The translations under genes and the position numbers were made by a program. A DNA stretch of 64,000 bases, taken from Nereocystis luetkeana. Its lineage: Eukaryota > Sar > Phaeophyceae > Laminariales > Laminariaceae. Positions 1 to 64,000 of this stretch are shown here, piece after piece; the first letter of the stretch is position 1, and each line of letters starts with the position of its first letter. The DNA lies in the NCBI GenBank assembly GCA_031213475.1, contig JARUPZ010000002.1, positions 2,418,001 through 2,482,000 on the forward strand. The letters are read 5' to 3'. The notes below the pieces were generated by a model that made no database searches, was not told the DNA's origin, and saw only the letters and a program-made list of their open reading frames with translations.

Positions 1-2
1 TT

Positions 3-3000
3 TTCCACTGCGGTCTGAGCGAGGAGGTGGAGTTGCCGCTGTTGGCCGAGCCTCGACTCAGCGCAGAGCAGGTGGGAGTTGCTACGTTTTTTCCCATCAC
101 GGTCTGGGCGGGGGGGGGGGGGGGGGGGCATCAAGACTTGACCCAGTTGCGTACAACTACTGTTTTTTAACACTTATTTCAAGTAGTTTTGTACCAAAAG
201 CGTGGGCGTAGTTGTGCAGGGGTTACCAGTAGTTATGAGAACGTTGGTGCACCGGTTCGTGATAACTTCTGCCGTACGAGAGTAGCAGGGTCCCAGAGAG
301 ACGTTGAGGGAGTCGCTTGGATGAACGTCGATTGAGACGTGGAGAGAGCCGTTGAGTGGGCGGCTGAGGGACCCGTGTTGTTGTTGTTGTTGTTGCTTCT
401 TTGGCATATTTCGTTGTTTCTAAAGCGGCCGTTTTCGTAAGTTCCGGGTTTTTAAGTGGCAACCTCGACCGACAAAAACGATTGCTCTGGATGCCACTGT
501 CGCCGCGCGCAGGTCGGGGGCCTATACGCCGGGGAGGAAGTTACCGCCGTGGGACAGCATGGAGACTGGCTGCACGTTCGCCTCTACGAATTCGACGAAG
601 AGGAGGAGGAAGAGGACGAGGACAAGCACGGCGACCACGATGTGAGGCGTGAGGTTCGCAACACGCTAGCGCTACGGACGCTTTGCACCCGAAACGAGTT
701 TCCCTAGGCTGCGTTTCTGTTTGTTACTTGAGGGCGTGTTGGACGTGTCTTTTAGCTGCGCGGAGTTTGCATCCACCCGACTTTTTTATTTAAATCTGAA
801 AGGGCACCTTTTTTGTTGGAGCAGATTGGGGGCGGTAGTAGCTTTCGCCCAGGTCGGAAGTTTTCCCCGTACCCTTCCGGGCTGCGGTTGTCGAAATGGA
901 CCGATGTTGTCGAGATGGACCGGTGCTAACCTTGTCGCGGAATTTCCAGGCACGGGGGAGCGAGATGACGCGGCAGGGGAAAGCGAAAAGGCTTTCCTAA
1001 TGGTCGGAAGACAGAGCTGTTGATGGTGTCGGCTCTTCTTGGGGGAAAATGACACCGCATCCACCACGGTGTATTATCTTCCACCCAGGACTCGTCTCAG
1101 GAATATCGTAGGTTGGGTTATGATTTCGCCGTGTCTGATAATCTGGAGTCCGTGCTGCCTCCCCCCCCCTCCCCCTCCCACATATCGCGCCCCTTTTACC
1201 CACTCCCGTCGATTGTCGGTCGACGTGTGTTTCGATTTTTTCTTTGAAGGACGATGACGAGAGCCAAGATGAGGATGACGAAAGTCAAGACGAGGATGAT
1301 GACGACGACGAGGATGACGACAACTGCAGTCAAGACCGAGAGGAGGGCCGCCATCACAACCACCACCAGCACTACTCTCGCGGGAACAGCGGCGGCAACA
1401 GCCGCGGCCGTGGCAGTAGCGGCAGGGGCGGCAGCAGCAGCGGCCGAAACCCACGACCTCTGGAGGGTGACAGCCACCCCTGCGAGCGGTGTAGTACGGA
1501 GCATCTGCAGGAACCGCTCGTGTGGGCGCTGCGGCGGACCGCACAGCGCGAGTTCCTACGCTTGGGGCCGTGCCCTGACTCCCCACGCGTGGGCTGGAAC
1601 GGTCTTGACATAGAGCGTTTACCCCCTCCGGTGGACCAGGCTGGTCTGCGGCCGGGCCAGGGGCAACGGGGAGAAGGGGGAGGCTTGCAGCCGCTCCCGT
1701 CCTACGAAGAAAGCAAGGAGGCTGTCGCAGCAGCGGCAGCGGCAGCCACTTCCGGCGCCACCGCTTCTTTTGTTGCGGGTACTGGAATGGAAGGCGCGGC
1801 GGCGGCGGCTGCGGTGGCTTCGTCCTCGGCCGCGCGGATTAGCGTGAACGCGGTTGCCCCACCCAACATCACCGCCATGTTTAGGATTGCGCGGCAAAAC
1901 AGGGCTAGGGGTATCGCCGGCGGATCGGCCGGGAGCGAGGCGTCTCTCGACTCGCCGGGGTCCGTTTCGGTGTATCGGGTGGCGGCAGTGGACGGCGTCC
2001 GCGTCCGGCGCTTCGCAAATCCCTTATCGGCTGAGGTTACCGTGCTCCAGAAGGGGACGGAGGTGGTCGTCTCTGAAGAGCTTCAGGATCGAAATGGTGG
2101 GGCTTGGATGCGCCTCACGGCCCCGGTGGAAGGGTGGATTGGCAAGCCGGGGAACTCGCTCGTGCATTTGTCGCGGGGTTTGTCGGGCGGGGGCAGCAGC
2201 GGCGGCGTCGCCACTGCCGGCGTTGGACGCGGAAGCGCTGGGCAGGATAGGGACGGGAGCGAAACTGGCGAGGCGGCGGAAGCGGCGTTGGCGAAGGAGC
2301 TAGAAGACTGCATGGAGGAGGAGGCTGGCACGGAACTGTACCGGAGGGATGACAGGCTCTTCGGCTCCCGTCAAGGGTGGAGTTTGCCCTCCGGAGGCGG
2401 CTCCGGGGTGGGGATGGCGAGCAGCGGCGGGGGTAGCGGCGGCGGAAGCGGCACGCGCAGAGACTCGAGCCACAGGACCGACTCCCGCGTTCCGGGGGAA
2501 CGGAGGGCGATTGTGGTTGGCCACGCGAGCGTGTCGGGCTGCTGGGCCGCGGTGGCTGGCATGTCGGCCTCGTCGGTGAAGGAGAAGCTCGCGCGCACGG
2601 CCGACACGCTCGCCGTTCTCCACTGCCGGAAGATCCTTCTGACCGTGCTGCTGCAGTGTCACAGGGAGGTCATGCGCGGGGCGGCGGTGGTGGAGGGCGG
2701 GCAGGTGGCCGCCGACGCGTTGCTGTCTCAGCGCGTCGCGGCCCTGGTCGGCGCACGGGACTCGCCGTTAACACCGTCGGGGAGCAGGGCGAGCGTGGCG
2801 GCGGCCAAAGGCGGGAATGATGCTGTCGCACCTACCCGCGCCTCCCCCGTCGCTTTGAGGACGAGGGCGGCTTCTCGGCAGTTCTCCTCGTTCCTGCAGC
2901 TCGTTCTGTTCCGCGGGTGGCGTCCTGGGTGGTGGCCCCTGTCTGATGGCAGCGCTTGGGATGAAGATGGTGACGCGGAATGCGGCGGTGGCGACGGTCA

Positions 3001-6000
3001 GGGTGGCGGCTCGTGTGGTGGCGCGATAGATGTGGCGGGTGACGAAGAGGACGAGCGTACCTGTCTCGATGATAGGGAGCCGCTCCCGGAGTGCTTCCGG
3101 TCGCTCCCGGTCGTTCTGACGCCCCTAGTCCTGTCCCTATTGAGGGCGGCAGCGGTGCAGAGAGCGCTTACGCTTTCGTCGGGGATCGAATCGACGGGGG
3201 CGGCGTCGAAATCGTCTGTCGGTTCCGCCTCCTTCGGTGGCGTCGATCGCCGAGGACTGTCGCCGCCGCCACGGTGGCAGTCGTTCGGCGCCCACGTCGA
3301 AGAGGCGATGCTGCAGTCGGTGGCGAGCCAGCTGCGACAAGCGACGCGCATCGGGCACGGCGAGCACGCGTGGGCGGACTCCGACACCGCGGAGATGAGC
3401 GACGCTCACTGCCTCCGGTACCCGCGCCTGCGGTACGTGACCTGGGCGGCGAGGATCGTCCAGGCCGGGTCCGGGTCTCCCACCGTGCCGCGCAGGATCT
3501 TCCACGCCTGGGTCACGGGCCTGCGGTCTCCGTCTCTCCCGGTGAAGCAGCAGGTGTGCGCCGAGCTCAGCCAACTGCTGGAGGAGGCCGTACAAGGGGT
3601 GGACCGCGCTTGCCTCACCGCGGCTTCCGCTGCAGCCCCTGCTGGTGGAGACGACGACGGTGGTGGTGGTGGGGATCCCGGCGTGGCGTCGTCGGACGGC
3701 GCGGATTCGATCGCGGTTGGCTTGACGCGGGCGGCAGCAGCAGCAGCGGCGGCGGCGGCGGCGGTGCGCCGCCTTAGCCAGTGCGTCAACCTCTTGCCCC
3801 TGGAGAGGCTGCGTTCGCTCGCGGAGCGGCGCATGCTGAAGGAGGGGGAAGACGAGCCTATGCTGTCCAGAGCGCTGCAGTCGATAGTGGACCTCGTCGC
3901 CTCGGCTGAGCTAGCCTCGCGGGTGCTGCGCGAGCGGCAGGCGACGGCGGAGAAAGACAACGCGCGGAAGAGGGAAGACAACGTTGCGGCCGCTGCTGCC
4001 GCTAAAGCTGCTGCCGCCGTTTCCACTACCGCCGCAGCCGCGGCTTCCTCCTCTCCCGCCGCGGACGGCGCAGCGAGCCCTACCGTGAGTACGGGTGCGG
4101 GGGAGGACGCCCAGCGCGCGGTGAGCCGCTCGGTGTTGTGCTTCCCTTCGCCCACGGCGTACGTGGCGCTGCAGGGTCGAGACCTTGAAGCGCCTTGGAC
4201 TGCTGAGTTTTGGCTCCTCAAACCAAACCGCGACGGGACCTGGGAGGACGGCGAAGAGAAAGGCGATGCCGGCCCGGCGAGCGCAGAGAGAGGGGGCAGC
4301 AATGGTGTCAGTGGGGAAGGAGAAGAAGACGGGAAAGACCGGTCGTGCCCCATCCCACGGCTTGAGGCGCCCCCGTCTCCCCGTGTTCCCCGGCGAGGCA
4401 TCCGCAAGAGCTACAGTGAGCGGCTGCCGGCCCCCCGGCCCGCGGCAACACCCATGTCCATAGCTCGGGCCGCGAGCACCCCGATATCTTCGGTGGATCT
4501 CAGCCAGCTGCCCCCGGCCGACCCCAACGACGGCGCCCCCGCGCTGTTCCGGGCACGGTCCGCGGACGCCGTCGGACAGAACGACCCGGAGGAGGAGAAG
4601 GCGATGGGGGCGGAGGGACACGGGGTGCTTAACCCTTACGAGTTTCCACCTCTGCATTCGGCCGCCTCTGCCAGGGGACGAATCGCTCGCGGGGCCGGGG
4701 TTGGGGCCGGAACGCCGTCGGAGGGCGGCGATGCGGCAGACGTGAGTGGCGAGATCCGCGGGTTCACTGCCGCGTTTGCGCCCTCCGCGGCGCCTGCGGC
4801 GCCGTCGGCAGGGCAGAAGGGCTGCCAGTCCCCGTGGGACATGCAGGCGAGCATGCGCGGCGGTGTCGGTGGCGGTGCCGGCGGCAGCGATGCGGCCGGC
4901 GCCGCCGCCGCTGACAGGAGTGCCGCGGGCAGGGGGCGGCTGGGAGGAGGAAGCGCGAGGCAAGCCGGTGTACTCTCGGACTTTGCGGAGGCTGAGGCCG
5001 AGCTGGCGCACAAGGGAGATTCGGGGGCGGAACCGCCGGAGTACTTGGCGTCCTCGCAGTCGGGGTACATCAGGATTCAGGCCGGGGGCGCAATGTGTCG
5101 GCCGGCAGAGGGTGGGCTCGGGGCCGACAGTGAGGGTTCCAAGGAGGGGGAAGAGAAGGAGCCGGCGGGGGATGACGGTCGTCCTGTGCATGAGGAGGCG
5201 TTTTGCTTGTCCATGGGCGCGAACGGCGAAAAGGGACGCGCGTTTGACTTCGTCGTGCCTACTGGGCGGTGGGTGCACCTCGCCCTCGTCGCGGCACTCT
5301 CCGCGGACTCCGAGATTACGCTCTACGCTGACGGAGTGGCCGTGGACACCATCTCCTTGCGCCTGCCGCTGCCGATGGGCTGTCTGGGGGCCGGCCCGCA
5401 CGCCCAGGAAGTGACCACGACGACCAGCGGCGGAGGATCGTTCGTGGGGCTACTCGCGCAGACGAGGTGGGGCTGTATAGATGGCTTGGCTCATGCTGTT
5501 TTTCGTTTTCGTGGATTCGTTCGGAGGTACTTTCGCATTTGCCTTGCCTTGCCTTTTTTTTCCTTTTCGTTCGTGTCTTCTCCGCTACGCAACGCTATCG
5601 CCAACCTTTTCCCCGGGTGCAAGAATGGTACTAGTGCTCTCATTGCGCTCCTGGCAGGGTACTTGTAGTGGCGGTGGAGGGTTGCGTGATGGCAACACCG
5701 TTCCTGCTCAAGTCTCGAACGTATTGCTGTTTTGTCCCGTTCTGTCCGCCCACCGCACACGCCAGAGCAACATGCCGTTCTTCTGTTGCAAAACACACCC
5801 AACCCACCCAATTTTTAATACACGCAATACGCGCCCAACGCCCATCACCTATACTCCACCCATCATAATACACCCAATAACTCTCGCCCCCCCCCCCCCC
5901 CCCCCCCCCCCCCCAACGAAAAAAACAAGGTACTGGAGGCAGGCGCGCACCGCGAGGGAAATCGCCCGAGACATGCGGCGTAACGTGTCTGGGATGAACG

Positions 6001-9000
6001 GGCTCGTGGGCCTCTGGGGCTGCGATGAGGGGCAAGGGTCCGCCCTCACCGACTGGACAGACAACCACGCCTGCTGCTTAGGTAGGGGAGGCACCGAGTG
6101 GGTCCACGTCCCCCGGGGGGTCCCAGTTGGCCCGGTGAAGGGGCATGGGAGGTGGGAGCTTCTGGCGGCGGTGGGTCTGAGGCCGGACTTCGAGTCCGAC
6201 GACCAGAGGCTGCCGGAGGGCGGGGAGGAAGGGGGGGAAGACGGCGAGATGGCTGAAGCAAACGACCAGGTAGGCTTCGGGTAGGGGGGAGGGGGGAGTC
6301 AGGCATGGCCGTAGTCGTATGACCGTAGACCCTTGTATCCCTACAATGATGGGAGGGGGAGTATAGGACCGGGGGAGGGGGGGGGGGTACTCGATAGGAG
6401 AGATGTAGTCGATCTCATGCATGGCCGTAGTCGTATGACCATAGACCCTCGCATCCATACAATGCCGGGACGGAGCATGTCGGGTTTTCACCGACCAGGC
6501 AGGCATTGCTTGCACCAAGCGCAAAGCGCCGTGAGGTGTCTGGCGAGTCGCATGAAGGGTGAGCTGCATCCTACTAAGAACCGCCTGTGAGGCGGACTTG
6601 CGTATGGATGGCAGCTTCAATGAGTTAATTTACTTTCGGGTGTAGCCACTTCCAGAGACAGCAATGGGAGTACTATGTAACTGCCTCTTGGATGCCTTAC
6701 CGTGAACACTACGTGATACGATCAATTTCCTTGTGCGGAGTAAAGGTTCTTTACCTTGTACACGTTATTTAACTCGACCAGCTGTGGGCGACCGTCATAA
6801 AAAAATGATAAAACGGTACCCTGGTTGTCTAGCTCTCACGTATTGAGCGGCATGTTTTACAGTGTCGTTGCCAACCGACGCCAACCCAACCTATATATAA
6901 TAGAGGGAGGGGGGTGTACTAATTTTCATGCATGAATGTAGTCGTAAGGCCGGGGGGGGGGGGTACTCATTTGTTGGATTCCCTAGTCGCCTGACCATTG
7001 ACCAGGTAATCCTTTCGAGACGGAGCACTGTTTCTACTCCTAAGAGAGACACCTCCAACATTCAGGCGCTCATTATGTTGTTTCTAGATATCGCATAGAA
7101 AGGTTTTGCTACTCATATCCTCTTCCTGCTTCGCTGCTTGTGGCCACCATCTATCCCCTAGGATAGCGATCGTTTTCTCGCCGCTGTCTAGTGTATCAAA
7201 CTCCTCCATGTTGCATTCGTCTATTTTCCTCATCTCCTCTTCCAACACATCCCGTTCCTCCTTGTACATTTCACATTCTCCTACTATGCGAGTTGCGCTC
7301 TTTATTGCTTTGCCACACAGGCACATCTGTGCATCTACTTCCTCCCGGCTACTTGTATACCTCTTTCTTCTTTCTGCAGGTCCAGGTTCCCTAGACAAAA
7401 TCGCAGTTTCAGCGTTTTCGCGAAGTCCCATTCGTTTTCACACCTATCCCTTCGCCTAATCCCCCGTGTATATTTAAAGTGTTGCTCCATTTCACCGTGT
7501 TCCTCAGCGCTAGCCTTTGCCTTAGTTCTGTAAGTTCTTTTATAGCCGTCTTGTACCTCCCAAAGTTCTCTGCGGACATCACGTCTTCTTGGTGTTTTTC
7601 TATATCCTTCCATACTTTTCCAACTACGCTGTCCGACCTCCCTCCAGCTATCAACTACGGCTGGCAACCTCTTTTTTGGCGTGTTCCTTACTTTGAATTG
7701 CTATTTCAAATTTCTCTTGTCTCTGTTTGTCTTGAGTGGACAGATTCCCAATTCTGCTCTTAATACTGTATTACTCGTCGTACTATACCATCTTCGTTTT
7801 TTTTTAGTTGTTGTCATCCATATTGTGTTGAACTGTTTTACGAACTTAACGTTCCCTTCCCATACGTCTCGTGCATATTCTATTGATAGCTTTGGCACTA
7901 TCACATTCATCAGGATACGTCTCTTAGGGTCATTCTTATCGGAGAGTTTTTTCCCCAAATTTTCGACTTTTTGTTCGCGCAATTTTTCAATCTTTCATAT
8001 TTTCCTGTTTTTTTCACAAATATTGGAATGTGTGACGAACTTGATATTTTTGGTTCTGAAGAATTTCACGAATAGTGACAGAACGCCTCCGTACATTGAT
8101 ACATATCTCCAATTAATTCCAAACTTTGAAAATTATGGAAAAAACGCTCTCCGATATGAATGAACCTTGGTCCTATTAATAGTGTCAAGGTGCGAGTCTG
8201 TTGGGATCACACCCATCTTGATTGCGTGTGCTTTATACCCTTTCCTATTTATTTTGCTATGTGTGTTCCACAAAACCAGTCTTTCGAGATCTCTACGCTA
8301 ATGCGCGTATACTGGCCTACGATCGGTAATTCACCTTCCTCTCGCTTCGAGCAGAAATTTACGGGATTCACCTTATCCTCGGTACACTGCGCACTTCTTT
8401 ACGTTCACCGTCACCCCCCATTTCTTGGTGTATTCTAGCGCCTTCTCTATTTGCTTCTGCAATCCTTCGGGTGTTTCTGAAGTCCCCACGAGGTCATCCG
8501 CAAATATCTATCCCGACACCGTATCTCTCCCCACCGTGACTCCCTGTTTTGCTGCTTTGACTGCATCTGTCTGGTTGTTATTACAGATCTTGAATATATT
8601 ACTTAGATGATAACGGACCGGGGAGGGGGGGGGGGGGGCATGGGGGTTTGAAGTCGTGTGTGTATGTGTGTGTTTAGTTCCTTGCGTCATTACGGTTTTG
8701 CCTTTTTCATTAGGCTATTCGACCGGAAGGCTTGAAAATGCCCGGCTGATTACCTATTGTTTGCTCGACGTAGCGTGGAGGGCCCATGCTACGATTCTAA
8801 TGCTGTGCTTCACGTTGCTGTTGTGAGGGATGCGTAATTATAAAAGTATATACCCCCGCCCCCCTCCCCCCCCGCCCCGCGCACTCTCGTGCTTTGCCTC
8901 CCGTTCACGATCGAATGACACGCCTGCGCCAGGCGGCCGGCGGTGGTTTCGGGTGGGGCAGCGAAGGGGACGGCGTGATTGAGATGACGGGGACCTTCAC

Positions 9001-12000
9001 GAGACACGCGATCGCCGGGGTGGAAGGGGTGTGGATGCGGCCGAGCACGCAAGTGGTCACCCTTCGCTTCCGCCGCACGACTGGTGCCACCCCCTGCTCC
9101 TCCTCCTCCTCCTCCTCCTCTTGCCCCTCCTTTGTAGCGGCACCGCATCGCGAAGACGCACCTGCAGCGGGCACGCCCATAGAGGGGTCTATCGACTGGC
9201 CCGAGGAGCAAGCTTCCGCCGAGTTTAATGGTCGAATCGTTATTGAGACGTCTTCCTCTTCCTCCTCGGCATCGTCGTCCGCGGGCGCCGCTAAAGACGC
9301 GGTGCTGACCCTGGAAGGGGAGGTGGGGGACGTCTTTCAGGGGGCCCCTGAGCGCGTGGGCTGGGTTGCCGGGTCGCGGATCAAGGGTACATTCTGCAGG
9401 GACGGTACCGACGGGACCATTAAGGGATCGTGGTCCGCTAAGGCCCCCGCCGTCGCGTTGGAGCCGCTCCGCCCTGGCGGCATGCGGCTTAACGTCGGCC
9501 TGCTTCCCGATCGTCTCTTGGCGGTGGAGGGGTCGGGGCCCGAGGACTCGAGGTCTGAAGACTCGAGGCCTGGTTTGAGGCAGAGGGGCTCGTCGAGCGC
9601 GTCGGCTGGCGATCCCATCATGGGCTCCTCGTGCAGGTGGGGTTTTTGGGAAGGGGGGGGTGGGTGGGGGTGGGGGCGGGGGTGGGGTTGTTTTGTGTTT
9701 TGTTTTGTGTTTTTTATATTTGGTATTTGTTTTCTTGTATTTTCCTTGTTTTGTGCCATTCGTTTTGTTTCGTTGGTTGTGTTTGTGGTTGTATTGATTG
9801 TGCTTGAAGGCGGGTTGGGCGGGAGGGCGAGCTCGTAAGTTTTTTGTTTGTTTATGTTATAACTTTTTTTTCGAGGAGGGGGTGGGGTCGAGCGAATGCG
9901 GTGTGTGTTCGTTTACCACAGGTGTGTGCCTGCTTGCGGCGTGCATGCGTGCGTGCGTGCGTGCGTGCGTGCGTGTGTCGGTTGGCTGCGCGTTGCGGGC
10001 CGGCGATGTTGTGTTGGCCCCTTGTGCTGTCACGCTTGTCCTCGGTCGCCCCCCCCCCAACCCGTTCCCCTCGCTTCCATGCGGTGGATGGAAACCCCCA
10101 CATTTTTTCCTATTTTCTTACAGATACGTCTCGGTCATGTGCGGCGGGAACGACAACGGGCTTGGCGCTACCTGCCACGGCTTCTCCGCGCTCAACATCG
10201 GCCTGCAGCCGTCGGCCGGGCCGCTCATCGCCTCGGTGGAAGTTCACTCCGAACCCCCTCCTGGCGACGCCTTCCCGGACCCGACAACACCCGAAAAAAA
10301 ACCCGAGCCGAAGCCTGCTGACGGGGAGGACGCCGTGAGCAACAACGAAGGTTCCAAGCCCAGCGCCGGCGGTGGCGGCAGCGGCAGCAGCGATGGCGGC
10401 GGTGCCGGTGATGGCGACATCGGCGTGATAGGTGCCGGTTCGGGCGAAACCTCGAGCGAAACCGTCCGAAGGCTGGTCCCCGCGGAGGCGCCGTCTGTCG
10501 CCGGACCGGGCTACACGACGGGGAAGTGGTTATGGGAGTGGCGCGTCGTGTCGTGCGGAAGCGGCGCCGGAGTGGGCGTGTGCGGTAGCGACGTTGCTGC
10601 GGTTAGCGCTGCCGGCGTGCCGTTACAAGGGGGTGGCGGGGGCGGTGGTACTGGCGGCAGGCACCGCGCGGACTTGTGGATGTACCGCTCCGATGGCCAC
10701 CTGTCCCACGGGGGAGAGTCGGCGGAACGAGTCTGTCCGGGGGGAGGGTTCGGCAGCGGGGACGTTGTCGGAGTGGAGCTGGATGCCGACGAGGGCACCG
10801 TGGCGTTCTTGAAAAATGACTGCTATGTCGGGGGGCAGTTCAGGATTGTTCGGAGGTCGGATGGCGCGAAGGCGGGTGATAGCAAAGATGGTGATAGTGA
10901 CGATGGTAAAGGCGACAAAAAATCGGACGACGGTAAAGGTGGTGGTGGCGGTACAGGTGACTGCGGGGCGCGCGGCTTGTACCCTTGCGTGTCCCTCAGC
11001 GGCAGCGGAGACGCGGTTGTCTTGCTCGGGCTGAAGGAAGGAGCCGGCGTAATCACGTACCGACCCCCGCCGAGTGATGGCGAGGGCGGCGGCGGCGACT
11101 TGCCACCAAGCGGCGAAGGAATCGCAGCGGCGATATCGGCTGCCGTGGCCACGGCCACGGCGGCAGCCGAAGCGATAGCCGCGGCGGCAGCCGCGACGGT
11201 CGGGGGCGGGGACGCTGCCGCTCTTGCTGCGGCCGAGGCTGCCGCTGCCTCTGAGAGCGCGGTTGCCAAGCCAGACAGCGAACGCCAAGTGGGCGCTGCC
11301 GCAGATGCTCTCTCGCCTGCTGAAGCGGAAGAGGCGGCGGCTACGGTGGCGGCGGTGGCGGCGGTGGCGGCGGCGGAGGCAGCGGAGGCGGCGGAGGCGG
11401 CGGAGGTGGCGGAGGCGGCTGCGGCTGCGCAGGTAGACGGGCCTGGGCAGGCCGCCGACGGCGGTGGGGATGGTGGTCATGGCTCGACCGGGAGCGACGA
11501 GTCCACAGACTCAGCGGAGTCGGCGGCAGGCGAGGGAGTTGACGCCGGTTCCGATGATGCTTCTGATGGCGCCGGCGTGGCGGCGGCCGCATCAGCAGCA
11601 GCGGCAGCGGCAGAAGAGGTAGAAGAAGCAGCAGCAGCAGAAACAGCAGCAGAACCTACGTCCGGTGGTGGCGAGGCCGATGACGAAGCACCACCGCCAG
11701 CGGATGAGACTGGGGCGGCGCCAGTCAAGGCGACGGGAGCGGCGGCAGCGGCGGTGGACGCGGTCTCACCCGCCCTGCCTGTCCCGCCCATTTACCCCTC
11801 ACACTTCCATGGAGAGTTCGTCCGTGGGCTTAAGCACGGACCGGGTGTGCTTAAACTCAGCGGCAGAGGTGGGTTGTGGAGAGGAAGGTGGTTTCAAGGA
11901 GTGCAGCACGGAGTTCATCTCTTAGTGGAGGCACCTGCCAAGAAGGGCCAGAGTGAGGAGGATGCGATGCCGACGGCGTGGGTGTTCGATCGTGGGGAGA

Positions 12001-15000
12001 AGGTGTGTATGTGTGTTCTTTGGGTGTTGCATTTGTGTGCTGGTGTTGTGTGCTGGTGTATTTCCGGGAGTTTTTTTTTTTGCTTTGTTTTGCAGCCGGT
12101 TTCCCCTTTTTTTTTGTAGTAGCTAGAAGTCGAACTCGCTTGTTTTTTAGAGAGAAGCTCGTGGCAATGAAAGCAATAATCTAGCCCCCCCCCCCCAAAG
12201 AATGGCCATAAGACCCCACATGTATTACGACGCACGCGATAATCAATGCGCGTTGCGTCAAGTGCTCCCTCAACCACCCCCCTCTTCCCGCCCCCACCTC
12301 TCCCACGCTTTATGGTCTCCCTATCGAGTACATCCCCATCCCCCCCCCCCCCGCAACCGCCTCTGCCGCGAATGACCGAAGGTCCGGGAAGCCACCGAAG
12401 ACGAGACAAGGGTACCGATGCAGGATTGGCGCGCGCTGATGGTCCGCAAGCGGGCTGATCGAGCTCGCGAAGAAGCCGCTAAAAGTTTAGGCGAAAGCGG
12501 TGGCGGTGGCGGCAGCGGCGGTGCGCCGGGCAGTAACGACGGGAAGAATGGTACCGACCGCTCCCACGGCAGCGGCAGGAGGTCGAAGCACACGGGGAGG
12601 ATGAGCAGCCGCCGCAAGAAATACCGACGGAACGAGTTCCAACAGATATATCAGCAGGAGGTGAGACGGGGGGGGGGTGGGGCGCTTTCGCTGCGCTCTC
12701 AAGTGGCGGGAACGCTGGGAGCGTTCGTTCTTTGTGTGTGATGATGATGAGCTGGTGCTCGGTTAAATTTCCTCTTTGTTGTTTCAATGTGTTTTTGCGA
12801 GTGTCAAAAGGAGCTGGCTCTGTTCCCGTGTTCCGTGTTGTTCTGCTGAATTTTGTTGTACTTTTGTTCAATTTTCCCCTCTCCCTCCCTCCCTCCCTCC
12901 CTCCCTCCCCCCCTCTGACTTTACAGATGGAAGATGCGGAGCAACTGCTGCTCTTGCAAGAAGCCGTGCGACAGAGTAGAGGAGACGGGATTGGGGGCGG
13001 CGGCGGCGGTGGCGGCGGTGGCGGCGGTGGGGGCGGTGGAGGCGGTGGCGGCGGTGGGGGCGGTGGCGGCGGCGGCGGTGGCGGTGGGGGGGGCATCCTT
13101 GGCCATGGCTCCGAAGCCCTCCAGATCCTCCAGGCGCTCACTTCGTCGAGCCCGCCGCCGGCGACGGTAGTGGCAGCGGCGGCAGCAGCCACTACTGCCG
13201 CGGGAGTCGGGGTCGATGCTGGTGGAAAGGACTCCGATGAGGGAGATGAAGGGGCGGAGGAGGACGGGGGTGGGGGGGAGGGGGTGCAGGAGGAGCAGGC
13301 GAGGTTCACTGGGGTCGAATTGAGCGACGAGGTTCGTGACATCACGGCGCGGACTAAGCCTGAGGTGGGTGTGGAGGCTCAGGGTCGCGTTGGGGAGGAG
13401 GAAGAGCAGGCGAGCGTGGCGGTGGCGGCGGCGGCGGCAGAGCAGGAAGAGGGGGACGAAGAGGAGGAGGCAGAAAGGAAGGAACGGGAAGGGAAGGAGG
13501 AAGGGAAGGGGGGGGAAGGGAAGGGAGAGGGAGGGGAGGAGGAGAGGAAGGATGGGGAGGAGGGGAAGGGCGGGGAGGAGGAAAAGAAGGGAGGGGAAGG
13601 GGAAGGGGAAGAGGGAGGGGAGGAAGGAAGCAAGGAAGGGGAGGGGAAGGAGGGGGAAGGAGAGACAGCCACCGAACGAGATGGAGAAGGGCATCGACAC
13701 GGGCACGAGGGTAACAACGGCCATGATGAGGAGGAAGGGGAGGAGGACGAGGAGGACGAGGACGAGGACGACGACGATGATGACGACGACGAGGACGACG
13801 AACACGAGTACCTCATGGTGAGGAGCGGCTTCCCCGTCATCGGCGGCGACGGCGGCGGCGGCGGGGTCGTCGAGTCGAAGGAGGAAGGGTCGCAAGCGGA
13901 AGAAAAGGGGAAGGAAGGAGGCCACGGGCGGTCGGCGGCGGTGGCGGTGTCGGCGGCGGCCAGAGACGCGCTCAGGCGCGACGACAGACACATCGGAGCC
14001 ACCGCGGGACGAGGGGAGGCCGCCCCCGAGATCGGCCTCGGGGAGTACCTTCTGAAGGTGGTGTACATCAAGGGCGCGACGATGCGGGACGGCGTGGAGA
14101 TCGACAACGCTGCCGTGGTCGGCAACCTCCCGTTCGAAACCACCGCCGTCGCCACCAACCGCACCATCTGTTCCTGCGGCATTCCCCGCTTCAAGACCCA
14201 GAGAGGCTGGATAAGCGAGTGGCTTCGCGGGGGCATGGAGGAGCTCGTGGTTGAGGTTTTGCACCACAAGCCCAGGAAGCCCATCAAGTACCAGGTTATC
14301 TGTACGGGGGGGGCTATGGTGAGGGAGACGGCTAACATCAGTGGGCCGGAGGCGAGGGGGTCCGGGTGCAAGAAGGGGACCATCGTGGGCGTGGCGGAGC
14401 GGCTGCGGCTGGCGGACGGGACCATGCGTCTCAGGGTCGTAGAGCCCGCGGAGAATGTGGGCTGGATCTCGGAGAAGGATCACATCGTGCGCCAGGAGGT
14501 GAGAGAGGCGCGCGTGGGGGGGGGGGGGGGGGGGCAGGCAGACGGGGTTGGGGCTGAAAAATAGGTCAGTCTGTTTTTGTTTTCCTTTTTTTTTTTTTTT
14601 GATTTTTGCTTTCAGTTTTTCTTTTTTTCTATTTTTTTGTTCTGTCGTTCCTGTTGTGTTGTTTCGTACCGCCTCTTTTTTTTTCAGTTAGCCGTGTTTT
14701 TTTTTCGTGTGCGTGTTTTTTGTGCGAAGTCACCGCGAGAAACGACACGTATCGAACCGAAGGGGGAATAGGGAGGGACTCATCTATGGTTGACGAGCCG
14801 TCTCTCCATTACAGCCCTGTCGTGGATGGTTGCGATAAAAAAGCGTGGGAAGATTTGATGATGCATCGTGGGCCCCCACCTGGTAAAGATAACGCCCGTC
14901 GCCGAAGCAGGGCACAACAACAACAACAACAAAACCGGAGCGCGAACAAGAGGCGGGCGTCGTCGTGATTCCACATTCTTAATCAGCCCCTGAACTCAAA

Positions 15001-18000
15001 ACATTTCTGAAAAATGTTTGCCCTCACTCGTGCCACGAGCTCTTTCAAATGGACGAAAACGTGTCTTTGGTTACGCACCAGGCATGCTGGACCCCCCTGC
15101 CTCCCATCATCCCCTGCAGCAGTCAATCCATATTTACTACTCGATCTGGGAGAGAAATGTTGCAAGCCTTGATTCGCAGTAAAGTTGTTCCCAGCACATG
15201 GGTGTAGCCGCGTAGAGGGTCATGGGACGCATTTCTCGGGAGAAGACTCCGCACCTCACCGCACCGCTGCGATCGAGGTGGCTAGAAGTGGTGCCCCGAA
15301 GATCGGTCGTTTCATTCGGGAAAATGTTTTCGGCTCGCGCACTCGTACGCCCAAGTAAAACCGTGCGTGTCCCCTATCGTCTGTCGCGCGATAATGATAT
15401 TGAGTACCCCCCCCCCCCCCCCCCCCCAACTCATGGAAGCTGTCATCCATCTGCAAGTCCGCCTCACAAGCGGTTCTCAGGAGAATGCGCCTCACCCTTC
15501 ATGCGACTCGCCGGACACCTCACGGCGCTTCGCGCTCGGTGCAAGCAATGTCTGCGGGGTCGGTGAAAAAAACCCGACGTGCGCCGTCCCGGCATGGTAG
15601 GGGTGCGAGGGTCTATGGTCATACGACTACGGCCATGCGTGATATCGAGTGCCCCCCCCCCCCCCCCCCCCCGCCCAAGCTCAAACCTCCTCAAATGCAC
15701 GGATGGACTGCGCGACAACTCTAAACTAAAAAAGCAGGCCCGCCAAAAACAGCCCCGGCAGGTGTCAGAGGCGCAGCAGACGTTGACGGCCGAGGCGAAG
15801 CGTCGCCAGGCGGTCCTCGACAAGCGTAGGGAGAGGGAGCGCCGCGACACGCAGGCGGCCGAGCGGCACGAGGGGCTGGAGGCCGCCGGCAGGCTCGTGG
15901 AGGTGGAGGTGACGGGTACGTTCGAGGCGAGCGCGCGCTGCCTGTTCTTGTTCGATAGAGCGAGGACGACGATCGGGGTTAGTTTGTCGTCAGACCTCGG
16001 CACGGCCGCCTGCTCCAGCTCGGGGAACAGGGGCATGGTTCTCGGGAGCAAGGGTTTCCGCGGAGGGGTGCACTACTGGGAGGTGAGGCGTTTTTGTTGT
16101 ATTTGGATTGAAGGGTGGGAGGGGTGGGGGGGGGGGGGGGGCAGGGGCGGCGGCAGGGGGTTTAACGGTCGGTCTTTGGGCATGTGCTTTGCTCGTGCGT
16201 ACGTGCATGCGTGCGTGCGTGCGTGCGTTTTTTTTGTTCTTGTTTTTCTGTGTCCATGCAGTGGGTAGAAAAGGACTCGAACCCGTTTTAGGACTGCAGT
16301 TCCGTTTTGCTTGGGGCGAACCACTTGGAATTAGGGTCAGATTTAGCTCTTCTGCGCAACGCAGCCGTGAAAAAAAAAGGGCTTGACCCCTCCACTTCAT
16401 AGAGATTTTTTTTGTTTTTTTTCTGCCCCACCGGAGAGCGAGAGGAAACACCTGTCCACACTTATTTCTCAAGTTTTCGTGTACCGGTTGGAACCCGGTT
16501 CGTTTCTTCCACCTTGGTCGGGCCTGTCTGTGACCGCCATTAAAGTGTGGTTTACTCCGAGGATGTAGGCACCTGAGGTAGGCACCTGAGTCTAGATATT
16601 ATCTCTCTCTCCCGACTCACTGATCAGGTAGTGTGGAATGTGAACCCACTAAAACCCCTCATAGTCTCCCCAGCTTTTGGCTCAGTACACGAGTCACCCT
16701 ACCCGTCTGGGCGTTGGTCCGCAGCTTCATAGAGATGTGCCAAGAGTTGTGTTTTGTAGGGTACCTGCTCGATGACATGCTTCGTACATATATACAAGTA
16801 CCTGGTGTGTATCCCAAAACAGCCGTTTTTTGTGACGGGGTATTCGAGAGTCTACTCTGTTCCCTACGTGGTACTAATACGGAGGACCGTGGTTAATAGG
16901 ACCTGTCGTATACATAAAAACCTATATATTTAACCATTTCTACGAACAGTATTTGGTCCTATTAACTATGGTCCTCCGTAATAATGATATGCCCCTTCGA
17001 CGGCACCCACGTTTTGCGATACAGGCTTGTTACTGCTTGTAAGGAAATCGAGTTGGAAACTCGGTGCGGCGGGAGAACGGTAGCCGTGTTGACAAGGAGG
17101 AGGGAGGAAGGAGGCTATCATGTTTTTTTGGGCTTGTACTTTTCCTATCTTGAACGATTTGCGTGTTTTTTGTTTGTTTGTTTTTTCGAGAGAGAGCGTT
17201 TTGTGGTCGGTGAGTGTTTAGCGGCTCCATTATTCCGACCAAAAGACAGGCTAATCGTGCGCACGGTACGTGACAGCACTTGTCTCTGGTAATGTTTGTA
17301 TTCTCAGAATTTATTTTTGTTTTTATTTTTTTCATCCTCCGGCGGATTGGTAAAAATGTAGCTCGGGCTCACCGCACTTCCACGTTCATCAGACTTCGTC
17401 TCGCGTGTCATCAATTTAACCCGTAGCTCTCGTTGCAATAGCAGATCTGGCTGCTGTTACCTCTGGCGCTTGGGTACGTTGACCCGACCCGACCCCCCAG
17501 AGAGGCTGGTGCGGTGGAGAGTTTTGGTTGTTTTATTTCTTGGCTCGATGTTTCGCACGAAACATGAGAAGACCACTCGTTGTGTTGATAAACTGAAAAC
17601 CAAGTGTAGGAGGCACCCCGACTCTCGACCGAATTTGAATCTGACCTGAAAACATGAGATTGTTAAGCCGTTTGCAACTGGACGTTCGTTTTGAGGGCAA
17701 CACACTTGGAATAGTACGAGTAGGATCTGCGTTAACCCTTGAGGACTGCGGTCCCGTTTTGAGGACAAACTGCTTATTTACGGGGGACCATAGTTTATAG
17801 GACCTATGGTATACACAAAAACCTATATAGCTACGTACCTATTTTTACTAACAATATTCGGTCCTATTTACTATGGTCCCCCGTAATAGACTTCGGCTGG
17901 TGTGTCTCCGTGAACGGGACTGCGGTCCTAAAAAGGTCACGCGGTCTTGCGTCCTGCAATCATGTTGCGGCTCGTAGCTTGGTCACAGTCGGGGCGACAC

Positions 18001-21000
18001 CGGTATGCCTTGTTCCACGCCCTTCCTGACGGCGTCCCCGCTCCCCTCCCCCCTACCCTCCCCTCGTTGTATGTCCCCCCCGCCGACGAGAGGGGGGAAA
18101 GTTGTGACGTAATGTCGAGAAGAGCAAAAGAGCAGCCTTGGTGACCGTTGGTCGGGCGACCCGTGGAGAACCCACGATTTTTTTTGTTTTGTTACTGCAG
18201 ATATCAACCCACAATGATTATTCCAAGTATTTTCCCTTGTCCTCTCAAAATAGGGGTGCAAACCTCGAAAGGGGCTTTATGATTCACCGATTTTGAGTAG
18301 TTTGTCTCCAAAATCAGGGGTGCAGTGACTGCTAAAAGGGGAGTTTAGAGAGTGTTCATGTTTTTTCTCGCTTTATTTCTCGTTGCAACGTGTGCGACTC
18401 GCTCTTATTGCAGGTCAAGCTCGACCGATGCAACTGGGGCAGCGTGTTCCTCGGAGTGGCTCCCCGACATGCCAACGCCTGGCACGGATATGGCTTTCTC
18501 AACTACCGCGCGTGCCAGTCTTACGGCACGGAGACCCTGTATGGGGCGTACTACGCGGCTGGTAAGTGATTATCTCTGCTCTTCTCGGTGGAAATATAGC
18601 CGTTGAGTAGTGTGTTTCACTTCACGGTAGATATAGCCGTTGAGTTGTGTGCCTATTTGCAGGGGTGAGGGGAGCGCGCGGGAGGGTGGGGGGCGGTGAG
18701 GGTGTTCGGTGAACCCTGTTCCTACTGCGGGGGGGCATAGTTAATAGGACCAAATATTGCTGGTAAAAATATTGAAATATACAGGGTCCTGTATAATATG
18801 GCCCCCCGTAATAGTGCAAAAATAAACGATCCCACACTATTTCCAAGTGTTTCGTCCCGTATAAACGGGGGTGCATTGATGAAGGTCTTCTTCCTACTGC
18901 ACTACTGAAATAACGATCCCACGCTTGTTTTTCCAAGTAAGTTGCTCCCAAAAAGGCTGGTATACTTGTGAAGGGAGTCTATTGACGCTCTTTCCAGGCA
19001 TTTTATCCCAAATCCGAAGCCGAAACCGAAAATCGAACCGAAAACCGAAGGCCGAAACCGAAAACTAAAAACTGAAAACCGAAAACCGTATCTGACGCCC
19101 GTCTGTCTTCCTCGTAGGGGATCGCGTGGGAGTGCTCCTGGACATGGACCGCGGGACGGTCTCCTTCGTCAAGGACGGCGATGACTTCAACATGGGCCGG
19201 CCGGTGGTGGTTAACATGGGCATCGCCTACCACCACCTCCGGAGGGTGGGCCGGAACGACGCTTCCGGGCGCAACGGCCTCGCCATGTACCCCTGCTTCG
19301 GCGTCAAGGCTCCCGGCGACCAGATGACGGTGCGCGGACAGAAGTGGCTGAGCCGGCGCGGGCTCGGACACGCCAGGAGGGTCCGGCAGGCGGTAGACGC
19401 GATCGTCGCGGCGAGGGAGCTCAAGCGGTCGCTCATCATCAGCGCTCCGCCTCCGGTCTCTCTCGTGGAGGGGGCGCGGCGGCGTTACCGGAACTGGCGC
19501 AGGGGCCGCTTCAGCGCTTACCCTTCTCGGGCTGGGGTCTCGTGCGAGGTGGACGTGACAGCCGCGGCGCTACGTCGGGCGGAAGGAGGCGTGGCGGAAG
19601 GGTTCGGGGGGCTCCGCGTGGGGCAGCGGGTGGAAACTCCCCACGGGGAGGGCAAGATTTTGGGTTCGCTGAGGTCGGACGTGTGGTTCTCGCTGGATGG
19701 GGACGACTCCGGCGCGTGGTACTGGACGCGGGAGGAGCTGTCGGACCTGCTGAACAGTGCCAGCGTGCGCTTGGTTGAAGGTAGCGGGGACGCTGCGGGT
19801 GATGGTGGTGGTGGTGGTGGTGACGGCGGCGGTGGCGGTGACGGCGGTGGTGCCGGTGAGCCTGCTGCGCAAGGAGAGGGAGAGGTTGCGGTGAGCGCCG
19901 CTACTGCTGATGTTGACGCGGGCGGCAGCGCTGAGGCGAGTGCCGATGCAAGCGCTGACGCTAGCGGTGGTGGTGCTAGAGCTAACGCTGGCACTGGTGC
20001 TGACACGGAGGCCACCGCTGATGCTAACACTGAAAATGGCGCTGACCGTGACGTTGACCGTGACGCGAACGCGAACGCGAACGCCGATGCGAACGCCGAC
20101 GCCGCCGGTGATTCAGCCCCAGCATCGCCAGCACCCGCCTCCGCGGGCGGCGCACTTGAAAATGAACCAGGCAGCGCCCCCGCCGCGACAACCGGCTCCT
20201 CGGCTCCGCAAGGAGTAGGAGGAGAAGGAGCAGACGCTCCATCCGGCGCTGACACCGAGCGAGCAGACCCTGATCCCGCGGCAGCGCCAGCCGCGCCGGC
20301 CACGGCGGGGTCGGCGCGTTGCGGTTCGCGGGAGTTCACGGCCCTCGCGACGGAGGGCTGGGGGTCCCTGGCGCTTGACGAGGCGCTAGTGCGGGTTGCT
20401 AACCTTGTCGCGGGGCGCCGCGGCGTTCCGCCTTCTCACCTGTCCGAGGGGGAGCTGGCGGCGGCGGTGGAGGCAGCCGGCCCGGGCCTAGGGGGCTCAG
20501 AGCTCGCCAGCATAGGCGCGGAGAAGTTGGGCGCGCGGTTGCTGCTGCTGGTTGAGCTCAACGCTAGGCTGGCCGTGGCGTTGCCTCTGCTGGACTTGGC
20601 GCGGGAGTGCAAGGCGCCGCTTGCGGTGACGAAGAGTGATCTGCGGAGGGCGGCTGTTGTCCCCGGGGTTTCGCTTGGAGTGGGGAGCCCGTCTGGGGCG
20701 GCCGTGGCTGACCTGAGGGGGCTGCTGTTTACGCAGACGAAGGTGAGGTCTGGTGGTGATTGTGGTAGCGGTGGTGGTGGTGGTGGTGGCGGTGGTGGTG
20801 GAGGAGGAGGAGGTGGTGGGGGGCAAACCGTGGGCTATAGATTGGAAACCGTCAAATGGTTTACTCTTGACATCATTTTTCTCTCGCTTGTTTCTCTCTC
20901 CTTCTCCCTCTCGATTTCTCTCTTTTCCTCACTCTTTCCTTCTTTTTTTCTCTCTCTGTCTCTCTCTCGTCTCTGTCTCCATATATTTGTCTCTCTCCTT

Positions 21001-23172
21001 CCCCCCCGCCACCCTCCTCTCTTTATCTCGCTCTCCACGTCCTTATCCCTCTCTTTTTTGCGTGTTTTGTTTTGCAGACGAGCTACTGGAACACAGTTGT
21101 GCAGGAGACGACTACTTTTACTCTTCCCAACCCCGACGAGTACGAGCGACCGGAGGAGATTCGGGAGATCGAGGTCAATCGGGTCAAGGCTAGGAGCGTG
21201 GCGGTGGAGGGGGAGGCCCTTGGGTTCGGCGACAAGCTGAGGGCGTCTCTGTTTGGCCAGCTGAACGAAGCCATGTCGGACTGGGAGGACAGAGACCTGC
21301 GGAGAAGCTTCGTGCACATGCAGGTTTGTATGCCATATGACTGCTTTCTTGATTGGTGTGGTTTGTTTCGACTGGTTTCGTTTCGTACGTTTGAGTTTGG
21401 TTGGTCAGGTTTTGTGCCTGGTGGTGTTATTGTTTTTGCTCCGCTCTGTTCTGCTCTGCCTTGCTTTGCTTTGCTTTCCTCTGCTTCGGCTTTGTTTGGA
21501 TGGTTCGGTGCGGTTTTGTGTGAATTTTTTGTGTGCGGTTTGATTCGGCACGGTTTTGGAGCTTAGCATATGTTGACTACACGTTCCACCCCACGTCGGC
21601 AGCAGAGCTATTTCAGAACAATGCCCAGCTCCGCCCGCAATGTGATATTCGCTTAAAACGGGCGGTCGCGCGTAAGTACTGCCGCCGTAGTCTGCGTTCT
21701 CGCCGCTCACAATGGGCCGGTATATTGTTGAAAGTCACAGGCCTTTTGCGTACGTGTAAGCTGCTCGCGAAATTGGTCGTACCATGTGCGAATATATACT
21801 CACTGCTCCGCCCCCGCCCGGACCCTTTTTGCCTTCGTACCGCAATGATGATGATGAAAATCTGAACAAAACCTCACACTTTTCAATGACAACAACAACA
21901 ACAACAACAAAAACTCAGGACGCCGGCCAAGCGCGAGCCTTCTACGTGCGCTTCAAGGGAGAAGGGGTCGACGACCACGGCGGGCCCTACCGCGCGGTGT
22001 TCCAAACCGCGATGGGCGAAGAGCCCTCGGGGCTGCTGAGCCTCCTGACCCCTTGCCCTAACGGGCGCAACCACTTCGGCCCTAACCAGGACAAGGTCTT
22101 ACTCGACCCGCGGTCTTCCGCCGCGGGAAGCGTCAGCGGGGGGTCCGGCGCGTCGGCAGCGGCGGCGGCAACGGGGGGCGGCGGTGGCGGCGGCGGTGGA
22201 GATAGCGCGGGATCGGCGGGGGGGGGGGGTGTAGACCCCGCGCGCTTGTCGCTATTCCACCACATGGGGCGCCTGCTGGGGGTGGCCGGGCGCCACCGCA
22301 TCCACGTTCCGCTGGCGCTGCCCTCGCTGGTGTGGAAACCCTTGGTGGGGGCCACTCTGGGGGCGGGGGACCTGGAGGCTGTGGACAAGATGTTGGCCAA
22401 GGGACTCAGCGATATCCTCGCCGGCCGACTCGACGAGGACGAGGAGCGCGAGGTGTTGGAGGACGCCTTGATGGCGTGTGCGGAGGACGCAGGGGGTGGA
22501 GGTGCGTCGTCCCGGGGAAGAGGCGACGCCTCCTCCACGGCGGCCGCCTTCGGTGGTGCCGGCGATGTCATCGGCGAGGTGGGCTCGCTCCTTTCTTCCC
22601 GCGGTGGGGCGCTGCTTCCGGGGCAGCGCAGGAGGGCCGTGAGGGCCGTCGAGCAGCTGCGCCTCACGAGCGGGTCGCGCTGCCTGGAGGCGTTGTACCA
22701 GGGGCTTGCAGGCGTTCTTCCTGTAGAACTGCTGGCGGTTTTCACCGCGGCGGAGGCGGAGGCGCTCTTTTGCGGGGTGCCGGAGGTGGACGTGGATCTG
22801 CTGCAGCGCGCCACCGAGTACGAAGGAGTCAGGCCGACCGACACGCATGTGGGCTACTTCTGGCAGGCCCTGCGGAAGATGGACTCGGAGGATCGCGCGG
22901 CTTTCGTGAACTTCTGCTCCGGGCGCAGCCGCCTGCCCGGGTCCGCGGCGGAATTTGCCATGAACTTCAAGCTGACCGCGCCGCACAGGGACTATGACGA
23001 GCCGGACAACTACCTGCCCATCGCGCAAACATGCTTCTTCAGCCTCGCCCTGCCCAAGTACAGCTCGATGGATGTTTGCTTGGCTAAGCTGAGGTACGCC
23101 ATCAAGAACGCCGATTTGATGGATGCTGACTACCTCGTTAGGTCTGCGGACGGCTGGGAGCACTTGCGATAA
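3..23172 (+). CDS. Giant HECT-type E3 ubiquitin ligase with SH3-like, ConA-like, MORN-like and SPRY domains (5' partial)
   Basis: Thirteen exons join in phase at GT-AG sites: 3-71, 513-641 (acceptor at 457 is an alternative), 1250-5466, 5930-6269, 8933-9636, 10124-12002, 12424-12660, 12927-14498, 15738-16082, 18414-18561, 19118-20742, 21078-21323 and 21919-23172 (stop TAA). They give about 4,254 residues; the N-terminus lies outside the window. In order: SH3-like modules (exons 2 and 3), a ConA/LamG-like region across exons 3-4, SPRY 1 and a MORN-like segment in exon 6, two more SH3-like modules in exon 8, SPRY 2 across exons 9-11, and HECT in exon 13. HECT E3s take ubiquitin from E2 as a cysteine thioester and pass it to substrates; SPRY, ConA and SH3-like parts usually bind partners. 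Long Ser/Gly/Ala/Glu linkers separate the domains. The substrate is unknown, and it is not clearly orthologous to any named HECT family. Identity as a HECT ligase is firm; small exons may be missed. Confidence 0.9.
72..512 (+). other. Intron 1 of the HECT ligase
   Basis: It begins GTGGGAG and ends in a CAG before the SH3-like exon. It contains a G-run at about 110-129 and, near 175-215, a degenerate copy of the widespread AAGTAGTTT repeat family. The first exon (3-71) is the least certain piece of the gene because only its 3' part is visible. Confidence 0.5.
642..1249 (+). other. Intron 2 of the HECT ligase
   Basis: GTGAGG donor at 642 and a TCTTTGAAG acceptor ending at 1249 keep phase 0. 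I see no coding potential or recognisable repeat inside, other than short C-rich tracts near 1161-1180. Confidence 0.65.
4120..6269 (+). other. ConA/LamG-like region split over exons 3 and 4
   Basis: Exon 3 carries CFPSPTAYVALQGRD and TAEFWLLKPN near 4140-4225, then after a long disordered insert GRWVHLALVAAL, ITLYADGVAVD and FVGLLAQTR. Exon 4 starts by completing that Arg codon and reads YWRQARTAREIARDM, followed by LVGLWGCDEGQGS. This is the order of a concanavalin A-like jelly-roll (strand, W.h.al, YvDG, vR.W...R....i) and the start of a second one. The ~270-residue insert inside the first jelly-roll is odd and probably disordered. Confidence 0.7.
6284..6354 (-). repeat. Short truncated tail copy of the SINE-like module
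   Basis: The stretch holds CATGGCCGTAGTCGTATGAC and the following conserved tail bases, bounded by G-runs on both sides. It is the first of three stacked, same-direction retroelement 3' ends between 6284 and 8608. A further minimal tail fragment lies at about 6906-6950. Confidence 0.7.
6371..6892 (-). mobile_element. SINE-like module, C-tract-tailed (copy 1)
   Basis: This ~520-bp non-coding unit reads, on the minus strand, from AGGTTGGGTTGGCG to CATGCATGAGATCGACTAC...GAGTAC and a C-run. A second near-full copy lies at 49906-50414 and fragments at 15428-15672, 28520-28715 and 29536-29617. The conserved interior includes a GTGCGG/CCGCAC stem in the better-preserved copy. No tRNA-like A or B box could be recognised, so 'SINE-like' rests on size, lack of coding and the retroelement-like tail. 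It lies immediately beyond the 3' end of the LINE. Confidence 0.7.
6951..8608 (-). mobile_element. 5'-truncated LINE (non-LTR retrotransposon) with C-tract tail
   Basis: Read on the minus strand, the element holds an FADDLVGTSETPEGLQ segment (reverse transcriptase catalytic FADD box; about 8500-8450), then PNRPNCMNV-type downstream coding including LMNVIVPKLS and TTSNTVLRAELG (about 7900-7750). Its C-terminus is a Cys-rich MCLCGKA...GEC motif (about 7330-7270) of the kind found after the RT in many LINEs. The frame breaks several times, so it is dead. It ends in a run of C (G on plus, 6951-6963) after GAGTAC. The 5' end stops near 8608; the flanks (TAAGGCCGGGG left, TAACGGACCGGGG right) look like a decayed target-site duplication. 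It lies in intron 4 of the HECT ligase and is itself interrupted by an inverted-repeat element. The clade is not determined. Confidence 0.85.
7926..8167. mobile_element. MITE-like inverted-repeat element nested inside the LINE
   Basis: The ends are inverted repeats: the left reads AGGGTCATTCTTATCGGAGA and the right, on the other strand, AGGTTCATTCATATCGGAGA. The match continues through a T-run and an AAATTTTC block. The AT-rich interior (about 160 bp) has no coding potential. LINE-encoded protein resumes directly on either side (HLDT-type sequence upstream, KRRILMNV downstream), so this is a later insertion. The superfamily is not assignable because no clear duplication could be fixed. Confidence 0.75.
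8609..8932 (+). other. Remainder of intron 4 of the HECT ligase
   Basis: A G-run at about 8623-8638 marks another likely retroelement-tail site. The rest is unassigned sequence up to the CGCCAG acceptor at 8932. No coding potential fits the gene's frame. Confidence 0.45.
9943..9976 (+). repeat. TGCG tetranucleotide repeat
   Basis: It lies in intron 5 of the HECT ligase. A similar but shorter TGCG array sits at 16203-16229 in intron 9. Confidence 0.9.
10124..12002 (+). other. SPRY domain followed by low-complexity linker and MORN-like segment
   Basis: After the acceptor at 10123 the frame shows GKWLWEWRVVS, then GVGVCG, a WMYRSDG segment, and GDVVGVELDADEGTVAFLKN, which are the conserved SPRY blocks. 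A linker of nearly 250 residues rich in Ala, Glu, Gly and Asp follows. Near the end, HGEFVRGLKHGPGVLKLSG is a MORN-type motif, with a weaker second copy (LWRGRWFQGVQHG). MORN repeats usually mediate membrane or protein contacts. Here there are only one or two units, so the assignment is tentative. Confidence 0.75.
12990..13092 (+). repeat. Poly-glycine coding tract in the HECT ligase
   Basis: The reading frame of exon 8 codes more than 30 consecutive glycines using mixed GGC, GGT and GGG codons. The mix argues that the tract is an old protein-level repeat rather than a fresh single-codon expansion. About 350 bp later (13440-13810) the same exon becomes a purine-rich tract coding mainly Glu, Gly, Lys and Asp. 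Both sit between the Gln-rich start of the exon and the SH3-like modules and are likely flexible linker. Confidence 0.8.
15428..15672 (+). mobile_element. SINE-like module, 3' half, in intron 8 of the HECT ligase
   Basis: It begins directly after a C-run (15405-15427) and ends in GTGATATCGAGTG plus another C-run (15651-15672). The body matches the 3' ~240 bp of the modules at 6.4 and 49.9 kb in opposite orientation. The preceding sequence also ends TATTGAGTAC before its C-run, so a second 3' end is stacked just upstream. The host acceptor (15737) lies only 65 bp downstream. Confidence 0.75.
16878..16980. mobile_element. Stowaway-like MITE (family A), copy 1
   Basis: The 103-bp element has 26-bp terminal inverted repeats with two mismatches: TACGGAGGACCGTGGTTAAT on the left, and the complement of the right end reads TACGGAGGACCATAGTTAAT. 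It starts and ends in TA, consistent with TA target duplication (Tc1/mariner type). It sits in intron 9 of the HECT ligase. Confidence 0.8.
17335..17500 (+). repeat. Dispersed repeat, copy lacking the family B insertion
   Basis: It starts TCCTCCGGCGGATTGGTAAA and ends near GTTGACCCGACCCGACC. It matches 25861-26100 over its whole length except for the MITE inserted there. Function is unknown and no coding frame is shared. Confidence 0.75.
17779..17885. mobile_element. Stowaway-like MITE (family A), copy 2, nested in another element
   Basis: Ends read TACGGGGGACCATAGTTTAT and its inverted partner TACGGGGGACCATAGTAAAT. The TIRs are almost perfect and the interior carries ACCTATATAGCTACG. It interrupts a family B element: the sequence left of it (from 17732, TTAACCCTTGAGGACTGCGG) and right of it (to about 17935, GGGACTGCGGTCCTAAAAAG) are inverted repeats of each other. 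Confidence 0.82.
18726..18810. mobile_element. Stowaway-like MITE (family A), shortened copy 3
   Basis: It carries the CATAGTTAATAGGACC left end and the GGCCCCCCGTA right end, with an interior about 20 bp shorter than the other copies. It lies in intron 10 of the HECT ligase. Confidence 0.7.
19000..19092 (+). repeat. CCGAAAA-type degenerate tandem repeat before a splice acceptor
   Basis: Units such as CCGAAACCGAAAATCGAACC repeat about ten times in the last 120 bp of intron 10, just upstream of the acceptor at 19117. Confidence 0.85.
21919..23172 (+). other. HECT catalytic domain exon
   Basis: This last exon of the giant ligase begins after CAG with DAGQARAFYVRFKGEG and a DDHGGPYR segment, the usual start of a HECT N-lobe. 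A Gly/Ala-rich insert follows. The C-lobe holds LPIAQTCFFSLALPKYSS; the Cys codon at 23032-23034 sits in the family's LPxxxTCF context, so it is the expected ubiquitin-accepting residue. The frame ends about 40 residues later, as HECT proteins normally do. The Gly-rich insert near 22130-22240 and the Gly/Ser insert near 22490-22560 are unusual for the family and probably surface loops. Confidence 0.93.
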
Positions 23173-25900
23173 GGTGTTGGCAGGGAGGGCCCCGGGGGGG
23201 GGGGGGGGGAGAGGAGGAGGGGTATCATATGGAATTGATCGAGTGAAGGGTCGATGGTCCAGAATTTGGTCACCCTGAGTGGGTGTGGGTATGCTGGATT
23301 GTTTATTTAGTGTTTTATTTCGTATCTACCTCATCCCGAACGGTGTCCCGTCGTCGGCGATCAATGCGAGATGGACGAGTACTTTCGGGTTTCATGTTTT
23401 TGCCCTGCTGGCACGTTTTTCGGCGCCCGGCCAGACCGGCACTCCAGGGGCGCAAGCGACGGTTTCACCCCCAACGGTCTTAAAGAGATGGCTCCTCAAC
23501 GGTCTAAAGGGAGGGCGGAACATCGGAGGGAGGTGGGCGTGAGACAGTAAATGTTGCGCCGAAGGAGGTGGGTAGCGAGGAAAACCAACGGTACTGTGTC
23601 CTCGCCCTCTCACTTGGCGCAGCGTGTTTCCTTGCTTGTGTGTTCGGCCGGCCTCCCTCTGCGGGAGCGGTGGGCCGGTTTTCGTACTAGTCTTCGTGTT
23701 GGCGCGGTTTGTTTTTCTACAAATTTGCTCATGTGTTTCGTACGCAGGGGAAAAAAAGAGAAAGAGGAAACTGCTGCTGCCGTGGGGGACGCATCGGGTC
23801 CACGGGCATGCAGCTGTATTGTCGCTGGTTTTCGTTGGTTCGGCTGAAGGGCGACGATACTTTGGCGAAGCGCTTTTGGAGTTTTCCTATATCGAGTCGC
23901 TATATTTGCAGGGGCGGGGGGGGGGGGGGGTCGCTATGTTTTGAGAGGCGAGGGGGGTGGGTTGTTCAGTCGCTTTCGTTGCACCGGTATAGCTACTGGT
24001 GCTTGCTTTTGTGAGGAGGGTAGGGGGAGGGAGAGGCGGGGCGGGGGCGTCTTTCTGCCCTCCTTTGTCGACTTCGAGGCTGACCCAGCCTCATGCCACA
24101 GGAGCGACTTACTTGCCGTTAGTGTGGTGTACGGTGGGCAGGGGGTACGCGGGAGGGGGGATAGGGGCGGGGGGGGGGGGGGGGGCGCAGTTTTTCTTGT
24201 TCGCGTGCGTGTTGACAAGGCCTCGCAGCAAGAACGTGTGAGGACGCGGGCAGAAAGTGATTTGTGGAGCGATTGTGGTGCGTTGTAGGTAAGAGGTGAT
24301 CAGGGGAGGGCGTCGTTTTGTCTTCCTTCGCTTGAAGCGTTTGCCCGACTCGCTGAACTAAGCAAAAATCAGCGGAGGCTGCACCTCATTGACAAAGAGT
24401 ATGTGTGTTGGTGGAGGGGGGCGTTTGACCGGCGTCCTCCTACCTCCGTACCGCCTCCACACCATATTATAGGCTTACCCGCAGTGTACCTCTAGCAGTG
24501 GGGGGGGAGGGGTATGTGCTATCCTGCATGGTCGTTGTTTTCGTAACCGTTGCAGCTTTGTGTTTTGTAGCGATATTTCTGGAGTTGGTGTCGTGTGTTT
24601 TTGTCTGTGCGACGGGCTTACGACCAGGGTATGGCTGTGTGTTCCGGGGGGGGGGGGGGGAAGTTGAGTGATCTACGACGCCTTGTGGCAGCACTCGACA
24701 GCAGTGTCTAGCTAGTGTGCAACGTGGTGAAGCGTTGCATTTTTTTGGTGCTTTGATGTTGAATTAATTCAGATGCGAGCTCGAAAGGATCGCCGCCGCC
24801 CGCCACGGTGAATGGCGATGGCGGTGGTGGTGGCGGTGATAGTCGTAGAGGAAGGTCGCGTCGCTTGTTGTTTGAAAAAAGTGCGTGTTTGAAGAAAGAA
24901 TGACGGCGTTTCGAGAAAAACCTTGTTTTGCGACGATGATGGACCATGGTGCTGAAAATCACGATACGACGATGGTGTTGACGACAATCATGAAGATGAC
25001 GGTGATGCCGATTGTATTATTAAAAATAATGATTACATTGATATTGACGGTGATGTCGTATCGACGTCACGCGTCGCGCAAGTGGTACGTTGTACACGAC
25101 GTGCGCCCCCTCGTCTACGGCAAGCCAAGCCACCGACGATGATAGTCTACATACAGGACGTACGTGCTCGCTCGTCCATCGAGGGGTCGCACGGTTACAT
25201 TATTACCTGTCTGCCAAAATGTGCCGGAACAGTGTTTTTTTCCTGTCATTTTCGCATCAACCGTCTTTTTTTGTCAGCCCTAGAGAGAAAGGCGCTTTAG
25301 TATACCAGGTACCACGCATGAGGTACGAGGTACTGACAGAGTGGAGGCAGGGGGAGCCCCCCGTTTTCCAAAACCTTATGTACGTTGCACAGAAGACACG
25401 TCAAATGTGAGATAACTCGTCTGGCACCGCGCGTCAACGTGCCAGCTCAAAATTGATGAATTATTGATACATGGTCAATGCTTCGTCGTACCCCCAGCAG
25501 CGTTGGCTGCGTTCGCCATGAAACTGATGTGTATCGTACCCCATCGTGTGGCTCCTACATATATATGTATACCAGGCACTGGATGTCCGTCCGTACGCCA
25601 ATTCTATCGGTCTCGTGCGGTGTAGGTACTACTACAGTATGTATGGGATGTTGCGTTACTATCAAGTTTGGGAGAAAAAAAAAAAACTTCCGCGCGAGCC
25701 AAAATGCTACACACCTGGTACAAACTACGAACTGTGCAATAAATACTTCGTACCTGGTATACTTCTAGTTAGTAGAGCCGAGAGGTGGTACATATCAGGT
25801 ACACATCCGCATCCCAAAAAACGCCAATTCGGGGGCCCACAATTTTTTTTTTTCTGTTTATCCTCCGGCGGATTGGTAAAAATACAGCTTATTAACCCTT
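23173..25900. other. Intergenic, no gene recognised
   Basis: This is the 3' flank of the HECT gene. G-runs occur at about 23192-23208, 23910-23930, 24168-24185 and 24646-24660, some possibly retroelement tails. A degenerate GAT/GAC-rich stretch lies at about 24930-25070. No frame with convincing composition, domain or splice structure was found. Confidence 0.5.
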
Positions 25901-26100
25901 TTAGGACCGCAGTCCCGTTTTGGGGTTTGACTGGATTGTCCCCAATATGAGACTGCAGTTCTAAAAGGGTTAAGCTTACCACACTTCCACGTTCCAGTTT
26001 CGTGTCGTGTGTCATCAATTTAACCTATAGCTCCAGTTGCAACATCAGCACAGGCTGCTGTTGCTACTGGCGCTTGGGCACGTTGACCCGACCTGACCCC
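25861..26100 (+). repeat. Dispersed repeat, copy carrying the family B insertion
   Basis: It shares TCCTCCGGCGGATTGGTAAA, the TCATCAATTTAACC block and the final GGGCACGTTGACCCGACC with 17335-17500. The 82-bp MITE sits about 30 bp from its start. Confidence 0.75.
25892..25973. mobile_element. piggyBac-like MITE (family B), short complete copy
   Basis: The element is bounded by TTAA on both sides: TTAACCCTTTTAGGACCGCA on the left and TGCAGTTCTAAAAGGGTTAA on the right are inverted repeats. TTAA plus CCC at the tips is what piggyBac-type elements leave. It interrupts a longer repeat whose paralogue at 17335-17500 lacks it. Degenerate relatives with CGTTTTG...AACTACTTGGAAT are scattered (about 16280-16345, 17680-17935, 28940-28980, 37600-37650, 44905-44965, 49000-49060, 53490-53530). 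Confidence 0.72.
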
Positions 26101-26104
26101 CGAT

Positions 26105-28515
26105 CGGTCACGAATCAACGACGTCGCAGTGACCGTCAAGAAAGATCAAAACAAGACACACCGAAAAAATAGGTTCACCCTCCCGATGACGTAATTTCGT
26201 GGGGTGTGGGATTTGCTGCGCGCGCATTTACTTATAATATCCACCCAATTCGGCCGGCATTTACGTACACTTTTTTTCCCCTGGATGAATCGGCAATAGG
26301 AAGGGGATCCCTCCGTCACCAGTAACAAGCTGCCAGCAACACGCCACAACAGCAGCATGATACGTACAAGAGAACCAGCAGCAACGACAAAAAAAAGAGC
26401 CACTGGTATTTTAGGTACAGCAAGCCACGGCTACCAATTTCATCACAATGAGCAGCAGAATACAGACTAGACGGCACCAGCTCCCAGCTCCCCCACAGCG
26501 CTGCCATGGAGGCAAAAGAAAAACGTAGTCCCTTGCTTGACACCCGACAACCATCACGACAACAACAATACGTACAAATGATACAAAAATACAAGGAACA
26601 CAAAATACCCGCAAAAAAAAAGGAAACAAAATAACCAGGGCTAGTCATGGGTCACAACCCCAACCCGCGTGTGGGGTCATGAAGTTTTTCCAAATCACAC
26701 AGGTCGGGTTGGGTCGGGTCGGTTCGGTTCGGGCCAGGAGATTTTCATACTCTCACGTACCGGGTCGGGTCACCCAAACCCGACCCGGCCCGACCTGACC
26801 CGCTAGGTTTGATCCGACCCGTGAACACGCCTGAAACTTTGAGGAACAGCTTATGTGCACTTACTTGTCTCACACAGATACCAGACAAAACGAAACGCGG
26901 CGGATTCACGAAACAAACGAAACAAATGCTCCCATTCTGGAGACACCGCCGAGACGATGGACTGATCGCGCTGAACCAGTCAATCACTATCACGAGCAGC
27001 CTTCCTTGTGTTTCGTCGGCGGACCACGCCCAACACTCCGAAAACACTAAAAAAACGCGCGACGTAAGACCCGCGATGCTCGAGATTCAGTCAGCAGAAA
27101 CCGCACCTACTGCTGTAGAGCACCCCTGTGTACACCTGGCGTATACTTGCCAATCTGGCCGTCAATGTAATAATGATTGTTTGATGCTCGCACCAGAGCC
27201 TAAACGGTGATTATATTTACAAACACCGCACCCATGAGCTACGCCACCCGGAAACACAACCGTTCAGGTATGCATGTGAACATCCTTGCACGGTTCTTAC
27301 ATGCCAGGGCACAGCAGTGATACCGATATGGTACCTGCAGTATCAGTGCTATCCCTAGACCAAACAAAAAATACTCCAGGTGCGGCGGCGGCGGCGGGGG
27401 GAAGGGGGGCAATATACGGTAACAGACGATCGCGGCGCAAAAAACACCGGTCGGGGGTCGGTGAAAAAGAGCAAAAAAAACACAACACAAAACAAAGCGA
27501 AACAAATCGGAATGACACACGGCTTCTTTTTTTTCGCTGGTCTGCCGGTGGCTTCGATTTGTCTGACCAGTACCAGTCTGACTAATTACCTGAATCAAGC
27601 CCGTACAAAAATAATGTGTGTCCATCCATTGCCCGTACAAACAAGCATCTCTACTCTACCCCATACACAGTGCATTACAGGCACTACGTGGAGCTGTTGA
27701 GACATAATCGGCTTCGCCTACAGCGAACGACTTCCTGACACCGGTAACCTCATGCTTTCTATGAGAATCGGACACAACCCAAGTTTTACTCATACACATG
27801 AAAAACAAATCTCGCCAACCTGCTCACAACTAAAAAGCGCGGCGATTGTACAAAATGGCCCAAAAACCCAAGAAGAAAAAAAAAATGTCACCGGTTCGCT
27901 ATATATATACCTGGTATATATATATGTATATATATGTGCGACAAAATCAAGAAACCAACGCTCCCCAATATCTACCGTTATTCGAGTAGCAAACACTGCA
28001 ACTGCAACCTCACCCCCCCCCCCCCCTCCCCCAACCTTTGCGAATCGAAAAAAACGCCACCTTAACCACACGCAGCAGTTTTGAACCTTGCACCTGTCGT
28101 AGTGCTATAAATGGGCGCCCGCTGCGAAAATAAAAAGTAGGCACAACAATTTGGGTGCGGTCGACACAGCAGAAGCACCACAACGCCCCCCCCCCCCCCC
28201 CCCCGACCCCCCCAAAATGTGTCGACATCGACCCTGCGTGCCCCCTCTCCCCGAATCCCACAACACGGACGCAAAAGCCACCTTCCGATACAAAAATAAA
28301 TAAAAATACCCGCCCCGCCCCCCAGCCCTCAAAACCACCGTGCATACAACCCAAGGGGCTACCCCCTCTATAAACAACTGCACATAATTTTCTTCGGGGA
28401 CATACAAGGTGTAAATCGAGTATGAAAATATGCGGTACGTACTGTAGTAGACAAATGGTCTTCCACCCTCCCCCCGCCCCGCCCCCCAACGCCTCTGACC
28501 CGACACCCCCCCTCC
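26105..28515. other. Intergenic, no gene recognised
   Basis: Apart from the GGGTC element (26646-26832), it holds an AT microsatellite around a TACCTGGTA word (27900-27935) and C-runs at about 28011-28032 and 28185-28204. Open frames here lack domain or compositional support. Confidence 0.45.
26646..26832 (+). repeat. GGGTC/GACCC-rich inverted-repeat element, copy 1
   Basis: A block of CGGGT units (about 26702-26735) is followed by AGGAGATTTTCATACTC and then a block of complementary ACCCG units (about 26770-26810). The copy at 34948-35107 has the same parts in opposite orientation, including the CCAACCCGCG flank. It is probably a small hairpin-forming mobile element of unknown type. Confidence 0.65.
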
Positions 28516-28519
28516 CTGG

Positions 28520-28715
28520 CTCCTTCCAGAGACGGCAACGGGTTTACTATGTAACTTCCTCTTGGGTGCCTTACCATATACACACTACGCGATACGATAA
28601 TCCCCCGTGTGCGGAGTCAAGGTCCTCCCCGCACAAAAATAATCGAACTTGACCGCCAGCCGTGGTGGCCGCCAAGCAAACAAACATAAAAATGTCATCC
28701 TGGTTAACGAGCTCC
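28520..28715 (-). mobile_element. Internal fragment of the SINE-like module
   Basis: The plus strand reads CCAGAGACGGCAACGGG, then TGGGTGCCTTACCATA, then GCGGAGTCAAGGTCCTCCCC and GACCGCCAGCCGTGGTGG. These match the middle of the modules at 6.4 and 49.9 kb in the same order. Both ends of the module are absent. Confidence 0.7.
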
Positions 28716-29078
28716 ACCCCCCCTCCCCCCAAACGCACTCCCCCTCCCCCCAAAAAATGTACAACGAGTGCTAGAGTAACGAATGACAACTGAGACCGCG
28801 ATTGACGACCAGTCCTTTTGAACTGTGAAGGCCTTTTCCGCGATGGGCATTGGGCACAGGCGCTTCCCTTGAGGGCAAAGGCTCTTTCCGCGAATGGCTT
28901 AGGCAAGGGGTGTAACCCCGTCAGGAACTGGGCCCCGCGTTTCGAATAAAACTACTTGGAACTAGTGTGGGATACGTTTTACAGACGCATGAAGGGTAAC
29001 GCAACGCTGTTTCTCAAAACACCCCCTACGTCCAGATCGTTTCGCTTGCTTTTATGTTTATTCCTTTTCACATATTGC

Positions 29079-29079
29079 G

Positions 29080-29140
<61 letters not shown>

Positions 29141-29141
29141 C
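29079..29141 (+). repeat. CT dinucleotide microsatellite
   Basis: Almost uninterrupted CT repeats with one TTT interruption. Confidence 0.95.
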
Positions 29142-29535
29142 CTCTACACGTGCGCAACCTCATTGGTATATTGGTATGTTAACATAGCGGGAAACATGCC
29201 TTTCGGGGACCATCGCTGGTTCTGATCACCATAGCCTCCCTTAGGTTTTGAGGACCTCAAGGCCTGTTCCGGCCTTACTATGTTATTTTCAGTGTAGAAG
29301 GCGGGGGGCGGTCCGTCAAAAAAGGGGTCAAACCGCGCTCTCCTATGATACGATGGCATCTTCGGACACAGGCGGGCTGGCGGGCGATTGCATGGCCGGT
29401 CTACTCTACCGCTCCGCATTCCGCCGATCCTCGCTGCTGAAAGCGCTTCACGGCCACCTTCATCTCTGCTCTCGAGACCGCCACCGCTTGTACACACGCC
29501 TAAGCCGGCCGAGACGGGGGATACCGTAGAGGGAA

Positions 29536-29617
29536 GGGGGGGGGGGGTACTCATGTCATTCATGGCCGTAGTCGTATGACCATAGACAGACCCCCGCATC
29601 CCTACAATGTCGGCAGG
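29536..29617 (-). mobile_element. Tail fragment of the SINE-like module
   Basis: A G-run is followed by GTACTCATGTCATTCATGGC and CGTAGTCGTATGACCATAGA, the conserved 3' tail read on the opposite strand. It is truncated after about 80 bp and followed by another G-rich tract. Confidence 0.7.
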
Positions 29618-29639
29618 GGGGAAAGGGGGCATGCTGAAA

Positions 29640-31300
29640 TCGTGGCCTTGCTGTAGCTATGGTCAAACAGGTTGGAGGCAGTTTCTGACTGGTGGGGGGG
29701 GGGGGGGATACTGAGCCGTGGTCAAGTCGTCAAACAACCCTTTGAACGAAGTCGGCACCGGTACTTTTTTGGTCTAAGACATCACGCCACCAAAACACAG
29801 AAGCGTCACAAATTGACAGCTCTGCTAGAGAAGCCGGTACCGTTTCTTTAATGGTCGACGGAAAAGGGTAGTACATCACGATAAATGAATCGTCACAGGT
29901 TACGCCGCCCTTCAAATGGAGCCGGTACCGTCATGGTAGTGGTCCACGACGTCGCGCCACGACGAACGAATCGCCACAAAACATACCGCATTTCTATCGC
30001 ACCCAGTATTTCACCGCCATTTGATTGGTCCACGACTCCACGACATCACGCCACCATGGATGAACCAGTACAGGTTAGACCGCTCTTCCAACAAAACAGG
30101 TACTGGTAGGTCACCAGTCCACGACATGCACACCAATATAAGCGAAACGTCACACATTAGACCGCCATGCTAACGAACAAGGCAGTACCGTCACTACATC
30201 GGGACCAAAATACGTGGAATTGCCCACATTTCGGAAAGATAATCGATCCCCGTCGCGTGAACTACATCTTATGGTGCAGATTTTTGAGGGAAGATACATT
30301 CCTGATCTTATTATGTGATCTACAGTTCATTTTTCCGCGTGGGAACCGTGCAACCTTTTCTGGTCCAGGGCATTTTTTCCTGGGTTGGACCTGTACAACA
30401 CGGATCTTGCACAATATATCATAAAGGCAGGTGAGGATCTATATGATCTATCTGTAGATGATTTGGCCGAAGATCATCTGTCCTGCGTATGTTATGTTGT
30501 TGTCTCTCACCGGTATGCAGGCGACGAGGATGTCGTTCATCCGAGGGTCTTTCGTGAAGCCAGACCATTTCTGGAAGAATGCCCACCAACAAACCAAGCC
30601 GAGGGCGGGCGAGGGCAGGCGAGGGCATCGAAGGCAGAGGGATAAGTAAAAAAGGGCAAACTCCCCCGAAAAAAGGTGTACGTATGCCTTTCGAGCCATT
30701 TATGGGTACATTGCATATTGGACTACTGTAGAGAACAAAAGGGTTCCTGGTTCTAGCTCTGATTGGCCAGCCCCCGATCGTACCTATTGTTGGCTGAAAG
30801 GTTCCAGCTACACCTTTTCTCTGCCTACTCAAGTAGGGTTTCACCGATTTTCGGCCTCTCTTTATTTTCTGGCTTGTCTCGGAAACGTGGAGGGTCCTCC
30901 CGCCCAGCCTTCGGCTGACCTAGCGGGGCAAGCACACTTGTAGCTGCAGCCTAGACCCCCGCCGAAGGCATGATATCTCACGGCCCTCGGCAGGAGCACT
31001 AGTGTATACACGCTCCTGCAAGAACTGATGACGTCAAAGATCGACGGTGCTGGGTGTGTTGTGCGTCTAAGATGAGCCTCGCGCAGCGTGGCAGTCGACA
31101 TTCGCAGAACGACTCTTCACGACAAAGATCAACCTCTCGCACGGGGATAGGTCGAACTGTGATTTTTCCTGTGTATACGTCACTGGTAACAATCTATTTT
31201 TTTCCCCAAACAAAACCACATAAATATATATAATTTCGTTCTTCACAGAGCAACGTTTTTCACAAGCAATGGTTCCGTCTTATTTCCAGACGAAAAAACG
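29640..31300. other. Intergenic, no gene recognised
   Basis: The stretch 29740-30130 repeats phrases such as CACGACATCACGCCACCA and the GGTACCG word several times, so it is probably an old degenerate tandem repeat. Minus-strand frames at 30419-30844 have protein-like stretches (for example WSGFTKDPRMNDILVACIPV) in more than one frame but match no family I recognise. Confidence 0.4.
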
Positions 31301-31305
31301 ACACA

Positions 31306-34300
31306 TCATCCGACGACCATCGACCCCCGCTGCCGAATCGCCCCAAGAGTAAAAACAAAAACGACCCCCGCAACCCCACCCCGCCCCCCAAAAAACGCCT
31401 CCCCCACAGCTGACAAACCCAGCCCCGACCAGTCCCACCGACACACCGCGTATAGGTAGGTCGTCAGCTCCTCCAGGCCGCGGGGAACCTCCTTGGCGGG
31501 CTTTGGCGGCACCTTTACCACCGCCTCCCCGCTCGTGTCCTCCACGCCCTGAACGTAGGTGCCCATCACCTCTACCATCTCGCCATAGTCGGCATAGCCG
31601 AACCAGTTGGGGTGCTCGAGACCAAGGTCCTGCAAGCGGGAATGACGCAGAGCGAACGGTAGAGCAGCCTCTCGTGAGAACCGCCGATTTTCTCCCCCAC
31701 CCCTCCCCCTGCTCCATCTCGAAAGAGATGCGCGGGCAACGGTCAACTGACGAAAGCAAGGAACAAATGAGCACGCCTCCCCCATCGCCGCCGCTCCGCT
31801 TACCTACTACCAGGCACCATTTACATAGTTCCGTCACCTCCTTGCAATGCTGCGCATGCATCTCACAGCGTGTGGCCCCTACGGTGGTCAGTGTTTTGTT
31901 CGAGCGTTCTTCGACTGCAACATGCTGCCTGCCGCTGCTGCATTCTCACCCCTCCCACCACCACCACCACCATCACCACCACCGCCACCACCGCCACCGC
32001 CACCACCACTACAAAGTTCCGCTAAAGTAATCCTCTTCTGCACCACCTGAAAAACCTGGACACCGGGCTTTTTCCGCGACAGCTACCACCGTATCATGAG
32101 CCGAACGAGCTCCGTCAAGCTTTCGTTCACGAAGCTCTAGTGAAAAGCTCACCATACCGCACGAACAAGACGCAGGAATACAATATCACAGGCGAAAAGC
32201 TTAGCAGGTACCATATAGAAAAACACGCAATGACCGCCCATTGTTGGAGGAGCTTATAATAGGAGTGAAAACGGTGCTCCGTCTCGAAAGGGATGCGTGG
32301 TCAATGATCAAACGACTAAGGCAAGCATCAAAATGAGTACGCCCCCCCGCCGCCCCCCCCCCTCTCCCCCTCCTCCTCCTCCTCCCCCCCCTCCCCTCCT
32401 TCCCCGCCCCCCGCCCGCACGCCTCCCTCACGCGTTCTTCTTACCCATGCGTGCAGTGAACCAACGATGGTCTTAATTCTGACCCAGTCACACCTCTCCT
32501 GCCCCGCGGCCGCAAGAGCTACGCACAGCGCCACAGATATAACCTTCAGCGATCGCAGCACAGGAAGCACACGCAGGCAGCACAGGGGGGGGGGAAACAG
32601 CCGCAACGAAAGGTGAGGTATTGTTAAGAAAATTCCGAGCTGCGCGGCGCGCACGATTCGGAAGAAGAACCGTTACCAACGTGAAAGTGTTTCCGTCGTG
32701 TGCGCGCGCGAGAGAGAGAAATAGGGTCCTTTGGTCTGCGCCTGGGGTGGCGTACCCCAAGGCCCACAATACAGCGGAAAACGGGGTTCACGCAGGATGA
32801 CGCCATATTCCACCAGAAAACCCCGGCGTGCACCCGGGAAACACCGCCCGACGATGCAAGGCGACACGGCACGATCTGTTTGCGATTCGATGCGATACAT
32901 TACATATCTGATCGAGCCTGCAAGCCAAAAATGTGTCGGGTCGTACAATATAATATACTTGGTAGATATATTCGCTACGCGGGGGGCCTACGCCGCCCGC
33001 TACGCTCGCTCAGGAAGGGACTGTAAACAGTACATCAAATTACTACGCGAAGCGGACAGAGGTCCACGATTGGATCCAGTTTTTTTATGATCGTAGTTAC
33101 AAACTGGCGACTTGATGTGCCAAGAGTCCCGCCGCCATGCTTCAGAAAAAAAACCAGCTCGGACGCCAAATACGAACAGCTCGGACGCCACCTACGAACA
33201 GCTCGGACGCCACCTACGAACAGCTCGGACGCCACATAAGAACAGCTGGGACGCCACATCCGCTCGCTCACATGCCGTACGTACGTACATTCCCCAGGTA
33301 GGGTACTTATTTTCTTATTTCGATATGCTTGCTGTATGTGCGACAGAGAAAGCACAGCACGGCACAGCAGCACCGCAAAAGCAATGAAAATGAAACCGAT
33401 TTTTTTTCAAAATAAAAACGAAAAAAAATCCCCGTCCCCTCATGGGATATCGTTTTGCCTGAATGGAACAGCTTGCACCGGTCAAAAAAGAAGAAAAAAA
33501 AAAACAGCAGAGCTTCTCTCTCAGCCTCGTACGCCGCCCGCGCCCCTCTCGCGACCACCTTGCCACCGATTCGGTCCGGGTAATCCTCACTCTCTGCCAC
33601 AGTCAGCCCCATCGCTCGCCTCGCGTGAAGCCCGGTGCTCACGGTGGCCGTCGACCAATGTTGTTGCTCATACTGGGCACCTCCCTCTTTCACCTTCAGC
33701 CCGGTCGCAAAAATAAGCACCGCATAAATACTATCTTGCAATCCCGAACGACCCTTACATACTTGTACGTACTCTATAAAAAATAACAAACGGAGGCCAG
33801 ACAGAGCCCATTCATGCTTCCATCGCGTCTCGAGGCACACGCAACGCCTAGGCACGAAAACGGCGACCGCGCTCCTTGCAACCCCTCCTCTACCCGCCAG
33901 CACCCGCTCATACCCGCCACGGCGCCGGGCTCGCCCGCGGTGCAGTGCTCCGAGTACACGCACGCGCACGAAGCGAGATACGAAAAAAGGAAAAAAAAAT
34001 AACAGAAAGTGCCAAGAGAGATGGAGAAAACAAAGAACCACTGGAAAGGTCCGCCAATAAATGAAAGGAGGCGATTTCGAAGCGGGAGCTCGGAGAGGCC
34101 AGGGATGTACCAACCGAGCACGCTCAGAGAGTGAGATATCTAGGTCTCCCCCACGAGGGGCCCGTCCCACCAATCACCCGCCCGCCCGCAGCAGAACACC
34201 GATCTGGCCGCAAATAAAGTAAACATTTTCATTTAAACGTGAAAATCAATCGGTGATAATATCGGCGGCCAGAGCGGTAGCCACAGAGGGGATAACACAA

Positions 34301-36474
34301 TTAACTCGTACTCACCAGCACCTCGTCCATGAGTAGCTCGTACCGATTCGCCGGGTCGATGTACATGAACGCGTCGCAGTTCTTGAGGAAAACCTCCGGA
34401 GCCTGCCGCCTCCCCACCCCCCTCACCACCCTCCCCTCCCCCCTCAATCTCCTGGCCAGTTCAGCCATCGAGTCGTTGGAGGACACCAGGCAAAACTCGT
34501 GATTCTTGTAAACCGGCGACCGGGCCGCGCTCATTACGTCGATCGTCATGGTGTCGTCTCCGAGAGGGTTGGAGCCTGGAGGGAGGGGGTCCCGCTGCAC
34601 CGTCTTGAACCTGTCGGCCTTCGAGCGCTGGTACATATACGACCGCCAGGACTGCGAAAAAAGAGGTATAATTTGGTGGGGGTGGGGGGACGACGTTGAC
34701 GACGACGACAACGAGCGGCATTCATTCGCTTTTTTACCGTGTGCTTCATGTATGATGGCATCCATGGTGCAGCAAGACAAAAGACAAGACTACCGGCCGT
34801 GCACCCTCGCGGGAACGCAGTAGCACAGACAGTACTTGCTGCATTGCCGTATCATTGTGATGGCTGTCGCTGCAGTAAGGCTCGCATCGCTCACCCGAGG
34901 AGCCAGACTACGCAATGGGTTGTAATCTTGAGTCCAACTGTTTTCAAGGCTATTCAAGGGTCGGGTCAAAACTCGCGGGTCAGGTGAGGTCGGGTCGGGT
35001 CGGGTAACGGTCCCGGTTCGCGAAAAAATGAAAACCTCCTGACCCGACCCGACCCGTAAGGTTTCGATAACCTCCCGAGGCGGCCCGCGGGTTGGGGTCA
35101 TGGCCCGTGCAATGCCGTGCAATATTTCTCTGACAAGGGTTTCCCAATACCTTTCGCAACGACTTTCGATCCGATGCTACTGCTTTAATCTACTGTGGTG
35201 TACAACATTCCTTCGTTAGAAACCTAGGCTGTGGGAGGGTGTATGATTGTGCATGGGGCTTTATCTTGATGTTTCCTATCGGGTTTCATCTTGAATGTCG
35301 CCTCTGATCCGGCTGTTAGGTGAGGTAGAGAACGCTTGGCAGATAAGGAGACACAAGAAAACGCAAGTGCTAGACACCTGCAGTAGGACGTGTCTGAGTC
35401 GCCCGGGACAAGAGGCGAACATGGACAGGAAAAATTGTATTCCGGTTCCACTTCCCAGCAACGAACAGAGAGTACGTACGCCGAAACGTCCTAACCTCAA
35501 GAAAAAAAAAGGACAGGAAGGGAACTGAAACCCTTCTCAGCAAAAAACCCACTGCAGCATCTTCCTCCCTTGGGAGACTATTTCTTTCCCACCGGTGTCA
35601 CTTTCCAGTCGGCGTAGATCATGCCGACGTCCCGCGTGCCGAGCTCCTCCACGATGTTGATGCAGTCCACCAGCTCGGGGTGTGTGACGCTCTCCGCGTC
35701 GCACACGATGACGAATGCCCTGCCCCCCGTCCTCCTCTGCTTCTCCCGCCTCGCGCTCGCGGCCAAGAGCCGTCTCCGCTTCTTGGTGTCTCCAGCGCCC
35801 CTGCCCCTGTTGGTCTTGCTGCCCTTGCCGTTCTCGACGGAAGCGGCAGCGGATGGGGTCGTGGCGGCTGTAGCAGCGGCAGCAGCGATCGCGCCCTTGC
35901 TTGTTGTCGGTACAGCGGCAGCGCTCGCAGCAGGCAGAGGGGTACCAGAACCGCTCCGTGCACGGCCACTCGTTGTTGTCGTGGCACCAAGAGAATCCGG
36001 TGCAGCAGCCGCAGCAGCAGCTGAAGCATTTGAAGCATCGCTGGCGGTGCCAGTGGCGCGCGAAGACCGTCGTCGTGCAGACTTGTGGCTCGACACCGAA
36101 CGCTTCACCGACGATCGCCTACTGCTACCGCCGTCGCGGCCGTTACCACTCCCGTGGGGATCATTGCTGCTGATCCCATCCCTGTCGTCCAATCGGATAG
36201 CTGTGGTCGTTGCCGCGAGGGGTGGCCAAGTTCCTTTTCGAGATGTGCCGCGCCACCGACAAGACTGTTGCAGCGGGCCGTTGAGGGTAATACTACTATG
36301 AACAGTATCAATAGAGTGCCGTTCTGTCCTTCCGCTGCTGCTGACCTTGGCCGTTCGGGCGAAGTAAAAATATGGCTGCGTGAAGGCCAGGTCTGCTAAT
36401 GATCTGGGTGGGTTCACAGCATACAGTAGCAGTCCGCACGCAGTACGAGGATCGTCGGGGGGGGGGGTCAACAA
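31306..36474 (-). CDS. NYN/LabA-like (PIN-fold) domain protein, ends unresolved
   Basis: Three minus-strand exons join in phase 0: 36474-35602 (5' boundary open), 34651-34316, and 31629 to about 31447 (donor GCG/GTGTGT; the frame stays open to 31306). Exon A is a Ser/Ala/Thr-rich low-complexity region ending with KKRRRL, RAFVIVCDAESV, and ELGTRDVGMIYADWK. Exon B continues SWRSYMYQRS, DDTMTIDVMS, FCLVSSNDSMAELARRL and GVGRRQAPEVFLKNCDAF. That is the strand order of NYN domains, metal-dependent nuclease folds found in RNA-turnover proteins. The usual DxDF-type element reads NDSM, so activity is uncertain. Exon C (HPNWFGYADYGEMVEVMG) is not recognised. Exon A contains no in-frame ATG before the domain, so an upstream 5' exon is likely; the 3' end is also unresolved. 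Confidence 0.72.
31711..31783 (+). mobile_element. LINE 3'-end fragment
   Basis: It starts GCTCCATCTCGAAAGAGATG and ends GGAACAAATGAGCACGC followed by C-rich sequence, matching the last ~70 bp of the LINE at 6951-8608 in opposite orientation. It is upstream of NYN exon C, inside the intron. Confidence 0.75.
32222..32360 (+). mobile_element. LINE 3'-end fragment
   Basis: This ~140-bp copy covers CGCCCATTGTTGGAGG, GGTGCTCCGTCTCGAAAGGG and GCAAGCATCAAAATGAGTAC, then a C-rich tail. It matches the 3' end of the LINE in the HECT intron. It lies in the 2.7-kb intron between NYN exons B and C. Confidence 0.8.
33155..33264 (+). repeat. 22-bp tandem repeat, five units
   Basis: Units start at 33155, 33177, 33199, 33221 and 33243, each beginning CAGCTCGGACGCCA or CAGCTGGGACGCCA. 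The first and last units are diverged at the 3' end. Unit length is not a multiple of three and the array is intronic. Confidence 0.9.
34948..35107 (-). repeat. GGGTC/GACCC-rich inverted-repeat element, copy 2
   Basis: GGTCGGGTCGGGTCGGGTAA at about 34990 faces GACCCGACCCGACCCG at about 35042-35057 across a spacer containing ATGAAAACCTCCT. The ends match the 26.6-kb copy reversed. It lies in intron 1 of the NYN-domain gene. Confidence 0.65.
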
Positions 36475-36668
36475 ACGCTATCTATGGGATACTGGTATAT
36501 CTAGTTAGTTGTCGTTGGTGGTGCGATCGCGACATGTGCCAGGTACAGCAGTAGTACTACTGCCACCACAAGGGCGCAGTACATAATCTGTGTTTTCTGT
36601 CTTCGCACCCGTAATACATATATCCAGGTACCAGGTATGATGCCAGGTGCAAAATGTACCCCCACTAT

Positions 36669-36771
36669 TACGGGGGACCATAGTTAATAGGACCAAATAT
36701 TGTTAGTAAAAATGGTTAAATATATAGGTTTTTATGTATACCATAGGTCCTATTAGCTATGGTCCCCCGTA
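36669..36771. mobile_element. Stowaway-like MITE (family A), copy 4
   Basis: The 103-bp copy has near-perfect inverted ends (TACGGGGGACCATAGTTAAT on the left; right end GCTATGGTCCCCCGTA). Its flanks are CTAT on the left and ATAG on the right, so the palindrome may extend outward past the TA. It lies just upstream of the NYN-domain gene. Confidence 0.8.
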
Positions 36772-36897
36772 ATAGCCTCTTCTGCTTTGACAACAACCTA
36801 CGCATGGGCTCATCGGCTAATATCGGAGGCCGCCCTTCCCGTCGGATTTTCGTCCGTCTCCGTTGCCATTCCTGTCATACATTGTGGTTTTTCTTCC

Positions 36898-37165
36898 CCC
36901 CACATCGCATTTATTCTATTCGCCCTTCTTTTCCCCTTCACCTCCTATTAATAGCCGTAACTCAGATCCGGGGTCAACAAAGCAGGCTCCCCCCCCCCCC
37001 CCCCCTTCCCCACTGCTCCGTCTCGAAAGGGATGCGTGGTCAATGGTCAAATTACTAAGGCAAGCAACAAATGAGTACGCCCCCCCCCTCCACCACTACG
37101 GTTCGTGCCTTGGCAGGCGTTTTTATCGCGACGAGAAGACTCCAGCCCTTTCTTCCCTTACCGAT
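36898..37165 (+). repeat. Dispersed repeat with a LINE 3' end inserted
   Basis: It shares CGTAACTCAGATCCGGGGTC, AGCAGGCTC, CTACGGTTCGTGCC and CAGCCCTTTCTTCCCT with 45538-45700 in the same order. In this copy the C-rich centre holds an extra ~75 bp that is a LINE 3' end. Confidence 0.75.
37013..37085 (+). mobile_element. LINE 3'-end fragment in a C-tract
   Basis: GCTCCGTCTCGAAAGGGATG opens the copy and GCAACAAATGAGTACG closes it, followed by a C-run. A C-run also precedes it (36980-37003). The paralogous repeat at 45.6 kb lacks it. Confidence 0.85.
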
Positions 37166-39200
37166 TCGCGCCGATGTACTATAAATATCTTCACATTAAG
37201 CACGTATTTGTACACAACGACATCCTGTGTGTGCATCATATACCCTAACAGATGAAAAAACATATACGATCGTACCAGCTATTGTTGGCGACAGAAGAGA
37301 CGAAGATGGACGTGCTGCCTGTGGAAAGAGCCGTTCCAGTTGTCCGGGGTACAACCAGCGTAGGTAGGGGTCATGGAGATTGCCTCGCCAACAGCGGCGA
37401 TAAACGTTTTAAAAAAAGATGGCCCGAGAAAAATTCAACATTGATTTCTTCGGCAATATTGGCCAAACGTGACAATCTCAACCTCAATCTCAATCTCAAT
37501 TTCAATCTCCTTTTCACCAATTTCCAAGCGGTTTTGATTTTCGGGCATTGCGAACGACCGCCTTATGACACCCTCTTGGTACACTGCAAACCCTATTCAA
37601 TGCTTCTTCCAAGTAGTTTGTACCCGAAATGTGTTGCTGTTGGACAACATTTCGCAGTATGCGGGTTGGCGGCACTTGTGACGGCACCCGTGACGGCACT
37701 CGTGCCCCTAGCCCCTTTGCGGAGAGCCGTCAAGGCACTCCCCAGACTAAATCTAGTAGAATATCAAGTCTAAAGAGGTGTGGACGGGCCAACCAGTAAA
37801 AATTATACCGTCCATCGACATATTTACTTGCCTGCCACCTGGGTTTGTTGTTGTTGTTCTCACATTAACTCACAATACAATGCAGTCCGCGGTCGCAGGA
37901 CAGGCTCCAATAACTCTGGAGTGGAAGAAATAGTTATGTTCGTACAGCACATACATGTGCTGTTGTGTGGGGTGTGGGGTATGGGGACCACAAGCCGCCA
38001 AAATCGTCGTCAATTAAACCTCCCTAAAAAAAAAGATTGCAACAGCAGTTGCAGGGCAAATAGATCCCAATTTCACCACTTCCTGGGTAGTAGTAAAGAG
38101 CAAGAATCGCCGTGTTGAAGACGGGTAAGTAATTTTTACTGTGACTCATGGAATACTCGTCCTCTTCCTACGGACGTACTGGGGGATGCTGATTACAGCA
38201 GGGGCGGGGGAAGGAAACACGCTCAATCGATTGTTCCATCAATCATCAATCATCAGATTCACATGCACGGGTGGGTGCGCGGGTATACTCATAACACTCA
38301 CACACGAGCGCGCGGCACGACTGCTTGCTGCTGTCGATGGGCCTACTCGTAGAGGCCAGGACTGACTACCCGTACGCTCGCATAGTCGCGTTTTTGCATG
38401 ATACGTAGTGGAAAACGTGTCCCCTGTTGTCTGTGAAAAGAGCCATTCAAGTTGACGAGGTCGAGTCAGGGCCACCGCGCCGGCGTATTTCATCCAGAAT
38501 AAGCAACACTCCGTCCAGCTGCGCGTGTCCTGTGTGCATTCGATTCTCTCAGTTTGACATACTTCGGCTGTGTCACTCGCTCTCATGCTACTGCTGCTGT
38601 GGCCTGCTATTATATCATATATACGTAATGGATTCAATGCTGCAGTTCGCCCCTGGAATCGATGGCGATCGGTTATTTGAAAAGATCGGCAGAAAAAAGC
38701 CGATCTCGATCTTTCGGGCGATCTTTGACAAAGGGGGCGATCTTGATTATCACGATCTCGATTCTCGATTCTCGCGCATTTCGGCCGATTTCTACACCAT
38801 TCTGTCGGCGATAAACGGTAATATCGTGAATACAAATATTTTCAGATACTTTTCCAAACAATTTCGTACCATAATCGAGTGATTGCACTTTTTTTTTTTT
38901 ACTCCCTCAAAAATTCTCCCGAAAGAAGGCTTCGACATACTTGAAGAAAAAAACGGCAAAAAGTACTTCAGGGAAGGTCGGATTTGATCGAAAGTTGCGG
39001 TAATGTTCGTGTCTCTGTTTCATTGGCGTACACGCACTGAGCAATATCCCGACACAGAACGCCTCTCCAAGGTCCTATAGCACCACCAACCAGACCACGG
39101 TACCCCTGTAGGCACAAGTCGGTACAACAGCACGAGCTACGAGAGCGGAGGCCTGAAAGGGTATCCTGAGGTTGACGAGCAGGCGCAACATCAGAGTACT
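37166..39200. other. Intergenic, no gene recognised
   Basis: It holds a short CAATCTC repeat (about 37475-37508), a GATCTCGATT-rich stretch (about 38690-38775) related to one at 42425-42545, and a family B relic near 37600-37650. No supported coding sequence. Confidence 0.45.
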
Positions 39201-39210
39201 GCTGTATGTA

Positions 39211-40661
39211 CAGAGATTCGAGCAAACGACGAGACCAACTGCTGTTGTTGTGGTCTGGCGCCGCTAAGGGCCGCTCTGAGTGCGCTGCACTGCGCGTAGG
39301 ACCCAAGCGTCCGAGCCCACGTTGACTGTCTCTGGTCTGGCGGCGAAGAGACGTGCCGAGTGCGCTTCTCTTGGTCTCTAGGCCCGAGCCCGCGCCAGCC
39401 TACTGTAGTCTGGCCACGGAGAGGCGCCGCCCGCCGACTGCGCGTCGGGCGCGACGCAACGTCATTATACAGCTGTGTCACCATCTAACTCATCGACCGT
39501 TCTGCTGCTGCTCGCTGTCGTGGATAGCATCTTGAATTCAGAAACCATGCCATTTTTCGATTTGAAAATCTGATGTCCCAAGTCGTCGGATTTTGGGCCA
39601 AAATCTGACAACATGGGCCATCGGATTCTCAATTCGGAAAACTTCCGGTCAGATTTTGGATATCCGGACTGCGTAAGGGCCGGTCCTAACGAGAAAAAAA
39701 AACGAAAACAAACGAAATAAACGAACAGACTTTCGCTTTTTCGCAAAAAAAAAAAGCAGCAGGTTCAGTCCGAATATGCAAAATCTGATCGGAAGTTTTC
39801 CGGATTGAGAAGCGGATGGCACAAGTTGTCAGATTTTGGTAAACGAACAGACTTTCGATTTTTCGTAAAAAAAGCAGCAGGTCGAGTTCAAACGAGAAAA
39901 AAAAAACGAAAAAAAACAGGAAGCCGAGTCGAATTTGTACGCGGTACAATTTTTCAGAATTGCTAAACCGCCACAGCACGTGATTTCCGGCGATAGCGGT
40001 CAACAACGACGGTGGGCAGGCACAACTCGCACACGCGAGGCACCCTCCACAGTAGGCGGTTATCGTGGTCCAACCCGCCCCCTCCGGAGTGCTCCAGAAG
40101 TGTGTATCGGCCATCGCTGTTCGATGGCAGAAGTTTGAATGTTGAGTGGCACTCATGTCGAAAAAATTACTGCCACTGCCACTTCCTGACCCCCCGGGTT
40201 TCTTGCGAAGGCACCCCTTGGTCACACCCTACCCATATATGCTCGCGCCGTTGGCAGACAAGCCGCGTGGCAGCCACATGCACTACCTTGGCCATCGTGC
40301 ACTTGCCAACCGATCGTAGAAACTTTATCGGAACTTCATCCCAACGCTCCGAGCTTCTCCTATGTTCCTTTTCGCCCCTGGGGAACCCATATTTCGTTTA
40401 TTCGACGGCCATTTCTTAACAATTAAGTGCTCTGGGACTAGTAAAAAATGAAATATGAAATCGGAGGTGTCGGGATATCTACTACCTGGTACTATTTTTC
40501 TTAAGTTGACCAATGGCGCTCACGTACTCTTTAGTTTTGCTCTTCGTTTTTTTATTTCGTTTCCTTTTCTTCGTTGGGACGGGCCGTAAAGAGATACTTT
40601 CATTTTTAGGACCGAAAAATACACATCTGGAACTCGAAATCGAACCGCATAGGAAACAGTC
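39211..40661. mobile_element. Second copy of the 750-bp TIR element, interrupted
   Basis: 39225-39670 matches 51090-51610 (shared CCAACTGCTGTTGTTGTGGT and GATTTGAAAATCTGATG). The right terminal segment (to GGAAACAGTC at 40661) matches the right TIR at 51.7 kb. About 900 bp of unrelated sequence (39680-40590), including a duplicated ACGAACAGACTTTCG block, separates them. The left TIR was not found. Confidence 0.6.
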
Positions 40662-40739
40662 TAATGGGTAATTGTTTTCAACTGCGTGTGGGCTGCTGTC
40701 TCATGCTGAGTCGCTCTATGTGCGCGCTGGTGTGAGAAA

Positions 40740-41980
40740 AACAAAAGGTTTTCGTGTGCTATCGTTGTGGAATCGAACAGGAACAACCGGACGGCTCGGT
40801 ACGGCCCAGTGCTTATCTCAGCCGCGCCACCCTCCATTCCGAGAGGCACTGGACCCCGTTGGAGTTGGAAGTTGGTAGCAGTGTCTGTTCCATCAAACGA
40901 CTTCGAGGTTATTCTACGGGGGACGAAGTTTTGCAAATTTTCGGACCTCAAAGCGCGTGAGAGCATCGGCAAAGTAGGGGATCACAACGCGCGAGTCGAG
41001 CGGTGGCTCGTTTCCTCACCGCGCAACTTTCTCCGCTTTTGGGCGTATAACCCGTGAGCGAAATGGTGTGGCCCAGAAATTTTGCGTCCGTGGCGCCTAG
41101 GCGAGCCTTCGAGGGGGAAAGCTTGAGGTTGGGTTTGCGCAGGCGTTCGAACAGGGCTTGTATCGTCTTGACGCTTGGCCGCCGAATCAGAATCGAAAAC
41201 GATCACATCGTCGAGGTAGGCCGCCACCTGCGTCAACTCTTTAATGACTTCGTCAATCACCTTAACGAACCAGCCGCGCGGAGCACTGCTGCCTTGGGGC
41301 ATGACGAGCCACTCGTAGAGGCCCGTGGGAGTGCAAAACGCGGCGAGAGGAACCATGTCCTTGTGCACGGTAATCTGGTGGATCGAGGAGACCAAATCGA
41401 AGAGGGAAAACAACCGTCCAATCCCCATGGAGTCGAGGACCTGGTCCACGCGAGATATAGGCAGCTGGCTGAGGCTGCTGATCTGGTTGAGTTTCTTGAA
41501 ATCACGGTGATCCGAACGCCTCCAGACTTCTTCGGGATGACCACCAGCGGGCTCGAGAACGGGAGGTCGAGTGCTGAATCAGGCCTGCCGCAAGGTACTC
41601 GCCCAAGGTGGCCTCCACTTCCATGGCTATGATAGGATTGATGCAGTGCGGCTTGGACGTGACAGGCGCGTTTCCTTCCGCGACCGAAATCACGAAAGGC
41701 ATCTCTGGGTTTAGGTGGCTTTCGGCGGATTCGGTTTTATTTTCCTTCTCGTCTTGCCGACCCCCCCTCCGCTTGGGAGGGGGCGATCCGGATAAAAATG
41801 ACAACGCATACTGGGGCGCAGGCCCGCCTCGCTTTTCGTGCTAAGTTTTCGCCTTTCCGTAGACACTTTCTCGCCCTTCCCACTAGCGGGTGGCATGGCG
41901 ATGGCTTTTGTTGACGATTTATTCTTGGCCCTTACGGCTAGGCCTTCCGTCTTCTTTACCTTTTTTGGGGGGTACAATAC
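40740..41980. mobile_element. Ty3/gypsy pol fossil (broken LTR retrotransposon)
   Basis: The minus strand at about 41000-41800 holds reverse transcriptase segments typical of Ty3/gypsy (for example GRLFSLFDLVSS, FCTPTGLYEWLVMPQG, and the YLDDVIVF catalytic box). The plus strand at about 40754-41030 holds an RNase H segment (AYLSRATLHSERHWTPLELE). The two parts face opposite ways, so the locus is rearranged or made of two copies. No LTRs were recognised. It is broken in several places, clearly old, and lacks gag and integrase parts within the window. Confidence 0.85.
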
Positions 41981-41999
41981 CAGAGCCGCATCTCCGACT

Positions 42000-43487
42000 C
42001 ATGTAAGCTCGTAGAATCGGGGTTTTCACGAATTTTCCATAAATATGCATATACGGCTCATCAGAGTGGGCTAGTGTTATGGTACTGCTTTGAATGAGGC
42101 TGAAAGGCCGGTAATTACTTGGGTTCAGTCATTCATATCGTTTTGTTAGTACTTGGGAGGCGTATCTTAGATGGAAAGCCAGGGGTTTTCCCAGCGAGGC
42201 ACGAGCCTTGCTCTCAGTCTCCACCGTGCACGAAAGGAATAAAGCTGCTCTTCTTCTATCTCTAAGCAAACATCACACGTGAGTCTCAACGAGTACCTGC
42301 TCAATACCTGGTAGGCAAAACTTATCTATAAGCAAGGGATACAAGGTGTCCCGACCTGAACTTGACACTACACGACGTAGTAAGGCGGTATCTGGGCTTG
42401 GAGAGAACTAAAGAAAAATCACGATCAATTCAATATTTTGATCTCGATCTCGATTCAGGATCGAGAATCGGGAAAAATAAAAAGCGATCTCGATCTGAAG
42501 AAAATCGGGAGAATCGCGATTCGGCATCGGACATTCGATCTCCATTTCCAACAGTGAACTGGCATGTACCGATTGCATACTGCGGAACCCAAAAACCGAG
42601 GGACGCAAACGAAGCGGCAGAGAATGCGATGACAGGTGATCAATTGGTAATCAACTGAGATATCTACCGTTCACAATACGTATACCAGGGTATATATATA
42701 TGACTGACACCTGGTACCAGGTATTCCAGCTTCGTAGCTTCGTCAACCAAAAAAAACAGCATCAAATGTCCGCCAAAAAAAGTAGAACGAATATCGGAAA
42801 AGCTTGCGCCGCATCGCTCGCGAAATATGACTTGAATCCTCACTCAAACGGACCCCCCTCGCCCACAAACCTTGCAGCTTGGACGTGCGTTGCGGTGGGT
42901 GATCGGTTGCTGTCCTCGCCATTGAGTAGCACAAGCACCAGGGAAGTTGACACCACGGATGGAACCCTCATTTTTGGCTGACTTGTCGTAGACTTGACTT
43001 GAGAGGGAGACAGCACACCTCAACTCGAACGAAAGAAAATAATCCTGACACGCAAACGGCCCACCAGCCGAGCAAGCGGAGGGCACGAACACCCCACCAG
43101 GGGCTATGAGCTCTGCGTGCTTGAGGCTAGCTTTTTGTGCGGGGTGCTCGCTCAGGCCCTCTTCACTGACTGTGCAGCGTCGCCTGCAAACTGCAAACCA
43201 ACTGTAAACTGAAAACGCTTTGCGACGACGTACTTGCGAAACAAAACAAAGGAGTACTCTGATTGGCCGAGAGTTGGGATTCTTTTCCCCGCTGTGAACA
43301 TGCGCATTTTTCATACTGAAACCTATGGAAACTTGTTGTGTGCAAAAATTAAAAACCAAAATTATTGCAACTCGTTGTACTTCTGCTGTGTACTCGCAAC
43401 TCGCAACTCCTCTCGAAAGACTTATTTTGCTCGTCACCTACCACCACAGTTCGCCGCAATCTTCTGCGTGAGGCTCGAGACATAACG
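42000..43487. other. Intergenic, upstream of the Arf-like GTPase gene
   Basis: It contains the GATCTCGATCTCGATT-rich stretch (42425-42545) shared with 38.7 kb, and TACCTGGTA/TACCAGGTA words at 42305 and 42715. No coding sequence is supported. The promoter of the GTPase gene should lie near its right end, but no element could be named. Confidence 0.4.
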
Positions 43488-46400
43488 ATGGGAAACTCCC
43501 TCAAAAGGGAGGTTCAGGTTATGATTGAGGTGAGAGAAAGGGAGATACATTTTTTCTGCATTTTGTTGCCCAATCGTTTATACGTATATAGTCGAGTGAG
43601 TACCAGAGCTCCCTTCGGGTCTCGCTGCCTCTTGTGCCATGTGCTGGATGTCAGGCCTATCTCTGCTGCCACGTACAGCCTGTTGCATGATACTCCATCC
43701 TCTAAAAATTAAATATTTCGATCCGCAGCAGCATCATTGTGAGTAGACGCAGGGGGGAGGCCTCAAAACGGTTATCATGAAGTGCCCGTGCACTCGTTCC
43801 CATGGCACCTCTATGGCGCGTGATTGTGCCTGCTGTGCTTTTGGGCAGACGCCGTTGCATGGCAACGCTCCGCAGCTCACCGTACGTACTTCATAAGACA
43901 AAGGACTGAAAGAACAACTCTCACTCTGTCTGGTGGGTTGAACCCCGAACAGAACAAATATGAGCCGAATGAAACTACACTCAGTACTAAGTACACTCAG
44001 ATTGAATCCTCACACCCGACAGATCGTATCGTGCGTACTGCTGTAGTTGATGAGTGTCATGGAATAGAACAACTACACCTGACCACTACCATCGTGCCAG
44101 GTACCTGGTATAATGTACGCGTCTTACGGATTTCCAAGCTGATCATCTCGGCAACGGGGAGAGTCCAAACGCTGAGCGATGCATTTATAGAGATATCTCG
44201 AAAACCGCCATTTTTTGTTGTGTGCACTTGTACAACCCCCTTGGGCTGGAGAGACTCGGCTGGGAAATGCATGCCAGGGGGTGTATCGTGATGCGTATGA
44301 TGGCGGATGATGCGAACCACACAAACGCTACGTACAAACACAGAGATGAAACGCGCTCGGGCACACCTCTGCGCGCAGGTGCCAAGCCCCCCGTGAACCG
44401 TGAACCCTCCTGCTGACCCTTTCCTCCCTCCGATCGCCTTCCGACGTCTCCGCAGGGATTGCCGGGATCGGGCAAGAGCTCGGCGCTCTTCCAGCTCAAG
44501 AACGGAGAGAGGCTCCTGACACCAACGCCAGGAGGGGAGGGCTTCTACGTGGAAAGCGTGAGGCACGCAAGAACAAGGCTGAACATCTGGGAGGTGCACA
44601 GCCCCACTGTGCGGGACAAGTGCCTGTCGACCGCGAGGGCGCTGTGCTTCGTCGTCGACTGCACAGAGGACGCCGTCGGTATAGGGCAAGGTGCGCCTGG
44701 GTTCGCCTGCGGGATGACTCATTCCAGTGCAAGAGTAGAACACGAGAGAATACAACCACGTACATAGCGTATCTCCACGTGGTACATGGCGATGATGCTC
44801 CAGGCATAGCATCCATCAGGCACGTTGGAGTTCGGAGGTCATTTCCGTTTCGCGTGTGAACATCCTGTCTCCTGTCTCCTGCGCCTCCCTGTGTGAGATG
44901 CTATTCCCTTTAGAACGGCACGCTCGTTTTGAGGGACAAACTATTAATACTTGGGATGTGAGTTGGAAATACTTTGCAATAGCGAAAGAGACAACTTCTC
45001 GAGCTGCTCGAATCGGAAGTATGCCCTGCTGGGAGCAATTGTGTCATACCAGGTACCAGGTATATCAGGTTCGTAGCTTGCTTTGAAACTGTAACTGCTG
45101 CGTGTGTCAGGGAGGAAATGTGCCGCCGGACCGGCCGGACCGGCTGGACCGGACCGGACCGGCCGGACTGCCTAAGCTGTTGCTTCATTGCTGCTGTTGA
45201 TAATCACAGCACACTGCCGTCAGATGCAGCATACTTTTCTGGTATACATGCACGAGAAAATACCGGTCCGGATGGTATTAATAGCATACCATACTTACGT
45301 ACCTGGCCTCTACAGTAGGCGTGGGTGATACTACAGCAATATCTCCAGGCCTCTACTTTTAATACGTGTTTTTTCATAACAGCAGTACGAGTACCAGGTA
45401 CGTACGGTAACATCTTGGTGGCTCGTTGATGCCGCACACCGGACGACGTTAAAAGTATGGTCGTCGTATTTTTGATAAATGTACTTGGTACCAACTCTGT
45501 TTTGTACCAGAACTTTTTTTTTTTTTTTGTTTATTCATCCCATTTATTGTCTCCGCACATCTTCTTTTTTCTCTCCTTCCAACTCGTAACTCAGATCCGG
45601 GGTCACATAGCAGGCTCTTCTACCCCCTTCCCGCTACGGTACGTGCCTTCATTTTTATCTCGCGAAGATTTCAGCCTTTTCTTCCCTCGTCGACTCGCAT
45701 CGAATTGTCCCTACCCTACGTATATATTATACCTGGTACCTGGTATATTATTTGTTTTTTTCCTCGGGTATTCTTCCACTCCAGAGTTATTGGAGCCTGC
45801 CCTGTGACCACGCACCTATACTACGTACTGTCGTTTTTTGGTGATGCGTAAATGTGAGAACAACAGTTCAAGAACATCAACAACAACAATATTGTATGAT
45901 ATTGCTCTTCGTTTCCCGCCGACCCAAATGCTTCAAATTTCTCATGTTGAAGTGCTGTTGTGCTGTTCTTGCGCGTGAGGTCGTTGTTCGTGGTGGGTTT
46001 TGTTTGTGTGTTCGTGTGTGTATTGCTTGGACATCTGGAAGTCATGACCAGTTTTTTGGGCTGCGTTGAGGAGCGGCGTAAACCGCCCGTACCATATCGT
46101 GCAAATTGCCCAAAGAGATTTCTGCAGCGATAGCAGAGCAGCCCATCGACGCGTCCCCCTGTCAAGGCAGGCGAATGGCTGCTGTCGTGCTGATGCGGAA
46201 ACCATATCATGCTCATCTGTTCCTAGGGTCGACGCAATCCAGTCTCCCCCCTTCTACTGACGGCACATCCAACGTGCAGCGAACCAACCAACCGACTGGT
46301 AGTGCGTGCAGCGTCTGGGCACCCCAGACAGCTGTTCCGCTGGCCGCACACAGCCGTCCGTGGCAGTCGGAACGAGCAAAAGCAGCGGTCAGGGCACTCA

Positions 46401-47614
46401 AAAGTTGAGCCCGGCATGCAACACGTGCCATCACATAACCTTATGCAGCAATATACTTGAAGACCAAGAAAGATCGCCGCTGCGTATCTAGAGAGACTTG
46501 CAAAAATTACTGTGGCTGGAGAGATGGGCGTATCAATGCGGTGTCTGACGTGTTTCCTGCGTGCGTTCGATACCCTTTCTTGGGAGATATAGCCTGCACC
46601 TGAGCCCCCCAGCATACCCCCCCCCCCCCCCCCTCCTCCTCTTCCTCCTCCTCCACCCCTCCTTCTCCTGCCCAACCCGCTATGTTCTCAGCAAAAACCG
46701 AGCTGGATAGTATCCTGTCCTGCGTAGCCTCGCAAAGTCCGCGCTCGTGCTTCACGTTGCTCGTGCTCGCCAACAAGCAAGACGTCGGGGGGGCGCTTGC
46801 GCCAGCCAAGCTAGAGCGAGTGCTTAACCTATCCACTAGGTGAGAGAGTCAACGCCGGACTGACAGACACATGCAAGTTCGCTTTGCGCTTGGCTACAGA
46901 CAACACGCAGAAGAAAAAATGAAGCTCGACCGCGGTCGGAAAGCAATGCCTCGATGTATACCTGGTATACACATATTTACTTTTTTGCGGATTCCATGCG
47001 TTCTGCGAGCGTCCCACTCGCTTGGTTTGGCCCTGCACAAAACAATCTTGGTTGCAAGGTTAAGGCTTCCACGATACGTTGGGCGCTATGTATCAATAAT
47101 AGGCGAGGATGTTTTTGACCGGGGCGATCGCAAGGGATGGGGGGAGGTTCGTAGCGATGCCGAGCGGCGCCGCGCCGCGCCCCGCCACGGCAGCCTTCAG
47201 AGGGTGCCGAACTTGTTTTTGTCCGACCTTTTCATGCTTCCTTCCAGGATGGGTGGCGCAATAGGGTGGGCAATCAAGAGAGGGCTACCACGGCTTATGT
47301 AGCGGCCTCTGTAACCATTCATGGCTTTCTTTTACTGAAACATGCTGATTTTTTCATGAATACACTCGCTTCCGCCACGCGCATCCACTATGCCGCGTCT
47401 CAGATCGGATGCCGACACGTGGAGATGGGCGATCCACAGCTGCTCCGCGACGAAAGGGTTGGGGCTCAAGGAAGGGATGGATTGGCTTGCCACGTCCGTG
47501 AGAAAAACCCCACCTTCCTGGGCGAAGCCTAAGCCAAGGTCCTTAGAGGGGTCGTCGGGAGGCGGGCGAGACAACGCGAAGCCGGCGGCCATGGGGGGGG
47601 TGCCGGTATCTTGA
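43488..47614 (+). CDS. Arf-like small GTPase with degenerate switch II
   Basis: Four exons join in phase: 43488-43529 (MGNSLKREVQVMIE), 44456-44690, 46692-46839 and 47404-47614 (stop), giving 211 aa. G1 is GLPGSGKSS; a PTP-GGEGF stretch matches the Arf PTxGF switch I. Where Arf proteins have WDVGGQ the frame reads WEVHSP, and the following Arg/Trp/Tyr-rich stretch is missing. G4 is ANKQD and G5 is SATKG, and the C-terminus GLGLKEGMDWL is the classic Arf ending, extended by about 40 Pro/Gly/Ser-rich residues. Gly2 could be myristoylated, as in Arf proteins, although the context is not ideal. Arf-like proteins recruit effectors to membranes; which one this is (ARL6-like or other) is not determined. 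Loss of the catalytic Gln suggests little intrinsic GTP hydrolysis. Introns of 0.6-2.0 kb carry repeats. Confidence 0.85.
44691..46691 (+). other. Intron 2 of the Arf-like GTPase gene
   Basis: It is bounded by AAG/GTGCGC and TTCTCAG. It holds a family B relic (44905-44965), a GGACCGGCC-type short repeat (45128-45165), five TACCAGGTA/TACCTGGTA words (45047-45745) and the empty-site repeat (45538-45700). A C-run at 46616-46632 lies just before the acceptor. Confidence 0.7.
45538..45700 (+). repeat. Dispersed repeat, uninterrupted copy (empty site)
   Basis: It contains GTAACTCAGATCCGGGGTCA, AGCAGGCTCTTCTACCCCC and CGCTACGGTACGTGCC, contiguous where the 36.9-kb copy has the LINE fragment. It lies in intron 2 of the Arf-like GTPase gene. 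Confidence 0.75.
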
Positions 47615-49117
47615 TGCTCGGCGAAACCTGTCTTTAGTTGTGCTCGTGCAACTCTTCTGGTTTATTTTAAGTCAGTCACGTTATTTTGTGAGCGTTAATT
47701 TGTGAATCATTCACTCGTACATTATTGAAGTAGATATTACATGTAGATTTACATTTATTTAGTAGGGTCCTGCTGCGGCGGCCCTCTGATTTTTTTACTT
47801 AGGGTACCAGGAGGGCCCAATGCACGGCTGCTACGGGTCGGAGTGGGAGAGATGGTGACCGACGTCACCAGGACGTTCCAATGCTACGACTGTGTTGCAG
47901 GTACCGTTACCACTTCACCGTTTTCGGACTTCGGAGCGGAAAAATGAAGACGAAAAAAAAAAAGGTGACAGCATGGGCGATTGCTTGGCTGGGGGATAAT
48001 AAACTTGACGTCCGAAGTATATTGCAAGGAGTCGTACGATACAGGCGCAGCATGGTCTTCACGCGTACTGCCGCGCACTCACACTACTGGTAGACGGTTC
48101 AATGGTTGGGAAGACCGATTTGATCATTGTTTGGTAGCTACATCTGGGGTTCCAAAAGCGTTGAAGGGACTTCACTCCGACTGTATACATATCAGGGTTT
48201 TTCGGGGGCGGGCGGTTCTACATAGCGTACCATTGCTGCTATCGGCACCAATAGGTGTGACCGCCATTGTCGTGTTGCAGGCAGCGCAAGTAGTCAAGCT
48301 ACGGCGTATTGTGATGGGATAGTCATCGCTGCCAGCCGACTTCGATCGGAGCCAGGCCACGCGGGCTTCCTCACTCTAGGGTAGGGGCGCAGCGAGATAC
48401 GCTTTGGATACGTTATCGGGCCGACGATGGCGGTATGCATGCACGCATGCACAGGGACCAGCGTTAACACATTAACATGCCGAAAGCGCTTGCTTGTTAG
48501 AGTATGGCTCGGACGACCGCAAGAAACAGTTAACCACGCGAATTCCGCAGCTCCCCCCTCCCCACCCTCGACACACAACATACATGATGTCTTCGTACCA
48601 AGCCGTGGCAGCGCTTGCAGCTACGCTACTGCCTGTATGAGCGAGGTCGGTGTTGTCGGACGACCGCAAGAAACAGTTAACCACGCGAATTCGCCCCCCC
48701 CCCCCCCCCCCCTCGACACACAAAATACATGATGTCTTCGTACCAAGCCGCGGCAGCGCTTGCAGCTAATCTAGTGTCTTTATGAGCGAGGTTGGTGTTG
48801 CTGTATGTACACACGAGCAAGGTCGTTGTGAAGCCCCGCCGGCAAGCCCAAGCAAGAGCGCGTATAGACAGCACCTGAGCTGTGCGCAGGACATAACGGC
48901 AACGCCCGACCGCTTTCCACAGTAAAAACCCATCTACCGCTACAATCGGAGAAACTCAACTTCACAACGAGTCTTCACCCTTACGTTACTTCTGCACAAA
49001 TAGTCCACACTCGTTCCAAGTAGTTTCCCCCAAAAAAACGTTCATGTATAACTCTTTTAAGGGGGTCAAAAATATAGTATCAACGGCGCCCACGCTGTGG
49101 TGACTTGGCGCGGTTAA
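47615..49117. other. Intergenic between convergent genes
   Basis: Besides the 148-bp duplication it contains an AT-rich stretch (47640-47770) directly after the GTPase stop codon, likely its 3' UTR, and a family B relic near 49000-49060. No additional gene is supported. Confidence 0.5.
48511..48803 (+). repeat. 148-bp tandem duplication
   Basis: Two adjacent units start GGACGACCGCAAGAAACAGT at 48511 and 48659. They share CATGATGTCTTCGTACCAAG and GCAGCGCTTGCAGCTA, and differ mainly in the C-tract length in the middle. It lies between the 3' ends of the GTPase and panB genes. Confidence 0.92.
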
Positions 49118-52100
49118 CTATGGCACTGGGCCCCCGTATGGCCCTTCCTGGCCATCGTCCACGTTAATGGACTCGTACTCGTCTTGCTCCTCTAGCTTCT
49201 TTTTCTTGAGCGCGAGACGCTCCTGCCGCTCGTGCTCGTCCTGCCGATGCCAGGCACAAAAGTCAAAACCAACGTTGCGGGAGGGCCTCCATTTAGACGA
49301 TACCAGGTACACAACATAGCAGGCACTCTTTGAATTTTTCCCAGCATCGTGTCAGTAGGGACTTGGGAGAGTGTATCGTGCCCCGCCGTAAGTTGTGCCA
49401 CATAACGACAAACACGAAACGGCTGACGCAGTTCGTCAGCGGCGCCATGGTCGACAAGCCGGCTACAGAAGGGTGTGTCGACGAGCTCTTTCTACTAGAC
49501 GCAGCCGGGAGAAGCTTTCAGGGCAGTGTAACGGTCAGTGGAAACACTACCAGTACAAAACAAAAAAAATGATCCAAAATTCGGGGCTTGAGTCGCAATA
49601 CTTCCGGCATGGCGCCGCTGTGGAAGTGGGTAGGGAGCACAACGTATCCGCATCCCTGCACACGGCCACCGTGTTATGGCATAATTCACGGTTGCCCACC
49701 TTCGCCAATAGCCGCTGGAACGATAGCTCTTCGTTGGCCGACATCTTGTATGGGCTGTACTCTTCCTGGGGGAATACGCCCTCTTCAACCTCCTGTCTGA
49801 ATTTTTCCAGCCCACGCCGTACCTGGTTATTGGCCGGAGTGGGGGTTTTACTCATGTCATGCGGTTTTACTCATGTCATGCATGGCCGTAGTCGTATGAC
49901 CATAGAGGGGGGGGGGGTGCTGATTATCATGCATGGCCGTAGTCGTATGACCATAGACCCTCGCATCCCTACAGTGCCGGGACGGAGCACGTCGGGTATC
50001 CACCGACCAGGCAAACATTGCTTGCACCAAGCGCGAAGCACCGCGAGGTGTTGGGCGAGTCGCATAAAGGATGAGCCGCATACAAAGAAACGCTTTTAAG
50101 GCCGATTTTCTTGCATATTGATGACAGCGTCAATTAATCGATTTACTTTCTGGCGTGGCCACTTCCAGAGACAGCAATGGGTCAACTATGTAACTGCTCC
50201 GTGGGTGCCTTACCATACACACACTGCGTGATACGATCATCCCCCTGTGCGGAGGTAAGGGTATCCCCGCACATAAATGATCTACAGTAACTCGACCGCC
50301 AGCCGTGGTGACCGCCAAGAGGAAACATACAAAAAAAACGATACCTGGTTGTCCAGCTCACGCAGTGAGATGCGTGTTTTACAGCGTCGTCGCCAACCTA
50401 CGCCGACCCAACCTGCATACACATATTATGTATATCATGTAGGGGGGGGGGCGTACTCATTTGTTCCTTGCCTTAGTCATTTGGACATTGACCACGCATC
50501 TCTTTCGAGACGGAGCACCGTTCCTACTCCTAATAGAGACACCTCCAACAATTGGGCGCTCGTTACGTTGTTTCCAAATATTACATAGTTTTTTTTTGCT
50601 AATCTATCCCCTTCCTGTTTAGCCGCCTGTGGCCACCATCTATCTCCTAGGATAGCGATTGTTTTCTCGCTGCTATTTCGCTTCTAGTATCATGTAGGGG
50701 GGGGGGGGTTAAAAGTGTTTTCAGGCTTGGATATGACCCGTTTTTCTTTCTGGCGCTCGCCGATCAAAGAATATCGAGTAAAATGGCCTCCTAGAGCAGC
50801 CGGTTCCTCCCTTGGAGGGCAATTTCATGCTGCTTGTGACCACTGCAAGAAAAACACATTAATCCCAAGTAAACTAGTCTCTAGAATATGGGCGCAGTTC
50901 TTAAGGGGTTATTATCCCTTTTAGTGTTGAAAAATATGTCTTAAGGCTGTTTCCTATGCGACTCGATTCTTGAGATTCAGATTTTGACCCGATCGCATTT
51001 TCAGATGTGAACTTCGCAAATCGAAGCAGTCTTCAGATACGGAAAAATCGGATTCATTGCGCGGGCAAAGAGTCGAGAAAACGCCGAGGCCAACTGCTGT
51101 TGTTGTGGTCTGGCGCCGTAAAGAGACGCGCTGGGTGCGCTGCACTGCGCGTAGGACCCGAGGGTCCGAGCCCACGCTGACTGCCTTTGGTCTGGCGGCG
51201 AAGAGACGTGCCGAGTACGCTGGAGTCAACCTATCTCGGTTTTAAGTAACAGTATTTCACATTGTGACTGACTGCTGCTGCTGCTGTTGCTGTACAGCAG
51301 TGTAGTCTACGAGTACGTATCCACGGAGAGGTGCGCGCCGAGTGCGCTTCTCCTGGTCTCTAGGCCCGAGCCCGCGCCAGCCGACTGTAGTCTGCTCACA
51401 GAGAGACGCGCCGCTCACCGACCGCGCGTCGGGCACGAAGCAACGTCGCCACACAGCTGTGTCACCATCCAACGCATCCATCGTTCTGCTGCTGCTTGCT
51501 GTCGTGGATAACATCTTGAATTTAGAGACCATTCCGTTTTTCGATTTGAAAATCTGATGACCAAAGTCGTCGGATTTTGGCCCAAAAACGTGCGGTCAGA
51601 TTTTGCATATTCGGATTGCATAAACACGTGCTTTCATTTTTTAGATCGAAAAATACAAATCTGAGGCTCGAAATCGAACCGCATATGAAACAGCCCAACT
51701 ATAATTCCAAGTTGTTTCTGAAATATTGATGATGCAGTTGTGGAGGGGTTCAGTCAGAAGAACACACTAGCCAATCTCCCCCTCGGGAGACTGGGACATT
51801 CGACGGGATCGGCGGCAAGAGGGTGCTGATCAGCGAACACAGAGAACACCCCTCCCGATCCCGTTCATCGAAAAAGGTGGTGTAGGCATCCACCCTCGTT
51901 TCCTCGAGCACTCTCTGAGTGTTAATGGAATATGACCCCCCACCCCCCCCGCCCGACGGTACCTCACCTCCTCCCCAACGCTAGCGTAGTTCTTGCAAAA
52001 TCGAGGAACGAACTGCGCGTGGTGCGGGTGCTGAAGCATCCCCAGCATGTCATGGTATACCAGTACCTGCCGATGTGTCACATAGAGGGCGGGCGCCATC

Positions 52101-52639
52101 CCGGGTAGGACAGGATCAGAAAGCGGTAGGTTGTTGGAACGCCCGCTGTGCTTGTGGGTGGGGGCTGAGAGTGATGACAGCGCAGAGATGCAAGTGCTGT
52201 CGACTCAAAAGCACTTATCATCACCTACCACGTCCATACCTACCCCCCCTCACTGTCAACCCCTCCCCTGTCCCTCACACACCTGGCCACTGGTGAAGGC
52301 GCCAGCGCCGATCCCAATCGTTGGGATTTCCAAGGCCTCTGTTATCGCTTTCCCAACCGGGGACGGCACACATTCCACGACGACCGCGAACGCTCCTGCT
52401 TCTTGCACTGCGAGAGCGTCGTCTACGAGCTGCCTGGCTTTCACCGCCGTTCTTCCCTGGGCGCGGAACCCTCCGAGTACACTGACACGAAAAAATATCG
52501 GGCGATATCGTGTCGCGGGCGCCGGTGATGCGGGGCGCAGAAGATTGAGAGGTAACCCATCACTATGAAAACACTGCATGGATTTGTGAGAAGACATCAC
52601 AGCAGGGCGAGCGAAAATTTGCTGATGATGTGGTTGTGG

Positions 52640-52677
<38 letters not shown>

Positions 52678-54831
52678 CTCACATTAACCCATCGCCATAA
52701 TAATCTTGTCCGTGCTCACAAGACAGGCTCCAACAATTCTGGGGTGCAAGAAAAAAAGAGCAAATCAGGAAAAATACACCTGGTACACATTAAATATCGG
52801 TGTTTGGTTGCCACTTGGTCACGGATTTGATAGCTCCTGTACCGAAGCGTTGGCGGGGAAAGGGTCGAGAACACGAGGAAACGTTGACGTTTCCAACATT
52901 ATCTGGCCAAAGCGCACGATGCAAAACAAAACCGACGCCGAGAGTGAAGCAGTACGTTTCAGTCTTCTCCTACCTGATCGCCTGAGGCGTGAGGCCCACG
53001 TGCCCGACCACGGCGATTCCTCCGTCGACTATTTTTCGAATGTGATCGGCTCGGTTTTTGCCTCCCTCTAGCTTCACCGCGTCCACGTTGCCCTCCTGCA
53101 CACGCGAGAGCCAAAAACGACGCACCAAGAGCGCCAATACCATCGAGCGCCGCCACGGGTGAAATCGACCAGATAGCGAGGGGTAACGTAGGAGGGGGGA
53201 GACATGCCACGGCGGTGGGGCGAGACGATGTGGGCGGATTGAAAGAGCACCATCGCTGGCTATATTTTCGTTGCTGCAAAGAAATTGCACCCTTGAAGTT
53301 AGATTTCTATCAATGCGGCCATCTTTTCTTGCCTCCACGTCGATCCCTCGCTTCGAGACATCACTCGGGCCGACGTCAGACTGGAGAATCCTCTCCCACC
53401 AACACAACGTCTTCTTCAGAGGAAGTAACTGTTAGTATGGCGTCGACAAGAAAACAAGTTGAGAACTGCGTCTACGTTTCGGGTATAAACTACTTGGAAT
53501 TAGAGTAGCCTCATTCATACAGTCATAAAAGGGTTACGCAACCGCACCAGTATATAAAGAAGGACGACGAAGTACACGGACGCAGCCTACGGACTGACAT
53601 CGGATCCACTCCTCGGCTCCTCACCTTGACGAACCGGATGGCGGTTCTTAACGCCTCCTCGGGAGAAACTTCGTAACTGCCAAACGGCATGTCGCCGACC
53701 ACCAGAGGAGTGCGGGCGCCTCTCCCCACCGCCTGCAGATGGGAAGTCAAGCAGCCGGATCAGCCATACTTAATGCGTACAGGCAGTAGGCATGAGGCTC
53801 ACCACCGTCTATCCAAAGTAACGTTCGAGGGATAAGCTTGGGCCAGACAAAAATTCCCCGAAAAACGACGAAAGCACATATGGCGTGGGGACAGGGTGCT
53901 TGGTGGACCCTGCCGGCGGCTAATTATATTTCCAGGGTCAGTTTGGAGGACTCAGGTTGTTTAAATACAAGGCGATGGGAGTGCCGGTGCACAGGTCCCG
54001 GCGGGTGGTGTCAGGTCGGAGGGGAATCAGCGTGCCCAACAGCTGGAGCAGGGTGTTTACAAACAGTGTTCGAGAACCCTGCATATTCATCGTTCCTGCA
54101 CAACTATACGGTTACAGATTTTCGCCCGAATCCAGTTTCGGACGACTTGTACCCATGGCCCCATATATGTGCGTGTGTGAGTACGATGCCTGGTACGCGT
54201 GTTCGAGAGTGCACATGATACTTGCATGATGCAGGTATCATACACGTACGACGTGTAGTGCTTGCTTACCTGCGATGATTTATCACGCATGCAGCACACA
54301 ATTAGGTACAACAGCAACGAGCAACCAAAAGACACGCAGCCTCTAAAAGGGTGCGCAAAATTGTTCTACCAACTGCAGCTCAAACAGTTGTGTACGTGCT
54401 TTTACCTTGCAGTGGTGCAGCATATCGTCCACGGTGACTGGTTGCGTTGTGTCATAGCCTAGTTCGACCATGCCCACCGAGTCGCCCACCAGTAAGATGT
54501 CGATGCCAGCACGGCACACATGGACAGCGGAGGGGTAGTCGTACGCGGTCACCATGGTGATCTTTCGCTTGCCCTGTCGACGGATTTTGATCACGTCCAT
54601 GACGCTCGTCTTCTTCTTGGCAGGAAGGGGAGTTGGTGTTGCTGTTGGTGCCACTGCCGTCGCGGCCACGGGCGTTGCTCCTGCAGCTGCTGTTGCTGTC
54701 GTGGAAGTTGACAATGATGCTCCAGGCACTAGGCGGCAATGCGCGGAATTAGGGAGGAGACCCCAAGCTTGGAGCAGTGGTCGTGCTCGCCGCGAGAGGG
54801 GGCCCGTACATGACGTGCATCGCGCAATCAT
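49118..54831 (-). CDS. panB: 3-methyl-2-oxobutanoate hydroxymethyltransferase (ketopantoate hydroxymethyltransferase)
   Basis: Seven minus-strand exons join in phase: 54831-54406, 53732-53625, 53095-52974, 52481-52283, 52066-51968, 49822-49700 and 49240-49118, giving 399 aa. The enzyme transfers a hydroxymethyl group from methylene-tetrahydrofolate to 2-oxoisovalerate, the first step of pantothenate (CoA) synthesis. Family blocks appear in order: [21 protein letters not shown] (metal-site Asp), [76 protein letters not shown], and [11 protein letters not shown] near the end. About 75 Arg/Ser/Ala/Thr-rich residues precede the enzyme core and resemble an organelle (probably mitochondrial) targeting peptide. 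A charged tail of about 50 residues follows the usual end. Intron 5 (2.1 kb) is packed with mobile elements. It is divergent from HIRA. Confidence 0.95.
49841..49905 (-). repeat. Truncated tail copies of the SINE-like module
   Basis: TTTTACTCATGTCATGCGG is followed at once by TTTTACTCATGTCATGCATG and the conserved CGTAGTCGTATGACCATAGA, so one minimal and one short tail copy are stacked before the full module. Confidence 0.7.
49906..50414 (-). mobile_element. SINE-like module, C-tract-tailed (copy 2)
   Basis: The copy runs from a G-run and GTGCTGATTATCATGCATGG to CGACCCAACCT, and is colinear with 6371-6892 through CCAGAGACAGCAATGGG, TGGGTGCCTTACCATA and GACCGCCAGCCGTGGTGACC. It lies in panB intron 5 on the same strand as panB. 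Confidence 0.75.
50452..50687 (-). mobile_element. LINE 3'-end fragment with visible target-site duplication
   Basis: It matches the last ~230 bp of the LINE (GTACTCATTTGTTCCTTGCC, ACCTCCAACAATTGGGCGCT, GTGGCCACCATCTATCTCCT). It is flanked by TATCATGTA plus a G-run on both sides (50433-50451 and 50688-50708), a clear duplication of the target. Confidence 0.88.
50945..51696. mobile_element. Non-autonomous DNA transposon with ~40-bp TIRs, in panB intron 5
   Basis: The left end reads GGCTGTTTCCTATGCGACTC. The right end, on the other strand, reads GGCTGTTTCATATGCGGTTC, and the match continues into a CAGATTT block. The ~750-bp body has no long open frame and carries a CTG/CTGTTG cluster near 51270-51300 plus a partial internal duplication (CGAAGAGACGTGCCGAGT and a diverged copy). 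A second copy occupies 39211-40661. No target-site duplication was identifiable, so the superfamily is open. Confidence 0.75.
52639..52678 (+). repeat. TTG trinucleotide microsatellite
   Basis: An uninterrupted GTT run lies in panB intron 3. Confidence 0.95.
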
Positions 54832-55258
54832 ATAGAGTTGAACACGGCGGTGGTCTTGCAGCAGGGTTCGATGGTTGCAGTAGGATTCAACGGTTTATCA
54901 GCAGGGCAGCAGGGTTCAACTTCGAGCTGGCAATGTTCGACAGGAGCGCTCAAATTTCCAATTTCACTTTGGGGAGTTCCACGAGTACTCGTCCGCATGT
55001 TTATGGCGGAGTTTGAGGACGCACAGCACCGACGTTCCGATGTCGCAGCCTCACGTGGGTGCGCTACACGACGGTAATCCAGAGCAGTAGAGAGCGCTGA
55101 ATACATCTCGACAGCGGCGCTTTAAGCCAACTGGAGTCTTTTCTTGCTGGTGCACACCAGTCAAGCATAGGCGGCGCCTCCCACGGCGCTCGTCTTTTCA
55201 AAATATTTTCGGCACCTACTGCGATACCCTGGTGGACTATTATTTCCAGCAGCAAGGG
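54832..55258. promoter_or_regulatory. Shared upstream region of panB and HIRA
   Basis: Only 427 bp separate the two divergent start codons, so the 5' UTRs and promoters of both genes must lie here unless unseen 5' exons exist. No TATA box or named motif was recognised. A TTCGA/TCGAA-rich stretch with repeated GGGTTCGATGGTT-like phrases occurs at 54860-54930. Confidence 0.5.
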
Positions 55259-58200
55259 ATGATCCTCGACAAGCCCTTGAGCGTAGGCCACTTTGGCGAG
55301 AAGGGGCAGACATGCGTCATCTACTCTGTGCATGTGCACCCGGATGGCTCCCGCTTCGCCACCGGAGGGAGCGACCACCGCGTCAGGATCTGGTCCATGG
55401 ACCCGTTTCGATCCACACCTTCTGCCGTTCACGCGGTGGCCGCTGAGACCGCCGCCACCGCTGCCACCGCAGCCCGCGGCGCTACCCCAGGCTCCTCAAG
55501 GACAGCGCCAACCAAAACGTCCCCCTACGTGCAAGGGGAAGAAGTAAAGGTGCTGGCCGTCCTTCCGCAGCATACGGGAAGCGTTCTTTGTGTGCGATGG
55601 AGCCACGGGGGGCGGTATCTCGCGTCAGCTTCCGACGATACGTACGTCTTGATCTGGGAGCTGCGCCCTCCAGGGGGGGCGGCTGGGGCAGGGGGGTCGT
55701 CGGTTCCGTTCGGGTCCAGCGAGGAGCCCAACATCGAGAACTGGTCGAGGGTGTGGGTACTGAGGGGACACGGCATGGACGTGCTGGACTGTTCTTGGTG
55801 AGCTGGCGGTGAACGGGGGAGAACCTTTTGCTTCGCATGTTTTGTGAACGTATTTGACACGCTCAACGTCGAACAGCAGTATTATTAATATTAATAGTAC
55901 ATTATGTACGATTTCAGAACGTATCTCATGTATGGGCGGACACGGGCGCACGGGGTGGATGGACCCAGAGGCAGAACCCTATGGTACTCGAACATGCCGC
56001 AAGCAGTAGCCCGCATATTTTAGTCGGTTCAGCGGTTCAGCACAGCGGCAGTAACGATTGCCAGGTACCATTAACATACCAGGTATTTAAGAAGCACAGG
56101 TCACCCAAGATGGTCTAGGCGGGCGTCAGCCACCCACCAGACTACTGCCCTATCATGAGAGGTAAGACCGCACGCGCAGAAGGGTTTTGCTGCTGCAGGT
56201 CTGCTGGAGGTTTCGACCCTATATATACGGTTTCTGTATACGATATGACACCCCAGTTACTCAGTTACAGAGTACCAGGTACATGATGACTGTGCTTGCC
56301 TGGGCCCGATAAATCACGATACGTTGCGGTGTTGCGGCCCCTCTTTCCCCGTTCAATGACGCTCGCTCGCTGGGATGGGGGGGTAGATTTGCGCGATCGA
56401 CGCCCACGACTGGCCTTCGGGGCGAGGGACGAACCCCTTCGCCGTGCCGACAGCAACACCACGAGCTGCCACTCTGCCACGAAGGGCGGAGACACGCGCT
56501 TATTTCGCCATCACAACAGTATTATAGTGACTTCAGATTTTTCGATGTTTCATGTTTCATCAACGCCCGGCACTCGTGAGTTTGCGCCTTTCCGTTAGGA
56601 GGCCGACTACCTCTCTGTTTAGTGTGTGTTCGTCGTATGCTCTCTTGAGTATAGTCGCATGGTGGCGAGCGTTTTGTTCTTCACGAGCAGTCTTGTCTAC
56701 CTGGTAGCTTTGTTGCCCTGCCTTTTTGCAGCCTGCGTCTCGCTTCGCGCAACAGACCACCATGCACCGCTTTTGCCGAGTCTGTGTTGTACGGCAGCAG
56801 TACCGCCGGTGTTTTGTCTCCGCTGAAGGGCCGTGGAGGCGAAGCTGAGGGGAAGAGGAAGAGGGGGTTCGTTTGAGCTGCAGCAATAATTTTAAGGCTC
56901 GCCCTTTTGCAGTGGTCTTTATGCAATACCTCGGTCATCAGACTATTCGTACGAGCTATTATTAAATAATTATAGTAATAGTAAAAGTACATACCAGTAT
57001 AAATACGTTTGGTAAATGATTTTCATCCCTGCCCCACGCACACACCGGTAACTAAAATATGACTGTTTCTGGCTACCAACAGCAACAATGCCATCGTAAA
57101 TGTTTGATATATCACGCGGCGCGTAGAGGCAAAGAAATGGCATGCGCAACGTTTTGTTGACGTAGGATGATGCGTAGCGTCCGCCGAAGCAGCGAGTACA
57201 TACAGCTCAATGCCCACCGCAAACCGTTCGCAGTGATATGATGCTCCAACCTGCTTGAAGCAGCGCTTTGTTGCGAGGCCGCTCGAAGCCGCCCAATGCG
57301 GCTTTCGCTGTTATCGCTAGGGATACCGCGGCTCACTATTTGCTGTCGTACTACTATTAGTACTGCTTCATACCTCACACTGTGCTGTGCTGGCGTTTGT
57401 ATTGCACTTACCACGCCCAAGTGCGAAACGGTCAATCGGTGCTAGCTGCTAGACGCGTTAATCTGTAACCATGCACGGAGTTGGCAAGAGAGAAAGCAGC
57501 AGTGCCAACAGCAACTACAACGACCCCAGCAATATTGCCATCAACAACAACAAGCTACAACGACCACTCAAGTTGCCAACAACTACAACAACACTAAAAC
57601 AACAACATCAACAGCACTAGAACAACAACAATAACCACAACAACAACGGGGGCAAAAAGGCACCATCGATCCCCCGAAACTTTTGAAGCAATTGCGACAA
57701 ATCGCAAAAATCCAGCAACTCTTGACTCGTTTGACCGCTGCGGCGACAGGTCTCCGGACGACTCCATGCTGGTGTCCTGCAGCATTGACAACACGGTGAT
57801 CGTCTGGCGCATGCCCACGGCGGACGGGCAGCAGGGGCGTCCTGTGGCCAGCACGTCCGCCATACTGAACCCTTTCCAGACGCTGCGACAGCACACGAGT
57901 TTCGTCAAGGTGTGTGCCACAATACCGTCCGTACCTGGCAGGCATTGGTTTGGGGGGCACAGAGGAAGAAGGCTGGGTTCCCCAGCAGCGACTTAGGTTA
58001 GGACGAGTCGCGTCCGGTGCTCAGGTGTTCGATATCGTGGGTCCACTGGAATGAAAAGAAGGGGAGCCGATGCCACTTATCCCCTGTCCTGTTTGTTGCG
58101 CGTGGCTCGCCGTGTTTCAAGGGGCGGCAATGTTGCAATTGTAACATATGCAACCCATTGGAGCGACGCCACCCTCCCCTCGACCCCCCCCCCCCCCCCC

Positions 58201-61200
58201 CTTCTATTAGGAATAGGAACGGTGCTCCGTCTCGAAAGGGATGCGTGGTCAATGGTAATATGACTCAGGCAAGCAACAAATGAGTACCCCCCCCCCCCCC
58301 CTCCCCCCCCGACAGAAATGCCTCATTAACCATGAGCGAGTGTACTGGGGGACACACCCTTTCTTTGCTACGTCGAAGCTATGATACTATCCATACCTGG
58401 TATTACAGTATTTTTTCGCACGTATAGTTGTGTGTACATATACGTCTGTTTTTGTATCGTGTATAGTTTTGCGGACGTACGCGTGTGTTTTTTTTCAGTG
58501 TCTCTGTTCTTCTGCGTTTCGCGCTTCGCTCGGCGCCTGCCGTGCGTGCAGGGTGTCGCTTGGGATCCGATCGGGCGTTTCATCGCAAGCATCGGAGAGG
58601 AGAACCAACTGCTGGTGAGCCCACGAGTGCCTGCGACGACACCACTTTGAATCCCCTTCCCCAACCCCCGCCCCTCCCAGAGGGTTCGTTTCGTAGGCGT
58701 ATGTACATTGCGTCATTTGCCACAACTCGCCGACAGCGCGAAGGGAAGTCGACAGCTGCCGCCTTTCCTCGTTGTTTGTTTCTTCTTGTATGAGTCAAAA
58801 GCGCCTCGGCAGGGGCGTGGAAGGCTCGAGGACCTTGTCGGATGGTCTGTACGGCGTTTGTCTGTGCCCATTTTTTGTCTCCGGTCGTTCCCGGTCTGAG
58901 TTATCAGACCTCTCGGGCTCTCAGACCTCTCGGGGCGTTCCGTCGGTACGCCGTCCGTCGAGAAGCAAGAGACGCATCCGACTGGATTACATTCATACCT
59001 AGTACCAGGGTGTCTGTTAAAATAGCTAAAGCTGTACGTCTGATACTGCCGTGTCGAGTTGAGACCGCTTAGCATCTGATGTGGTTGGATTCCCGCTTTT
59101 TTCTCTCTTGTCATTTTTTCTCGCTCTTGTTATTATTTTTTTCGGAACGCTGACGAAACGAACGCGTCAGGTCTGGCGGGTCGGCGGGCACTGGGATGTG
59201 GAAGCCGTGATCTCGGAGCCGTTCGCTGGTTGTGAGGACACCCTCGTCCGGAGAATAAGCTGGAGCCCTGACGGCCAGTTCCTCGTCGCCACCAACAGCA
59301 AAGATGGGGTGAGGGTTCCCACCCAACAGTTCCATCCTATTGTTGCATGTACTGCATGCAGTATTGAAGGTTTGCATGTATCAAAATGTCGGAGTTCGAT
59401 TTATCGTACTGAAGGCGTTCTTCCCCTCAAATCCCCCAGGGCGCCCCCGCGCTTTTTATGCTGATACTGAACGAAAGGTTTCGACTTATACTAGGTACTG
59501 TTATGTAATATCGAATGCCCAATTCGTACCCGCTCGGTCCTTCGTGTATGGTACTACTGTATCACGGGGGAACATAGTAATCAGGACCAAACATAATCAG
59601 AAAAACACACTAGAATGTATAGGTTTTTGTGTACGTGATGGGTCCTAATTACTATGGCCCCCCGTATTACCAGGTATGATATCGTGTCGAAGTCGACTGT
59701 CGCTCGATAGCCATCACTGTAATCCTCGCTCTTGACACCGGCCTGTTTTGTGTTGGCCGTGCCACCGCGACGGCACCGCTATCGTAAGTACGGCGTCGTG
59801 GCAGCGCACGCCTTCTGACCGCCGCTTGCGGGGGGGCGCGGGGGGGGGGGGGGGGGGATAAGCTGAAATGGGCTATTCATAGCGCTGTGTGGCTAGGAGG
59901 ATGAGGCAAAAATGTCATGTGTCTGTTGTCGGCGTGTAGGTCTTGACGAGAATATACGCGGAGCTCGGCGTTGCTGTGCCGCCCGAGGCTCTACTCTGTG
60001 TTGGTAGCCCTTGCCCCCCCCCCCCCCCAGCCCGAGCACGGTACATATATACACATACTCGTAGGAAAAAATGGCGCATGCGTGACCTTAACCCCCGCCC
60101 GCACCCCCCTCCTCTGTGTCGAATATGATGCGTGGTCAATGGTCAAATGACGAAGCCAAGCAGCACATGAACACCCCCCCCCTCCTCCCCGCCCGCCGCT
60201 CGAACGCCTACTCAAAATCGCCGACGGGAGCGTTGACGAGCGTTACCGCTGACTGCCGCATCTGCCCCCGAATATGTTGACCTTTTCGCCCCCAGGACAT
60301 CCACCGGGCGGTGGTCTTCCTCCGCGGGCGCTGGGACCAAAACCCGACTTCTCTGGTCGGGCACGTTCAGTCGACACTCGTAGCCAGCTTCAGCCCGCTC
60401 ATCTATAGGCAGAGTACCGCCCCCGCCCCCGCCGCGGCTGCCGCTACCGCGGCGGCGGCCTCTTCCGTTGCTGTAGCTCGGACGGCGGTACATCACGTCG
60501 TAGCCGTGGCCGGGAGGGACAACGTGATAACCGTGTGGCTTGCGGCGGCTTCCCGGCCCGTGGTGATTCTCAGGGAGGTTTTCCAGCAGCCACCATCGGA
60601 TCTTTCGTGGGGGGCTGACGGTTACACGCTGCTGGTGTCGGGGCACGACGGAACCGTGGTGGTGCTCAGGCTGTCGCAGGAGGAGCTCGGAGTTCCGCTG
60701 CCTGAGGTGCGGTTGTGGGACGGGAGTTGGCGGGAGGGGGGGAGGTGGTGAGATAAAGCAGGGACAATTTTGGCGGCGAAAGTGCGTTAGGCTGGCGATC
60801 GTTTTCGTTGTTGTCTGCGTTCCAGCGGGCGATGTTCGTCCCAGTAATCTCGTGTGCAATTCTGTGGATGATTTTGGAGATGAGTTTAGGTGTTGGTGCC
60901 AGGCACGGGAGTGAAGGGCCTTCGGCCCGAGACGAAAGCCGCACTCAAATTGCAACGGGCACATTTGATTGCCTTCCCTACCCGCTGTTGATAGCTGGGA
61001 CATGCGATGTGCGGGACATGTCGTTCCGTTTGGGCTGGGTACGTCCCCTTCTTTCGGGGCGCCTCCATGCACTTTCCGTACCCACGCCCCTTGAGCCCGT
61101 CCCCCCGACGGCACCGCTTCCCTTCCCGTGCGACAGGCCGAGCGACGGGCGCATTTGACGAAGATCTACGGAAAGGACGCGGGGGTACCCGGCAACCTAG

Positions 61201-63843
61201 CCCTTGCGCTCGACGGCGCCCCATCTCTCGTCGACAACCCTCGACAGTTGGCCCTCGAGAAGGCGCGGAAGGAGCAGCGGAAAGCCCGGCCGGCGGTGGC
61301 GGCGACAGCCTCGGTGGCAAGCAGAGGGGGGTCGGTGGGAGGAGGGATAGGGTCTCAAGCGGGCGGGATGCTCGGACAGGGGGTCCAGCCAGCGCGGCCC
61401 CTGCAGGTGGAGTCTCGCGGCAAGGGAGGGAAGAGGCGAATACAGCCGATGCTGGTGAGCAACGGCGGGGACGCTGCTTCTGTGACGCCGCTGGTCCTTT
61501 CCACCACTGCCGCCGCTGCTGCGCCACCTGGAGGACGAGAGCCTCGATGGGATGGGACTGGCGGAGGCCCGGGAGTTGGCATGGTGTCGGAAGGGTTCGG
61601 CTCCGGGGCGACGGCCGTGGACGCGGGAGGGTCTCCCCGGTCCGGGCATAAGCGGCCGAGGGTAGGCGGGAGTGGTGGAGGCGGCGGCGGCGGCCATTCG
61701 CGACATCACGCGGTTGGGGTTCGGCCGCGGGAGGGCACGGTTGTGCGCTTGAGGTCCGGCGGCGCTGTCCCTGTGGTGTCCCCTCCAGAACTCATGCCAA
61801 GGCGAGGAGCTTCTGGGAGCCTGGTCAGGCAGATTGATGGCGGCAGCGAGAGAAGGGGGGAGGGAGGGGATGCGTTCCGTCCGTCCCCACGATTACGGGA
61901 GGCGTCGCCCTCTTCAAGAGGCGGGTCTGTGGGGGGGTCGTCGGAGGGGCACGGTTGGGGGGGGGCGGAGGCGGGCGGGGTGTTGGTGATGGAGTGCTCT
62001 GCACTGGACGAAGACTTTCGAGGCCTGCCGGCGCGTCGGTATACGGTGGTAACCGTAAGCAGGGGAGGGCGGGAGGTGTGGAGGGACTACGTCGCGGGGG
62101 TGGCTACGGCGTGCTGCGGCAACGCGCGGGTGGCGGCTGTTGGGGCAGAAGATGGGTCCGTCTACCTCTATGACAGGTGCCTTTGCGATATTTTTTTGTG
62201 TGCTTTAGTATACATTGTGTGTCTTTATTATTGTGTGTGCGATTGTGGTGTTCCGTGCGTGCGGTTTTGTGATACCGTTCTGAGTGTGTGGGCTTGTGTG
62301 ATTACTTTTGTTGTTTGTGGTTCGGCTGTGAGGAGGTAGGCCACGCTGGCTTCCGATTGGCGTGTGAACCCCTCCCCACAGATTGGACGAAGGTGTCCGA
62401 GAGCGACGCGCCTATCAATCATAGTAACACCTGGCTTTCGTTTTTAGGGCGAAGGGTGTGAGCTTCAATGCTCGCACCCACTTTGCTGGGGTGCATGAGG
62501 GATATGTCTAGCTGCGCTCTGCCGTTTGTTGCGCGCGCCTCCCGCTGGAACGCTGCGAGCTTGAGCTGTCGGGAATTTGCGCGTCTTAGGTCGCAGCGAC
62601 CGGATCCGGTTACGCTGTTTTCGTGGCAAGACACAGGCCCGTGTCTGTCTTCAGGCGAAGACCCGCTAACTTGTCCGACGCGTCCCCCCGCGCTTCGCTT
62701 GCCATTACGGAGGTTTATTCATCAAAACCCACGATCGACCCAATGACGTGTTCTACGATAGAGATAGCACATTTCCGTAGCACATTTCCGCTAAAATACT
62801 TTCTGAATGACGGGGCTCCTTAACCCAAAATCGTCGGAGATGCGAATCTTGTTTCGAAAAATGACTTTCTCGTACACTTGGGCCATGGGACTTTTCATGG
62901 GGATGCAGTTTTAATTTTTGCTGAAATCAGTTTTCGGGTGAGGTACGGAGCTCCTTAAGGTCAAGTGAGGAGCCTCGGAAAAAGATGATGCATCTCGACC
63001 GTAGCATGCGTCATATCCCGCTGCGTTTACCTACCATATTTGGTCATAATTACTACCAGGTACCTGGTATGCTACATGTGCCTCGTACTACGGCGACAAC
63101 GCTAAAAAAGCGCAAACCGCGCCGTGCCCTTCGCCCCCCCCCCCGGCTCCGCCCTCGCCCCGCCCCGCCTATCGCGACCGCTGCTATCCGCTCGGCTTTT
63201 ACCCAAAAACTGTCAGAAACGGAGTGCGCTCGGCCCCTCCCTTAGTCGTGTCACCCCCGGTGGCCTACCTGGAGTGCAGCAACGGGCCACCACTACCACT
63301 GCAGCGACGACGACGGCAAGAGCAAGCGCAAGAGCAAGAGCCGGGGGGGGCGAACGCCGGTGCGTCCTCGGGCGACTTTCTGATGGCGATATCCGGGGAC
63401 GGCGACGTGTTCGTCTGGAACCTGGGCACGATGACGCTGGCCGCGAAGAGTTCCCTCTCCCCCTTGTTCCGTTCGGTGACGTCGTCCGGCATCCCTCCCC
63501 GCTCTTCCACCGCCTCCTCCACTTCCGCTTCCGCTGCCGCTTCTGGTGGTGGTGGTGGTGGTGGTGGTGGCGGCGGTAGTGGTAGTGCTGGTGCGCCGAC
63601 CTCCCCTCATGGAGGGCTCGCGGGTAACCGTGGCAGCGGCAGTGGTGGCGGAGGCGGCGGCGGAGCGGGTGTCGGGGACGTTTCGGGGAAGTCGGTGTCG
63701 GGCGTGACGGTTTCCAGGGCAGGCGTTACGGCGGAGGGGATGCCGCTAGTGATGTTGGCGTGCTCGGGGGCCTTCGGCGGGTCGCTGCAGGCGTTCGCAT
63801 TGCATCGGGGGCTGGGGACGTGGGTTCGCGTCGCCGACGGGAG
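55259..63843 (+). CDS. HIRA: HIRA histone H3.3 chaperone subunit (3' partial)
   Basis: Seven exons join in phase: 55259-55797, 57750-57909, 58552-58614, 59171-59308, 60296-60706, 61137-62176 and 63217-63843; the gene runs off the right edge. The ATG at 55259 starts MILDKPLSVGHFG, at the family's usual start. Seven WD40 repeats follow (VRIWSM, VLIWEL, VIVWRM, LLVWRV, SWSPDGQFLVAT, ITVWLA, TVVVLRL), then PLQVESRGKGGKRRIQPML, which matches the B motif by which HIRA binds ASF1. Exon 6 ends and exon 7 continues with the HIRA C-terminal domain (VVTVSRGGREVW, VGAEDGSVYLYD, VAYLECSNG, DGDVFVWNLGTM). HIRA deposits histone H3.3 outside replication in the nucleus. About 990 residues are visible. Gly/Ser-rich linkers in exons 6 and 7 are longer than in animal homologues. 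Confidence 0.94.
55798..57749 (+). other. HIRA intron 1
   Basis: The 1.95-kb intron joins TCTTG to GTCTCCGG in phase 2. It holds TACCAGGTA words at 56077 and 56273 and a CAACAACAA-rich stretch before the acceptor (57500-57650). No other gene is supported in it. Confidence 0.7.
58202..58310 (+). mobile_element. LINE 3'-end fragment in HIRA intron 2
   Basis: TTCTATTAGGAATAGGAACG, GTGCTCCGTCTCGAAAGGGA and GCAAGCAACAAATGAGTAC match the last ~85 bp of the LINE. C-runs lie directly on both sides (58184-58200 and 58287-58310). Confidence 0.85.
59563..59666. mobile_element. Stowaway-like MITE (family A), copy 5, in HIRA intron 4
   Basis: Left end CACGGGGGAACATAGTAATC and right end TTACTATGGCCCCCCGTA are inverted partners with a few mismatches. 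The interior shares ATGTATAGGTTTTTGTGTA with the other copies. It is the most diverged of the full-length copies. Confidence 0.7.
60119..60185 (+). mobile_element. LINE 3'-end fragment in HIRA intron 4
   Basis: GATGCGTGGTCAATGGTCAA and the diverged GCCAAGCAGCACATGAACAC ending, then a C-run, identify a ~65-bp LINE tail. CCCCCCTCCTC occurs on both sides and may be the target duplication. Confidence 0.75.
62177..63216 (+). other. HIRA intron 6
   Basis: It joins GACAG to AAACGGAG in phase 2. A compound TACCAGGTACCTGGTA stands at 63054-63069. No gene or recognised element otherwise. Confidence 0.7.
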
Positions 63844-64000
63844 GTGGGTGCGGTGTCGCGGGATTTGTCGCGGGTTTTGCCGCGGCGCTCGAGAAGATAC
63901 TGGGGAATCACGATTTTTGTCCCCACTTTCGCACGAAACATTTGTAAGACAAGACATTTTTTAGACTGAAGGTAGCGTAGTGCATTGCAAAATATCGACT

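Follow-up and report, generated by a model that had tools for sequence, protein, structure and literature searches.

The nine-base word TACCAGGTA and its complement TACCTGGTA have the form TA-CCWGG-TA, and at the sites where its origin can be tested the word arose as a 7-base insertion (TA plus CCAGG or CCTGG) that converted TA to TA-CCWGG-TA. We consider it probable, with good confidence, that each copy was left behind as an excision footprint by a cut-and-paste DNA transposon which inserts at TA, duplicates it and works like Tc1/mariner/pogo elements, and we call the copies "scars" in this sense. The window (the whole 64,000-nucleotide stretch analysed here) has 22 exact copies in both orientations, where dinucleotide shuffles average 0.21 and never give more than 2. 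This upholds the over-representation claimed in the original prediction, which had counted about 21 copies; twenty of its 21 listed starts are right, the one given as 40493 should read 40483, and a copy at 56698 had been missed. The overlapping direct and palindromic pairs that it described are also real in the window word scan. The putative scars in the window, with the related words and elements discussed below, are as follows (CCWGG entries are from the exact-word scan unless another source is given in brackets):

25303..25311, plus strand: CCWGG scar (TACCAGGTA)
25751..25759, minus strand: CCWGG scar
27908..27916, minus strand: CCWGG scar in TA-rich surroundings (word scan and context)
36629..36637, plus strand: CCWGG scar with a degenerate CCAGG-like neighbour before it (word scan and context)
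40483..40491, minus strand: CCWGG scar; weak empty-site match, 18/24, TA not kept (word scan and flank alignment)
42305..42313, minus strand: CCWGG scar
42683..42692, plus strand: 6-base variant TACCAGGGTA (half-site listing)
42715..42723, plus strand: CCWGG scar, near-palindrome with its upstream neighbour (word scan and context)
44102..44110, minus strand: CCWGG scar adjoining a degenerate second copy (word scan and context)
45047..45062, plus strand: two CCWGG scars, nested direct pair starting at 45047 and 45054 (word scan)
45392..45400, plus strand: CCWGG scar
45730..45745, minus strand: two CCWGG scars, nested direct pair starting at 45730 and 45737 (word scan)
46959..46967, minus strand: CCWGG scar
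49301..49309, plus strand: CCWGG scar
56077..56085, plus strand: CCWGG scar between Pfam-matched parts of the HIRA-like gene (word scan and Pfam)
56273..56281, plus strand: CCWGG scar between Pfam-matched parts of the HIRA-like gene (word scan and Pfam)
56698..56706, minus strand: CCWGG scar, absent from the earlier list
58394..58402, minus strand: CCWGG scar
59668..59676, plus strand: CCWGG scar
63054..63069, no strand: nested palindromic pair TACCAGGTACCTGGTA, starting at 63054 and 63061
17778..17886, no strand: MITE copy with ends TTACGGGGG...CCCCCGTAA, proposed source of the TTAA scar
36668..36772, no strand: MITE copy of the TTACGGGGG...CCCCCGTAA family, TA on both sides
8174..8181, no strand: parallel scar word TA-TTAA-TA
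36946..36953, no strand: parallel scar word TA-TTAA-TA
44942..44949, no strand: parallel scar word TA-TTAA-TA
45276..45283, no strand: parallel scar word TA-TTAA-TA
55883..55896, no strand: two overlapping TA-TTAA-TA words, starting at 55883 and 55889
50283..50289, plus strand: parallel scar word TA-CAG-TA; empty relatives in three alignments, the best 21/24

By score, the TACCAGGTA word heads all 9-mers of the window (22 against 0.33 in an order-2 model) and also those of a 244-kb genome sample (98 where a model of the same order gives 2.1), which is made up of the window and 18 stretches of 10 kb, one per contig. Counted over the whole 465-Mb genome there are 182,395 exact copies, about one per 2.5 kb, which are evenly divided between the strands (91,240 forward and 91,155 reverse); the reversed control word occurs 1,744 times (861 forward and 883 reverse). 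The original prediction was to be given up if the genome-wide count lay near expectation, or if the flanks placed all copies in one ordinary long repeat. It survives on both points, the count being what has just been given and the flanks of the 22 window copies being different from one another. One-base variants of the word are also in surplus in the sample (123 observed, 46.7 expected), mostly as transitions, and look like the decay of older copies. If that decay is neutral, mean divergence would be about 8% and the number of events, extrapolated from the sample, more than 300,000.

The strongest evidence for insertion comes from an empty-site test, in which d bases were cut after the first TA, the flanks were joined, and the product was aligned to all other sampled sequence. 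The test is possible where a copy of the word sits within a dispersed repeat, since further members of that repeat show the site as it was before the event. Among 107 sites, removal of seven bases produces 60 ungapped alignments, spread over 10 sites, and any other d from 0 to 14 gives at most 4. In a larger set (331 kb and 122 sites, with d = 0, 5, 6, 7, 8, 9 and 14 tried) d = 7 gives 89 alignments at 13 sites, while two sites have a filled relative; only 15 of the 122 sites are judgeable in this way. Other TA-N5-TA words (n = 1,021) behave in the opposite manner, with 16 empty and 186 filled relatives (Fisher p = 2e-11 against 13 and 2). All 24 junction bases match at four sites (L024 6046, L025 1338, L026 6737 and L041 5422), and a double copy at L007 1494 is restored by removal of 14 bases. 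The TA is present in the relative in 66 of the 89 alignments; it is absent from the relatives at L022 8508 (kept in 0 of 10), L022 2394 (0 of 1) and window position 40483 (0 of 1), the last of which is the window's single, weak contribution (18/24) to the 13 empty sites. Relative to the empty sites the copies are short insertions with TA on both sides, as Tc1/mariner footprints are. The suggestion in the original prediction that the word is the tip of a very short mobile palindrome is right in so far as the testable copies are 7-bp insertions at TA with TA duplicated, but they are better read as an excision product than as a mobile unit: half-sites (n = 119) have neither a common extension nor inverted ends such as a MITE would have, and only the 7 bases are inserted.

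The same test bears on the idea that the word is a functional motif which selection or biased repair maintains, either a protein-binding site (as also proposed originally) or an analogue of cyanobacterial HIP1 (GCGATCGC), perhaps tied to CCWGG methylation. The huge over-representation and the CCWGG core are in keeping with it, and HIP1 as described (PMC4390886) is a comparable case, a short palindromic word hugely over-represented genome-wide. However, the word here appears by insertion with TA duplication, as the 13 empty and 2 filled sites attest, whereas empty sites would not arise by the substitution or biased-repair route discussed for HIP1. The one-base variants have the transition bias of decay, and TA-x-TA words with other cores are enriched too (below). 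Balanced strands, decay-like variants and the absence of the word from related repeat copies at testable sites all count against a protein-binding site, and we regard maintenance as a functional motif as quite improbable.

In the excision reading, which we prefer, the source element would begin 5'-CCAGGG and insert at TA; its transposase would make a staggered cut, on one strand at the tip of the element and on the opposite strand 5 bases further in, and both broken ends would be left with a CCAGG overhang. Such overhangs would pair C:G, C:G, A:A, G:C and G:C, with the central A:A mismatched, and repair of this mismatch would yield, at random, TA-CCAGG-TA or TA-CCTGG-TA. If the inner cut fell one base deeper, only CCAGGG or its complement would result, and the words observed are of these forms. 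Later jumps, some of them into the TA of an older scar, would build up the total as well as the nested pairs. The overhang chemistry, the transposase and an element once present between the two TAs are inferred.

Nested pairs that share a TA provide a measure of the central base. Genome-wide the two direct kinds number 4,800 (AA) and 4,739 (TT), and the palindrome AT 4,522. These near-equal counts indicate that each event picked A or T almost independently, although the choice is not perfectly random, given that direct pairs exceed palindromes by 5% (p about 0.01). For the fourth nested kind, TACCTGGTACCAGGTA, the model would predict about 4,500–4,800. Direct tandem pairs, together with the presence of some 6-base variants inside repeats, might suggest a longer repeat of the ordinary kind, or tandem addition of a 7-base unit by slippage or a telomerase-like process, but palindromic pairs are nearly as common as each direct kind and unit addition cannot give palindromes. 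In addition, the flanks of the copies differ, the half-sites share no extension, and both ends of contig 1 carry the telomere repeat TTAGGG/CCCTAA instead, so that the copies are not interstitial telomere sequence; we consider this origin very improbable.

The 6-base form gives a direction to the putative source element. There are 11,422 TACCAGGGTA words in the genome (control 409) and 1,578 of the counterpart TACCTGGGTA (control 362), so the CCAGGG scar is about 7 times commoner than the CCTGGG scar, and the source element therefore probably begins CCAGGG. The sample contains 11 TACCAGGGTA copies, each with different downstream sequence, and no TACCTGGGTA. Shorter forms predicted from CCAGGG ends are also raised (TACCGGTA, 21 against 5.1; TACCAGTA, 31 against 9.7). 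Part of the TACCAGGGTA total has been multiplied inside repeats on contig 1, namely a dispersed family and a set of seven words at 528-bp spacing (G000 contig 1, 1305185–1308362); the spacing of the seven is exact, which indicates that a scar was copied within a tandem array. The target is symmetric and AT-rich around the TA: R-TA-Y flanks are found in 54% of 59 copies, whereas the figure for all TAs is 36% (the 59 remain from 110 after removal of 51 with an adjoining CCWGG-like neighbour, by a loose criterion). At L014, about 1828–1870, three TACCTGGTA words lie in a TA-rich repeat of about 45 bp, which fits the AT-rich target preference.

No CCAGGG-ended element was found in 331 kb, a sample in which an element of up to some thousands of copies per genome could escape notice. 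Although 125 scars lie in the same 331 kb, an intact element is nowhere recognisable there. A jump need not add an element but always leaves a scar, so by this reasoning a few slow, long-lived elements would suffice to make scars far outnumber elements. Profile searches gave no match to PF13358 and none to PF01359 (the control genomes were also silent for the latter, so that this blank does not establish absence), and 28 matches to PF03184 (DDE_1). The DDE_1 elements with readable ends belong to two families and begin CAG, on both sides in L040, L042 and L043; the evidence for the second family is mostly from L030. Large insertions relative to empty relatives recovered a TTACGGGG MITE and no CCAGG element. 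A scan of 259 kb for TA-flanked inverted repeats found four pairs starting CCAGG/CCTGG, which we read as chance pairs of scars, and the window pair 45047/45745, considered as a 699-bp element, is unlike one by eye. Nine pairs of TACCAGGGTA palindromes about 300 bp apart on contig 1 were considered as a source MITE and dropped; the one examined is part of a longer repeat related to L021 7177–7616, its palindrome is a 14-bp insertion, and its folding showed nothing unusual. A spaced-pattern scan for elements of 217–277 bp gave 29 matches with no clear family, against 302 for the reversed control, which we suspect resembles a TTACGGGGGACCAT MITE.

Two other words of the TA-x-TA form appear to be parallel cases, and for these, candidate source elements are resident in the genome. 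TA-TTAA-TA occurs 66 times where 1.4 are expected (48-fold over), and CTATTAATAG, a word of this TTAA type, occurs 22,282 times genome-wide against 267. The TATTAATA word pairs with a MITE of about 105 bp that has a TTACGG end and the termini TTACGGGGG...CCCCCGTAA; TA lies on both sides in 8 of its 10 listed copies, and it is also found in L005, L009, L014, L015, L022, L025, L026 and L043. Two bases of the TTAA word fit each MITE end, and we propose from this match that the MITE may be the source of the CTATTAATAG/TATTAATA word. Of 64 sites of the TTAA word, 4 have an empty relative when 6 bases are removed, and 2 have a filled relative. The second word, TACAGTA, occurs 162,074 times genome-wide against 54,742, and TACWGTA matches the CAG-ended pogo-like elements. 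Those of one DDE_1 family, in L040 (2935–5123), L042 (2921–5153) and L043 (2987–7724), have the form TA, CAGTACCGG...CCGGTACTG, TA, with ends TA followed by CAGTACCGGCCCGC; partial copies are found in L041 and L037, and the L043 copy has a 2.5-kb insert relative to the others. The DDE_1 loci L030 (about 39–2059) and L032 (from about 1219) both start TA followed by CAGTGGGG, and L030 ends CCCCACTG followed by TA; they are 99.7–100% identical over their common parts, apparently as the result of recent movement or duplication. The CWG parallel is weaker than the CCWGG case, with 4 of 139 sites empty and 12 filled (other TA-N3-TA words, n = 946, have 7 empty and 136 filled). Judged by the matching ends, both the TTAA and CWG words may well derive from these elements. 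A different enzyme is likely for the CCWGG scars, as their flanks are unlike those of the other two: R..Y is found in 81 of 122 CCWGG scars, whereas C..G is the commonest combination for CWG (30 of 139) and TTAA (12 of 64). A further TA-x-TA word, TACAGCAGTA/TACTGCTGTA, occurs 27 times against 0.87 (about 30-fold over) in differing contexts, four times in the window, at 27108, 36544, 39197 and 44036; 22 of its sites were tried in the empty-site test and gave no judgeable alignment.

These parallels also bear on a direct micro-insertion, in which a transposase carrying only cut element ends, or some other TA-cutting integrase, adds CCWGG and a TA duplication with no full element ever present. 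Such a process would produce the insertion and TA duplication that are in fact seen, and it agrees with the failure to find a source element. On its own, though, it leaves unexplained the near-random central A/T and the 6-base bias of CCAGGG over CCTGGG, and for the TTAA and CWG words this genome does contain candidate source elements; we think it unlikely. Returning to the excision footprint, a more specific picture can be offered only tentatively, and we hold it to be somewhat less probable than its negation: a transposase acting at TA, marked by a self-pairing end and an unusual stagger of 5 bases, would have persisted over a very long span in very few copies and left scars that vastly outnumber the surviving elements, or, in the boldest form, would have inserted a 5-base end alone with no element at most sites. 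If the low-copy transposase is real, the scars would document a nearly invisible transposon across the whole genome in a form that can be dated, and they would have brought a steady supply of 7-bp insertions and CAGGTA donor-like sequences.

Excision footprints have long been known and are usually studied at single loci. Our searches of the open-licence literature brought up no description of a fixed scar word repeated throughout a genome, and as far as these searches reach, both the self-pairing scar of 5 bases and the scale on which it occurs are new. Sleeping Beauty, as described, leaves 3-base 3' overhangs and footprints identical to the overhangs (PMC7827188), and Tc1/mariner footprints are given as 2–4 bases and the ZB target as palindromic and AT-rich (PMC7913693). 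The scars described here resemble these in the insertion at TA, the TA kept on both sides, what is putatively a short piece of element end between and the palindromic AT-rich target; they are unlike the 2–4-base footprints in having 5 bases (and a rarer 6-base form), in their number of about 180,000 exact copies, and in that no source element was found in the 331 kb sampled. The Stowaway MITE footprints described in Triticeae beta-amylase genes concern one intron across species, whereas the present case is a fixed word genome-wide; the TTAA word, with two bases that fit each MITE end, is closer to that type of footprint than is the CCWGG word. Among brown algae, Ectocarpus is reported to have 17 Mariner-Tc1 families with almost 12,000 copies (PMC12477816), and is likewise rich in TA transposons and their MITEs; the word "footprint" is absent from the main text of that report. 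With a fixed scar word about every 2.5 kb, excision events could be counted, dated and mapped over a whole genome, and one could then measure how often a cut-and-paste transposon jumps over the long term, which targets it chooses and how its excisions are repaired. At 7 bp gained per scar they are also a plausible steady source of small non-coding insertions, and enriched TA-x-TA words with empty sites could expose vanished transposons in other genomes.

Within the window the scars are unevenly placed. None of the 22 copies found by the exact-word scan lies before position 25,303, which bears out the copy-free first 25 kb noted originally. At an equal rate per TA about 9 copies would be expected there and the probability of none is 0.0004, so a scarcity of TA is not sufficient by itself to explain the gap. 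The word-free part (about 1142–23325) has Pfam matches to SPRY in the 9798 ORF and to HECT in the 21760 ORF. Matches to WD40, HIRA_B and Hira at 55091–63964 mark a HIRA-like histone chaperone gene, and none of the 22 copies is inside a Pfam-matched domain stretch of the 10 ORF segments searched. CAGGTA forms part of the word, and several of the window copies are situated between Pfam-matched segments of the HIRA-like gene, as would be expected if the excess were a consequence of splicing, through enrichment of CAGGTA donors in introns. But the strands are equal and splicing leaves the insertion and duplicated TA unexplained, and we give this explanation almost no credence. Cryptic 5' splice donors, also raised in the original prediction, may arise incidentally from single intronic copies, an effect which leaves the insertions and their symmetry unexplained.

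A few further observations may be recorded. At 48509–48800 the window contains two head-to-tail copies of a 145-bp unit with 90% matches. A scan of IMG/VR for the double word matched nine stretches. The host is very probably a brown alga, to judge from the EsV-1-7 motif (PF19114), which is matched by all 150 scored candidates, of 1,713 first-look candidates, and is not found in 14 control genomes; this family is described as expanded in brown algae and patchy in its wider distribution (PMC7457493).
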